From contig NC_135212.1 of the NCBI RefSeq assembly GCF_052324685.1, positions 49,875,898 to 49,939,897 on the forward strand: a DNA stretch of 64,000 nucleotides, given 5' to 3'. The position numbers were made by a program, and so were the translations under genes. The stretch comes from Brachyhypopomus gauderio (Eukaryota; Chordata; Actinopteri; Gymnotiformes; Hypopomidae). Positions 1 to 64,000 of this stretch are shown piece after piece; positions within the stretch are counted from its first letter, which is position 1; each line of letters opens with the position of its first letter. The notes under the pieces are model-generated. The model did no database searches. It was not told the origin of the DNA and saw only the letters and a list, made by a program, of their open reading frames with translations.

Positions 1-17
1 CTCTCGGCCACCTCGTC
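1..17 (-). tRNA. 5' fragment of tRNA-Ser(GCT) cut by window edge
   Basis: The 17 bases match the acceptor 5' strand and D-arm start of the consensus tRNA. The rest lies outside the window, so the array extends further left. Confidence 0.85.
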
Positions 18-149
18 GTTTGTGGTTGTGTGTCGATTGCGATTTCAAAGATGCAAACACTTTCACAGCACAAAAGGAGGCTTATCTGACTTGTGGGTCC
101 TGCACTTATATCAGGAGAGACGATTGTCAGAAATTAAAGAAAGCAACAC

Positions 150-231
150 CGACGAAGGTGGGATTCGAACCCACGCGTGCTATGCACAATGGATTAGCAG
201 TCCATCGCCTTAACCTCTCGGCCACCTCGTC
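150..231 (-). tRNA. tRNA-Ser(GCT)
   Basis: First whole copy. Consensus body with all stems paired apart from one acceptor G-U; AATTAC-type 5' flank; 3' trailer has T3-C-T3 rather than a T4 run. Confidence 0.85.
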
Positions 232-1433
232 AATTACAGTTGTGTGTCGATTGCGATTTCAAAGATGCAAACACTTTCACAGCTCAAAAGAAGGCTTTTC
301 TGACTTGTGGGTCCTGCACTTACAACAGGAGACACGATTGTCAGAAATTAAAGAAAGCAACACCGACGAAGGTGGGATTCAAACCCACGCGTGCTATGCA
401 CAATGGATTAGCAGTCCATCGCCTTAACCTCTCGGCCACCTCGTCAATTACTGTTGTGTGTCGATTGCGATTTCAAAGATGCAAACACTTTCACAGCACA
501 AAAGGAGGCTTATCTGACTTGTGGGTCCTGCACTTATATCAGGAGACACGATTGTCAGAAATTAAAGAAAGCAACACCGACGAAGGTGGGATTCGAACCC
601 ACGCGTGCTATGCTCAATGGATCAGCAGTCCATCGCCTTAACCTCTCGGCCACCTCGTCAATTACGGCTGTGTGTCGATTGCGATTTCAAAGATGCAAAT
701 ACTTTCACAGCACAAAAGGAGGCGTATCTGACTTGTGGGTCCTGCACTTATATCAGGAGACACGATTGTCAGAAATTAAAGAAAGCAACACCGACGAAGG
801 TGGGATTCGAACCCACACGTGCTATGCACAATGGATTAGCAGTCCATAGCCTTAACCTCTCGGCCACCTCGTCGTTTGTGGTTGTGTGTCGATAGCAATT
901 TCAAAGAAGCAAACACTTTCACAGCTCAAAAGAAGGCTTTTCTGACTTGTGGGTCCTGTAGTTACAGCAGGAGACACGATTGTCAGAAATTAAAGAAAGC
1001 AACACAGACGAAGGTGGGATTCGAACACACACGTGCTATGCATAATGGATTAGCAGTCCATCGCCTTAATCTATCGGCCACCTTGTCGTTTGTGCTTGTG
1101 TGTCGATTGCGATTTCAAAGATGCAAACACTTTCACAGCACAAAAGGAGGCTTATCTGACTTGTGGGTCCTGCACTTACAACAGGAGACACGATTGTCAG
1201 AAATTAAAGAAAGCAACACCGACAAAGGTGGGATTCGAACCCACGCGTGCTATGCACAATGGATTAGCAGTCCATCCACTTAACCTCTCGGCCACCTCGT
1301 CGTTTGTGGTTGTGTGTCGATTGCGATTTCAAAGATGCAAACACTTTCACAGCACAAAAGGAGGCTTATCTGACTTGTGGGTCCTGCACTTATATCAGGA
1401 GACACGATTGTCAGAAATTAAAGAAAGCAACAC

Positions 1434-1515
1434 CGACGAAGGTGGGATTCGAACCCACGCGTGCTATGCACAATGGATTAGCAGTCCATCGCCTTAACCT
1501 CTCGGCCACCTCGTC
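1434..1515 (-). tRNA. tRNA-Ser(GCT)
   Basis: Consensus body, AATTAC flank. Confidence 0.85.
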
Positions 1516-1861
1516 AATTACTGTTGTGTGTCGATTGCGATTTCAAAGATGCAAACACTTTCACAGCACAAAAGGAGGCTTATCTGACTTGTGGGTCCTG
1601 CACTTACAACAGGAGACACGATTGTCAGAAATTAAAGAAAGCAACACCGACGAAGGTGGGATTCGAACCCACGCATGCTATGCACAATGGATTAGCAGTC
1701 CATCCCCTTAACCTCTCGGCCACCTCGTCGTTTGTGGTTGTGTGTCGATTGCGATTTCAAAGATGCAAACACTTTCACAGCACAAAAGGAGGCTTATCTG
1801 ACTTGTGGGTCCTGCACTTATATCAGGAGACACGATTGTCAGAAATTAAAGAAAGCAACAC

Positions 1862-1943
1862 CGACGAAGGTGGGATTCGAACCCACGCGTGCTATGCACA
1901 ATGGATTAGCAGTCCATCGCCTTAACCTCTCGGCCACCTCGTC
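1862..1943 (-). tRNA. tRNA-Ser(GCT)
   Basis: Consensus body, AATTAC flank. Confidence 0.85.
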
Positions 1944-2075
1944 AATTACTGTTGTGTGTCGATTGCGATTTCAAAGATGCAAACACTTTCACAGCACAAA
2001 AGGAGGCTTATCTGACTTGTGGGTCCTGCACTTATATCAGGAGACACGATTGTCAGAAATTAAAGAAAGCAACAC

Positions 2076-2157
2076 CGACGAAGGTGGGATTCGAACCCAC
2101 GCGTGCTATGCACAATGGATTAGCAGTCCATCGCCTTAACCTCTCGGCCACCTCGTC
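2076..2157 (-). tRNA. tRNA-Ser(GCT)
   Basis: Consensus body, GTTTGTG flank. Confidence 0.85.
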
Positions 2158-2503
2158 GTTTGTGGTTGTGTGTCGATAGCAATTTCAAAGAAGCAAACAC
2201 TTTCACAGCACAAAAGAAGGCTTTTCTGACTTGTGGGTCCTGTAGTTACAGCAGGAGACACGATTGTCAGAAATTAAAGAAAGCAACACCGACGAAGGTG
2301 GGATTCGAACACACACGTGCTATGCATAATGGATTAGCAGTCCATCGCCTTAATCTATCGGCCAACTTGTCGTTTGTGCTTGTGTGTCGATTGCGATTTC
2401 AAAGATGCAAACACTTTCACAGCACAAAAGCAGCCGTATATGACTTGTGGGTCCTGCACTTACAACAGGAGACACGATTGTCAGAAATTAAAGAAAGCAA
2501 CAC

Positions 2504-2585
2504 CGACGAAGGTGGGATTCGAACCCACGCGTGCTATGCACAATGGATTAGCAGTCCATCGCCTTAACCTCTCGGCCACCTCGTC
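2504..2585 (-). tRNA. tRNA-Ser(GCT)
   Basis: Consensus body, GTTTGTG flank. Confidence 0.85.
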
Positions 2586-2931
2586 GTTTGTGGTTGTGTG
2601 TCGATAGCAATTTCAAAGAAGCAAACACTTTCACAGCACAAAAGAAGGCTTTTCTGACTTGTGGGTCCTGTAGTTACAGCAGGAGACACGATTGTCAGAA
2701 ATTAAAGAAAGCAACACCGACGAAGGTGGGATTCGAACACACACGTGCTATGCATAATGGATTAGCAGTCCATCGCCTTAATCTATCGGCCAACTTGTCG
2801 TTTGTGCTTGTGTGTCGATTGCGATTTCAAAGATGCAAACACTTTCACAGCACAAAAGCAGCCGTATATGACTTGTGGGTCCTGCACTTACAACAGGAGA
2901 CACGATTGTCAGAAATTAAAGAAAGCAACAC

Positions 2932-3013
2932 CGACGAAGGTGGGATTCGAACCCACACGTGCTATGCACAATGGATTAGCAGTCCATCGCCTTAACCTCT
3001 CGGCCACCTCGTC
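2932..3013 (-). tRNA. tRNA-Ser(GCT)
   Basis: Consensus stems; one C-to-T change between variable arm and T-arm; AATTAC flank. Confidence 0.85.
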
Positions 3014-3145
3014 AATTACGGTTGTGTGTCGATTGCGATTTCAAAGATGCAAATACTTTCACAGCACAAAAGGAGGCGTATCTGACTTGTGGGTCCTGCA
3101 CTTATATCAGGAGACACGATTGTCAGAAATTAAAGAAAGCAACAC

Positions 3146-3227
3146 CGACGAAGGTGGGATTCGAACCCACGCGTGCTATGCACAATGGATTAGCAGTCCA
3201 TCGCCTTAACCTCTCGGCCACCTTGTC
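3146..3227 (-). tRNA. tRNA-Ser(GCT), acceptor mismatch
   Basis: Consensus body but the 5' acceptor strand reads GACAAGG, giving an A-C mismatch; GTTTGTG flank. Confidence 0.75.
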
Positions 3228-4001
3228 GTTTGTGGTTGTGTGTCGATAGCAATTTCAAAGAAGCAAACACTTTCACAGCACAAAAGAAGGCTTTTCTGAC
3301 TTGTGGGTCCAGTAGTTACAGCAGGAGACACGATTGTCAGAAATTAAAGAAAGCAACACCGACGAAGGTGGGATTCGAACACACACGTGCTATGCATAAT
3401 GGATTAGCAGTCCATCGCCTTAATCTATCAGCCACCTTGTCGTTTGTGCTTGTGTGTCGATTGCGATTTCAAAGATGCAAACACTTTCACAGCACAAAAG
3501 GAGGCTTATCTGACTTGTGGGTCCTGCACTTACAACAGGAGACACGATTGTCAGAAATTAAAGAAAGCAACACCGACGAAGGTGGGATTCGAACCCACGC
3601 GTGCTATGCACAATGGATTAGCAGTCCATCCCCTTAACCTCTCGGCCACCTCGTCGTTTGTGGTTGTGTGTCGATTGCGATTTCAAAGATGCAAACACTT
3701 TCACAGCACAAAAGGAGGCTTATCTGACTTGTGGGTCCTGCACTTACAACAGGAGACACGATTGTCAGAAATTAAAGAAAGCAACACCGACGAAGGTGGG
3801 ATTCAAACCCACGCGTGCTATGCACAATGGATTAGCAGTACATCGCCTTAACCTCTCGGCCACCTCGTCAATTACAGTTGTGTGTCGATTGCGATTTCAA
3901 AGATGCAAACACTTTCACAGCACAAAAGGAGGCTTATCTGACTTGTGGGTCCTGCACTTATATCAGGAGACACGATTGTCAGAAATTAAAGAAAGCAACA
4001 C

Positions 4002-4083
4002 CGACGAAGGTGGGATTCGAACCCACGCGTGCTATGCACAATGGATTAGCAGTCCATCGCCTTAACCTCTCGGCCACCTCGTC
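4002..4083 (-). tRNA. tRNA-Ser(GCT)
   Basis: Consensus body, AATTAC flank. Confidence 0.85.
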
Positions 4084-4215
4084 AATTACAGTTGTGTGTC
4101 GATTGCGATTTCAAAGATGCAAACACTTTCACAGCACAAAAGGAGGCTTATCTGACTTGTGGGTCCTGCACTTATATCAGGAGACACGATTGTCAGAAAT
4201 TAAAGAAAGCAACAC

Positions 4216-4297
4216 CGACGAAGGTGGGATTCGAACCCACGCGTGCTATGCACAATGGATTAGCAGTCCATCGCCTTAACCTCTCGGCCACCTCGTC
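4216..4297 (-). tRNA. tRNA-Ser(GCT)
   Basis: Consensus body, GTTTGTG flank. Confidence 0.85.
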
Positions 4298-4643
4298 GTT
4301 TGTGGTTGTGTGTCGATAGCAATTTCAAAGAAGCAAACACTTTCACAGCACAAAAGAAGGCTTTTCTGACTTGTGGGTCCTGTAGTTACAGCAGGAGACA
4401 CGATTGTCAGAAATTAAAGAAAGCAACACCGACGAAGGTGGGATTCGAACACACACGTGCTATGCATAATGGATTAGCAGTCCATCGCCTTAATCTATCG
4501 GCCACCTTGTCGTTTGTGCTTGTGTGTCGATTGCGATTTCAAAGATGCAAACACTTTCACAGCACAAAAGCAGCCGTATATGACTTGTGGGTCCTGCACT
4601 TACAACAGGAGACACGATTGTCAGAAATTAAAGAAAGCAACAC

Positions 4644-4725
4644 CGACGAAGGTGGGATTCGAACCCACGCGTGCTATGCACAATGGATTAGCAGTCCATC
4701 GCCTTAACCTCTCGGCCACCTCGTC
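4644..4725 (-). tRNA. tRNA-Ser(GCT)
   Basis: Consensus body, AATTAC flank. Confidence 0.85.
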
Positions 4726-4857
4726 AATTACGGTTGTGTGTCGATTGCGATTTCAAAGATGCAAATACTTTCACAGCACAAAAGGAGGCGTATCTGACTT
4801 GTGGGTCCTGCACTTATATCAGGAGACACGATTGTCAGAAATTAAAGAAAGCAACAC

Positions 4858-4939
4858 CGACGAAGGTGGGATTCGAACCCACGCGTGCTATGCACAATGG
4901 ATTAGCAGTCCATCGCCTTAACCTCTCGGCCACCTCGTC
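4858..4939 (-). tRNA. tRNA-Ser(GCT)
   Basis: Consensus body, GTTTGTG flank. Confidence 0.85.
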
Positions 4940-5499
4940 GTTTGTGGTTGTGTGTCGATAGCAATTTCAAAGAAGCAAACACTTTCACAGCACAAAAGAA
5001 GGCTTTTCTGACTTGTGGGTCCAGTAGTTACAGCAGGAGACACGATTGTCAGAAATTGAAGAAAGCAACACCGACGAAGGTGGGATTCGAACACACACGT
5101 GCTATGCATAATGGATTAGCAGTCCATCGCCTTAATCTATCGGCCACCTTGTCGTTTGTGCTTGTGTGTCGATTGCGATTTCAAAGATGCAAACACTTTC
5201 ACAGCACAAAAGGAGGCTTATCTGACTTGTGGGTCCTGCACTTACAACAGGAGACACGATTGTCAGAAATTAAAGAAAGCAACACCGACGAAGGTGGGAT
5301 TCGAACACACACGTGCTATGCATAATGGATTAGCAGTCCATCCCCTTAACCTCTCGGCCACCTCGTCGTTTGTGGTTGTGTGTCGATTGCGATTTCAAAG
5401 ATGCAAACACTTTCACAGCACAAAAGGAGGCTTATCTGACTTGTGGGTCCTGCACTTACAACAGGAGACACAATTGTCAGAAATTAAAGAAAGCAACAT

Positions 5500-5581
5500 C
5501 GACGAAGGTGGGATTCGAACCCACGCGTGCTATGCACAATGGATTAGCAGTCCATCGCCTTAACCTCTCGGCCACCTCGTC
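5500..5581 (-). tRNA. tRNA-Ser(GCT)
   Basis: Consensus body; flank is a private GTGTGCG form. Confidence 0.85.
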
Positions 5582-6141
5582 GTGTGCGGTTGTGTGTCGA
5601 TAGCAATTTCAAAGAAGCAAACACTTTCACAGCACAAAAGAAGGCTTTTCTGACTTGTGGGTCCTGTAGTTACAGCAGGAGACACGATTGTCAGAAATTA
5701 AAGAAAGCAACACCGACGAAGGTGGGATTCGAACACACACGTGCTATGCATAATGGATTAGCAGTCCATCGCCTTAATCTATCGGCCACCTTGTCGTTTG
5801 TGGTTGTGTGTCGATTGCGATTTCAAAGATGCAAACACTTTCACAGCACAAAAGCAGCCGTATATGACTTGTGGGTCCTGCACTTACAACAGGAGACACG
5901 ATTGTCAGAAATTAAAGAAAGCAACACCGACGAAGGTGGGATTCGAACCCACGCGTGCTATGCACAATGGATTAGCAGTCCATCCCCTTAACCTCTCGGC
6001 CACCTCGTCGTTTGTGGTTGTGTGTCGATTGCGATTTCAAAGATGCAAACACTTTCACAGCACAAAAGGAGGCTTATCTGACTTGTGGGTCCTGCACTTA
6101 TATCAGGAGACACGATTGTCAGAAATTAAAGAAAGCAACAC

Positions 6142-6223
6142 CGACGAAGGTAGGATTCGAACCCACGCGTGCTATGCACAATGGATTAGCAGTCCATCGC
6201 CTTAACCTCTCGGCCACCTCGTC
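6142..6223 (-). tRNA. tRNA-Ser(GCT)
   Basis: T-stem 3' strand reads CCTAC, giving a G-U wobble; otherwise consensus; GTTTGTG flank. Confidence 0.8.
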
Positions 6224-6355
6224 GTTTGTGGTTGTGTGTCGATAGCAATTTCAAAGAAGCAAACACTTTCACAGCACAAAAGCAGCCGTATATGACTTGT
6301 GGGTCCTGCACTTACAACAGGAGACACGATTGTCAGAAATTTAAAAAAGCAACAC

Positions 6356-6437
6356 CGACGAAGGTGGGATTCGAACCCACGCGAGCTATGCAAAATGGAT
6401 AAGCAGTCCATCACCTTAACCTCTAGGCCACCTCGTC
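6356..6437 (-). tRNA. Diverged tRNA-Ser(GCT) with canonical T6 terminator
   Basis: Anticodon GCT in loop CTGCTTA (A37 changed to T). The variable-arm stem is altered and the D-stem keeps GCC opposite GGT with a wobble. Its trailer contains six Ts at 6348-6343, a strong Pol III terminator missing from nearly all other units. Confidence 0.65.
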
Positions 6438-6569
6438 GTTTGTGGTTGTGTGTCGATAGCAATTTCAAAGAAGCAAACACTTTCACAGCAAAAAAGAAGG
6501 CTTTTTTGACTTGTGGGTCCTGCACTTACATCAGGAGACACGATTGTCAGAAATTTAAAAAAGCAACAC

Positions 6570-6651
6570 CGACGAAGGTGGGATTCGAACCCACGCGTGC
6601 TATGCAAAATTGATTAGCAGTCCATCACCTTTACCTCTAGGCCACCTCGTC
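6570..6651 (-). tRNA. Diverged tRNA-Ser(GCT), anticodon-stem mismatch, T6 terminator
   Basis: Anticodon loop CTGCTAA is intact but the 3' stem strand TCAAT loses one pair. D-arm shares the CCTAGAGG form with 6356. Trailer has T6 at 6562-6557. Confidence 0.6.
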
Positions 6652-6780
6652 GTTTGTGGTTGTGTGTCGATTGCGATTTCAAAGATGCAAACACTTTCAC
6701 AGCACAAAAGGCTTATCTGACTTGTGGCTCCTCCACTTACACCAGGAGACACGATTGTCAGAAATTAAAGAAAGCAACAC

Positions 6781-6862
6781 CGACGAAGGTGGGATTCGAA
6801 CCCACACGTGCTATGCACAATGGATTAGCAGTCCATCGCCTTAACCTCTCGGCCACCTCGTC
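6781..6862 (-). tRNA. tRNA-Ser(GCT)
   Basis: Consensus stems with the C-to-T change beside the variable arm; its own unit carries the only 3-bp spacer deletion of the array. Confidence 0.85.
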
Positions 6863-6994
6863 AATTACGGTTGTGTGTCAATTGCGATTTCAAAGATGCA
6901 AATACTTTCACAGCACAAAAGGAGGCGTATCTGACTTGTGGGTCCTGCACTTATATCAGGAGACACGATGGTCAGAAATTAAAGAAAGCAACAC

Positions 6995-7076
6995 CGACGA
7001 AGGTGGGATTCGAACCCACGCGTGCTATGCACAATGGATTAGCAGTCCATCGCCTTAACCTCTCGGCCACCTCGTC
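6995..7076 (-). tRNA. tRNA-Ser(GCT)
   Basis: Consensus body; GTTTGTG flank; spacer marker GATGGTCAG shared with 11275 and 15555. Confidence 0.85.
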
Positions 7077-8278
7077 GTTTGTGGTTGTGTGTCGATAGCA
7101 ATTTCAAAGAAGCAAACACTTTCACAGCACAAATGAAGGCTTTTCTGACTTGTGGGTCCTGTAGTTACAGCAGGAGACACGATTGTCAGAAATTAAAGAA
7201 AGCAACACCGACGGAGGTGGGATTCGAACACACACGTGCTATGCATAATGGATTAGCAGTCCATCGCCTTAATCTATCCGCCACCTTGTCGTTTGTGCTT
7301 GTGTGTCGATTGCAATTTCAAAGATGCAAACACTTTCACAGCACAAAAGCAGCCGTATCTGACTTGTGGGTACTGCACTTACACCAGGAGACATGATTGT
7401 CAGAAATTAAAGAAAGCAACACCGACGAAGGTGGGATTCGAACCCAAGCGTGCTATGCACAAATGATTAGCAGTCCATCGCCTTAACCTCTCGGCCACCT
7501 CGTCAATTACGGTTGTGTGTCGATTGCGATTTCAAAGATGCAAATACTTTCACAGCACAAAAGGAGGCGTATCTGACTTGTGGGTCCTGCACTTATATCA
7601 GGAGACACGATGGTCAGAAATTAAAGAAAGCAACACCGACGAAGGTGGGATTCTAACCCACGCGTGCTATGCACAATGGATTAGCAGTCCATCGCCTTAA
7701 CCTCTCGGCCACCTCGTCGTTTGTGGTTGTGTGTCGATAGCAATTTCAAAGAAGCAAACACTTTCACAGCACAAAAGAAGGCTTTTCTGACTTGTGGGTC
7801 CTGTAGTTACAGCAGGAGACACGATTGTCAGAAATTAAAGAAAGCAACACCGATGAAGGTGGGATTCGAACACACACGTGCTATGCATAATGGATTAGCA
7901 GTCCATCGCCTTAATCTATCGGCCACCTTGTCGTTTGTGCTTGTGTGTCGATTGCGATTTCAAAGATGCAAACACTTTCACAGCACAAAAGCAGCCGTAT
8001 ATGACTTGGGGGTCCTGCACTTACAACAGGAGACACGATTGTCAGAAATTAAAGAAAGCAACACCGACGAAGGTGGGATTCTAACCCACGCGTGCTATGC
8101 ACAATGGATTAGCAGTCCATCCCCTTAACCTCTCGGCCACCTCGTCGTTTGTGGTTGTGTGTCGATTGCGATTTCAAAGATGCAAACACTTTCACAGCAC
8201 AAAAGGAGGCTTATCTGACTTGTGGGTCCTGCACTTATATCAGGAGACACGATTGTCAGAAATTAAAGAAAGCAACAC

Positions 8279-8360
8279 CGACGAAGGTGGGATTCGAACC
8301 CACGCGTGCTATGCACAATGGATTAGCAGTCCATCGCCTTAACCTCTCGGCCACCTCGTC
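8279..8360 (-). tRNA. tRNA-Ser(GCT)
   Basis: Consensus body, GTTTGTG flank. Confidence 0.85.
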
Positions 8361-8706
8361 GTTTGTGGTTGTGTGTCGATAGCAATTTCAAAGAAGCAAA
8401 CACTTTCACAGCACAAAAGCAGCCGTATATGACTTGTTGGTCCTGCACTTACAACAGGAGACACGATTGTCAGAAATTAAAGAAAGCAACACCGACGAAG
8501 GTGGGATTCGAACCCACGCGTGCTATGCACAATGGATTAGCAGTCCATCCCCTTAACCTCTTGGCCACCTCGTCGTTTGTGGTTGTGTGTCGATTGCGAT
8601 TTCAAAGATGCAAACACTTTCACAGCACAAAAGAAGGCTTATCTGACTTGTGGGTCCTGCACTTATATCAGGAGACACGATTGTCAGAAATTAAAGAAAG
8701 CAACAC

Positions 8707-8788
8707 CGACGAAGGTGGGATTCGAACCCACGCGTGCTATGCACAATGGATTAGCAGTCCATCGCCTTAACCTCTCGGCCACCTCGTC
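8707..8788 (-). tRNA. tRNA-Ser(GCT)
   Basis: Consensus body, AATTAC flank. Confidence 0.85.
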
Positions 8789-8920
8789 AATTACAGTTGT
8801 GTGTCGATTGCGATTTCAAAGATGCAAACACTTTCACAGCACAAAAGGAGGCTTATCTGACTTGTGGGTCCTGCACTTATATCAGGAGACACGATTGTCA
8901 GAAATTAAAGAAAGCAACAC

Positions 8921-9002
8921 CGACGAAGGTGGGATTCGAACCCACGCGTGCTATGCACAATGGATTAGCAGTCCATCGCCTTAACCTCTCGGCCACCTCG
9001 TC
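8921..9002 (-). tRNA. tRNA-Ser(GCT)
   Basis: Consensus body, GTTTGTG flank. Confidence 0.85.
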
Positions 9003-10204
9003 GTTTGTGGTTGTGTGTCGATAGCAATTTCAAAGAAGCAAACACTTTCACAGCACAAAAGAAGGCTTTTCTGACTTGTGGGTCCTGTAGTTACAGCAGG
9101 AGACACGATTGTCAGAAATTAAAGAAAGCAACACCGACGGAGGTGGGATTCGAACACACACGTGCTATGCATAATGGATTAGCAGTCCATCGCCTTAATC
9201 TATCCGCCACCTTGTCGTTTGTGCTTGTGTGTCGATTGCAATTTCAAAGATGCAAACACTTTCACAGCACAAAAGCAGCCGTATCTGACTTGTGGGTACT
9301 GCACTTACACCAGGAGACATGATTGTCAGAAATTAAAGAAAGCAACACCGACGAAGGTGGGATTCGAACCCACGCGTGCTATGCACAAATGATTAGCAGT
9401 CCATCGCCTTAACCTCTCGGCCACCTCGTCAATTACGGTTGTGTGTCGATTGCGATTTCAAAGATGCAAATACTTTCACAGCACAAAAGGAGGCGTATCT
9501 GACTTGTGGGTCCTGCACTTATATCAGGAGACACGATGGTCAGAAATTAAAGAAAGCAACACCGACGAAGGTGGGATTCTAACCCACGCGTGCTATGCAC
9601 AATGGATTAGCAGTCCATCGCCTTAACCTCTCGGCCACCTCGTCGTTTGTGGTTGTGTGTCGATAGCAATTTCAAAGAAGCAAACACTTTCACAGCACAA
9701 AAGAAGGCTTTTCTGACTTGTGGGTCCTGTAGTTACAGCAGGAGACACGATTGTCAGAAATTAAAGAAAGCAACACCGATGAAGGTGGGATTCGAACACA
9801 CACGTGCTATGCATAATGGATTAGCAGTCCATCGCCTTAATCTATCGGCCACCTTGTCGTTTGTGCTTGTGTGTCGATTGCGATTTCAAAGATGCAAACA
9901 CTTTCACAGCACAAAAGCAGCCGTATATGACTTGGGGGTCCTGCACTTACAACAGGAGACACGATTGTCAGAAATTAAAGAAAGCAACACCGACGAAGGT
10001 GGGATTCTAACCCACGCGTGCTATGCACAATGGATTAGCAGTCCATCCCCTTAACCTCTCGGCCACCTCGTCGTTTGTGGTTGTGTGTCGATTGCGATTT
10101 CAAAGATGCAAACACTTTCACAGCACAAAAGGAGGCTTATCTGACTTGTGGGTCCTGCACTTATATCAGGAGACACGATTGTCAGAAATTAAAGAAAGCA
10201 ACAC

Positions 10205-10286
10205 CGACGAAGGTGGGATTCGAACCCACGCGTGCTATGCACAATGGATTAGCAGTCCATCGCCTTAACCTCTCGGCCACCTCGTC
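10205..10286 (-). tRNA. tRNA-Ser(GCT)
   Basis: Consensus body, GTTTGTG flank. Confidence 0.85.
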
Positions 10287-10632
10287 GTTTGTGGTTGTGT
10301 GTCGATAGCAATTTCAAAGAAGCAAACACTTTCACAGCACAAAAGCAGCCGTATATGACTTGTTGGTCCTGCACTTACAACAGGAGACACGATTGTCAGA
10401 AATTAAAGAAAGCAACACCGACGAAGGTGGGATTCGAACCCACGCGTGCTATGCACAATGGATTAGCAGTCCATCCCCTTAACCTCTTGGCCACCTCGTC
10501 GTTTGTGGTTGTGTGTCGATTGCGATTTCAAAGATGCAAACACTTTCACAGCACAAAAGAAGGCTTATCTGACTTGTGGGTCCTGCACTTATATCAGGAG
10601 ACACGATTGTCAGAAATTAAAGAAAGCAACAC

Positions 10633-10714
10633 CGACGAAGGTGGGATTCGAACCCACGCGTGCTATGCACAATGGATTAGCAGTCCATCGCCTTAACCTC
10701 TCGGCCACCTCGTC
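10633..10714 (-). tRNA. tRNA-Ser(GCT)
   Basis: Consensus body, AATTAC flank. Confidence 0.85.
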
Positions 10715-10846
10715 AATTACAGTTGTGTGTCGATTGCGATTTCAAAGATGCAAACACTTTCACAGCACAAAAGGAGGCTTATCTGACTTGTGGGTCCTGC
10801 ACTTATATCAGGAGACACGATTGTCAGAAATTAAAGAAAGCAACAC

Positions 10847-10928
10847 CGACGAAGGTGGGATTCGAACCCACGCGTGCTATGCACAATGGATTAGCAGTCC
10901 ATCGCCTTAACCTCTCGGCCACCTCGTC
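10847..10928 (-). tRNA. tRNA-Ser(GCT)
   Basis: Consensus body, AATTAC flank. Confidence 0.85.
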
Positions 10929-11060
10929 AATTACAGTTGTGTGTCGATTGCGATTTCAAAGATGCAAACACTATCACAGCACAAAAGGAGGCTTATCTGA
11001 CTTGTGGGTCCTGCACTTATATCAGGAGACACGATTGTCAGAAATTAAAGAAAGCAACAC

Positions 11061-11142
11061 CGACGAAGGTGGGATTCGAACCCACGCGTGCTATGCACAA
11101 TGGATTAGCAGTCCATCGCCTTAACCTCTCGGCCACCTCGTC
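11061..11142 (-). tRNA. tRNA-Ser(GCT)
   Basis: Consensus body, AATTAC flank. Confidence 0.85.
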
Positions 11143-11274
11143 AATTACGGTTGTGTGTCGATTGCGATTTCAAAGATGCAAATACTTTCACAGCACAAAA
11201 GGAGGCGTATCTGACTTGTGGGTCCTGCACTTATATCAGGAGACACGATGGTCAGAAATTAAAGAAAGCAACAC

Positions 11275-11356
11275 CGACGAAGGTGGGATTCGAACCCACG
11301 CGTGCTATGCACAATGGATTAGCAGTCCATCGCCTTAACCTCTCGGCCACCTCGTC
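11275..11356 (-). tRNA. tRNA-Ser(GCT)
   Basis: Consensus body, GTTTGTG flank; counterpart of 6995. Confidence 0.85.
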
Positions 11357-12558
11357 GTTTGTGGTTGTGTGTCGATAGCAATTTCAAAGAAGCAAACACT
11401 TTCACAGCACAAAAGAAGGCTTTTCTGACTTGTGGGTCCTGTAGTTACAGCAGGAGACACGATTGTCAGAAATTAAAGAAAGCAACACCGACGGAGGTGG
11501 GATTCGAACACACACGTGCTATGCATAATGGATTAGCAGTCCATCGCCTTAATCTATCCGCCACCTTGTCGTTTGTGCTTGTGTGTCGATTGCAATTTCA
11601 AAGATGCAAACACTTTCACAGCACAAAAGCAGCCGTATCTGACTTGTGGGTACTGCACTTACACCAGGAGACATGATTGTCAGAAATTAAAGAAAGCAAC
11701 ACCGACGAAGGTGGGATTCGAACCCACGCGTGCTATGCACAAATGATTAGCAGTCCATCGCCTTAACCTCTCGGCCACCTCGTCAATTACGGTTGTGTGT
11801 CGATTGCGATTTCAAAGATGCAAATACTTTCACAGCACAAAAGGAGGCGTATCTGACTTGTGGGTCCTGCACTTATATCAGGAGACACGATGGTCAGAAA
11901 TTAAAGAAAGCAACACCGACGAAGGTGGGATTCTAACCCACGCGTGCTATGCACAATGGATTAGCAGTCCATCGCCTTAACCTCTCGGCCACCTCGTCGT
12001 TTGTGGTTGTGTGTCGATAGCAATTTCAAAGAAGCAAACACTTTCACAGCACAAAAGAAGGCTTTTCTGACTTGTGGGTCCTGTAGTTACAGCAGGAGAC
12101 ACGATTGTCAGAAATTAAAGAAAGCAACACCGATGAAGGTGGGATTCGAACACACACGTGCTATGCATAATGGATTAGCAGTCCATCGCCTTAATCTATC
12201 GGCCACCTTGTCGTTTGTGCTTGTGTGTCGATTGCGATTTCAAAGATGCAAACACTTTCACAGCACAAAAGCAGCCGTATATGACTTGGGGGTCCTGCAC
12301 TTACAACAGGAGACACGATTGTCAGAAATTAAAGAAAGCAACACCGACGAAGGTGGGATTCTAACCCACGCGTGCTATGCACAATGGATTAGCAGTCCAT
12401 CCCCTTAACCTCTCGGCCACCTCGTCGTTTGTGGTTGTGTGTCGATTGCGATTTCAAAGATGCAAACACTTTCACAGCACAAAAGGAGGCTTATCTGACT
12501 TGTGGGTCCTGCACTTATATCAGGAGACACGATTGTCAGAAATTAAAGAAAGCAACAC

Positions 12559-12640
12559 CGACGAAGGTGGGATTCGAACCCACGCGTGCTATGCACAATG
12601 GATTAGCAGTCCATCGCCTTAACCTCTCGGCCACCTCGTC
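12559..12640 (-). tRNA. tRNA-Ser(GCT)
   Basis: Consensus body, GTTTGTG flank. Confidence 0.85.
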
Positions 12641-12986
12641 GTTTGTGGTTGTGTGTCGATAGCAATTTCAAAGAAGCAAACACTTTCACAGCACAAAAGC
12701 AGCCGTATATGACTTGTTGGTCCTGCACTTACAACAGGAGACACGATTGTCAGAAATTAAAGAAAGCAACACCGACGAAGGTGGGATTCGAACCCACGCG
12801 TGCTATGCACAATGGATTAGCAGTCCATCCCCTTAACCTCTTGGCCACCTCGTCGTTTGTGGTTGTGTGTCGATTGCGATTTCAAAGATGCAAACACTTT
12901 CACAGCACAAAAGAAGGCTTATCTGACTTGTGGGTCCTGCACTTATATCAGGAGACACGATTGTCAGAAATTAAAGAAAGCAACAC

Positions 12987-13068
12987 CGACGAAGGTGGGA
13001 TTCGAACCCACGCGTGCTATGCACAATGGATTAGCAGTCCATCGCCTTAACCTCTCGGCCACCTCGTC
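12987..13068 (-). tRNA. tRNA-Ser(GCT)
   Basis: Consensus body, AATTAC flank. Confidence 0.85.
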
Positions 13069-13200
13069 AATTACAGTTGTGTGTCGATTGCGATTTCAAA
13101 GATGCAAACACTTTCACAGCACAAAAGGAGGCTTATCTGACTTGTGGGTCCTGCACTTATATCAGGAGACACGATTGTCAGAAATTAAAGAAAGCAACAC

Positions 13201-13282
13201 CGACGAAGGTGGGATTCGAACCCACGCGTGCTATGCACAATGGATTAGCAGTCCATCGCCTTAACCTCTCGGCCACCTCGTC
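13201..13282 (-). tRNA. tRNA-Ser(GCT)
   Basis: Consensus body, GTTTGTG flank. Confidence 0.85.
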
Positions 13283-14484
13283 GTTTGTGGTTGTGTGTCG
13301 ATAGCAATTTCAAAGAAGCAAACACTTTCACAGCACAAAAGAAGGCTTTTCTGACTTGTGGGTCCTGTAGTTACAGCAGGAGACACGATTGTCAGAAATT
13401 AAAGAAAGCAACACCGACGGAGGTGGGATTCGAACACACACGTGCTATGCATAATGGATTAGCAGTCCATCGCCTTAATCTATCCGCCACCTTGTCGTTT
13501 GTGCTTGTGTGTCGATTGCAATTTCAAAGATGCAAACACTTTCACAGCACAAAAGCAGCCGTATCTGACTTGTGGGTACTGCACTTACACCAGGAGACAT
13601 GATTGTCAGAAATTAAAGAAAGCAACACCGACGAAGGTGGGATTCGAACCCACGCGTGCTATGCACAAATGATTAGCAGTCCATCGCCTTAACCTCTCGG
13701 CCACCTCGTCAATTACGGTTGTGTGTCGATTGCGATTTCAAAGATGCAAATACTTTCACAGCACAAAAGGAGGCGTATCTGACTTGTGGGTCCTGCACTT
13801 ATATCAGGAGACACGATGGTCAGAAATTAAAGAAAGCAACACCGACGAAGGTGGGATTCTAACCCACGCGTGCTATGCACAATGGATTAGCAGTCCATCG
13901 CCTTAACCTCTCGGCCACCTCGTCGTTTGTGGTTGTGTGTCGATAGCAATTTCAAAGAAGCAAACACTTTCACAGCACAAAAGAAGGCTTTTCTGACTTG
14001 TGGGTCCTGTAGTTACAGCAGGAGACACGATTGTCAGAAATTAAAGAAAGCAACACCGATGAAGGTGGGATTCGAACACACACGTGCTATGCATAATGGA
14101 TTAGCAGTCCATCGCCTTAATCTATCGGCCACCTTGTCGTTTGTGCTTGTGTGTCGATTGCGATTTCAAAGATGCAAACACTTTCACAGCACAAAAGCAG
14201 CCGTATATGACTTGGGGGTCCTGCACTTACAACAGGAGACACGATTGTCAGAAATTAAAGAAAGCAACACCGACGAAGGTGGGATTCTAACCCACGCGTG
14301 CTATGCACAATGGATTAGCAGTCCATCCCCTTAACCTCTCGGCCACCTCGTCGTTTGTGGTTGTGTGTCGATTGCGATTTCAAAGATGCAAACACTTTCA
14401 CAGCACAAAAGGAGGCTTATCTGACTTGTGGGTCCTGCACTTATATCAGGAGACACGATTGTCAGAAATTAAAGAAAGCAACAC

Positions 14485-14566
14485 CGACGAAGGTGGGATT
14501 CGAACCCACGCGTGCTATGCACAATGGATTAGCAGTCCATCGCCTTAACCTCTCGGCCACCTCGTC
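14485..14566 (-). tRNA. tRNA-Ser(GCT)
   Basis: Consensus body, GTTTGTG flank. Confidence 0.85.
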
Positions 14567-14912
14567 GTTTGTGGTTGTGTGTCGATAGCAATTTCAAAGA
14601 AGCAAACACTTTCACAGCACAAAAGCAGCCGTATATGACTTGTTGGTCCTGCACTTACAACAGGAGACACGATTGTCAGAAATTAAAGAAAGCAACACCG
14701 ACGAAGGTGGGATTCGAACCCACGCGTGCTATGCACAATGGATTAGCAGTCCATCCCCTTAACCTCTTGGCCACCTCGTCGTTTGTGGTTGTGTGTCGAT
14801 TGCGATTTCAAAGATGCAAACACTTTCACAGCACAAAAGAAGGCTTATCTGACTTGTGGGTCCTGCACTTATATCAGGAGACACGATTGTCAGAAATTAA
14901 AGAAAGCAACAC

Positions 14913-14994
14913 CGACGAAGGTGGGATTCGAACCCACGCGTGCTATGCACAATGGATTAGCAGTCCATCGCCTTAACCTCTCGGCCACCTCGTC
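14913..14994 (-). tRNA. tRNA-Ser(GCT)
   Basis: Consensus body, AATTAC flank. Confidence 0.85.
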
Positions 14995-15126
14995 AATTAC
15001 AGTTGTGTGTCGATTGCGATTTCAAAGATGCAAACACTTTCACAGCACAAAAGGAGGCTTATCTGACTTGTGGGTCCTGCACTTATATCAGGAGACACGA
15101 TTGTCAGAAATTAAAGAAAGCAACAC

Positions 15127-15208
15127 CGACGAAGGTGGGATTCGAACCCACGCGTGCTATGCACAATGGATTAGCAGTCCATCGCCTTAACCTCTCGGCC
15201 ACCTCGTC
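15127..15208 (-). tRNA. tRNA-Ser(GCT)
   Basis: Consensus body, AATTAC flank. Confidence 0.85.
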
Positions 15209-15340
15209 AATTACAGTTGTGTGTCGATTGCGATTTCAAAGATGCAAACACTATCACAGCACAAAAGGAGGCTTATCTGACTTGTGGGTCCTGCACTTAT
15301 ATCAGGAGACACGATTGTCAGAAATTAAAGAAAGCAACAC

Positions 15341-15422
15341 CGACGAAGGTGGGATTCGAACCCACGCGTGCTATGCACAATGGATTAGCAGTCCATCGCC
15401 TTAACCTCTCGGCCACCTCGTC
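15341..15422 (-). tRNA. tRNA-Ser(GCT)
   Basis: Consensus body, AATTAC flank. Confidence 0.85.
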
Positions 15423-15554
15423 AATTACGGTTGTGTGTCGATTGCGATTTCAAAGATGCAAATACTTTCACAGCACAAAAGGAGGCGTATCTGACTTGTG
15501 GGTCCTGCACTTATATCAGGAGACACGATGGTCAGAAATTAAAGAAAGCAACAC

Positions 15555-15636
15555 CGACGAAGGTGGGATTCGAACCCACGCGTGCTATGCACAATGGATT
15601 AGCAGTCCATCGCCTTAACCTCTCGGCCACCTCGTC
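15555..15636 (-). tRNA. tRNA-Ser(GCT)
   Basis: Consensus body, GTTTGTG flank; counterpart of 6995 and 11275. Confidence 0.85.
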
Positions 15637-15982
15637 GTTTGTGGTTGTGTGTCGATAGCAATTTCAAAGAAGCAAACACTTTCACAGCACAAAAGAAGGC
15701 TTTTCTGACTTGTGGGTCCTGTAGTTACAGCAGGAGACACGATTGTCAGAAATTAAAGAAAGCAACACCGACGGAGGTGGGATTCGAACACACACGTGCT
15801 ATGCATAATGGATTAGCAGTCCATCGCCTTAATCTATCCGCCACCTTGTCGTTTGTGCTTGTGTGTCGATTGCAATTTCAAAGATGCAAACACTTTCACA
15901 GCACAAAAGCAGCCGTATCTGACTTGTGGGTACTGCACTTACACCAGGAGACATGATTGTCAGAAATTAAAGAAAGCAACAC

Positions 15983-16064
15983 CGACGAAGGTGGGATTCG
16001 AACCCACGCGTGCTATGCACAATGGATTAGCAGTCCATCGCCTTAACCTCTCGGCCACCTCGTC
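15983..16064 (-). tRNA. tRNA-Ser(GCT)
   Basis: Consensus body, AATTAC flank. Sits where the higher-order repeat would predict the broken anticodon-stem class, so the series breaks here. Confidence 0.85.
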
Positions 16065-16196
16065 AATTACGGTTGTGTGTCGATTGCGATTTCAAAGATG
16101 CAAATACTTTCACAGCACAAAAGGAGGCGTATCTGACTTGTGGGTCCTGCACTTATATCAGGAGACACGATGGTCAGAAATTAAAGAAAGCAACAC

Positions 16197-16278
16197 CGAC
16201 GAAGGTGGGATTCGAACCCACGCGTGCTATGCACAATGGATTAGCAGTCCATCGCCTTAACCTCTCGGCCACCTCGTC
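16197..16278 (-). tRNA. tRNA-Ser(GCT)
   Basis: Consensus body, GTTTGTG flank. Confidence 0.85.
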
Positions 16279-16624
16279 GTTTGTGGTTGTGTGTCGATAG
16301 CAATTTCAAAGAAGCAAACACTTTCACAGCACAAAAGCAGCCGTATATGACTTGTTGGTCCTGCACTTACAACAGGAGACACGATTGTCAGAAATTAAAG
16401 AAAGCAACACCGACGAAGGTGGGATTCGAACCCACGCGTGCTATGCACAATGGATTAGCAGTCCATCCCCTTAACCTCTTGGCCACCTCGTCGTTTGTGG
16501 TTGTGTGTCGATTGCGATTTCAAAGATGCAAACACTTTCACAGCACAAAAGAAGGCTTATCTGACTTGTGGGTCCTGCACTTATATCAGGAGACACGATT
16601 GTCAGAAATTAAAGAAAGCAACAC

Positions 16625-16706
16625 CGACGAAGGTGGGATTCGAACCCACGCGTGCTATGCACAATGGATTAGCAGTCCATCGCCTTAACCTCTCGGCCAC
16701 CTCGTC
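16625..16706 (-). tRNA. tRNA-Ser(GCT)
   Basis: Consensus body, AATTAC flank. Confidence 0.85.
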
Positions 16707-17052
16707 AATTACAGTTGTGTGTCGATTGCGATTTCAAAGATGCAAACACTTTCACAGCACAAAAGGAGGCTTATCTGACTTGTGGGTCCTGCACTTACAA
16801 CAGGAGACACGATTGTCAGAAATTAAAGAAAGCAACACCGACGAAGGTGGGATTCTAACCCACGCGTGCTATGCACAATGGATTAGCAGTCCATCCCCTT
16901 AACCTCTCGGCCACCTCGTCGTTTGTGGTTGTGTGTCGATTGCGATTTCAAAGATGCAAACACTTTCACAGCACAAAAGGAGGCTTATCTGACTTGTGGG
17001 TCCTGCACTTATATCAGGAGAGACGATTGTCAGAAATTAAAGAAAGCAACAC

Positions 17053-17134
17053 CGACGAAGGTGGGATTCGAACCCACGCGTGCTATGCACAATGGATTAG
17101 CAGTCCATCGCCTTAACCTCTCGGCCACCTCGTC
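17053..17134 (-). tRNA. tRNA-Ser(GCT)
   Basis: Consensus body, AATTAC flank; shares the spacer marker GAGAGACGATTG with the copy at 150. Confidence 0.85.
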
Positions 17135-18122
17135 AATTACAGTTGTGTGTCGATTGCGATTTCAAAGATGCAAACACTTTCACAGCACAAAAGGAGGCTT
17201 ATCTGACTTGTGGGTCCTGCACTTATATCAGGAGACACGATTGTCAGAAATTAAAGAAAGCAACACCGACGAAGGTGGGATTCGAACCCACGCGTGCTAT
17301 GCTCAATGGATCAGCAGTCCATCGCCTTAACCTCTCGGCCACCTCGTCAATTACGGCTGTGTGTCGATTGCGATTTCAAAGATGCAAATACTTTCACAGC
17401 ACAAAAGGAGGCGTATCTGACTTGTGGGTCCTGCACTTATATCAGGAGACACGATTGTCAGAAATTAAAGAAAGCAACACCGACGAAGGTGGGATTCGAA
17501 CCCACACGTGCTATGCACAATGGATTAGCAGTCCATAGCCTTAACCTCTCGGCCACCTCGTCGTTTGTGGTTGTGTGTCGATAGCAATTTCAAAGAAGCA
17601 AACACTTTCACAGCTCAAAAGAAGGCTTTTCTGACTTGTGGGTCCTGTAGTTACAGCAGGAGACACGATTGTCAGAAATTAAAGAAAGCAACACCGACGA
17701 AGGTGGGATTCGAACACACACGTGCTATGCATAATGGATTAGCAGTCCATCGCCTTAATCTATCGGCCACCTTGTCGTTTGTGCTTGTGTGTCGATTGCG
17801 ATTTCAAAGATGCAAACACTTTCACAGCACAAAAGGAGGCTTATCTGACTTGTGGGTCCTGCACTTACAACAGGAGACACGATTGTCAGAAATTAAAGAA
17901 AGCAACACCGACGAAGGTGGGATTCGAACCCACGCGTGCTATGCACAATGGATTAGCAGTCCATCCCCTTAACCTCTCGGCCACCTCGTCGTTTGTGGTT
18001 GTGTGTCGATTGCGATTTCAAAGATGCAAACACTTTCACAGCACAAAAGGAGGCTTATCTGACTTGTGGGTCCTGCACTTATATCAGGAGACACGATTGT
18101 CAGAAATTAAAGAAAGCAACAC

Positions 18123-18204
18123 CGACGAAGGTGGGATTCGAACCCACGCGTGCTATGCACAATGGATTAGCAGTCCATCGCCTTAACCTCTCGGCCACCT
18201 CGTC
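18123..18204 (-). tRNA. tRNA-Ser(GCT)
   Basis: Consensus body, AATTAC flank. Confidence 0.85.
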
Positions 18205-18550
18205 AATTACTGTTGTGTGTCGATTGCGATTTCAAAGATGCAAACACTTTCACAGCACAAAAGGAGGCTTATCTGACTTGTGGGTCCTGCACTTACAACA
18301 GGAGACACGATTGTCAGAAATTAAAGAAAGCAACACCGACGAAGGTGGGATTCGAACCCACGCATGCTATGCACAATGGATTAGCAGTCCATCCCCTTAA
18401 CCTCTCGGCCACCTCGTCGTTTGTGGTTGTGTGTCGATTGCGATTTCAAAGATGCAAACACTTTCACAGCACAAAAGGAGGCTTATCTGACTTGTGGGTC
18501 CTGCACTTATATCAGGAGACACGATTGTCAGAAATTAAAGAAAGCAACAC

Positions 18551-18632
18551 CGACGAAGGTGGGATTCGAACCCACGCGTGCTATGCACAATGGATTAGCA
18601 GTCCATCGCCTTAACCTCTCAGCCACCTCGTC
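18551..18632 (-). tRNA. tRNA-Ser(GCT)
   Basis: D-stem 5' strand is GCT instead of GCC, leaving a U-G wobble; AATTAC flank. Confidence 0.8.
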
Positions 18633-19620
18633 AATTACTGTTGTGTGTCGATTGCGATTTCAAAGATGCAAACACTTTCACAGCACAAAAGGAGGCTTAT
18701 CTGACTTGTGGGTCCTGCACTTATATCAGGAGACACGATTGTCAGAAATTAAAGAAAGCAACACCGACGAAGGTGGGATTCGAACCCACGCGTGCTATGC
18801 TCAATGGATCAGCAGTCCATCGCCTTAACCTCTCGGCCACCTCGTCAATTACGGCTGTGTGTCGATTGCGATTTCAAAGATGCAAATACTTTCACAGCAC
18901 AAAAGGAGGCGTATCTGACTTGTGGGTCCTGCACTTATATCAGGAGACACGATTGTCAGAAATTAAAGAAAGCAACACCGACGAAGGTGGGATTCGAACC
19001 CACACGTGCTATGCACAATGGATTAGCAGTCCATAGCCTTAACCTCTCGGCCACCTCGTCGTTTGTGGTTGTGTGTCGATAGCAATTTCAAAGAAGCAAA
19101 CACTTTCACAGCTCAAAAGAAGGCTTTTCTGACTTGTGGGTCCTGTAGTTACAGCAGGAGACACGATTGTCAGAAATTAAAGAAAGCAACACAGACGAAG
19201 GTGGGATTCGAACACACACGTGCTATGCATAATGGATTAGCAGTCCATCCCCTTAACCTCTCGGCCACCTCGTCGTTTGTGGTTGTGTGTCGATTGCGAT
19301 TTCAAAGATGCAAACACTTTCACAGCACAAAAGGAGGCTTATCTGACTTGTGGGTCCTGCACTTACAACAGGAGACACGATTGTCAGAAATTAAAGAAAG
19401 CAACACCGACGAAGGTGGGATTCGAACCCACGCGTGCTATGCACAATGGATTAGCAGTCCATCCCCTTAACCTCTCGGCCACCTCGTCGTTTGTGGTTGT
19501 GTGTCGATTGCGATTTCAAAGATGCAAACACTTTCACAGCACAAAAGGAGGCTTATCTGACTTGTGGGTCCTGCACTTATATCAGGAGACACGATTGTCA
19601 GAAATTAAAGAAAGCAACAC

Positions 19621-19702
19621 CGACGAAGGTGGGATTCGAACCCACGCGTGCTATGCACAATGGATTAGCAGTCCATCGCCTTAACCTCTCGGCCACCTCG
19701 TC
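19621..19702 (-). tRNA. tRNA-Ser(GCT)
   Basis: Consensus body, AATTAC flank. Confidence 0.85.
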
Positions 19703-19834
19703 AATTACTGTTGTGTGTCGATTGCGATTTCAAAGATGCAAACACTTTCACAGCACAAAAGGAGGCTTATCTGACTTGTGGGTCCTGCACTTATATCAGG
19801 AGACACGATTGTCAGAAATTAAAGAAAGCAACAC

Positions 19835-19916
19835 CGACGAAGGTGGGATTCGAACCCACGCGTGCTATGCACAATGGATTAGCAGTCCATCGCCTTAACC
19901 TCTCGGCCACCTCGTC
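19835..19916 (-). tRNA. tRNA-Ser(GCT)
   Basis: Consensus body, GTTTGTG flank. Confidence 0.85.
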
Positions 19917-20262
19917 GTTTGTGGTTGTGTGTCGATAGCAATTTCAAAGAAGCAAACACTTTCACAGCACAAAAGAAGGCTTTTCTGACTTGTGGGTCCT
20001 GTAGTTACAGCAGGAGACACGATTGTCAGAAATTAAAGAAAGCAACACCGACGAAGGTGGGATTCGAACACACACGTGCTATGCATAATGGATTAGCAGT
20101 CCATCGCCTTAATCTATCGGCCAACTTGTCGTTTGTGCTTGTGTGTCGATTGCGATTTCAAAGATGCAAACACTTTCACAGCACAAAAGCAGCCGTATAT
20201 GACTTGTGGGTCCTGCACTTACAACAGGAGACACGATTGTCAGAAATTAAAGAAAGCAACAC

Positions 20263-20344
20263 CGACGAAGGTGGGATTCGAACCCACACGTGCTATGCAC
20301 AATGGATTAGCAGTCCATCGCCTTAACCTCTCGGCCACCTCGTC
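20263..20344 (-). tRNA. tRNA-Ser(GCT)
   Basis: Duplicate of 2932, with the same C-to-T beside the variable arm. Confidence 0.85.
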
Positions 20345-20476
20345 AATTACGGTTGTGTGTCGATTGCGATTTCAAAGATGCAAATACTTTCACAGCACAA
20401 AAGGAGGCGTATCTGACTTGTGGGTCCTGCACTTATATCAGGAGACACGATTGTCAGAAATTAAAGAAAGCAACAC

Positions 20477-20558
20477 CGACGAAGGTGGGATTCGAACCCA
20501 CGCGTGCTATGCACAATGGATTAGCAGTCCATCGCCTTAACCCCTCGGCCACCTTGTC
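20477..20558 (-). tRNA. tRNA-Ser(GCT), acceptor mismatch
   Basis: Acceptor GACAAGG (A-C mismatch) and one D-loop change; duplicate of 3146. Confidence 0.75.
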
Positions 20559-21332
20559 GTTTGTGGTTGTGTGTCGATAGCAATTTCAAAGAAGCAAACA
20601 CTTTCACAGCACAAAAGAAGGCTTTTCTGACTTGTGGGTCCAGTAGTTACAGCAGGAGACACGATTGTCAGAAATTAAAGAAAGCAACACCGACGAAGGT
20701 GGGATTCGAACACACACGTGCTATGCATAATGGATTAGCAGTCCATCGCCTTAATCTATCAGCCACCTTGTCGTTTGTGCTTGTGTGTCGATTGCGATTT
20801 CAAAGATGCAAACACTTTCACAGCACAAAAGGAGGCTTATCTGACTTGTGGGTCCTGCACTTACAACAGGAGACACGATTGTCAGAAATTAAAGAAAGCA
20901 ACACCGACGAAGGTGGGATTCGAACCCACGCGTGCTATGCACAATGGATTAGCAGTCCATCCCCTTAACCTCTCGGCCACCTCGTCGTTTGTGGTTGTGT
21001 GTCGATTGCGATTTCAAAGATGCAAACACTTTCACAGCACAAAAGGAGGCTTATCTGACTTGTGGGTCCTGCACTTACAACAGGAGACACGATTGTCAGA
21101 AATTAAAGAAAGCAACACCGACGAAGGTGGGATTCAAACCCACGCGTGCTATGCACAATGGATTAGCAGTACATCGCCTTAACCTCTCGGCCACCTCGTC
21201 AATTACAGTTGTGTGTCGATTGCGATTTCAAAGATGCAAACACTTTCACAGCACAAAAGGAGGCTTATCTGACTTGTGGGTCCTGCACTTATATCAGGAG
21301 ACACGATTGTCAGAAATTAAAGAAAGCAACAC

Positions 21333-21414
21333 CGACGAAGGTGGGATTCGAACCCACGCGTGCTATGCACAATGGATTAGCAGTCCATCGCCTTAACCTC
21401 TCGGGCACCTCGTC
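21333..21414 (-). tRNA. tRNA-Ser(GCT), D-stem mismatch
   Basis: First D-stem base is C instead of G, losing the 10-25 pair; AATTAC flank. Confidence 0.75.
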
Positions 21415-21546
21415 AATTACAGTTGTGTGTCGATTGCGATTTCAAAGATGCAAACACTTTCACAGCACAAAAGGAGGCTTATCTGACTTGTGGGTCCTGC
21501 ACTTATATCAGGAGACACGATTGTCAGAAATTAAAGAAAGCAACAC

Positions 21547-21628
21547 CGACGAAGGTGGGATTCGAACCCACGCGTGCTATGCACAATGGATTAGCAGTCC
21601 ATCGCCTTAACCTCTCGGCCACCTCGTC
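21547..21628 (-). tRNA. tRNA-Ser(GCT)
   Basis: Consensus body, GTTTGTG flank. Confidence 0.85.
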
Positions 21629-21974
21629 GTTTGTGGTTGTGTGTCGATAGCAATTTCAAAGAAGCAAACACTTTCACAGCACAAAAGAAGGCTTTTCTGA
21701 CTTGTGGGTCCTGTAGTTACAGCAGGAGACACGATTGTCAGAAATTAAAGAAAGCAACACCGACGAAGGTGGGATTCGAACACACACGTGCTATGCATAA
21801 TGGATTAGCAGTCCATCGCCTTAATCTATCGGCCACCTTGTCGTTTGTGCTTGTGTGTCGATTGCGATTTCAAAGATGCAAACACTTTCACAGCACAAAA
21901 GCAGCCGTATATGACTTGTGGGTCCTGCACTTACAACAGGAGACACGATTGTCAGAAATTAAAGAAAGCAACAC

Positions 21975-22056
21975 CGACGAAGGTGGGATTCGAACCCACG
22001 CGTGCTATGCACAATGGATTAGCAGTCCATCGCCTTAACCTCTCGGCCACCTCGTC
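21975..22056 (-). tRNA. tRNA-Ser(GCT)
   Basis: Consensus body, AATTAC flank. Confidence 0.85.
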
Positions 22057-22188
22057 AATTACGGTTGTGTGTCGATTGCGATTTCAAAGATGCAAATACT
22101 TTCACAGCACAAAAGGAGGCGTATCTGACTTGTGGGTCCTGCACTTATATCAGGAGACACGATTGTCAGAAATTAAAGAAAGCAACAC

Positions 22189-22270
22189 CGACGAAGGTGG
22201 GATTCGAACCCACGCGTGCTATGCACAATGGATTAGCAGTCCATCGCCTTAACCTCTCGGCCACCTCGTC
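22189..22270 (-). tRNA. tRNA-Ser(GCT)
   Basis: Consensus body, GTTTGTG flank. Confidence 0.85.
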
Positions 22271-22830
22271 GTTTGTGGTTGTGTGTCGATAGCAATTTCA
22301 AAGAAGCAAACACTTTCACAGCACAAAAGAAGGCTTTTCTGACTTGTGGGTCCAGTAGTTACAGCAGGAGACACGATTGTCAGAAATTGAAGAAAGCAAC
22401 ACCGACGAAGGTGGGATTCGAACACACACGTGCTATGCATAATGGATTAGCAGTCCATCGCCTTAATCTATCGGCCACCTTGTCGTTTGTGCTTGTGTGT
22501 CGATTGCGATTTCAAAGATGCAAACACTTTCACAGCACAAAAGGAGGCTTATCTGACTTGTGGGTCCTGCACTTACAACAGGAGACACGATTGTCAGAAA
22601 TTAAAGAAAGCAACACCGACGAAGGTGGGATTCGAACACACACGTGCTATGCATAATGGATTAGCAGTCCATCCCCTTAACCTCTCGGCCACCTCGTCGT
22701 TTGTGGTTGTGTGTCGATTGCGATTTCAAAGATGCAAACACTTTCACAGCACAAAAGGAGGCTTATCTGACTTGTGGGTCCTGCACTTACAACAGGAGAC
22801 ACGATTGTCAGAAATTAAAGAAAGCAACAC

Positions 22831-22912
22831 CGACAAAGGTGGGATTCGAACCCACGCGTGCTATGCACAATGGATTAGCAGTCCATCGCCTTAACCTCTC
22901 GGCCACCTCGTC
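22831..22912 (-). tRNA. tRNA-Ser(GCT)
   Basis: 3' acceptor strand CTTTGTC adds a second G-U wobble; otherwise consensus. Confidence 0.8.
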
Positions 22913-23258
22913 GTTTGTGGTTGTGTGTCGATAGCAATTTCAAAGAAGCAAACACTTTCACAGCACAAAAGAAGGCTTTTCTGACTTGTGGATCCTGTAG
23001 TTACAGCAGGAGACACGATTGTCAGAAATTAAAGAAAGCAACACCGACGAAGGTGGGATTCGAACACACGCGTGCTATGCACAATGGATTAGCAGTCCAT
23101 CGCCTTAACCTCTCGGCCACCTCGTCGTTTGTGGTTGTGTGTCGATAGCAATTTCAAAGAAGCAAACACTTTCACGGCACAAAAGAAGGCTTTTCTGACT
23201 TGTGGGTCCTGTAGTTACAGCAGGAGACACGATTGTCAGAAATTAAAGAAAGCAACAC

Positions 23259-23298
23259 CGACGAAGGTGGGATTCGAACACACACGTGCTATGCATAA
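23259..23298 (-). pseudogene. 3' half of class B tRNA-Ser split by the CACTAG-ended insertion
   Basis: T-arm and variable arm of a class B copy stop at ATAA just before CACTAG. The 5' half is at 25300-25345. Confidence 0.9.
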
Positions 23299-25299
<2,001 letters not shown>

Positions 25300-25345
25300 A
25301 TAATGGATTAGCAGTCCATCGCCTTAATCTATCGGCCACCTTGTC
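25300..25345 (-). pseudogene. 5' half of the split class B tRNA-Ser
   Basis: Starts with the duplicated ATAA and continues with the class B anticodon arm, D-arm (ATAGATTAAGG) and acceptor GACAAGG. Joining the halves at ATAA restores an exact class B copy. Confidence 0.9.
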
Positions 25346-25905
25346 GTTTGTGCTTGTGTGTCGATTGCGATTTCAAAGATGCAAACACTTTCACAGCACA
25401 AAAGCAGCCGTATATGACTTGTGGGTCCTGCACTTACAACAGGAGACACGATTGTCAGAAATTAAAGAAAGCAACACCGACGAAGGTGGGATTCGAACCC
25501 ACGCGTGCTATGCACAATGGATTAGCAGTCCATCCCCTTAACCTCTCGGCCACCTCGTCGTTTGTGGTTGTGTGTCGATTGCGATTTCAAAGATGCAAAC
25601 ACTTTCACAGCACAAAAGGAGGCTTATCTGACTTGTGGGTCCTGCACTTACAACAGGAGACACGATTGTCAGAAATTAAAGAAAGCAACACCGACGAAGG
25701 TGGGATTCGAACCCACGCGTGCTATGCACAATGGATTAGCAGTGCATCCCCTTAACCTCTCGGCCCCCTCGTCGTTTGTGGTTGTTTGTCGATTGCGATT
25801 TCAAAGATGCAAACACTTTCACAGCACAAAAGGAGGCTTATCTGACTTGTGGGTCCTGCACTTATATCAGGAGACACGATTGTCAGAAATTAAAGAAAGC
25901 AACAC

Positions 25906-25987
25906 TGACGAAGGTGGGATTCGAACCCACGCGTGCTATGCACAATGGATTAGCAGTCCATCGCCTTAACCTCTCGGCCACCTCGTC
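25906..25987 (-). tRNA. tRNA-Ser(GCT)
   Basis: Consensus body but the discriminator base is A instead of the G expected for eukaryotic tRNA-Ser. Confidence 0.75.
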
Positions 25988-26119
25988 AATTACAGTTGTG
26001 TGTCGATTGCGATTTCAAAGATGCAAACACTTTCACAGCACAAAAGGAGGCTTATCTGACTTGTGGGTCCTGCACTTACAACAGGAGACACGATTGTCAG
26101 AAATTAAAGAAAGCAACAC

Positions 26120-26201
26120 CGACGAAGGTGGGATTCGAACCCACGCGTGCTATGCACAATGGATTAGCAGTCCATCGCCTTAACCTCTCGGCCACCTCGT
26201 C
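26120..26201 (-). tRNA. tRNA-Ser(GCT)
   Basis: Consensus body, AATTAC flank. Confidence 0.85.
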
Positions 26202-26333
26202 AATTACGGTTGTGTGTCGATTGCGATTTCAAAGATGCAAATACTTTCACAGCACAAAAGGAGGCGTATCTGACTTGTGGGTCCTGCACTTATATCAGGA
26301 GACACGATTGTCAGAAATTAAAGAAAGCAACAC

Positions 26334-26415
26334 AGACGAAGGTGTGATTCGAACCCACGCGTGCTATGCACAATGGATTAGCAGTCCATCGCCTTAACCT
26401 CTCGGCCACCTCGTC
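26334..26415 (-). tRNA. tRNA-Ser(GCT), T-stem mismatch
   Basis: T-stem 3' strand CACAC breaks one pair and the discriminator is T; likely weak or inactive. Confidence 0.65.
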
Positions 26416-27617
26416 GTTTGTGGTTGTGTGTCGATAGCAATTTCAAAGAAGCAAACACTTTCACAGCACAAAAGAAGGCTTTTCTGACTTGTGGGTCCAG
26501 TAGTTACAGCAGGAGACACGATTGTCAGAAATTAAAGAAAGCAACACCGATGAAGGTGGGATTCGAACACACACGTGCTATGCATAATGGATTAGCAGTC
26601 CATCGCCTTAATCTATCGGCCACCTTGTCGTTTGTGCTTGTGTGTCGATTGCGATTTCAAAGATGCAAACACTTTCACAGCACAAAAGCAGCCGTATATG
26701 ACTTGTGGGTCCTGCACTTACAACAGGAGACACGATTGTCAGAAATTAAAGAAAGCAACACCGACGAAGGTGGGATTCGAACCCACGCGTGCTATGCACA
26801 ATGGATTAGCAGTCCATCCCCTTAACCTCTCGGCCACCTCGTCGTTTGTGGTTGTGTGTCGATTGCGATTTCAAAGATGCAAACACTTTCACAGCACAAA
26901 AGGAGGCTTATCTGACTTGTGGGTCCTGCACTTACAACAGGAGACACGATTGTCAGAAATTAAAGAAAGCAACACCGACGAAGGTGGGATTCGAACACAC
27001 ACGTGCTATGCATAATGGATTAGCAGTCCATCGCCTTAATCTATCGGCCACCTTGTCGTTTGTGCTTGTGTGTCGATTGCGATTTCAAAGATGCAAACAC
27101 TTTCACAGCACAAAAGCAGCCGTATATGACTTGTGGGTCCTGCACTTACAACAGGAGACACGATTGTCAGAAATTAAAGAAAGCAACACCGACGAAGGTG
27201 GGATTCGAACCCACGCGTGCTATGCACAATGGATTAGCAGTCCATCCCCTTAACCTCTCGGCCACCTCGTCGTTTGTGGTTGTGTGTCGATTGCGATTTC
27301 AAAGATGCAAACACTTTCACAGCACAAAAGGAGGCTTATCTGACTTGTGGGTCCTGCACTTACAACAGGAGACACGATTGTCAGAAATTAAAGAAAGCAA
27401 CACCGACGAAGGTGGGATTCGAACCCACGCGTGCTATGCACAATGGATTAGCAGTCCATCCCCTTAACCTCTCGGCCACCTCGTCGTTTGTGGTTGTGTG
27501 TCGATTGCGATTTCAAAGATGCAAACACTTTCACAGCACAAAAGGAGGCTTATCTGACTTGTGGGTCCTGCACTTATATCAGGAGACACGATTGTCAGAA
27601 ATTAAAGAAAGCAACAC

Positions 27618-27699
27618 CGACGAAGGTGGGATTCGAACCCACGCGTGCTATGCACAATGGATTAGCAGTCCATCGCCTTAACCTCTCGGCCACCTCGTC
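27618..27699 (-). tRNA. tRNA-Ser(GCT)
   Basis: Consensus body, AATTAC flank. Confidence 0.85.
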
Positions 27700-27831
27700 A
27701 ATTACAGTTGTGTGTCGATTGCGATTTCAAAGATGCAAACACTTTCACAGCACAAAAGGAGGCTTATCTGACTTGTGGGTCCTGCACTTATATCAGGAGA
27801 CACGATTGTCAGAAATTAAAGAAAGCAACAC

Positions 27832-27913
27832 CGACGAAGGTGGGATTCGAACCCTCGCGTGCTATGCACAATGGATTAGCAGTCCATCGCCTTAACCTCT
27901 CGGCCACCTCGTC
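27832..27913 (-). tRNA. tRNA-Ser(GCT), T-stem mismatch
   Basis: T-stem 5' strand GAGGG loses one pair; AATTAC flank. Confidence 0.7.
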
Positions 27914-28045
27914 AATTACGGTTGTGTGTCGATTGCGATTTCAAAGATGCAAATACTTTCACAGCACAAAAGGAGGCGTATCTGACTTGTGGGTCCTGCA
28001 CTTATATCAGGAGACACGATTGTCAGAAATTAAAGAAAGCAACAC

Positions 28046-28127
28046 CGACTAAGGTGGGATTCGAACCCACGCGTGCTATGCACAATGGATTAGCAGTCCA
28101 TCGCCTTAACCTCTCGGCCACCTCGTC
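28046..28127 (-). tRNA. tRNA-Ser(GCT), acceptor mismatch
   Basis: 3' acceptor strand CTTAGTC loses one pair; GTTTGTG flank. Confidence 0.7.
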
Positions 28128-28259
28128 GTTTGTGGTTGTGTGTCGATAGCAATTTCAAAGAAGCAAACACTTTCACAGCACAAAAGAAGGCTTATCTGAC
28201 TTGTGGGTCCTGTAGTTACAGCAGGAGACACGATTGTCAGAAATTAACGAAAGCAACAC

Positions 28260-28341
28260 CGACGAAGGTGGGATTCGAACCCACGCGTGCTATGCACAAT
28301 GGATTAGCAGCCCATCGCCTTAACCTCTCGGCCACCTCGTC
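28260..28341 (-). tRNA. tRNA-Ser(GCT)
   Basis: Anticodon-stem base A to G beside the loop gives a G-U pair; anticodon intact; trailer altered to TTTCGTT. Confidence 0.75.
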
Positions 28342-29115
28342 GTTTGTGGTTGTGTGTCGATAGCAATTTCAAAGAAGCAAACACTTTCACAGCACAAAAG
28401 AAGGCTTTTCTGACTTGTGGGTCCTGTAGTTACAGCAGGAGACACGATTGTCAGAAATTAAAGAAAGCAACACCGACGAAGGTGGGATTCGAACACACAC
28501 GTGCTATGCATAATGGATTAGCAGTCCATCGCCTTAATCTATCGGCCACCTTGTCGTTTGTGCTTGTGTGTCGATTGCGATTTCAAAGATGCAAACACTT
28601 TCACAGCACAAAAGCAGCCGTATATGACTTGTGGGTCCTGCACTTACAACAGGAGACACGATTGTCAGAAATTAAAGAAAGCAACACCGACGAAGGTGGG
28701 ATTCGAACCCACGCGTGCTATGCACAATGGATTAGCAGTCCATCCCCTTAACCTCTCGGCCACCTCGTCGTTTGTGGTTGTGTGTCGATTGCGATTTCAA
28801 AGATGCAAACACTTTCACAGCACAAAAGGAGGCTTATCTGACTTGTGGGTCCTGCACTTACAACAGGAGACACGATTGTCAGAAATTAAAGAAAGCAACA
28901 CCGACGAAGGTGGGATTCGAACACACACGTGCTATGCATAATGGATTAGCAGTCCATCGCCTTAATCTCTCGGCCACCTTGTCGTTTGTGCTTGTGTGTC
29001 GATTGCGATTTCAAAGATGCAAACACTTTCACAGCACAAAAGCAGCCGTATCTGACTTGTGGGTACTGCACTTACACCAGGAGACACGATTGTCAGAAAT
29101 TAAAGAAAGCAACAC

Positions 29116-29197
29116 CGATGAAGGTGGGATTCGAACCCACGCGTGCTATGCACAATGGATTAGCAGTCCATCGCCTTAACCTCTCGGCCACCTCGTC
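29116..29197 (-). tRNA. tRNA-Ser(GCT), acceptor mismatch
   Basis: 3' acceptor strand CTTCATC leaves a C-A mismatch; AATTAC flank; in the degraded end of the array. Confidence 0.7.
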
Positions 29198-29329
29198 AAT
29201 TACGGTTGTGTGTCGATTGCGATTTCAAAGATGCAAACATTTTCACAGCACAAAAGGAGGCTTATCTGACTTGTGGGTCCTGCACTTACTTCAGGAGACA
29301 CGATTGTCAGAAATTAAAGAAAACAACAC

Positions 29330-29411
29330 CGACGAATGTGGTATTCAAACCCACGCGTGCAAAGCACAATGGATTAGCAGTCCATCGCCTTAACCTCTTG
29401 GCTACCTCGTC
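29330..29411 (-). pseudogene. Degraded tRNA-Ser copy
   Basis: Mutations in acceptor (GAATGTGG), T-loop (TTTGAAT), variable arm (TTTGC) and D-stem (GTAGCC); anticodon GCT remains. Confidence 0.75.
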
Positions 29412-29543
29412 GCTTGTGGTTTTGTGTCGATTGCGATTTCAAAGATGTAAACACTTTCACAGCACAAAAGCAGCCGTATCTGACTTGTGGGTACTGCACT
29501 TACACCAGGAGACACGATTGTCAGAAATTAAAGAAAGCAACAC

Positions 29544-29625
29544 CGACGAAGGTGGGATTCGAACCCACGTGTGCTATGCACAATGGATTCGCAGTCCATC
29601 TCCTTAACCTCTCGGCCACCTCGTC
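29544..29625 (-). tRNA. tRNA-Ser-like body with anticodon GCG
   Basis: The anticodon loop reads CTGCGAA instead of CTGCTAA, so positions 34-36 are GCG, which would decode the arginine codon CGC. The long serine-type variable arm and acceptor are kept. The first D-stem pair is lost (GGAGATGG). Serine identity rests largely on the long arm, so a charged product would be expected to carry serine. Activity is uncertain. Confidence 0.7.
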
Positions 29626-29757
29626 AATTACGGTTGTGTGTCGATTGCGATTTCAAAGATGCAAACACTTTCACAGCACAAAAGCAGCCGTATCTGACTT
29701 GTGGGTCTTGCACTTACATCAGGAGACACGATTGTCAGAAATTAAAGAAAGCAACAC

Positions 29758-29785
29758 CGACGAAGGTGGGATTCGAACCTACGCC
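29758..29785 (-). pseudogene. Truncated tRNA-Ser 3' end at array boundary
   Basis: Acceptor 3' strand and T-arm are present (one change, CCTACG), then the match stops and GC-rich sequence begins. Confidence 0.8.
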
Positions 29786-30496
29786 TGGTGCCCCCCGACC
29801 CCGAGCTGGGGCCCTGCCCGTGCGGGGGGACCTGCGCCGCTGCGGTGCGCCGCTGGGTGGGGTGGGTCGTTCGGCCTGGGTCGGGGCGTTGGGTCTGGGC
29901 CTTGGGGCTCCGAGGTGCCTGGGTGGTGGGAGTGGGGTGGTGGATGATGGGGATGTCTGGGGTGGGCCAGGAGGTAGGGTTCCGGACTCCGACCAGCATG
30001 TCCTCAATACTGTTGATGTCTGTCATCGTTTGATCACTGTGCGATTGGTATGGTTGTGGGTGCATACACAGGGGTGTGGTGTATATGGGACAAGCGTGCG
30101 TGGGTGTATATGTATGTGTAGATATATATGTATATATGTATGTATGTGTATGTATATATTTATATATATGGATGGATGTATGTATGTATATATGTATATA
30201 TTTATGGGTTAAATGTGTGTGAGTGCATACGTGTATGAAGGAAATGTGTGTCTAGGTGTATGTGGATGTGCGGACCGGCTGCTCTCTGTGGTGGGAGTGG
30301 TGTGGATCCGGGCTTGGATATGGTGGTGGGGAGGGTTGCCGCCCTGGTCTCCTCGGGTCGACCGCTCCCTGCCTTGAGCTGGGGGGGCAGTGAAGTTCGG
30401 TGCTCAATGCAGGGTCCTCCAAAAGGGTCCTCCTCTCCTCTCCAGAGGACCCTTTCCTCTGGACCTAAGCATTCCCACCCCCCCCCCCCCCCCCCC

Positions 30497-30533
<37 letters not shown>

Positions 30534-32107
30534 CTTTGCTCATTTAGGATTCTGGGGACAGGCATGTACCCAGAGGTTGACGAGGTGGGCCTGCTGCCAT
30601 AGCTCACCCGTCTCCTCACCACTGTCTGTCCCTCAGATTTTACTGCACTTTAGACATTGAGGGCCTTTGAGGGGAAGGTGTGGACATGCACTCACGTTTG
30701 TCCTAGCACCTGTCCCCTCAATTTTAACTGCACCATAGTATCACACACTAATACACATGCATATACACCAACACCTACACACTACACTGGGGGTGGAGGG
30801 GTGGGAAGGCCTTCCTTCACCCGCTTCCTGCTCCCTGCCGGGGCGGGGGGGGGGGTTGCTGGCACGGGACTGGGCTGGTGGCTTCCTAGGGCCACTGCCG
30901 GTCCTTGCTGGTCCAGCCATTTGCCCCTGCCGCAGAGGGTGTGCCAGTCTGGATAAGTGTGTGTCTCTGTCCTTGTTTTCTTCTTGTCCTTGTTTTCTTC
31001 TTGTTTCTGAATGGGTGGATGAATGAGTGCGTGTTGGAGGGAGGGGACATATGGCCAGGTTTGGAGGTGTGAGGGTGAATTTGAGTGTATGTGTGTGTGT
31101 GGGGGGGTGGGTGTGTGCATGGTGGGGGTGTATAGGGGCGAATGTAGTGTGGGTTTGGGTGTGTGGGTGAGAACAGCTGGTTCTGGGTCGGGGCTGGTCG
31201 TGCCCGGTTCACTCCCGGACGCTCCCCTGAGACTACTGCACCACTCCAGAGGGGGGGCGCCTTGGGGCTCCGGAGTCCGGCTTGGCCCCTCGGCGAAGGG
31301 GCGGTGGTGGTATGGGGCGGCCGGGTGCTCCTCGGCGGGAGGTGGGCCCTGCCGGGTGGTGGGTGGCTTTCCGGGCGCGTGGCGCCGTGGCTTTGCCGCT
31401 GGCCCCTGGGGGGGGGGGGGGGGGGGGGCATCCTGGGGGGGAGGCGCTCTGTTCCCTCTGGTTCCCCTGGACCTGCGCTCCTTGACTGGTGGGGCGCTGT
31501 CCGGAGTCTCTCTCTCCCGCCTGCGGGGGCGGGCATGTTAGGGTTTCTGGGAAGTGCGGCTCTGGTACTCCACCGCTCCATGGGGGGCCGTGGGTGGGTG
31601 GGATTCCCGGGTCTCTCTCCGCCCGCCTCTGGCCTCTGGGGGAATGTTGTCGCAGCTACCCACCCTTGCTGGTAAGTACATTCCATACATCTATCCTATG
31701 TTGCACTTCTAGGTTGCACATAAACACACACTCACACACACCCATACATCGCACTCATCTGTACTATATGTATTTGGTTTACTTTCTGTACTTCTTTGCA
31801 GTGGTCATTTGAGCTGGTTGCGTGTTTTATTTTATTATTATTATTATTATTATATTTATTTATTTTTTTTCTTCTTTTCTTTTTCTTCTTCTTTCTTCTC
31901 CTACCTCTTTGTCTTTTCCCTTTTTATTATTTCTCTCCCCCTCTTTTCTTGGTCCACCTAACCCCAATAATTATCACTTTGCATATTGTTATCACTATAC
32001 TATATATTATACAGAATTGTTATAATTGCCATTTAAATCTGTACATAAAAACAAAGTTGTCCTCCAAAGATGGGGGGGTGGAGGTGGGCCAAAAAAAAAA
32101 AAAAAAA
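29786..32107 (+). mobile_element. GC-rich retroposon ending in poly(A), possibly Tx1/L1-type LINE 3' part
   Basis: The segment begins abruptly inside a tRNA and ends in a run of 17 A at 32091-32107. It has a G/C-run-rich first half, a TATG/ATAT tract (30113-30210), C(20)-(CA)n at 30478-30532, a G run near 31410-31428, and a T-rich stretch (31836-31935). No reverse transcriptase is visible. GC-rich 3' tails of this style are known in fish Tx1/L1-type LINEs, so I suggest a 5'-truncated copy. This rests on composition and the poly(A), not on a family match. The long open frames in it are composition artefacts. Confidence 0.4.
30478..30532. repeat. Poly(C) followed by (CA)n
   Basis: About 20 C followed by CATA and about 17 CA dinucleotides. 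Confidence 0.95.
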
Positions 32108-32252
32108 TTTTATTCAGATCTGTATGTTTATTGCACCAACATACATCTATGTTCTGCATATAAATGCATTAACATGTCCTTAATAAGCAACAAAGACAAA
32201 ACATTTGCTTAATAAAAAAGTGCAAAAAGGAATTTGAACTCCTTCATATCAA
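32108..32252. other. Unassigned AT-rich spacer
   Basis: Sits between the poly(A) and the solo LTR. I see no gene or recognised repeat. Confidence 0.5.
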
Positions 32253-32257
32253 AGAAC

Positions 32258-32688
32258 TGTAATGCGTAGCGCGCTGCGGAGCGAGGAGGCGAACACAAAC
32301 GCTGAGAAGAGCGAGATTTAATAAGGGGAATTCCATAGGCGAAGTCGTTCGTACAGGCACGGGTCAAAACGGGAGAGCCGTCCAAGTGGTCAACAGGACA
32401 GGCAGGAGTCGTAACAGGAGAGCCATTCACAATGGAGAAACACAACAGAGACGGAAAATACCAGAACAGCGATGACAGATAATCCACAAAACCGAATAAA
32501 CCACAAATAACCGACAACGGGCGAAACACAGAGATACAAGTACACAGGACTAAAGTAGACACAACTGAACACAATGATGACATGGGCGTGGCAGACAGAG
32601 GGAAACCAGGACAACAGACACGCAGGATGGGATAACCGGGCAAGGAACAACTCCGACATGGGGGAGGGGGGCGTAGCCCTACGTGACA
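32258..32688 (-). mobile_element. Solo LTR (431 bp) with AGAAC target duplication
   Basis: The segment starts TGTAATGCG and ends CGTGACA on the plus strand, i.e. TG...CA ends, and is flanked by the direct 5-bp repeat AGAAC (32253-32257 and 32689-32693). Read on the minus strand it begins TGTCACGTAGGG and carries an ATTAAA poly(A) signal near its 3' end. That layout fits a Gypsy-like retrotransposon LTR left after recombination of two LTRs; no internal region remains. Confidence 0.8.
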
Positions 32689-32749
32689 AGAACAAAAAGT
32701 CCTGCTCTATCGTTTTTTTTTCCTTTTAATTATTAAATTAATATTGATC

Positions 32750-32819
32750 TATTTGCGGGCCGCACTGAGTGAGGACGAGGACCGTGTGCAGCCCGCGGGC
32801 CGCCAGTTGCCCATCTCTG
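32750..32819 (-). mobile_element. hAT-like transposon end fragment
   Basis: On the minus strand it starts CAGAGATGGGCAACTGGCGG and continues with a GGCCCGC-rich stretch, resembling ends of hAT elements found across fish genomes. Recognition is by terminal motif only. It interrupts or abuts an LTR-like fragment. Confidence 0.4.
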
Positions 32820-32986
32820 AAATAGACAAACCACATAAACCCCAAGTGATGACGAGACGAGCCACAGGTGAGACGGATTAACACAAGACATAACCGCACC
32901 CACGGAGATCCACTGACGCAGACGATTAGACGTAGACAACGTAAACACACGCCCAACAGGGAGGGGTTGGGGACCGTAACGTGACA
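32820..32986 (-). mobile_element. Truncated LTR-like fragment
   Basis: Ends in CGTAACGTGACA on the plus strand, the same kind of terminus as the solo LTR at 32258. Its other end is cut at the hAT-like fragment. It is followed by a three-copy 15-bp GGGGCTACATTT repeat. Confidence 0.35.
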
Positions 32987-33199
32987 CTGATGCTACACTT
33001 GGGGCTACATTTGGGGCTACATTTGGGGCCATATAGTGTTTAAAATAACATTATGGGTTAATTCTGCTTCCTAAATGAATGAACAAAAAAATAAACAAAT
33101 AGTATTATTTAATGTTTGCATGTTGAATCCAAATATGTTTTCAGAATTTGTCCATTACCCAAATTATTATTTTTGGTTTAGGTTTACTCAAGATGACAA

Positions 33200-35790
33200 G
33201 ATGTATAGCCCTGGTTCAACGCCAAACTGAAGCAGCTGCGCCGGTCTAAAGAGGAAGTATTTAGGAGCAGGGACCGAGCGTTCTATAACAAGGCAAGGAA
33301 CACACTCAGAGATCAGAACTGCTAAGAAGAGCTACTCCACCAAGCTGAGCAGACTGATGTCCACTAATGAGCCATCAGCCATTTGGAGATGTCTGTACAG
33401 TCTCTCAGGCTACAAAATGCCCCCCACCAGACAATGGGGGGTCATCAACTGGAGCTTTTACTGCAGGTTTGAAAAGCCCAGGTCCACCCAACCGGACAGC
33501 ACCAATTCACACCCCCCTGACTCTCAGCCACCCATCCAGCCTGCCCTGAAGATCAGTGAAGGAGACGTGCACCAACTCTTCAAAAAACAAAGAGTGAGGA
33601 AGACACCAGGCCCATACGGAGTGTCACCTTCCTGTCTGAGGATCTGCGCAGACCAGCTGGCTCCTGTCTTCACAGAGATCTTCAACAAATCACTGGAGCT
33701 GTGTGTCGTACCGTCGTGTTTCAAACGCTCCACAATAATACCCATCCCTAAAGGACTGAGCAATTACAGACCCGTTGCACTGACCTCCGTGGTCATGAAA
33801 TCCTTTGAGAGGCTGGTTCTCGCTCACTTGAAGGAGATCACCAACCCCCAGCTAGACCCCCTGCAGTTCGCTTATCGAGCCAACAGGTCGGTGGACGATG
33901 CAGTGAACATGGGTCTTCATCACATCCTCCAGCACCTTGACCATCCAAGTACATACGCAAGAGTTCTGTTCTTGGACTTCAGCTCTGTGTTCAATACGAT
34001 CATCCCCGGACATCTACACACCAAACTGACCCAACTCAGTGTGCCAGCCTCCACCTGCCAGTGGATCACCAGCTTCCTCACTAGCAGAGAGCAGCAGGTG
34101 AGGCTGGGAAAGATCACCTCAGGAACCAGTACCACCAGCACAGGAGCTCCACAAGGTTGTGTTCTCTCCCCTCTGCTCTTCTCACTCTACATAAACGAGT
34201 GTACATCCACTGACACCTCAGTCAAAATCCTGAAGTTTGCAGATGATTTGACGGTCATTGGTCTCATCCGGGACAGCAATGAGTCTGCTTACAGACGGGC
34301 TGTTGAGCAGGTGGTCCTCTGGAGCAACTACAACAACATGGAGCTGAACACAGCAAAAACAGTTGAGATGAGAGTGGACTTCAACACGGGCAACACGGTG
34401 GCTTGGTGGTTAGCACGTTTGCCTCTCAGCACTGGGGTCTTGGGTTCAAGTCCCTATCTGAGTGGAGTTTCCATGTTCTCCCTGTGTTTGTGTGGGTTTC
34501 CTCCCACAGTCCAAAAACATGGAGGTTAGGTAAATTGGCAGTCAACAAAAAATTCTCCCTGAGTGTGTGTCTGTGTCTCTATGTTCAATAAAAAGAAGTG
34601 TGTGTGTGCGCGCGCTTGTATGCCCAGTGGTGGATGGTGCTTTGCCACTAGGGTCTGTCCTCTCTCCCCTTCCTGCACCCCATTCAGTCCCCCAGGGGGC
34701 TGTAGCTTCCGGTAGAGAGAATGCTGTGCGCAATTGGCTGCTGCTTCTCGCCGGTGTGTGATTGATTGTCTGTGACTTGTACCTGTGTTAAATTGTAAAG
34801 CACCTTGGGAATCTGGAAAGGTGCTATATAAATCGAACATTCATTCATTCACTTCAGGAAAAGCCTTCCAGCACTCACCATCCTGGACAGAACTGTGATG
34901 GCTGTGGACTCCTACAGCAATCTCCAAAGACCTGAAATGGGACTACAACATCAGCACCATCATCAAGAAAGCTCAGCAGAGACTGTACTTCCTGCGTCAG
35001 CTGAGGAAGTTCAACCTGCCCCAGGAGCTGATGGTGCAATTCTACACCGCCACCATTGAGTCTGTCCTCACTGCATCCATCACAGTGTGGGGCAGCTCAG
35101 CTACCAAACACGACACCCACCGACTGCAGCGCATCATTAGGTCTGCAGAGAGGACCATTGGTGCAACACTACCCACCCTGCCAGATCTACACACCTCCAG
35201 AACCAGGAAGTGTTCAGAGAACATTGTGTCTGATGCTTCACACCCTGGACACCACCTGTTCTAGCGTCTCCCCTCAGGATGGCGTTTTAGACAACTGAAG
35301 ACTAAGACCACCAGACTAAAGAGAAGCTTCTTCCCACATGCCATCACTCTCATGAACAGCTGAACACAACATCCAGGATACAGTCTGTCACACAAGACTG
35401 TTACTCACAATCCATATCCAGCTCGTCCCTCTCACCCTGTTCACCTCCTGTACTGCACTTTATTAATCTGGTGATGGTGCCTAAGAACTACTGCACCTAT
35501 TGTCTCTGCCAGTAGTTTCCTCTTACATGCCTTATATTAATTCAGTTTATCTATTTAACTCAGTCTGCACCTCAGTGCCTTTTTACTGTTGCACTAAGCA
35601 CTTTATTGTAGATATACCACTTTGCACATGGTTTAAAATGTAGGCTAAGTTTTGTGTGTGTGTTTGTGTGAGTAAATGTTTTATGTCTGTGACATTTTTG
35701 TTGATTATTGTGCACTGGGAGCTACTGTAACCAAACACAAATTCCTTGTATGTGTGAGCATACTTGGCCAATAAAGCCTGATTCTGATCT
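33200..35790 (+). pseudogene. CR1/L2/Rex-like LINE reverse transcriptase, broken
   Basis: An open frame of 33357-34383 encodes reverse transcriptase blocks in order: the YRPVALTSVVMKSFERLVL block, FLDFSSVFNTIIP (first catalytic Asp), GAPQGCVLSPLLFSLY, and the catalytic FADD at 34236-34247. Upstream, PWFNAKLKQLRR at 33209 is in another frame, ending in a stop near 33321, so there is a frameshift. After a SINE insertion the C-terminal part resumes (LYFLRQLRKFNL, ITVWGSS) in a shifted frame and ends near 35264. The 3' UTR finishes with AATAAAGCCTGATTCTGATC at 35771-35790, typical of L2/CR1-type elements with short tandem tails. The 5' part with the endonuclease is missing. Confidence 0.85.
34384..34850 (+). 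mobile_element. tRNA-derived SINE nested in the LINE
   Basis: A 467-bp insertion with target duplication ACTTCA (34378-34383 and 34851-34856). It has an A-box-like GGTGGTTAGCAC and B-box-like GGGTTCAAGTCCC, the widespread fish segment with GTTTCCATGTTCTCCCTGTG, and a tail with GTGCTATATAAAT and (ATTC)n that resembles L2-type LINE tails. The LINE frame runs on into the SINE until 34529, so those last residues are not part of a real protein. Confidence 0.75.
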
Positions 35791-35792
35791 CA

Positions 35793-36734
35793 ATCAACTT
35801 CTGGACCAAATCCTGTCTGATAGCAGTCCATTCTTGCACAATCAATGCTTGCATTTTGTCAGAATGTGTAGGTTTTTGTTTGTCCACCCGTCTCTTGATG
35901 ATTGACCACAAGTTCTCAATGGGATTAAGATCTGGGGAGTTTCCAGGCCATGGACCCAAAATCTGTTTTCTTCCCTGAGCCATTTAGTGATCACCTTTGC
36001 TTTATGGCAAGGTGCTCCATCATGTTGGAAAAGGCATTGTTGGTCACCAAACTGCTCTTGGATGGTTGGGAGAAGTTGCTCTTGGAGGACATTTTGGTAC
36101 CATTCTTTATTCATGGCTGTGTTTTTAGGCAAGACTGTGAGAGCCGATTCCCTTGGCTGAGAAGCAACCCCACACATGAATGGTTTCAGGATGCTTTACA
36201 GTTGGCATGAGACAAGACTGGTGGTAGCGCTCACCTCATCTTCTCTGAACAAGCTGTTTTCCAGATGTCCCAAACTATCGGAAAGGGGATTCATCAGAGA
36301 AAATGACTTTACCCCAGTCCTCAGCAGTCAACTCCCTGTACCTTTTGCAGAATATCAGTCTGTCCCTGATGTTTTTTCTGGAGAGAAGTGGCTTCTTTGC
36401 TGCCCTCCTTTAGACCAGGCCTTGCTCCAAGAGTCTCCGCCTCACAGTGCGTGCAGATGCACTCACACCTGCCTGCTGCCATTCCTGAGCAAGCTCTGCA
36501 CTGCTGGTAGCCCGATCCCGCAGCTGAAACACTTTTAAGAGACGGTCCTGGTGCTTGCTGGTCTTTCTTGGGCGCCCTGGAGCTTTTTTGGCAACAATGG
36601 AACCTCTCCTTTAAGTTCTTGATGATGCGATAGACTGTTGTTGAGGTGCAATCTTTCTAGCTGCGATATTCTTACGTTAGGCCGTTTTCGTGCAGTGCAA
36701 TGATGACTGCATGTGTTTCTTTAGAGATAATCAT
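35793..36734 (-). pseudogene. Tc1/mariner transposase pseudogene
   Basis: Reading the minus strand from ATG at 36734: an N-terminal helix-turn-helix region with stops, KAPGRPRKTSKHQDR, the first catalytic block IFSDES, then LFQHDGAPCHKA, and WPGNSPDLNPIENLW with the later catalytic residues. Frameshifts and stops occur throughout (near 36667 and 36413 among others), so it is dead. The C-terminus stops where the LINE 3' end abuts. Confidence 0.85.
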
Positions 36735-37107
36735 GGTTAACAGAAGAGAAACAATGATGCCAAGCACCAGCCTCCTTTTAAAGTGTCCAGTGGTGTCATT
36801 CTTACTTAATCATGACAGATTGATCTCTAGCCCTGTTCTCATCAACACCCACACCTGTGTTAATGGAGCAATCACTGAAACGATGTTAGCTGGTCCTTTT
36901 AAGGCAGGGCTGCAATGAAGTTGAAATGTGTTTTGGGGGATAAAGTTCATTTTCTAGGCAAATATTGACTTTGCAATTAATTGCTGTTAAGCTGATCACT
37001 CTTTATAACATTCTGGAGTATATGCAAATTGCCATTATAAAAACTGAAGCAGTAGACTTTGTAAAAATTAATATTTGTATCATTCTCAAAACTTTTGGCC
37101 ATGACTG
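35793..37107 (-). mobile_element. Tc1-like transposon, one end missing
   Basis: The right end reads CAGTCATGGCCAAAAGTTTT on the minus strand next to a TA dinucleotide at 37108-37109, as for Tc1 elements. The other inverted repeat is absent because the element is cut at the LINE junction at 35790. Confidence 0.75.
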
Positions 37108-37109
37108 TA

Positions 37110-37840
37110 CAGTAAAAAAAGCACTACAAGGTAGGGTGGGGATGGGGGGTGGGGGTGGGGGGTGAGGGGGTTGAATATCCCAGTGTAATTGCATCTCCAT
37201 CACACTACTTTTAGGGAAGAAATGTCAAAACATTGTGTAATGAGTAAATGAATCTACACAAAACATACACAATCAGACTCTGGATGCATAGGTTAAGTCA
37301 AACTGTATTCATCCTCTAGAATATTACCAGTTAGTATACTGTTAAGAGTTTTCCACAAGGAATTTCAGCATCTTACATCAGTCAGAAGTTTTGGATCCAT
37401 TTCAACATAGCATACTTTTCACTGTTCAGCTTCCTTGACCAAGCAACGTATGAAAAAAAATCAGAAATGCAAAAGCAGCCAATTACATTGATACATGTCT
37501 AAACAGCATAGAATATGAATGTATGGTCACTTGTACCATGCATGCTCAGCTTGCAATGTCTTCCTGTTTTCTTAAAGAGCAGATAGATGAAAAAGAGTGA
37601 AGAAAGCAACAGACTGAGAGTGTGCTTGGTTTCATTTAGGCTGTAGTATACATCTTCCTTTCAGTAGACTCCCTTCACACATAACGAGTCCAGCTAAGAA
37701 AAATAGATAATTAATTAAAAAAAAAAATTAAAATATGTAAAGAGTCTAAAGTAAAGATAATTGTCAACTAGTACATTAGAAGACTTTGTTAGACAGCCTT
37801 TTTTGGCAGAATTTAATTGTGACTGGCTTTCACATTAGTG

Positions 37841-37888
<48 letters not shown>

Positions 37889-39369
37889 ACACACAACGTA
37901 AAAGTAAAATGAAGGTAAACAATTCAATATACAAGTTTTCTCCCTACTTGCAGTTATGCAAAGCCTAATTTATGCACTAGCAATCTGCACAACTGTTCCA
38001 TTCACAGAAGCAAAACACATTGGTGAAAATAGCTCATACAAATGAAACACTTCTCCTAATCTGGATGTGCGTCATATGTCTAGTTTTTGTTTAGTTTATT
38101 AGGCTTGTATTCAGTCTACATAACAAAGAACAATTGCAAATGTTACATGTAAACCAAGGAGAGCAGTGCAGACTTTTTAGAACGGTTTAGAATGTCACTG
38201 CCAAAAAGCCCAGTCAACCATTAAAAGTATGAATCCTGCTTCATTAATATAAAAACATTTTCAAAATGCACCCAGAGAACCATATTCAACATAGTATCTT
38301 TATCCTTCATATTTTGATTATGAAATTAAACAAGAATATGAGGAGAAAATGTGTTTGTGGAAGCTCACATTAATTAATCCTGTTTTTGAACTTTAACCCA
38401 TTTAAAAATGAAATGACTTTTGCTACATTATTCATTTCAAAAGGATCAAGGGACATTAGGAAAGAAAATAATGAGGACGTGGATTTCAGCCAAGAGTTTT
38501 GTCTAAATCATGTAGTTTTTTGGCTTGCAGTGACTAAAGCAGTAGCAAAGGCATTTGATAATTAGACAGCACTGATGGAATACAACAAATGTATGTTACA
38601 AGTTAATGTGATGGTGGTTCTTAAAGTGCACATGGAAATTTCTAACATACATACTTTATAACAAAAATATCGTCCTTTTGAGCTTCTATTTGAAACGATT
38701 CTATTTTAGATTTTGATTAAACAATAGGAGCTTCCCCATTATAACAAACATGCGAATGCACCATTTTAGAAATGATTTTCATCATTCGAACCAATTTGCC
38801 ATCTGCACTGCCAATGCACACAGACAGGCAAATTGGCCTCTAATGGGAGGCCTCTAACATGCTTTTTTGCAAGGGGGGGGGGGGGGTTGGTGTGACCAGA
38901 ATCACCTATCCGAAGTGCTGGTACATATTCACCTTTTCTTTCAGCTTTTTTCAAAGCCACACAGTGGTTTGATAAGCACACAGAGCAGTGTGACAGATCT
39001 CAGTCTGCAGCCCTGTTGCACGCATGATGAATTTAAATACTCAAGCCCACAGGTACTTCAGCATGATGATCTTATGACCCATGAAAGGCTTGAACAGATG
39101 TATCAGAGACACAACCATGCTAACTGGCACGGTAGTAGAGGGTGGACCCCACACATGTAACTGAATGTCTGCTAGGACCATACATCGGCAAACTCCACAG
39201 CTTTAGGGTAGGAACCATATGGCAAACATGGTATACATACCAAGAAACAAAAATGGAAGAATGGCATCTGAGAACTAAAGTAGGTAAATTTATAAACAGG
39301 TTCGTTTTGGGCCAGAGTCACAAATCAGGAGCTAGTCAATCCACCTTGTGCTGGGTGTGAAGCAGGGAG
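37110..39369 (-). other. Probable ankrd40 3' UTR and downstream spacer
   Basis: No open gene is visible. Part is likely the 3' untranslated region of ankrd40, whose stop is at 39370-39372. A possible poly(A) signal (AATAAA on the minus strand) lies at 38100-38095. Contains an (AT)n tract at 37842-37885 and a G run near 38873-38886. Confidence 0.4.
37842..37885. repeat. (AT)n microsatellite
   Basis: About 22 uninterrupted AT dinucleotides. Confidence 0.95.
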
Positions 39370-41795
39370 CTAATAGGTCAGCCTGGAGGCCTTCATGTTG
39401 TAGCAGGGCCTATCAGCCAGCCCTCCTGGGCCTCCAGAGAACAGTGACAAACTCTCTGCCTTCTCCAACACCACTTCCAGTTCTTGGAAGTCCTGTAGCC
39501 GTGCCACATCTTTGTCCTGGCATATAAACACAGAACAATAATAATAGTAAAACGTCCAGAGATCAATCAGGACTTTTAATATTTAGTAGGAACTTTGGCA
39601 AGAGCACTCTGCTGGCCTGTACATGGCTGTGCATAACTTGCAATGTGAACAGGACTATGTTCATTAGAGATAATTACGGTAGAGCTAGTAGAGATCCACT
39701 CAACCTTCCACAAGGCTATGCAGCCTTATGGGCTGGACACTGAATTGCCCAGGGGAGCTTTAACCTTGGAGTTTGTCTGCTCTATCAAACCCTCAGTACT
39801 CAGCTCACCTGTCTGCATTAAAGTACAAACAGCTAACACATTAATGAACACAATTAACATATATAACTAACTATTGAGGGCAATGTGGTTAAATGAACGG
39901 CAATACCACAATTTCTATATAGTCTATAAACAGAAACAGAAAAAATAGATATAAAAATGTATAGATGGCTGTATTTCTTTTAACTTATGAAAATGTTGTA
40001 TGTTAAAAAACACGCACCTTTCTTAGCATGGTGTTGGGAAGTTTGCGTATCTTCTCCACATGTTCGGCACTGATATCCAGCTCACGGCAGCAGACACGTA
40101 GCAGCGCCCGATATGTCAGTTCCTGCCGGTCCAGCTCCACTTCGATGAAATCATTTTCCCTGGCATGTGGGTTCTGGATCCGTACTTTGAGAACCAGCTC
40201 TGAGGCACAGAGTGCACGAGAACGGGAAGGAGATACATCATTTGGATCCAGAGAGAAAGAGGCAGACAAAGACGTGGGGGGAAAAAAGAGAGGTAATATT
40301 TGAGAGAGAAAAAGAAAGGTAACAACAGTGTATGCTTTCTACAACACAGTGTCATGTCTGGGACCTTTGCACAAGTCAACTCTTCAATACATTGGTTTTC
40401 AACCTGACCCCCCATTTCACATACCCTGCACGTTGACTGGGAAGGTGCTGGTGAAAAAGAAGGGCTGGAAGGCGGGCTGTGAGCAGTTCAGCTGCTGGGG
40501 GAAAGATTGTTGCCGAGTGACTGTGGGGTTAGAGACCGACGTCTGGTTCGTGCCTGGGCCTGACGAGGACAGGGAGGGGCATACAGAGCCGTTTTGGGCA
40601 ATGGAGTGATTGTGGGAATATTCACCATGGTTGCCATGGTGGGCCTCTGGGGACATCTCCATGGACAGGGGCCCGTTAACTACCGGGCTTGGCACAATGC
40701 CGTTCTGCTCTACCACAGACATGTAGGACAGCCCTTGCTGGCTCTGATTGTCTGAGTACAAACTTTGGGGCTGTTGCTGGGGGGGTTGCTGCTGTTCTTG
40801 TGTGGGGGACAGGGTTGCTGGCTCAGAGTCCACTGACTCTGAATGGTTGCCAGTGCCATTCTGAGAGATGTGTCGTGCTAGACTCGGGTCATCAGTATCC
40901 ATCTTTCCATACAAGAAGGGTGGGTTGGAGAGATAGTTCGGAATGATTGGCAGGTCTGGTTCCTTTATCTCAGGCACATCGTCCTCTTCCACTGTAGAGA
41001 GATTTTAAACAGTGCTAAGCTATGCTATTACGTAAGAAACTAGCAAAGAATATATCACAAATTACTATGTTTTAACTATTGTGATTAGTAAACAATATAG
41101 AATTATATACAGATATTTTTCATATTTTGACATACCGCCAAGTAGTCTTCTGATGTCAGGTTTGGAGGTCAATTGAACTGCTAATTCATCTTTTGCAGTA
41201 AGAATTTCTTTGTCAGCCCCAGAATTCAGAAGATATGCCACTATGTTTTTGTGGTTTCTCTTGCATGCCCAATGCAAGCAAGTCCTAGAAAAAATATATA
41301 TATTTCAGCTTTAATTAAAGTTTTACCTTTTACTAAAGAAATCAGCAATGAGAAGACAGACCTGGAAAGTTTTATATACAAACACAGGCAGGAGCTGTCA
41401 AGAGGTTTTATTTGATAACCGAAAGTTATTGCACTAGATTCTATTATGCGTGCAACCAAAACTCATTCTATGGATTACAGCTACGAGAAGAGCTAGCTAG
41501 CTATACGTCTTGCTATTTTCGGGATGTGGCTGAGGAGAATTAGCTAGCTATTATGGATGTTTAAGAGTCTAGGCTAACAGTATACATATATAAACTGTGA
41601 AAACATACGATCGTGAACAAAATGGTTTTCGTACACAACTCATTGACCTTTCTACACATACCAGCCATTGATTTCATTTTGAGAATTGACGTTGACTCCA
41701 CTCTCAACTAAAGTCCGCACTTCATCAATGTCTCCGATGGCACTTGCCTCTCTTAACCTCTCTTGCAGTTCTTTATCCAAAGACGTCGTTGACAT
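39370..41795 (-). CDS. ankrd40: Ankyrin repeat domain-containing protein 40
   Basis: Five coding exons on the minus strand: 41795-41662, 41284-41136, 40991-40425, 40199-40018, 39516-39370. All introns are GT-AG, phases join cleanly, and the spliced length is 1179 nt (392 aa plus TAG). Human ANKRD40 has about 368 aa. Residues 10-75 carry the N-terminal ankyrin repeats (QERLREASAIGDIDEVRTL, then LHWACKRNHKNIVAYLL). A long low-complexity middle (about 95-280) includes a Gln/Pro run near 158-171. The C-terminal conserved region starts about 284 (LVLKVRIQNP, ENDFIEVELDRQELTY, KIRKLPNTMLRK) and ends RPCYNMKASRLTY, close to the mammalian end. The start is the first ATG and aligns with the family N-terminus. 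Its molecular role is not established; it is expected to be a protein-binding adaptor. Confidence 0.95.
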
Positions 41796-44700
41796 AGTTC
41801 AACTAACGTAAGTTACTAACTAGCTACCACTTAACTTTCATACGAACAGGTCAAACATACATATAGCTATATATATGTGTGTGTGGAGAGCGACTTGGCT
41901 AGGGCGACTACGCTTGCTCTCATCAAATTGTTGCGTGTTATTTGCTAGCTAGCTAGTTGGCTAGTTAGGTATGTGGCGGTACTTTTAACAATTATTAAAA
42001 AAAAAACTAATCAATTAAATTCCCAAGATAACCTTTACCATTTTAACTGGTTAAAAACTATTATAATAACCAAATAAATGTACACGTAGCCGCTAATTAT
42101 TTTTAAAGTATGCCTTTGGCGACTAGTAAAAATCCCCTTTCGCCAGCAAGTACTCTTCCCATCATGGGGGTACGTTTTGAGTGTAACAACAGTGGAAACA
42201 ATATTGGGTTCCTATGTAGACAGGTAAGCTAACGTTTAACATTCATATTATTGAAAAAATAGCTTGTATTTGTAATCTATTTAGGCTACATAAGGTTCTA
42301 TAAGGTTCTAAGGTTTATTTAGCGTGCGTTCACTATATAAAAAAACAGTGTTTACCCTTCATTAGTCATCAATGCTTTGTATAATCGAACCTGCATTTTT
42401 CTTGGACAGATTTTGTCATGAAATTATAATGCCAAAGTTGTTCAAAATTAAATAGTAATTAACAATTGAAAGTTGTATTTCATGTAATCCATATGTAATC
42501 TATATCTTAGGGAAACATTTATTTAACAATTTATAGTATAGCTGAAATGACTTTTCAGGCTAGTGAAGTAATGATAAATGATTTGACCCAGGGAATATCA
42601 TGGTGGAAGCATCACTTTGCATGTCAACGTCATTGCATACAGACGTGTATCCAGATTTGTTGTTGTAAAGTTTGTAAGTGTGGTGATTTTATTGACTTTG
42701 CTAATAATGAGCAGATGTTAATAACTATGGGCAAATAATGATGCTAGATTTCTCTGTAAATAGTCAAAATATTTATGCTTTTGATGTTTTTGACATTTTT
42801 GAAGCATGATCACACAGTGTTAAGAGACTTAACTACGAGACGTAAGTAAAGGCGAGCATGGTTTAACTCTAACCATGGCACTACCCAAGCCAAGTGATGT
42901 TACTGCCCCCTGGAGGATATTTCTTTTCAGATTCGACGTTATACCTAAGCTTCATTTTGGTTATTCTCAAAACAAATCACAAATCTTAACCAGCAAAAGG
43001 ACTGCATATAGGTCTAAAGTCTAGTGAGGAGATGTGGGGCAGATGCAACCCACTGCAAGTAGGCTACAACTGCATTACATTTAAATGTACAGAGCTATTT
43101 AAACATTTTTCATTTTGCATTGCATGACATTATGTGGATCAGAACACTAAAATAAACCTAGTTGACATTTTATTAATTTACTGTCAGATGTTATTGTGAT
43201 ATTTTAGAACATCACATAAATCCAGAGCATAAACGAATTAAATAACGTAATCAGACAGCCACTTGTCACTGTCTTCATTTCCAAGATGCTATTGGGTGAG
43301 AATAATTTATTTGCACACAAAATTATTAAGTGAGCACTGGCACGATTGAGTTGGTACCCTGTTTGAACCACCTTAATGTCCATACCAGAAATAATAAATA
43401 AATTGCCTCTAGATTGGAGAGCTAGACAAGAAGAGCTGATTGGACATATATGACACCATCCTTACTGAGCCTCAATGTGTTTATAAGCAGCACTGTCAAA
43501 TGCAACTAAAAACATGGCTTCTATATTTTTGTCCATCACTGCAAATAGACACCATCTTATACCAGGTTAAGATAGCTTTGGCATAGTATGTTTATAGTAA
43601 AACATTTTATACACAAAAAATAGTTAAGAATTTCATGTATCAGTGTTTTTCAAACATAACATTTGCACAAAAAAAATTAATTACAGTCTAGCACATCAGA
43701 GCATGGCAAAGTATCAATGCCAGAACAATAAAGTTAAGATCAATGGAACATTGAAAATGTATAATATGCATTGCCTTTCCTCCAATCTGAGCTAGATTAT
43801 AGCAATCACATAATTAAAATTTAATTGGAAAAGGGGGGGGGGGGGCAGAAAAAATCTCACATCTGTCAATGCCATGCTTTATGAATATTACTTTAAATAT
43901 ATTAATATATTAATATATAGTAAACATTTCACTTTATCCGTAAGGTGGGGGGCAATGCATCTTTTTCAACAGAACTATTTCACCTGCCTTAAGTGACAAT
44001 GCAATCAAATCACCCTTTCTCCTTCAAGAGATGACAGTCTTTGTCACCTCAATTATTTAATGTATCACATCTTAACAGGATCTAAACATGCTGAAACACA
44101 GGGCTACAGGAGATACTCAGAGGATCGCACTAATTTTTTGCAATGTCCTTTTTGTCTGTGTACTGCATGCGACAAAATATTTTGGCATGAATCAGTCTCC
44201 TTACACTCACACGTACACTTACCTACACATTGACTTCTCAGTCTAATAAAACAGAAACAAAAAACAACTCTGACCACTTCACATTCATTATTGTCAGTTC
44301 TTTTTTGCTTCTGTTTTATTAGACTTTATTAGATATAAGATATTTCTTATATGTTGCTTAGTGTGAAAGTCTGTACTAGATTCCGTGCAATGCACATCCG
44401 TCTTGTTAAAACAACAGTTTTGTATCTTAAACATTGATTTTCAGGAGAGTATATCTGGGTACATCCAAACTACTGAAAAGTGAAGTAGTGGATTTTTATG
44501 GCAACTTTTAAAATCTATTTTATGACCATGAAAATATATTTTTATTAACTTTATACATTTAAAATGTATAAAGAGAATAGCTGAATAGAGTAGAACAGGA
44601 ATATCTGGACGTTTTTAGGCTCTTAATGCAACTGTTATTGGTCCTGTAGGTTAGTGTAATAAATGAGGAAGTAGGTAAAAGTCATATACATGTCTCCCTC

Positions 44701-45377
44701 CCCCTTTATTTCTTAAAATCTTATGGCTACCTTATGGCTATTCTTCTTCTAAATCAGGGCAGAATATAAAAATTGTAGCTCCACATAGCTTTATCTTTAC
44801 ATCTCTTTCTATCTTATCCCTCTATCACATACATTTTCATTTTCTTATGGCAAAGCATTTGTGGCATACCGAGACCCTGCACTTGGAAGGTTTTCCGTCA
44901 TGCTCACTCAAAACAGAAACATCCTTTTAAATACATGTGTAAATAAGCTATGTGGGTGCATTTGCAGACTTTTGTTGATCATTGTTAGAGTAAAGATCAT
45001 CAAACCCACATGACCTTTTACTGGAATGTTTAACGTCAGACAGGTTGAGGTGGTATTTGTTTTGGAGTGGTCTTCTATTATGAAATGCTATCATAATATG
45101 CAAATGAGATTACGATGCATTAACACCATACATCATACAAATAGTACAGTTTGTTGCCGACCCACATTTATGAATAAGGAATGATGTTACTGTTACTGTA
45201 AACACCACATTATATATGGCAGAAGATTTGATTAATTTGGCCCTTTAACAATAATCATAAGCGCGAATCCAGCCCCTTAACAACCACTGTAAGCATACAA
45301 ACCAAAACATTTGTGCATCACCAATGATTATTGCAGGGGAATATGTTAGCTATACATGACCAAGTTCCTGTAAATGT
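41796..45377. other. Intergenic region upstream of ankrd40
   Basis: The first 100 bases on the left will contain the ankrd40 5' UTR and promoter; I see no clear TATA box. The rest is AT-rich with a G run at 43831-43844 and a strong hairpin at 44240-44325. The last part is probably the 3' UTR of the TOM1-family gene. No convincing coding exon except the weak candidate at 42164-42222. Confidence 0.5.
44240..44325. other. Near-perfect 86-nt inverted repeat
   Basis: Arms AGTCTAATAAAACAGAA and TTCTGTTTTATTAGACT pair over 17 bp. The pairing continues inward past single mismatches through A6/T6 and AACT/AGTT to about 31 pairs around a loop of about 15-20 nt. It could be a small palindromic transposon remnant or a microRNA-like hairpin; nothing here proves transcription. 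Confidence 0.7.
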
Positions 45378-48300
45378 CTAGAGTTGTGAGGGCCTGTGGT
45401 CCTGCGATGTTCTCACGGAGGGAAGACGCTCGGCTGCTTTCGCTCTCTCTGCCAAAAATCGGTCAAACTCTATAAGGGAGACAAAGAGAGCTTCTGTTTT
45501 AAACACATCTACTGATCACACCTTTAACACATCTACTGATCACACATTAATATCTAGGCTGCAGTTCCTGTAGATTAAGCAAAACAAGATATTGATTACT
45601 AGCTTCAGTTTGTTGGATTATATGTTCACTGTAATAACTCTAAAATACTGCTTGTAATTACGGCTTCTGACTTTAACAACTATCAGGAGAGTGTGAGTGT
45701 ACAGGTGGTTAGGGAACTGGTCTTGTGACCGGAGGGTCGTGGGTTTGATCCCCAGGCCTGATGCCATGACTGAGGTCCCCCTGAGCAAGGCCCTTAACCC
45801 TCAATTGCTCACTTGTATAAAAATGAGATAAAAATGTAAGTCGCTCTGGATAAGGGCGTCTGCCAAATGCCATAAATGTAAATGTAAATGTAAATACCTT
45901 CGCTAGTCACACCTTCTGAATCCGACAGGTCATCATCCTGCACAAACAAGAAGAAATGAAGTTCCTGCTTCAAATGCACACACACACACACACACACAAA
46001 TTGCACAAGGCTATGAAGATACATTGCCATAGTCTAAATCTACATTTAAGATCTGATCCTCAAGAATGAAAAATTACAGTTCCCTCAATTTCTGTTGGCA
46101 AAAATCATTATTAAGCATTAAAAACCCCATGATTACATTCTGTATCCATTTTGTTTGTTTAATGCTTCTGCATCTTTGTACCAACCACAGCTAATAAAGG
46201 TCTATTCTAGAAATAATGTATTTATTATCATCATTACAAATCTATTAACATATTTTATTTAAGATTTTCCTCTCTCTACTATGACCTAAACAGTAGAATA
46301 ATGAACATCTACTAAAGGTATCTATACTTCAGTAAAAACAAGGGTCACATTCCCCACCCCTGACTCCTTCCTCGGGATAGTCTGTCTCTGTTTCCGTATA
46401 CGTTCATGTGTCTATGTATGTTGGTGTTATTTGTGTCACCTGTCTTGTCAACGTTATATGTTGCACATGTGTATAGTGAGTGTTTGTTTATTTAACTGGG
46501 CATGTTGTGTGTTACACTCAGTGTTCTTTGTTTACATAAAAAAAACACAAAAACTGCAGCTGTGTGGCACAGTTTTAAATGTTTTTTTTCTTCCTGACAG
46601 AGAGTAGGTCTTTCAGCACACCCATTTATAAATACAAAATTTAAAAAACTGAAATGTAAAAAGTGTGGGTGGGGGGGTTTGGTTTAAAAGAAATAATTTT
46701 AATAAAATATTTTGATATGCTGTGGTGAAATATTTTAGGATTTTACATGTATAAATGATGAATATATCATGTTTGAAATGTCAGTGTAAAAACCACTTGT
46801 CAAGTTGTCTAGAGGAGCAGATGAACATATGGGTATGTAATGCAGCGTATAGTTATGCTAGCTGGTGAGGACTATTGTTCAGTTAAAGGATCTGTTTGTA
46901 AATGATGTAATTTCTCCAAGCTATCTGACTGCATGAGATAATGCATGAAATCGAAACTCACATCGTCTACGTTAAGCCATTGCTCAATATCATCCATGAC
47001 ACCACTCTGACCGACAGGAATCTGAGGAATTAGGACAAAGAGTTAATTCTGCCATCCCTAAAATGAAGTCATGTGTGTTAGGTTAAGTACACAAGTCTTT
47101 ATGGAGAAAAAAACACCCAGCAATCACTGTTGATAGCAGAGCAAAGCACAGCAGATCGCAGGTAAAATGTTGAAATTTTGCCCATCGTGTTTGTCGTCTG
47201 CATAACTTCAGAAGATAAATATCAGTCAACACCAGTAGAGAGGGAATATGTTGCCAGTGCAGATGAATGAGAGGAGCGCTCCCTGCCACCCAGCACACAT
47301 GCACATTGACTCAGCCCCACAGCGCATGCTCGAATTACAGATATTCATGACACTGCTACAAATGCACACAAGTAATAACCCTGTGCAGACATGCAAACGC
47401 AGCCAGTGTAAATGGCCTGCCATCCAATCACACCCACCATTCCCTTTTCCACCATCCAATAAAACGGAGGTGAAGAGCCAAGGAGGGTGGAGTCTGGACT
47501 CTCATCCTTCACACAGACACACAGGTTGTTCAATGGCTGACATGCATAAATGCTTTTACGCAAGAACAGTCAACACTAAATGAATTAATTCTGTATTCCT
47601 GGAACAGGGTCGACTGCATTCAGGCAATACGAAGTGTTGCAAACAAGTAGATGCTAGCTGTGCAAAGGTACTAGCATGACAAGACACAGACGTTTTCAAG
47701 TTTGTAAAATCTATTTTGGATGCAAGATTTTTTCTTTGGCAATAAATCATTCATAGTTACCACTTCAGCACTCCGTAATTTACTGGGTGATGCAGCCAGT
47801 CCCATGAGTGGAGATGAGTTCTCCTGACTGTCCCTGAGAGAAGCATACCCATACACCCACGCAAACACAAATACGCGTGCACACACCCACACACTCAGAT
47901 TTCATTATTATTAAATGTTGTGTCTAATTGCATTATTTCATATAATTGCCCTGCTGCCTCTGTGATTTGATTGTGAAGGGAAACAGTGGGTTTTTTTCAC
48001 ATGCCCTCATTCTATTACATGTATCCTCCAAAGTAATATACCAGTTCTACCTCATTTGGTGCTCCACCGAAGAGTGATTAGAGGCTTCTTCCTTTGTGCC
48101 TGCATAATAAAATCATAATTGTTTGCAAATGTAAAATATATAGTAGTATAACAGTGGTATAATCAAATAAAATATCTACTTTTTGAGCAAATTATTGAAA
48201 CTTACTTAGGGTAGACATCTGATTGGACAGGGAGCAGACCATTGGAGTTATGGGCCTTTGCACAGATGTTGTTTGCTTTGATTGGTTGAGCACTTCAGAG

Positions 48301-51300
48301 CCAGGGTTGAGGTCAATAAGGCTGTTATTGGTTGGACACTAAATTAAAATGATCAACAGCAAAAAAAAAAAATATATATATATATATAACAAAGATTCTC
48401 TGCGATCACTCTATAACAACAAATGGTGAATAAACAAAATCACATTAAATATAATTTCCTTACCAGTTGTCCATTGTTCTGTGTGTTGCAAAGTATCTCA
48501 TAACTGAGAAACACACACATTGGACATTGAAACACAGGAGTGTACAGTGATCCATAATCTAATCATTAAAAGGTTAGCATCAAACTTTTAAAGAGCTTTT
48601 TGGACACATAACTGAATCCATTTCTATTTTTGTTCCAGTGAAGTGTGCAAAAGTTCTCTATTAATTATTGGTTCTATATTGTTTGTCCAATAATGTCCTT
48701 TTATATACTTATCATTGTAAATGCCTTTGGGTTTTGAAAAATGCTATACAAAATTATTATTATTATTATTATTATTATTACAGATCTTCAAAGCACTCCT
48801 CACCTGTGATACTGAGTGAAGACTGTGTTCATGTCATCATTGGACACCAGCAGCTCCTCCACCAGCTTCTCCTCAGTTACTCTGGGGATGAAGTGTACTA
48901 CCTGGCCCTGTGTCACCTTACACTTGGAGTACAGCTGCTACTTATAACGATAGCAGAAATAGAGAGCCTTTATCTTCCTTCCACTTTCATGGACATAAAA
49001 ACAGAACCAGCATAAGAAGGGCTTATATGCTGTCTCACCTGCAGGACATCTGAGTCAGCTTTCTGAATGCCTCCAGGATCCACCCGAGTCATTATATCTG
49101 TCATCACCTTTAGGTTATTGCGAACTACTTCCAGGTCAGCCCTTAAGATCTTCACCTGCATGGAGTACCAACAGTGCCCTCATATTTTATTGCTCTCAAA
49201 ACAAATATGTAAAGATCATGGATAAGCACACACCCGTTCCAGCATGAAATCCTGTGAGCTGAAAGCCCAAATTATGTAAAAATAAACAAATAAATGAAGC
49301 TGTTTAAATTGTGGGCCCTGAATCTACTGTACAATCTATGAAAGTTTAACTTTTTGAACCATAATAATCATAATATTAAATTTTTTTGGAATGGGTCTGT
49401 ATTGTCTGTCTGTTGTCTGTATTTGTATTACTGATACAGGCCCGGACCGATCCCTTTGGGCGTGTGTATGTGTAGTCCATGTCATATGTACTTCCGTGGG
49501 TGTGGTTGTTTGTGTGTGTGTTCATACGTTTCACCTGTCTAGCCAAAGTATAAAAGCATACATTATGGCCCCTCGAACATCATATAGTCTCTTTCTCTAC
49601 CACAGAATGCATCCCTCAAATTAACACATAGCCGTACCATGTTTCGTTAGGTCTGGTAATGTTACAGCATAACCTGAATGCTTGTCTCAATTTACTGGAT
49701 GTCTGTAGGTTACCTGCTCATGCGACAAAGTTAAAGGTCCTTCTGCGTTCTGTGTGGGTGATGTGTTCTGGACGGTCTGGGGCTGGTGGCTTGGATTGAG
49801 CGGTGCGTCATACGTAGTTACAGAGGATCCACAGTCAGGAACACGCTGGTGGGAAAACAGGCACAGAGTGAAGAGTGATGCAAATTGGGAAGCCAGAGGT
49901 ATATGGACACACGTGCTGAGTAATTTTATTAGAGCTAATCCAGGAATCAGCATCATGAGCATCAAATTTAGTTCATGACTGTAATCCTGCAAATAGACGG
50001 GCTAATGCAAAAACCTAATAAACTAATACAAGAGAAATAATGAAAGACGATACATGTATTCTGTAACAAATGGTCTTAAAACAGGGAAGCTGTCCTTACA
50101 GCGTAGCACACGATGTCTTTGATATGTGTTCAACACATTTTATATTATTGTATTTTACATCTGATTCAATTTTTAAAACAGTTATAATATAATTTTACTG
50201 AGGTTCAGACCAATTCATTCAAATTAGAAAAATATTTTGAGAGGAATCTGCTGATCATCACCGAGGTTTAGGGTTTTGCTAGTACATTACAAACTCCATA
50301 TGTGATCCCTCCAAGATGCAGGATGTTGGTAAACTACCTAGTTGTTACTTATACCTTCACTGGTGTGTGTATTGGGGAACAATTGTAGAGCTCAGTCACT
50401 GGAAAATCCAGTCCTTTTCTCCTGAGATCTTCATACACAAAAACTACACCCGTTAAATCTGGAGAACTGCGGAATGCATCTGCCCAGGCCTAGTGAGAGA
50501 GATGGATAGATAGATAGAGAGAGAGAGAGAGACAGAGACAGAGAGAATAACAGAGAGGTGTGAGCATACACCCAGTACCTTGCCTCACACATTAACCGCA
50601 CAATAGAAGTAGCACTAGACAATAACACTATCAGCATTCTTCAAACTTACAACCAGTTTGACTAACTATAGTTCTTCTCACCTGTATAATAGTCAGTACT
50701 CTGTCATGAAGAACAAGAGGAGGGTCATTTTTGGGTAAAATAGCTCGTACCAAAACTCCTTCCACAAAATCTCTAGTTGACACTAGGACATGGAACCTGT
50801 GGCCACAATTCTTTACACAGGCCTCCAGAACCTAAGTTGCCAACAAGGTAAAAGGAACTTTTAATAAGGAGTTCAATCAGAACCAATACAAGCTAGACAA
50901 CTATAAAACACTTCAGAGATGTAAAGGGGTTAAAAAGAGAAAATGGACACTGCCACAGACACATAGTGAACAACTCACAGTCAAAGCCAGCATGACCTCT
51001 CTATAATTCTTATTCCCCACAATCCTCTTCTTTAATGCTCTCACTGCATCTTTAGGTCTGAAACAGTTATGTAACATTAATACAAATTCATATATATTAT
51101 GCCTACTTTACATGATGATGCAACATTATTAAGGTGTTGTGAAGTTTAATGATTAATGTCTACATAAACATTACAAACCGAAAATGAAAGAAGTCTTGTG
51201 TGGTAAGATAAACAACACCTACCCATCCTCTGTCTCACTGATGATGTCACATATCTCCATGATGACTCCCCAGTCCTCTGATTGTAGAGAAGAGCTTGTA

Positions 51301-51308
51301 GCATGATC

Positions 51309-51378
<70 letters not shown>

Positions 51379-52250
51379 TCATATCAAATTGAGCACAGTG
51401 TGGGAAATATATGAAAACATACAATTTATACATGTATACAGTTACAACCTTCTAAAAATAACCGTGTGAATTGAGAGATAAGACAATAATAAGAACTGAA
51501 ATGACCCCATGACTATGACGAAGTGCAAAACAGTGAACAGTGAACATCAGATGAATACCTGAGCTGCATGTAGCTACGGGCATAAGTGAAAGCTCGTTTT
51601 ACAGAAGTATGTGTTCTACACTGGCTATCTATTACGCCAGCATGATATTACCTTACTTCTCCCCTGAGCTGTTGTTGTAACCTTGGCAAAAAACATTAAA
51701 CTAGTTGTTGACAAAATAATAGCTAACAGAAAAGACAGCACAAACATCATCTTGAAGGAAGAGAGCAAGGAGCAATTTAGTTGCTAAGGAGACTAGATTT
51801 CACAGTTTCACATAGATGTTAGAATTTATGCCCTTTAAAACATAAGCCAAACAGCAACCACAAACTAATCTCAGAAGTTGCACTATTGCACAGTAAAAAA
51901 CACATTATAGTCTGCAAGGCTTATGTCACGTAGAATTTACAACAAAGAATTGGTAGAAGTCATTTTTCAATTACAGTCTATTTACAATGGGTTCTCCTAT
52001 AATTGTTATGGCTAAGAATTTGGGTAGGGCACGGCCACTCTCAGATCACTGCCAAAGACCAACTCCTAAACAAAAGGTTCAAAGCAACTTTAACAATTCA
52101 GTTGCTCTGGCTTTTAGAAATCAGAATCCCGGATTTTAACGTATGCGTACTAGTGTCTCTGAGCAGCCTGAGTCAGTCTTTGTTCATTCTTTGTTTAGGT
52201 TGGCACACGCTATGCCATTGCTTCGTGTGACTATCACCTGCCTTGGAGCG

Positions 52251-52303
<53 letters not shown>

Positions 52304-53122
52304 ATTCAGGCAAATGAAATGCTCCCCGGATCAAGCTAAAGGGAATGCCGCTGGAATGTAAGGTGGGGAGCACTAAAACCTGATTAGGCTGTCTAGGAGT
52401 GCCTTGTCTTTTCATCATGACTGCTGCACCACGCGGCTTTCTTTAAATGGATTAGTGAGCTGTAGAAATTAATAAACACGATTAAATGTCTTACCATTGA
52501 TTGAGGTTGTACGTAATCTATCAACACATAGTAGGCTATAGGCAAACCGACCCTTAAAACTGCAAGGGTTTCACAGCTAATCGATGACAAAATAACTAAT
52601 ATTTATTTCCCCGAAAATCAAGTTAGTATGTACCATTCTAAACTTATATATAAAGCCGGTGTACAGAACACCGGACACAGCATAAACAGGCCAATTCCCC
52701 GCCCGTCTCTACTTGACAGCTGCAATGAACCAATTTCTACGCCAACCGGAGACTGGATCTACAGGAGCTGAGCCCGCCTTCTAGTGGGATTGGACGTTTT
52801 ATGTGCCAGTCTGGACCTAATTGCTTTGCCGTCATTCTTAAATGCATTATCCGGTATATTTTCTTACAGATGTAGGACTAGATTGCATTAATACTAGAAC
52901 CGTCCGTCTTTATTCTTGTATTGTGTTTTGCAAGAATATTAACTTAATGTTTTAATAAAATTTTGGAATCACTTGGTACTTTATAAACATTGGCCAATGT
53001 CGAATGCAACAGGTTCGAAGCATTTATGTTAAAATTCCCATTTTCTTAGATATTTAACTTCCGCACTCACCTATACGTTGACCTACGGGTGTAGAAAAAG
53101 GATTTCCTATTAAAAAGTCCAT
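45378..53122 (-). CDS. tom1: TOM1-family VHS/GAT endosomal adaptor, closest to TOM1
   Basis: Fifteen coding exons on the minus strand: 53122-53071, 51307-51223, 51057-50979, 50831-50682, 50489-50355, 49845-49714, 49155-49039, 48937-48804, 48503-48464, 48338-48206, 48099-48051, 47833-47761, 47021-46962, 45937-45898, 45469-45378. All junctions are GT-AG and in phase; 1371 nt, 456 aa plus TAG (human TOM1 about 492). The N-terminus [17 protein letters not shown] matches TOM1/TOM1L2. A VHS domain covers about 12-155 ([42 protein letters not shown]), a GAT domain about 212-300, a LIDLNPG clathrin-box-like motif near 315, and the tail has MDDIEQWL and [22 protein letters not shown]. Family members bind ubiquitin, Tollip and clathrin in endosomal sorting. 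VHS residues favour TOM1 over TOM1L2 or TOM1L1, but the middle is diverged, so the paralogue is not certain. Confidence 0.88.
45701..45895 (+). mobile_element. V-SINE-type tRNA-derived SINE, copy 1
   Basis: The head has A-box-like GTGGTTAGGGAACTGG and B-box-like GGGTTTGATCCCC, then GAGCAAGGCCCTTAACCC, the conserved tail GGATAAGGGCGTCTGCCAAA and (AAATGT)n. It lies in the last intron of the TOM1-family gene and its tail ends 2 nt from the exon boundary. No clear target duplication is left. Confidence 0.85.
45938..46961 (-). other. Intron of the TOM1-family gene with LTR-like debris
   Basis: Contains (CA)n at 45977-45998 and, at about 46345-46535, a stretch with TCACCTGTCTTG and GTTTGTTTATTTAACTGG that resembles decayed LTR sequence. 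No target duplication found. Confidence 0.35.
48700..48780 (+). mobile_element. SINE/LINE 3' tail fragment with (ATT)n
   Basis: ATTGTAAATGCCTTTGGG, then GAAAAATGCTATACAAA and about nine ATT units, the usual end of L2-mobilised fish SINEs. It lies 24 bp inside the intron next to the exon ending at 48804. Confidence 0.6.
49380..49680. other. Intronic stretch resembling a decayed LTR
   Basis: Has CACCTGTCTAGCC followed by TATAAAAG and pyrimidine-rich sequence, a layout like the solo LTRs elsewhere in the window. Ends and duplications are not defined. Confidence 0.25.
51311..51377. repeat. (AC)n microsatellite abutting a splice acceptor
   Basis: About 33 AC units. On the gene strand this is (TG)n followed by TTAG and exon 2 of the TOM1-family gene. 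Confidence 0.95.
51378..53070 (-). other. First intron of the TOM1-family gene
   Basis: No gene inside. It contains (CG)n-(CA)n at 52248-52299. Confidence 0.6.
52248..52299. repeat. (CG)n-(CA)n microsatellite
   Basis: Six CG units followed by about 20 CA units; alternating purine-pyrimidine sequence with Z-DNA potential. Confidence 0.95.
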
Positions 53123-53260
53123 ATTGTCTATGAGTTAAATATCGTTTTTTGTTGGATACCTTACGACTCCAACCCCAATCGTCCTCTTATTGACGCTTGA
53201 GAGGGTTTACCCAGTGAACGTGCGAACTAGAAACTCAGCGAGGCTACGTCATCTTTTAAA
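53123..53260 (-). promoter_or_regulatory. Putative promoter/5' UTR of the TOM1-family gene
   Basis: Region directly upstream of the start codon. On the gene strand it has a CRE-like TGACGTA at 53251-53245. No TATA box is seen at a convincing distance. Assigned by position. Confidence 0.3.
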
Positions 53261-54129
53261 GGAGCATCTCCAGTAAATATATGTTTGGTATGGAAACATA
53301 TGGAAACTAAAAATGAGCATACGATTTTTTTTTTCATGTGATTATGCAATACATACGTGTCAGAGCGCATCATTAAAACGTCACTGGCCTGATGTGAATG
53401 GACAATAATGCGTTTGAAATGTCATGACCCAATGAAGGGTTATCAGTACTAAAATTAAAATGAAAATGTAATAGGCAAAGTAGATGCAACCCTGATCTCC
53501 TGATCTGATGGTCTTACTACATCCATGTATTTATTTATTTATTGCCTCTAAAAATGAGAATGAAGACAGGAAAGAAATGGAGGTGCATTAAATAAATAAA
53601 AATAAATAAAACAAGTTAAATAAGGCTGTGTTTGGCAACAAGAGGATCACCTTCCTAGTTACATGTGGTAACATTTGTTCAACACTCGTCACTCATTCAT
53701 TCATCATTATTCTTATGTGTATTTGTGAGTGAGAGTCTACGTAAGAAACAATATTTGATTTATGTTGGTAGTTACCATTTTGGACATTTATTTCAATATT
53801 GTCTTTATTTACTGTATGTATATTTTCCCATATACTTTGGAGACCATAGGTTGTTTCTCGGGCATATATGATACATAAACATTGGTAATTTTATTAAGCT
53901 TTTTAAAATTACAATGAGAATCAATTAGAAGAAAATTTTGCTAATTGTATTTCATCTAGACTTCAGCAAAATGCTGCACACCATAGGTGTGTTCAGATAA
54001 ACTTCAGAATTTCCGTTGAAGGAATGTGGTGGATTGAGGTGTTGGAATTGTAGGTACTGTGGTGTCCAGGAGATGGCAGTACCACCAGTAGTGCACTGAT
54101 CAAGCTTCCATCAAAGAATAAAGAGAATA
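53261..54129. other. Intergenic, nothing recognised
   Basis: AT-rich, with short (TTTA)n near 53530 and (AAAT)n near 53590. I see no gene. Confidence 0.5.
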
Positions 54130-55268
54130 CACTCAGCGGACACTTTATTAGGTACACCAGGTTGGACCCCCTTTTGCCTTCAGAACTACCTTAATCCTTC
54201 ATGGCACAGATTCAACAAAGTATTGGAAACATTCCTCAGAGAGTCTGGTCCATATTAACATGATAGCATCACACAGTTGCTGCAGATTTGTCAGCTGCAC
54301 ATCCATGATGTGAATCTCCCGTTCCACCACATCCCAAAGGTGCTCTATTGGATTGAGATCTGGTGACTGTGGAAGCCATTCGAGTACAGTGAACTAATTG
54401 TCATGTTTAAGAAACCAGTCTGAGATGATTCACACTTTATGACAGGGCGTGTTATCCTGCTGGAAGTAGCCATCAGAAGATGGGTAGACTGTGGTCATAA
54501 AGGGATGGACATGGTCAGCAACAATACTCAGGTAGGCTGTGGCATTGACACAATGCTCAATTGGTACTAATAGGTCCAAAGAGTGCCAGGAAAATATCCC
54601 CCACACCATTGTACCACCACCACCAGCCTGAACCGTTGATACAAGGCAGGATGGATCCATGCTTTCATGTCGTTGATACCAAATTCTGACTCTACCATCT
54701 AACCATCAGATCAGGCGACATTTTTCCAATCTTCCATTGTCCAGTTTTGGTCACCCGGTGGCACCCGGTGTGGTCTTCTGCTACTGTAGCCCATCCGTCT
54801 CAATGTTCGATGTGTTGTGCAGTCAGAGATGCTCTTCAGCATGCCTCAGTTGTAACGACTGGTTATTTCAGTAACTGTTGCCAATCTATCAACTCGAACC
54901 AGCCTGTCCGTTCTCCTCTGACCTCTGGCATCAACAAGGCATTTGCACTCACAGAACTGCCGCTCACTGGATATTTTCTTTTTCTGACCATTCTCTGTAA
55001 ACCCTAGAGATGGTTGTGCGTGAAAATGCCAGTAAATCAGCAGTTTCTGAAATACTCAGATCAGCCTGTCTGGCACCAACAACCATGCCACGTTCAAAGT
55101 CACTTAAATCACCTTTCTTCCCCATTCTGATGCTCAGTTTGAACTGCAGCAGATCGTCTTGGCCATCTCTACATGCCTAAATACATTGAGATGCTACCTT
55201 GTGATTGGCTGATTCGACATTTGCGTTAATGAGTAGTTGGACAGGTGTAATAAAGTGGCTGGTGAGTG
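54130..55268 (-). mobile_element. Tc1-type transposon with both inverted ends
   Basis: The left end CACTCAGCGGACACTTTATT and the right end, read from the other strand, CACTCACCAGCCACTTTATT match at 17 of 20 positions. Each end abuts a TA dinucleotide (54128-54129 and 55269-55270), the Tc1/mariner target. Length is 1139 bp. The enclosed transposase is broken. Confidence 0.88.
54150..55125 (-). pseudogene. Tc1-type transposase pseudogene
   Basis: From ATG at 55125 on the minus strand: GDLSDFERGMVVGARQADLS and a helix-turn-helix (SISETADLL, SRTTISRVYREW), a frameshift near 54970, then the DDE core with TMVWGIFSWHSLDLLVPIEH, SSDGYFQQDNTPCHK and SPDLNPIEHLWDVVER. Multiple frame breaks make it inactive. 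Confidence 0.85.
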
Positions 55269-55270
55269 TA

Positions 55271-56261
55271 TATTTAATAGCACATCGCACTGTTTAATAA
55301 TGTTGATGAACAAAACTTAAGACTACTTGAGATTAATGAATGACACTGATAAATAATTAATAAAAGAAATCTTATAAGACAAATCTTATATTATTATCTT
55401 GTAACATAAGGGAAAACCCCAAATGCTGCAGTGAACTCCCCCGTATAGCTCTCAAGAATATGTACGGTTAGGCAGGCTGTATTTTCACTGCAGTTAAAAT
55501 TTTACTTGGCACCTTTAGTGTGTCTGTCTTCTGTTTGTCAGAGCATATCTGTATAGAGTTTATTTCACCCTTTCCATTCTCTGTGTTTTCCCACTGTTGC
55601 AGTCTTGAGTGCGATCACCCCCCACACCCTGTGGGCTACATACAGAATGTTGGTGTTTGCACTGAGGAATACAGACTGTGAAACACCAGAAACACCATGT
55701 CACTTGTTTACCTTTAGTTTTTCCTTTATATTCTTCCATGTCCAATATATAATATGTCTGTATGAGGGACTGCATAACTGTTACTTATATAAGTATAGTA
55801 ACAACTTGGATATAAGCAACTTTTACTGTTCAACACAAGTGAACATGAAATGTCCATATCTCTGAAAAATGTCACAGATCCTAACACACTGCTGAATACA
55901 ATACGATGTATAAAAGATGAACACTAAAGGGCATCTAGGATTCTCTATGTAGTCTCACGACCCATCAGCAGTGAAAGCTGTTTATTCATTTATCACAGAG
56001 CAGAACATTCATTGTTCTTTAGTTCATTTAAGAGCCAAAACAATGATAAGGCATTCCATGCATAAAAAAATCTAATGTTTGTCATATTATGACCAATAGA
56101 ATAATTCTTGTATTCATGCATATTCATGTTCTGAAACATGTTTTTAATCTTCTTGGTTACTTGAATATGTCCCAGTCCTTTTTATGAATTATCATCTAGT
56201 AGGGTTACATTTGGTTACACAAAGGGTTCAAATGGAACCTGACCATAGAATTTTGTATCTC
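55271..56261. other. Intergenic, nothing recognised
   Basis: AT-rich sequence without a supported gene or repeat. Confidence 0.5.
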
Positions 56262-56266
56262 CTACA

Positions 56267-56563
56267 TGTGACGGGCAGGGAGTGCGAAATAAAATGGAAG
56301 TGATCACGCCAAGTCTCAGAGAAAAGGGAGGTTTTAATGTAGAAAGTGTGCAAACCAAAAACCCGTGACAAGATCCAAATGAAGGATACAATGACCAGCG
56401 GTCAACTGGTACAGACAAGACATATATATAGACAAACAAACAACCCTCAGGTGAGGCGGATCATAGGCCCCGCCCACCTGAGGAAAGAACACAATGAAAC
56501 AACAACAAGACAACTGCCGCTGTAGACGGAAGCGACCGGTAGTAGTCCCGCGGTACCGTGACA
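56267..56563 (-). mobile_element. Solo LTR (297 bp) with CTACA target duplication
   Basis: TGTGACGGG...CCGTGACA is bounded by direct repeats CTACA at 56262-56266 and 56564-56568. On the minus strand it starts TGTCACGGTACC, has a TATATATATG box and an ATTAAA poly(A) signal, and ends CCCGTCACA. Ends resemble those of the 32258 LTR but the body differs. Confidence 0.88.
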
Positions 56564-56799
56564 CTACAATGTATATCAGCAACATATTTTATTGCAGAGG
56601 GAAAGTCAGATATAGTTGTCACACTTGATCTACAAGACTTTTTAAAACAAATTATTGATGCTGATGTTTAAAGAAAATGACTTTTCAGAGGTTTTTGTAA
56701 CTGTTTTGGTTGACAATTACACGGAACCTCCGCTTTGTGTTCTGATGTTCATGTTTGAGTATTTCTGAAGACAATTCGAAATTTGACAAATGTTGTCAG

Positions 56800-56989
56800 G
56801 GCAGTCATGGCCTGGTGGTTAGGGAACTGGGCTTGTGACTGGAGAGTCGTGGGTTCGATTCCCAGACCTGAGGCCATGACTGAGGTGCCCCTGAGCAAGG
56901 CCCTTAACCCTCAATTGCTCACTTGTATAAAAATGAGATAAAAATGTAAGTCACTCTGGATAAGGGCGTCTGCCAAATGCCATAAATGT
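56800..56989 (+). mobile_element. V-SINE-type tRNA-derived SINE, copy 2
   Basis: Same family as 45701, with B box GGGTTCGATTCCC. It is flanked by the 12-bp target duplication AAATGTTGTCAG (56788-56799 and 56990-57001), which shows LINE-style integration and a fairly recent age. Confidence 0.92.
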
Positions 56990-59900
56990 AAATGTTGTCA
57001 GAATATTAACAGTCCAGCATTTTAAACACAATAGCACCATTAAACACAATACTTTTCTTAAAAATACCTTTAATGTGTTAACAAGCAACACTGCCTATGT
57101 CTGTACCCATACATGCAGTTATAGCCAGTTCAGTGAATCAAATTAATGTTAATGTTAAAGGAGCTATTGTGCTACAATCTTGTCATTTTTTGTTGTTGTT
57201 TTGTTTTTGTTTTGTTTTCAAAAAACAACAAAGCTAGGGTTAGGGTTATCAAAGCCACTCTCAATTCTCAGTTCGCGTTTCACACTGGTAAAGTGTGATA
57301 TGTGATGGGCCATGCTCACCCTTCATATCAGCTGTCCATGTTTAAAAGGTCACCTCATCTACCAGCATACTGTAAATTACGTTTTCATTTAGATAAAGCT
57401 CTAATATTAAAAAAAATATCATTATTATTTTACTGGCAAGAAGAAACCATGCAAAAGCAAAACTATTAATAGAAAACACAGTATGGCTCTGAACACCTGT
57501 GAACACTTAAAAGCTTCTCTCCTTTTTTCTATCAGACGAGACCAGTGGGAGAACTCAGATGAACTGTTCCTTTCACAATGGCCAGAAGTGAATCAAAATA
57601 ATACACCCGGGGTCACAGTTCACAGGAACAAGCCTGTTCTTCTATTACAGTACATACAGTATGTGTCGTCTGTTACTGTTATCATTTCATACCAAAAAAA
57701 GGTTTTACTGTATAGCGTATATGTACTGAATGTGCATACATAGCATATGTATTAATGAAAATACATGTACATGTTAGTTCTGTGATAAACTTTTACAGCC
57801 AATCACTATGCCCTGCACACTAACAATGTAACATCAAGTAGTGTTTTCCATTCATTACAGTGTAGAATGCTATTAGTTTGATATTTATGTGTAGACTTTT
57901 GATGTAAAAATAGCATGTTGTCCGTCACCTTCGGCTCTGGAAGTTTTGCCCAAATGAGCCATAGTTTCAGAAACTGTGTCCAAGCATTGGGGAAAAACTG
58001 TAATCAGTGATGCAGATGTCACTGTTGGACCAGTAGGTAGCCAGAGGCAACAACAGCTTTATTTTCTCCCACTTACTGTGAAGAGCAGGCTTGGCAATTT
58101 TGTATGTGAAGTCACTGAGGTCAGCGAATCAACAGAAATGTCACAGGCATTGCATCATTTGCAGATTTATAATGAAGGGAGGCACTGGTGAACTTCAGCT
58201 AGATTTAACCATGTTCAGCTAGAAGGGGACTAGTTAAATAATCACAAGAAAAACAAAATATAAATGTTATAAAAGCTAATAGTAGTCTTGTCTTTGAACT
58301 GAGAGGGTAGGTGGGTTTGTATTGTTCGGTAGTTCCAGTAGTTTCCTCCCAAACACAAGCGTCAGCTGGGACGTGACTTCCACTCAGTGGGCAACTTTTC
58401 TGTTACTGCTGCCCTGCTTCAACCCCATGTCACAAGTCACTTTTGTGTGACAAGTTGCTAGGGAATGACGGGCGAAAGTGAGTCGTGGTAGCTCGCATAA
58501 ATCCCACAGCTGTCAGACTTTCCCCTAAAGAGACGCCACGTGGCCCATGCAGCTGTTTTGCTGAAATCTTACATTCAATAGTACAGAATGCCAAAGCCAT
58601 TTGTAACTGCAGGACAAAAGGTGATGAGTAGAACATGTCAGGACTAGTGGGAAAACATGGGAAATGTCACATAGACTCACTTCCATTCACATAAACAACA
58701 TGCACAGCTGATGGCCAAGGTGTCATCTCTTCAACAGATGAAACAGTTGTATCTGTTCAGCAGAAATATAAGCAGTGACATGATGAAACCGAACAGTTTC
58801 AATTAAATGCAGCTCCTGCTAATGAATCCTTGTTACCCCAGCACAGTCCACTAATTATCCACAATTTGGGCCACGAATTAAATGTGGAGATGTGTCTTCA
58901 GGGATGCATGCAGTGACTCACAATTTGGTACTAACCTGATAACCTCAGAAATTCAGAAGAAAACATATATCTTTATTAATCACAACACAATGGTATTTGT
59001 TTTTTTGGGGTTTTTTTTTGCAATGTTACAGATATTTGACTGGCTCAAGATGAAATTTGCCTATGCAGTCAAGATGATTTTAATACAGTATTTGAGTACC
59101 AACCCCATCAATTGCATCAGATATTAAGTGATTATTTCCTAATAAAAGTACGTTAACTGGTTGTTACTGTGGTAGCTTGAAATACATTAACTCTGTTTTC
59201 ATGACTGACGACTATGCTATATTTCATTTTAAACTATGAAAAAGTCAATGAGTAATATTAAACATAGGTGTAAATATGACAGCAGTTATTTTTAGGGCAT
59301 GGAAATTCTCCATGCATCACGATGAACCCTGTGGCCCCACCAATGACTCATCTTGGTGTGCAGCACCTCTGCTCATAGAGGAATAGGATCTAAAGGGTGG
59401 GGGCAAAAGATAAAACAACTTGTTTGGTTATTCATCCACAGCAGTTCTAAACATATTCAGGTATACCGCCAGGTTGTCATGACAACTGCAAAATGCGGCC
59501 GTGAAGGGAATAGGTCAAATGTCAAAAGAGCTAATACATTTGCAGTGACCATGTCAGTGCTAGCGATTTGTGCATGGGTAATCCCATCTGTTATGTCCTG
59601 GTCTAAAGCAGGGGACCAAGACAGAAATGAAGTGCATCTTAGCTGCCAGACTCAAACACTGACAAGTCTCGACTTCAAGCCCAGTTTAATTTCAGTAGCA
59701 TCATTATGAGTACATGACATTGGAGTGCCCCAAAGCCAGAAATAACAAACAAAACAATCAAGCAACAGAGCAAACAGAACAAACAGATGCCACATGAAAC
59801 CAACATAAAAATCTAAAACATACTCCAACTCCACTAAACCAAAGCAATAAAGAACCTATCAAACAAAAGAATGTGTGGATCACTCCAGTTCAAACAAGCA

Positions 59901-60205
59901 GTGAACATTTAACTACTTAGATAACAGCACGAGGGAAGAGTCACGTTTCTAATGAGCAGATACACATAAATGGATATTCCAAAATGAGCTAGCCTGCTCA
60001 GCTGGCATAACTGCTTTGATTCCTTTCTCCCATTTAAACCAGTCTAAATGTTGCTTTAAATGTTAAAATAGATGGTGTTTTTGAATGTTCAAATAGATGG
60101 TGATGTTAAGCCCATGGACACCATCAATGTTTTAAGTGGGTCGGACAAATCAATCATCCAATTGCCAGCACACCTGAATCGTCAGAGACACACAGGTGCA
60201 TGCAT

Positions 60206-60206
<1 letters not shown>

Positions 60207-60280
<74 letters not shown>
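60207..60280. repeat. (CA)n microsatellite
   Basis: About 37 uninterrupted CA units. Confidence 0.95.
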
Positions 60281-60284
<4 letters not shown>

Positions 60285-62622
60285 CCCACACACACACCCA
60301 TAGACACCCCCATACAGCCAGGACAGGCACAAAAAAAACACCATAACATTACAGAAATATTACAGAAATATATTAATTATTAGTTTGCTTATAATTAAGT
60401 TTGTGGATAAAATATCAATTACATCACAGATGCATCAGCAGAAAAACAACACACCACTGGAATAAGCCTTCATAAATGGATCGGGACATTCAGTGTAGAT
60501 GCAGTGACTCAGTATTGACTTAAGCACCCTCTGTATCGCAGAATTAAATCTCTGAATTAAATACATGAGCCTGGTCTTCATTATGCATCAATATTAGTAT
60601 GAATTAAAACCATCCCTCCTCTAACAGTAAAACATCACCAAACTGGACCTCGATCACAGAAGAGAAACAGAGAAAGCATGAAACGAATATGATGTTAATT
60701 TCCCTTTTAACTAGAGTTCAGATTCAGATGAGACCTTCCCAGTATCTAACCAAAGCACTGACATCTATTCATTCTGGTTGGTGACTCTGTAATGTTTCTT
60801 CTTCCTCCTCATCAATGTATCTTTTTTCACACTTTTTTCTCTCCATTTCCCCCATGTTCCCCCACTAGACATGTTTAGGTCTAGCCAAGTTAAAATCAGG
60901 CTATATTCACTGATGGGAGAGACTGTAGCCAGACCTTAGAACATCTCAAGGAAACCAGAGTTGTCTTGGCACAGTCACACAAAGCACAATTACAGCCCTA
61001 GCTGATGTAGTTCACATGTGCATCCTTGCCTTTTAGCAAGTTTTTCAGGAACAGACAATAACATAAAAATAGGAGCCATGGCATAGTCAAGGGTCTTAGA
61101 AGAACTGCTCTTAGTAAGGCTCGACAAACACTTTTAATAAGCAGCAGTACAGAAACATATTACTGCTTAATTATGGTGTCTTAACATGCATCAATTTGCA
61201 TAATGTTTATGAAATTGAAATTGAAATTCCCATAATTTACATATCAATAACAAATTCAAAGAGTAGTAATCTTATTTTATTTAAGGACAATGTCAGGGAC
61301 TCTCTGCTGCCTGTCCAAACTGGTCCTGACTACAGGCCTCTGTACATAATCCTGCAGCATTCATTCACAGTTCCAGCTCATCTTACTCCTCTCTTCCCTG
61401 TGCTTTCTCTTTCTCCCTCTCTCTACATTATGGAACAAGTAAAACCACAGCATTCTTTAAGCAGAGTGAGGCCAGTCTTGGTGACGGTCGGAGAAGATGT
61501 CTGCTTTACCCTGAAGGTTGTTCTTCTGTACTGAGTAGAACCTGAGAAATAGAGTGAGTGAACGATAGATAGGGGAGAGAGAGAGAGAGATCTTTAAAGG
61601 TCAGTGATCCACTTAAACACTTAAGAGTACCTGGAATGGAATGTTTGTGCTTCTCTCCAGTTTTAGTTTTTTAGCCAAATAGTATTAATAGAATAAACAG
61701 GTAGCTGAACTTCCTATCGAACTTTATATCTTCAAACATTCTGGTGAACCTCTCAAAGACGAAAATTGTAAATGTGTGCCCTTCGTATTCCAAAAAAAAA
61801 ATATCACACAATCAAAAATAAAGAAAGAAAACCTAAGCAAATAAATCCAAGTCAGAGAGCAAGTGTTAACTAGTTTATATTCAGAAGAATAATGAGTCTT
61901 CAAATAGCTTAATGCTATGAGTCAAATAGTTCACGATACAATAGCTGGGCTGAGCAGCCTGGAGAGTGTAACAATGACCTGCTTGTTTGGACAGAAGAAT
62001 AGATGTTGAAGGAGATGCAGAAGAGACAACAGAGGGAATATGCTTCATAGTTAGTAACCAAATCTCATATTTTCACAACACGATGTGACCTCATCTGTCA
62101 ACATATTCTTAAGCTTCACATAATTATAGCTCAGTATGTGTTATGATAGAAGATGTACTATACCATGATATTTTAAGTTACTTCACATTTACGTTAAACG
62201 TTAAGTAATAACGTTAAATGTTTATCAGCGACACCACTCGTGGAACCAGAGTTTAAGTTTTTGCTCAGGCTGAAGTCACTGTGCTTAGAACTTCAGGGAC
62301 TAATCTAATTTCAGTACAATGTCCTAAACCTAGCACAGTGTCAGAATTTAGTGATGCCACCAGCATTAGGAAATGCAGCATTTACAGAGGGTAATAGAAG
62401 AGCAGCTTTTATAATATGGACCTACGGTTCTTGGTGTAGCTTGTGGGAAATTTCTTCTGTAGGAAATCTTCCATTTCCTTGTCTTCCTCCTTCTCTCTGT
62501 GTGGAGACAGAATCGGGTGCTTTATTAACAAATCCACAGACATATGTGCACATATATAAACAAAGGTAAGGGCACACAAATACATACACACACACAACCA
62601 TTAAATATCTATGTATGTATTG

Positions 62623-62624
<2 letters not shown>

Positions 62625-62678
<54 letters not shown>
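62625..62678. repeat. (GA)n microsatellite
   Basis: About 27 uninterrupted GA units. Confidence 0.95.
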
Positions 62679-62680
<2 letters not shown>

Positions 62681-64000
62681 CCTTTTGAAGGTAAAGATAT
62701 ATCACATATGCCCTTTGCACTTCCATTCCAACTCGACAAGAAGTCTTTAAATTATTGAAAGCCTCTGGCATCTCCAAGTCCTTCTGCCTTTTCCTCTCTG
62801 CCACTCATCTCTTCACATGAGTTACTAACATGCATTTACAGGCAGGGAAGAAATTGACCTCCATTAAAAAACAGTGTGAGTATCGGATTTGTAGTTTTTT
62901 ACGTGTGTGACACAGCACACATGCACACGTTAGCCATGGGCCTTCAAGGAAGTTCTAAAGGAAACTGTTAACACACAGGGGTAATCATGGAACAAGAAGA
63001 AATTCTAGAATGAATGGATATATGGTTAACCTAGCAATAAAAAAATAATGGTAGGCTTTATACTTCACCAAGGCAAGGTAAGTTTATGTGTACAGCACCA
63101 TTCATACGCAATAGCAATTCAAAGCATTTTACACATATTACTGTTAGGATAAGCCATCCCTCTTTCTCCAGAGCCCTCATCAGGCGGTTGAGTTGTCCAT
63201 GGGGCTGTTTGTTTACATTTCTTTTGTGTTACACTTGCTTGTCTGCTTTGGTTCTGTGGCACGTCCGATACTCAGGTGGTGCGTGTCACGCCTCATTGGC
63301 CGCTGTGGCGGAAATGTGATGATTTCTAACACACCGCACCACCTGTTATGTTCTTATGTTGTCTTCTTTATAAGCCCCCTTTTTGTTTGCATGACCCTTT
63401 GCCAGTCACTGTATGTTATGTTGCTTTTCTTTTGTTCATGCAAAAAGTCACAAGTAAAAGGTGAATGAAAATAAATAAATACATTAAGAAATTAAACTGC
63501 TCTACAGTGCTAGAGTTAAGAGCTAAAATAAACTGTAAGATGCTGTTAAGATAAATGTTCATTATAATGTGCCCCTCAGGAGAATGACCAGCAATCCTTT
63601 ATTCCTTCTGCTATCAGACGTCTGCCATTGCTTATGCTATCAGGCTAACAACAACAGTCGTTTTAAATTATTGATACGGCTGCTTGTGGTTCTCTTGTAT
63701 TGCCTTTGCACTGACCCATACATGTTGCTTTGGTAAGTCTGACATATGACTGCTGAGTGTTGATGCTATGTGTAACCCGGGTATAAACAAATTTGTGCAA
63801 GCCTTTTGCCAAAACTTAAAATATACAAGTACTTAACCTCAGCCATCTATAAATGTTTTAAACATTTAGGTAAATTGCTGGAGTGTGCAAGCACATCAGT
63901 AGATTTTTCCTGAAAATCTAGAGGCCTGATGAGCTTGCAGCAAAAACCTAACAAGCTACTAACTCTGACTCAGCTTTATAATCTACCTAATTTATTCATA

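Follow-up and report, generated by a model that had tools for sequence, protein, structure and literature searches.

In teleosts, tRNA genes (tDNAs) occur in clusters of fifty and more, with a clustered share of 87% in stickleback and 65% in zebrafish; according to Bermudez-Santana et al. 2010 (PMC2888827), these clusters turn over fast and include pseudogenes, and Danio tDNA pairs are nearly all parallel and mostly heterogeneous. Other tandem arrays include the human 1q23.3 tDNA VNTR, an unstable vertebrate array with 9-43 units per allele, whose 7.3-kb, GC-rich unit holds tRNA genes and a CTCF site (PMC4041453). The Arabidopsis SYY cluster consists of tandem duplicated units of serine and tyrosine tDNAs, which are silent in most tissues and show tissue-specific expression, with Tyr copies reported to be functional (PMC12308677). 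In the protist Entamoeba, tandem tRNA gene arrays make up over 10% of the genome, with units of up to 5 tRNA genes and complex short tandem repeats between the genes (PMC2652664).

The array described here lies in a window of 64,000 nucleotides (i.e., the whole stretch of DNA analysed) and resembles the teleost clusters in that it holds 128 tRNA genes on the same strand, spaced by 214 bp, with at least one defect in 79 of them. Whereas the zebrafish pairs are mostly heterogeneous, this array repeats one isoacceptor at a constant spacing of 214 bp and shows higher-order repeats. It shares tandem duplicated serine tDNAs with the SYY cluster, yet the serine-tyrosine unit of that plant cluster is unlike the unit here; the short unit with a single tRNA also differs from the human and Entamoeba units. 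The original prediction had placed the array far beyond ordinary tRNA gene clusters, which overstates the case given the fifty-plus clusters of teleosts; rather, it appears to be an especially long case of a known phenomenon, as large teleost tDNA clusters are already known.

Extent and organization of the array

ARAGORN called 128 tRNAs within positions 149-29626, every one on the minus strand, with a GCT anticodon in 127 and GCG in one, the latter being, to judge from its position and sequence, a mutated serine copy. Rfam model RF00005 likewise gave 128 matches over its gathering score (30.1-65.3 bits), the extra row in the 129-row output being UnaL2. TRF reported a period of 214 bp at 1-23295 (108.9 copies, 93% matches, score 40276) and again at 25302-29784 (20.9 copies, 94% matches, score 7832), scores that leave no room for a chance origin of the periodicity. 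The ARAGORN positions delimit 128 complete units, of which 127 measure 214 bp and one 211 bp (6569-6779). The window thus holds 129 units, including one split by a transposon-like insert, plus a partial unit at either end (Table 1). The right end of the array falls inside a unit; since the array also runs to the left window edge in mid-unit, the figure of about 130 copies is a minimum, unless the contig starts at that edge. These counts, and the tandem-repeat search that the original prediction had proposed as a check, bear out its claim of about 130 tRNA-Ser(GCT) copies in one 214-bp array. Its description of the array as almost uninterrupted needs one correction, as the 2.0-kb insert breaks the array once.

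Table 1. Coordinates of the array, its parts and the insert within the window
Feature	Position	Strand	Remarks
Array segment A	1..23298	-	tRNA-Ser(GCT) gene/pseudogene + ~130 bp spacer per unit
Segment A, left partial unit	1-148
Segment A, complete units	149-23257		n=108 (107 x 214 bp, one 211 bp)
Segment A, left part of split unit	23258-23298		41 bp
Array segment B	25304..29785	-
Segment B, right part of split unit	25304-25476		173 bp
Segment B, complete units	25477-29756		n=20
Segment B, truncated last unit	29757-29785
Intact consensus tRNA-Ser(GCT), example	149..232	-	82-nt tRNA at 150-231, Rfam 63.9 bits
GCT->GCG anticodon copy	29543..29626	-	ARAGORN tRNA-Arg
Recent block amplification core	7448..16022	-	exact repeats of 4,295 bp and 2,032 bp
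DNA-transposon-like insert	23299..25299	.	2,001 bp, splits one array unit
ATAA target-site duplication, left copy	23295..23298	.
ATAA target-site duplication, right copy	25300..25303	.

The insert ends in a 13-bp perfect terminal inverted repeat, CACTAGAGCTCCT, and removing it leaves a 214-bp unit of class C (see below) that is identical to four others. Its interior contains ATAG microsatellites and a 112-bp tandem repeat, and microsatellite pairs are among the 25 of 64 repeats listed in a repeat scan. When the insert was compared with Pfam in six frames, nothing exceeded the cut-off, the matches under it being weak (best E 0.0066), and no relics of array units were found inside it.

Unit lineages and block duplication

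Clustering of the units yielded three main lineages, A, B and C, of which class C is a decayed one; a C25-to-G change is carried by 27 of the 67 class-A units. There are 60 distinct units, which differ pairwise by 5.9% on average, and an exact twin is present for 94/128. Multi-unit blocks are more alike than neighbours, as in higher-order satellites: none of the 107 neighbouring pairs in segment A is identical, whereas 19 units in a row are identical to those 20 units further along, and mean unit identity is 0.935 at lag 1 vs 0.957 at lag 20. The list of the 20 longest exact pairs includes repeats of 4,295 bp (the longest; lag of 20 units, starts at 7448 and 11728), 2,032 bp (lags of 9 and 11 units) and 1,555 bp (lags of 9 and 29 units); blocks of 553-1,397 bp recur ~78-85 units apart, partly diverged.

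The order of the lineages is also regular. Read on the plus strand, C is preceded by B in 21/21 cases in segment A (5,000 shuffles: mean 5.8, maximum 12), where the trimer ABC occurs 20 times (shuffles: mean 3.0, maximum 10); in segment B, C is preceded by B in just 2 of 4 cases. The array seems to have grown by copying multi-unit blocks, and this block duplication and the nested higher-order repeats support the earlier suggestion that it evolves like a satellite or rDNA.

Transcription signals and variants of the tRNA copies

The consensus tRNA forms 24/24 stem pairs, including a 4-bp variable arm, and thus passes a cloverleaf check; it shows the features of a nuclear tRNA-Ser(GCT), i.e., a class II cloverleaf with a long variable arm, a GCT anticodon and G73. 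Under a strict cloverleaf test, which required every one of the 24 stem pairs as well as 16 semi-invariant positions to be retained, 49/128 copies passed (38%), close to the about 40% predicted to keep a consensus or near-consensus fold. The exact 82-nt consensus is present in 39 copies, and 68 are at most one base off. When one consensus copy was folded freely, the minimum-energy fold (-30.8 kcal/mol) was not a cloverleaf, while the centroid (-28.7) was near one.

An internal Pol III promoter is matched by pattern, as the A box pattern TGGCNNAGNGG occurs in 100/128 copies and the B box pattern GGTTCGANTCC in 85/128. A run of at least four Ts (T4) close downstream, as a Pol III terminator, was not found in the array copies at large: T4 is absent within 70 nt of the tRNA in 125/128. 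The first T4 lies ~74 nt downstream in 123 copies and 71 nt in one, with none within 250 nt in another, and only three have it nearby (6 or 7 nt past the tRNA); an interrupted T tract, TTTCTTTAATTT, sits ~7 nt past the tRNA end. A missing close T4 does not exclude function, since in humans a T-stretch within the first 15 bp is stated for no more than 50-60% of tRNA genes (PMC11346459).

We compared variants in the tRNA with those in the spacer. The consensus sequences of classes A and B differ at 13 spacer positions and at none in the tRNA (0/82; Fisher P 0.002), a post hoc contrast between classes derived from clustering the same units; it disfavours a purely neutral satellite from the start, and could stem from gene conversion. 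Classes A and C, in turn, differ at 11 spacer and 6 tRNA positions (P 1.0). Relative to single variants, those shared between units are less common in the tRNA than among spacer sites (16:33 vs 29:25; P 0.046), with a similar ratio within A+B (11:23 vs 24:19; P 0.065), where shared-variant density as such does not differ (11 per 82 tRNA vs 24 per 131 spacer sites; P 0.45). Overall variant density is not lower in the tRNA (49 per 82 sites vs 54 per 132). In the 30-nt trailer directly 3' of the tRNA, a region picked after inspecting the data, there is 1 shared variant vs 23 across the remaining 101 sites of the spacer (P 0.015); the trailer is not poor in single variants (7 per 30 vs 12 per 101 sites).

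Among recent variants, protection of the fold was not seen: 32/49 tRNA variants break the structure vs 30.8 expected at random, and within A+B the figures are 13/23 vs 13.7 for single and 9/11 vs 6.5 for shared variants. These figures do not support the idea that the tRNA is now under strong purifying selection. Variants present in a single copy reach a higher density in the tRNA (33 per 82 vs 25 per 132 spacer sites; P 0.0009), also when CpG sites are left out (23 per 65 vs 22 per 125; P 0.011) and within A+B (23 per 82 vs 19 per 131; P 0.02). Transcription-associated mutagenesis has been reported for tRNA genes and would fit this excess, with assembly errors as an alternative source; we build nothing on it.

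Readings of the array and its surroundings

We consider it probable, at about 70%, that the locus is a nuclear vertebrate (most likely teleost) tRNA-Ser(GCT) array expanded by tandem block duplication, possibly with a working core and a load of pseudogenes. Blocks would have expanded via unequal crossing-over or similar recombination, with the array under concerted evolution in the host genome. The internal promoters of intact A and B copies may allow Pol III to transcribe them, and past selection or gene conversion may have held the tRNA of the two classes identical while the spacers diverged. With copy number far exceeding need, selection per copy would have become too weak to halt decay, so that class C and the C25-to-G copies would be passengers; many copies are decayed, and some of these were co-amplified with the rest. 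The array would then be partly gene family and partly satellite DNA. With ~130 aligned copies at one locus, it would show how a gene family can become satellite-like DNA, with some lineages preserving the gene, others decaying and recombination spreading the two kinds alike. It is also a warning that plain totals of tRNA genes in genomes of this sort may lump functional copies together with amplified pseudogenes.

Much of the same evidence bears on the idea that this is a dead tRNA-derived satellite, in which the tRNA sequence is a mere passenger, with none of the copies in use and the retained folds left over from an origin not long ago. Structure-breaking variants at the random level, the many defective copies, the amplification of class C and C25-to-G copies along with the others and the lack of a nearby T4 in nearly all copies all point that way. 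Nevertheless, we find this unlikely, as the A and B tRNA consensus is identical despite the diverged spacers, 39 copies retain the exact consensus and the trailer has few shared variants. Improbable, too, is a bulk, stage-specific source of serine tRNA (e.g., in oocytes or early embryos, and otherwise silent) with weak terminators and a selected copy number; on that account, single copies may decay while block duplication maintains the array, and such a source in a fish would be compatible with the anatomy seen here.

Misassembly of a smaller array could account for the copy number and the long exact repeats, given that exact repeats of up to 4,295 bp are a structure prone to duplication or collapse by assemblers. 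The 60 distinct units and their mean difference are unlike simple false expansion, and the partly diverged distant blocks and the clean insertion with its matching target-site duplication also make an artefact very improbable; misassembly could alter the copy count more than it bears on the existence of the array. A Helenus-type element, i.e., tandem LTRs of a TRIM retrotransposon with a tRNA-like Pol III promoter, such as zebrafish LTR-11_DR, would similarly yield a short repeat holding a tRNA-like sequence. PMC10886601 mentions tandem arrays of LTR-11_DR and tabulates many predicted tRNA genes as Helenus copies, so that predicting a tRNA is not by itself enough to dismiss such an element. 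In that paper, however, Helenus elements are 311-1263 bp long, compared with a 214-bp unit here, and their predicted structures do not support tRNA function, compared with 24/24 pairs and up to 65.3 bits. TRF found 214 bp as the sole period, with no LTR/internal alternation, and inspection by eye for a PBS and PPT recognised no PBS. We rejected this scarcely credible option mainly on unit length and the absence of alternation, the array being set apart from LTR-11_DR by description.

Beyond the array, the search for unit relics across 29786-64000 returned just a 17-bp (E 0.055) and a 12-bp (E 0.71) match, and a search of a phage collection gave no match. Some flank exons look like ANKRD40; they had no Pfam or PDB match. 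The flank also contains a LINE-type reverse transcriptase followed by an ORF with ALKBH8_N, as well as a VHS exon (1.3e-22) and a GAT match slightly under the cut-off (29.2 vs 31 bits).

Extent and condition of the array

ARAGORN called 128 tRNA genes in the window, 127 of them with the Ser(GCT) anticodon; the single Arg(GCG) call, judged by its place and sequence, is a serine copy with an altered anticodon base. Rfam gave the same number of tRNA matches above the gathering score (128; 30.1-65.3 bits), and TRF found a period of 214 over two stretches. The tRNA-Ser(GCT) array with 214-bp spacing described at the outset is confirmed. The array had also been called almost uninterrupted: 127 of the 128 complete units are indeed 214 bp long (the other is 211 bp), and there is one break, the insert. 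Both edges lie mid-unit, the left at the window's first base and the right at 29785, and all unit counts are those within the window.

Features of the window
Feature	Position	Strand	Basis
tRNA genes	149-29626	-	ARAGORN
Period-214 repeat, left segment	1-23295		TRF
Insert	23299-25299		
Period-214 repeat, right segment	25302-29784		TRF
GC-rich, simple-repeat-rich stretch adjoining the truncated last unit	29786-31660		
LINE-type reverse transcriptase (RVT_1, 2.7e-31), then ORF with ALKBH8_N (7e-21)	33231-35264	+	Pfam
ORFs like Tc1/mariner transposase fragments	35705-36195, 54430-54705	-	By eye
Exons resembling ANKRD40	40003-41004		
VHS domain exon and GAT match slightly under cut-off	~48803-50846	-	Domain matches

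Every one of the 24 expected stem pairs forms in the 82-nt consensus. Under a strict rule combining these pairs with 16 semi-invariant positions, 49 of the 128 copies count as intact; a single defect is present in 34, two in 13 and at least three in 32. An exact match to the consensus is seen in 39 copies, and 68 lie within one base of it, making the original estimate that about 40% keep a consensus or near-consensus fold a fair one. When the consensus copy at 150-231 was folded freely, the minimum (-30.8 kcal/mol, z -2.27) was not the cloverleaf and 5 of 200 shuffles folded equally well, while the centroid (-28.7) was near the cloverleaf.

The box A pattern is present in 100/128 copies and the box B pattern in 85/128. 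The first T4 lies ~74 nt downstream in 123/128 copies, at 6 or 7 nt in three and at 71 in one; one copy has no T4 within 250 nt downstream. According to PMC11346459, only 50-60% of human tRNA genes show a T-stretch within the initial 15 bp. The usual trailer, GTGTTGCTTTCTTTAATTTCTGAC, occurs in 121/128 copies. The 30-nt stretch from its start holds 1 shared variant, compared with 23 in the remaining 101 spacer sites (P 0.015), and 7 single variants, compared with 12; it is poor in shared but not in single variants, so that a weak terminator there is possible.

Growth of the array and its insert

The 128 units comprise 60 distinct ones and 94 have an exact twin, yet none of the 107 neighbouring pairs in the left segment is identical, which argues for copying in blocks. 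Nineteen consecutive units equal those 20 units along, and 9-unit runs recur at lags 9 and 11; the 20 longest exact repeats include ones of 4,295, 2,032 and 1,555 bp, as well as blocks of 553-1,397 bp that come back ~78-85 units off. Clustering placed all but three of the units, which stand alone, in one of three main lineages: A with 67, B with 33 and C with 25. When the left segment is read on the plus strand, C follows B in 21/21 cases and AB in 20/21, against maxima of 12 and 10 in 5,000 shuffles; in the short right segment, two of the four C units follow B and two follow A. We infer an older three-unit repeat underlying the later 9-, 11- and 20-unit blocks.

The insert (2,001 bp) has perfect 13-bp inverted ends (CACTAGAGCTCCT) and is flanked by a target-site duplication, ATAA. 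Once the insert is taken out, the split unit measures 214 bp and is identical to four other units, and the two segments were therefore a single array at the time of insertion. The insert contains a tandem repeat of 112 bp as well as ATAG microsatellites; translated in six frames, it matched no Pfam family above cut-off (best E 0.0066). The insert is DNA-transposon-like and landed in a unit of the decayed class C type; ends beginning with CACTAG and a 4-bp duplication are reminiscent of CMC/Chapaev elements, a possible assignment.

Possible past constraint on the tRNA

The A and B consensuses, from classes defined on the same data as this comparison, differ at 0/82 tRNA and 13/132 spacer sites (P 0.002). 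Between C and A there are 6 differences in the tRNA and 11 in the spacer (P 1.0), and thus the C tRNA bears no sign of protection. Through its six changes the C tRNA loses three stem pairs together with R15 and G19, and each of the 25 C copies has at least three defects. We read this pattern as suggesting constraint on the tRNA in the past and relaxation now, although the A/B identity could alternatively stem from gene conversion between the two classes. The ratio of shared to single variants is lower in the tRNA (P 0.046; within A+B, P 0.065), a shortage that points weakly in the same direction as the identity. Evidence against such constraint is that structure-breaking changes make up 32 of 49 tRNA variants (30.8 expected) and, within A+B, 13 of 23 single (13.7 expected) and 9 of 11 shared variants (6.5 expected). 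Within A+B, shared-variant density in the tRNA is not below that of the spacer (P 0.45), and C25-to-G, which breaks a D-stem pair, is carried by 27 of the 67 class A units.

Across the units (149-29756), the tRNA carries roughly double the spacer's density of single-copy variants, also outside CpG sites, an excess that might reflect transcription-associated mutation.

Known systems and the right flank

PMC2888827 describes teleost tDNA clusters of fifty and more, clustering of 87% of tDNAs in stickleback and 65% in zebrafish, and tDNA pairs that are almost all parallel in Danio and mostly heterogeneous in zebrafish. Other sources describe the Arabidopsis SYY cluster of tandem tDNAs, serine included (PMC12308677), and an unstable human tDNA repeat of 9-43 units (PMC4041453). 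The present array is a long, single-isoacceptor member of this type. Helenus retroelements were considered because PMC10886601 mentions tandem arrays of LTR-11_DR and shows many predicted tRNA genes of rust fungi to be Helenus copies; unit length and the lack of LTR/internal alternation led to their rejection. The array was well described at the outset and is present in the sequence; the locus is half gene, half satellite, instructive as such a case and of an already known type.

In the flank, Rfam's one match unrelated to tRNA is a UnaL2 LINE tail. Taken with the reverse transcriptase, the ALKBH8_N ORF, the VHS and sub-threshold GAT matches and the ANKRD40-like exons, it suggests that the host is a teleost. 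Two transposase-like pieces (35842-36195 and 54430-54705) had no Pfam match, nor had the ANKRD40-like exons, of which the single exon searched had no PDB match. The VHS/GAT locus is probably a TOM1-like gene.
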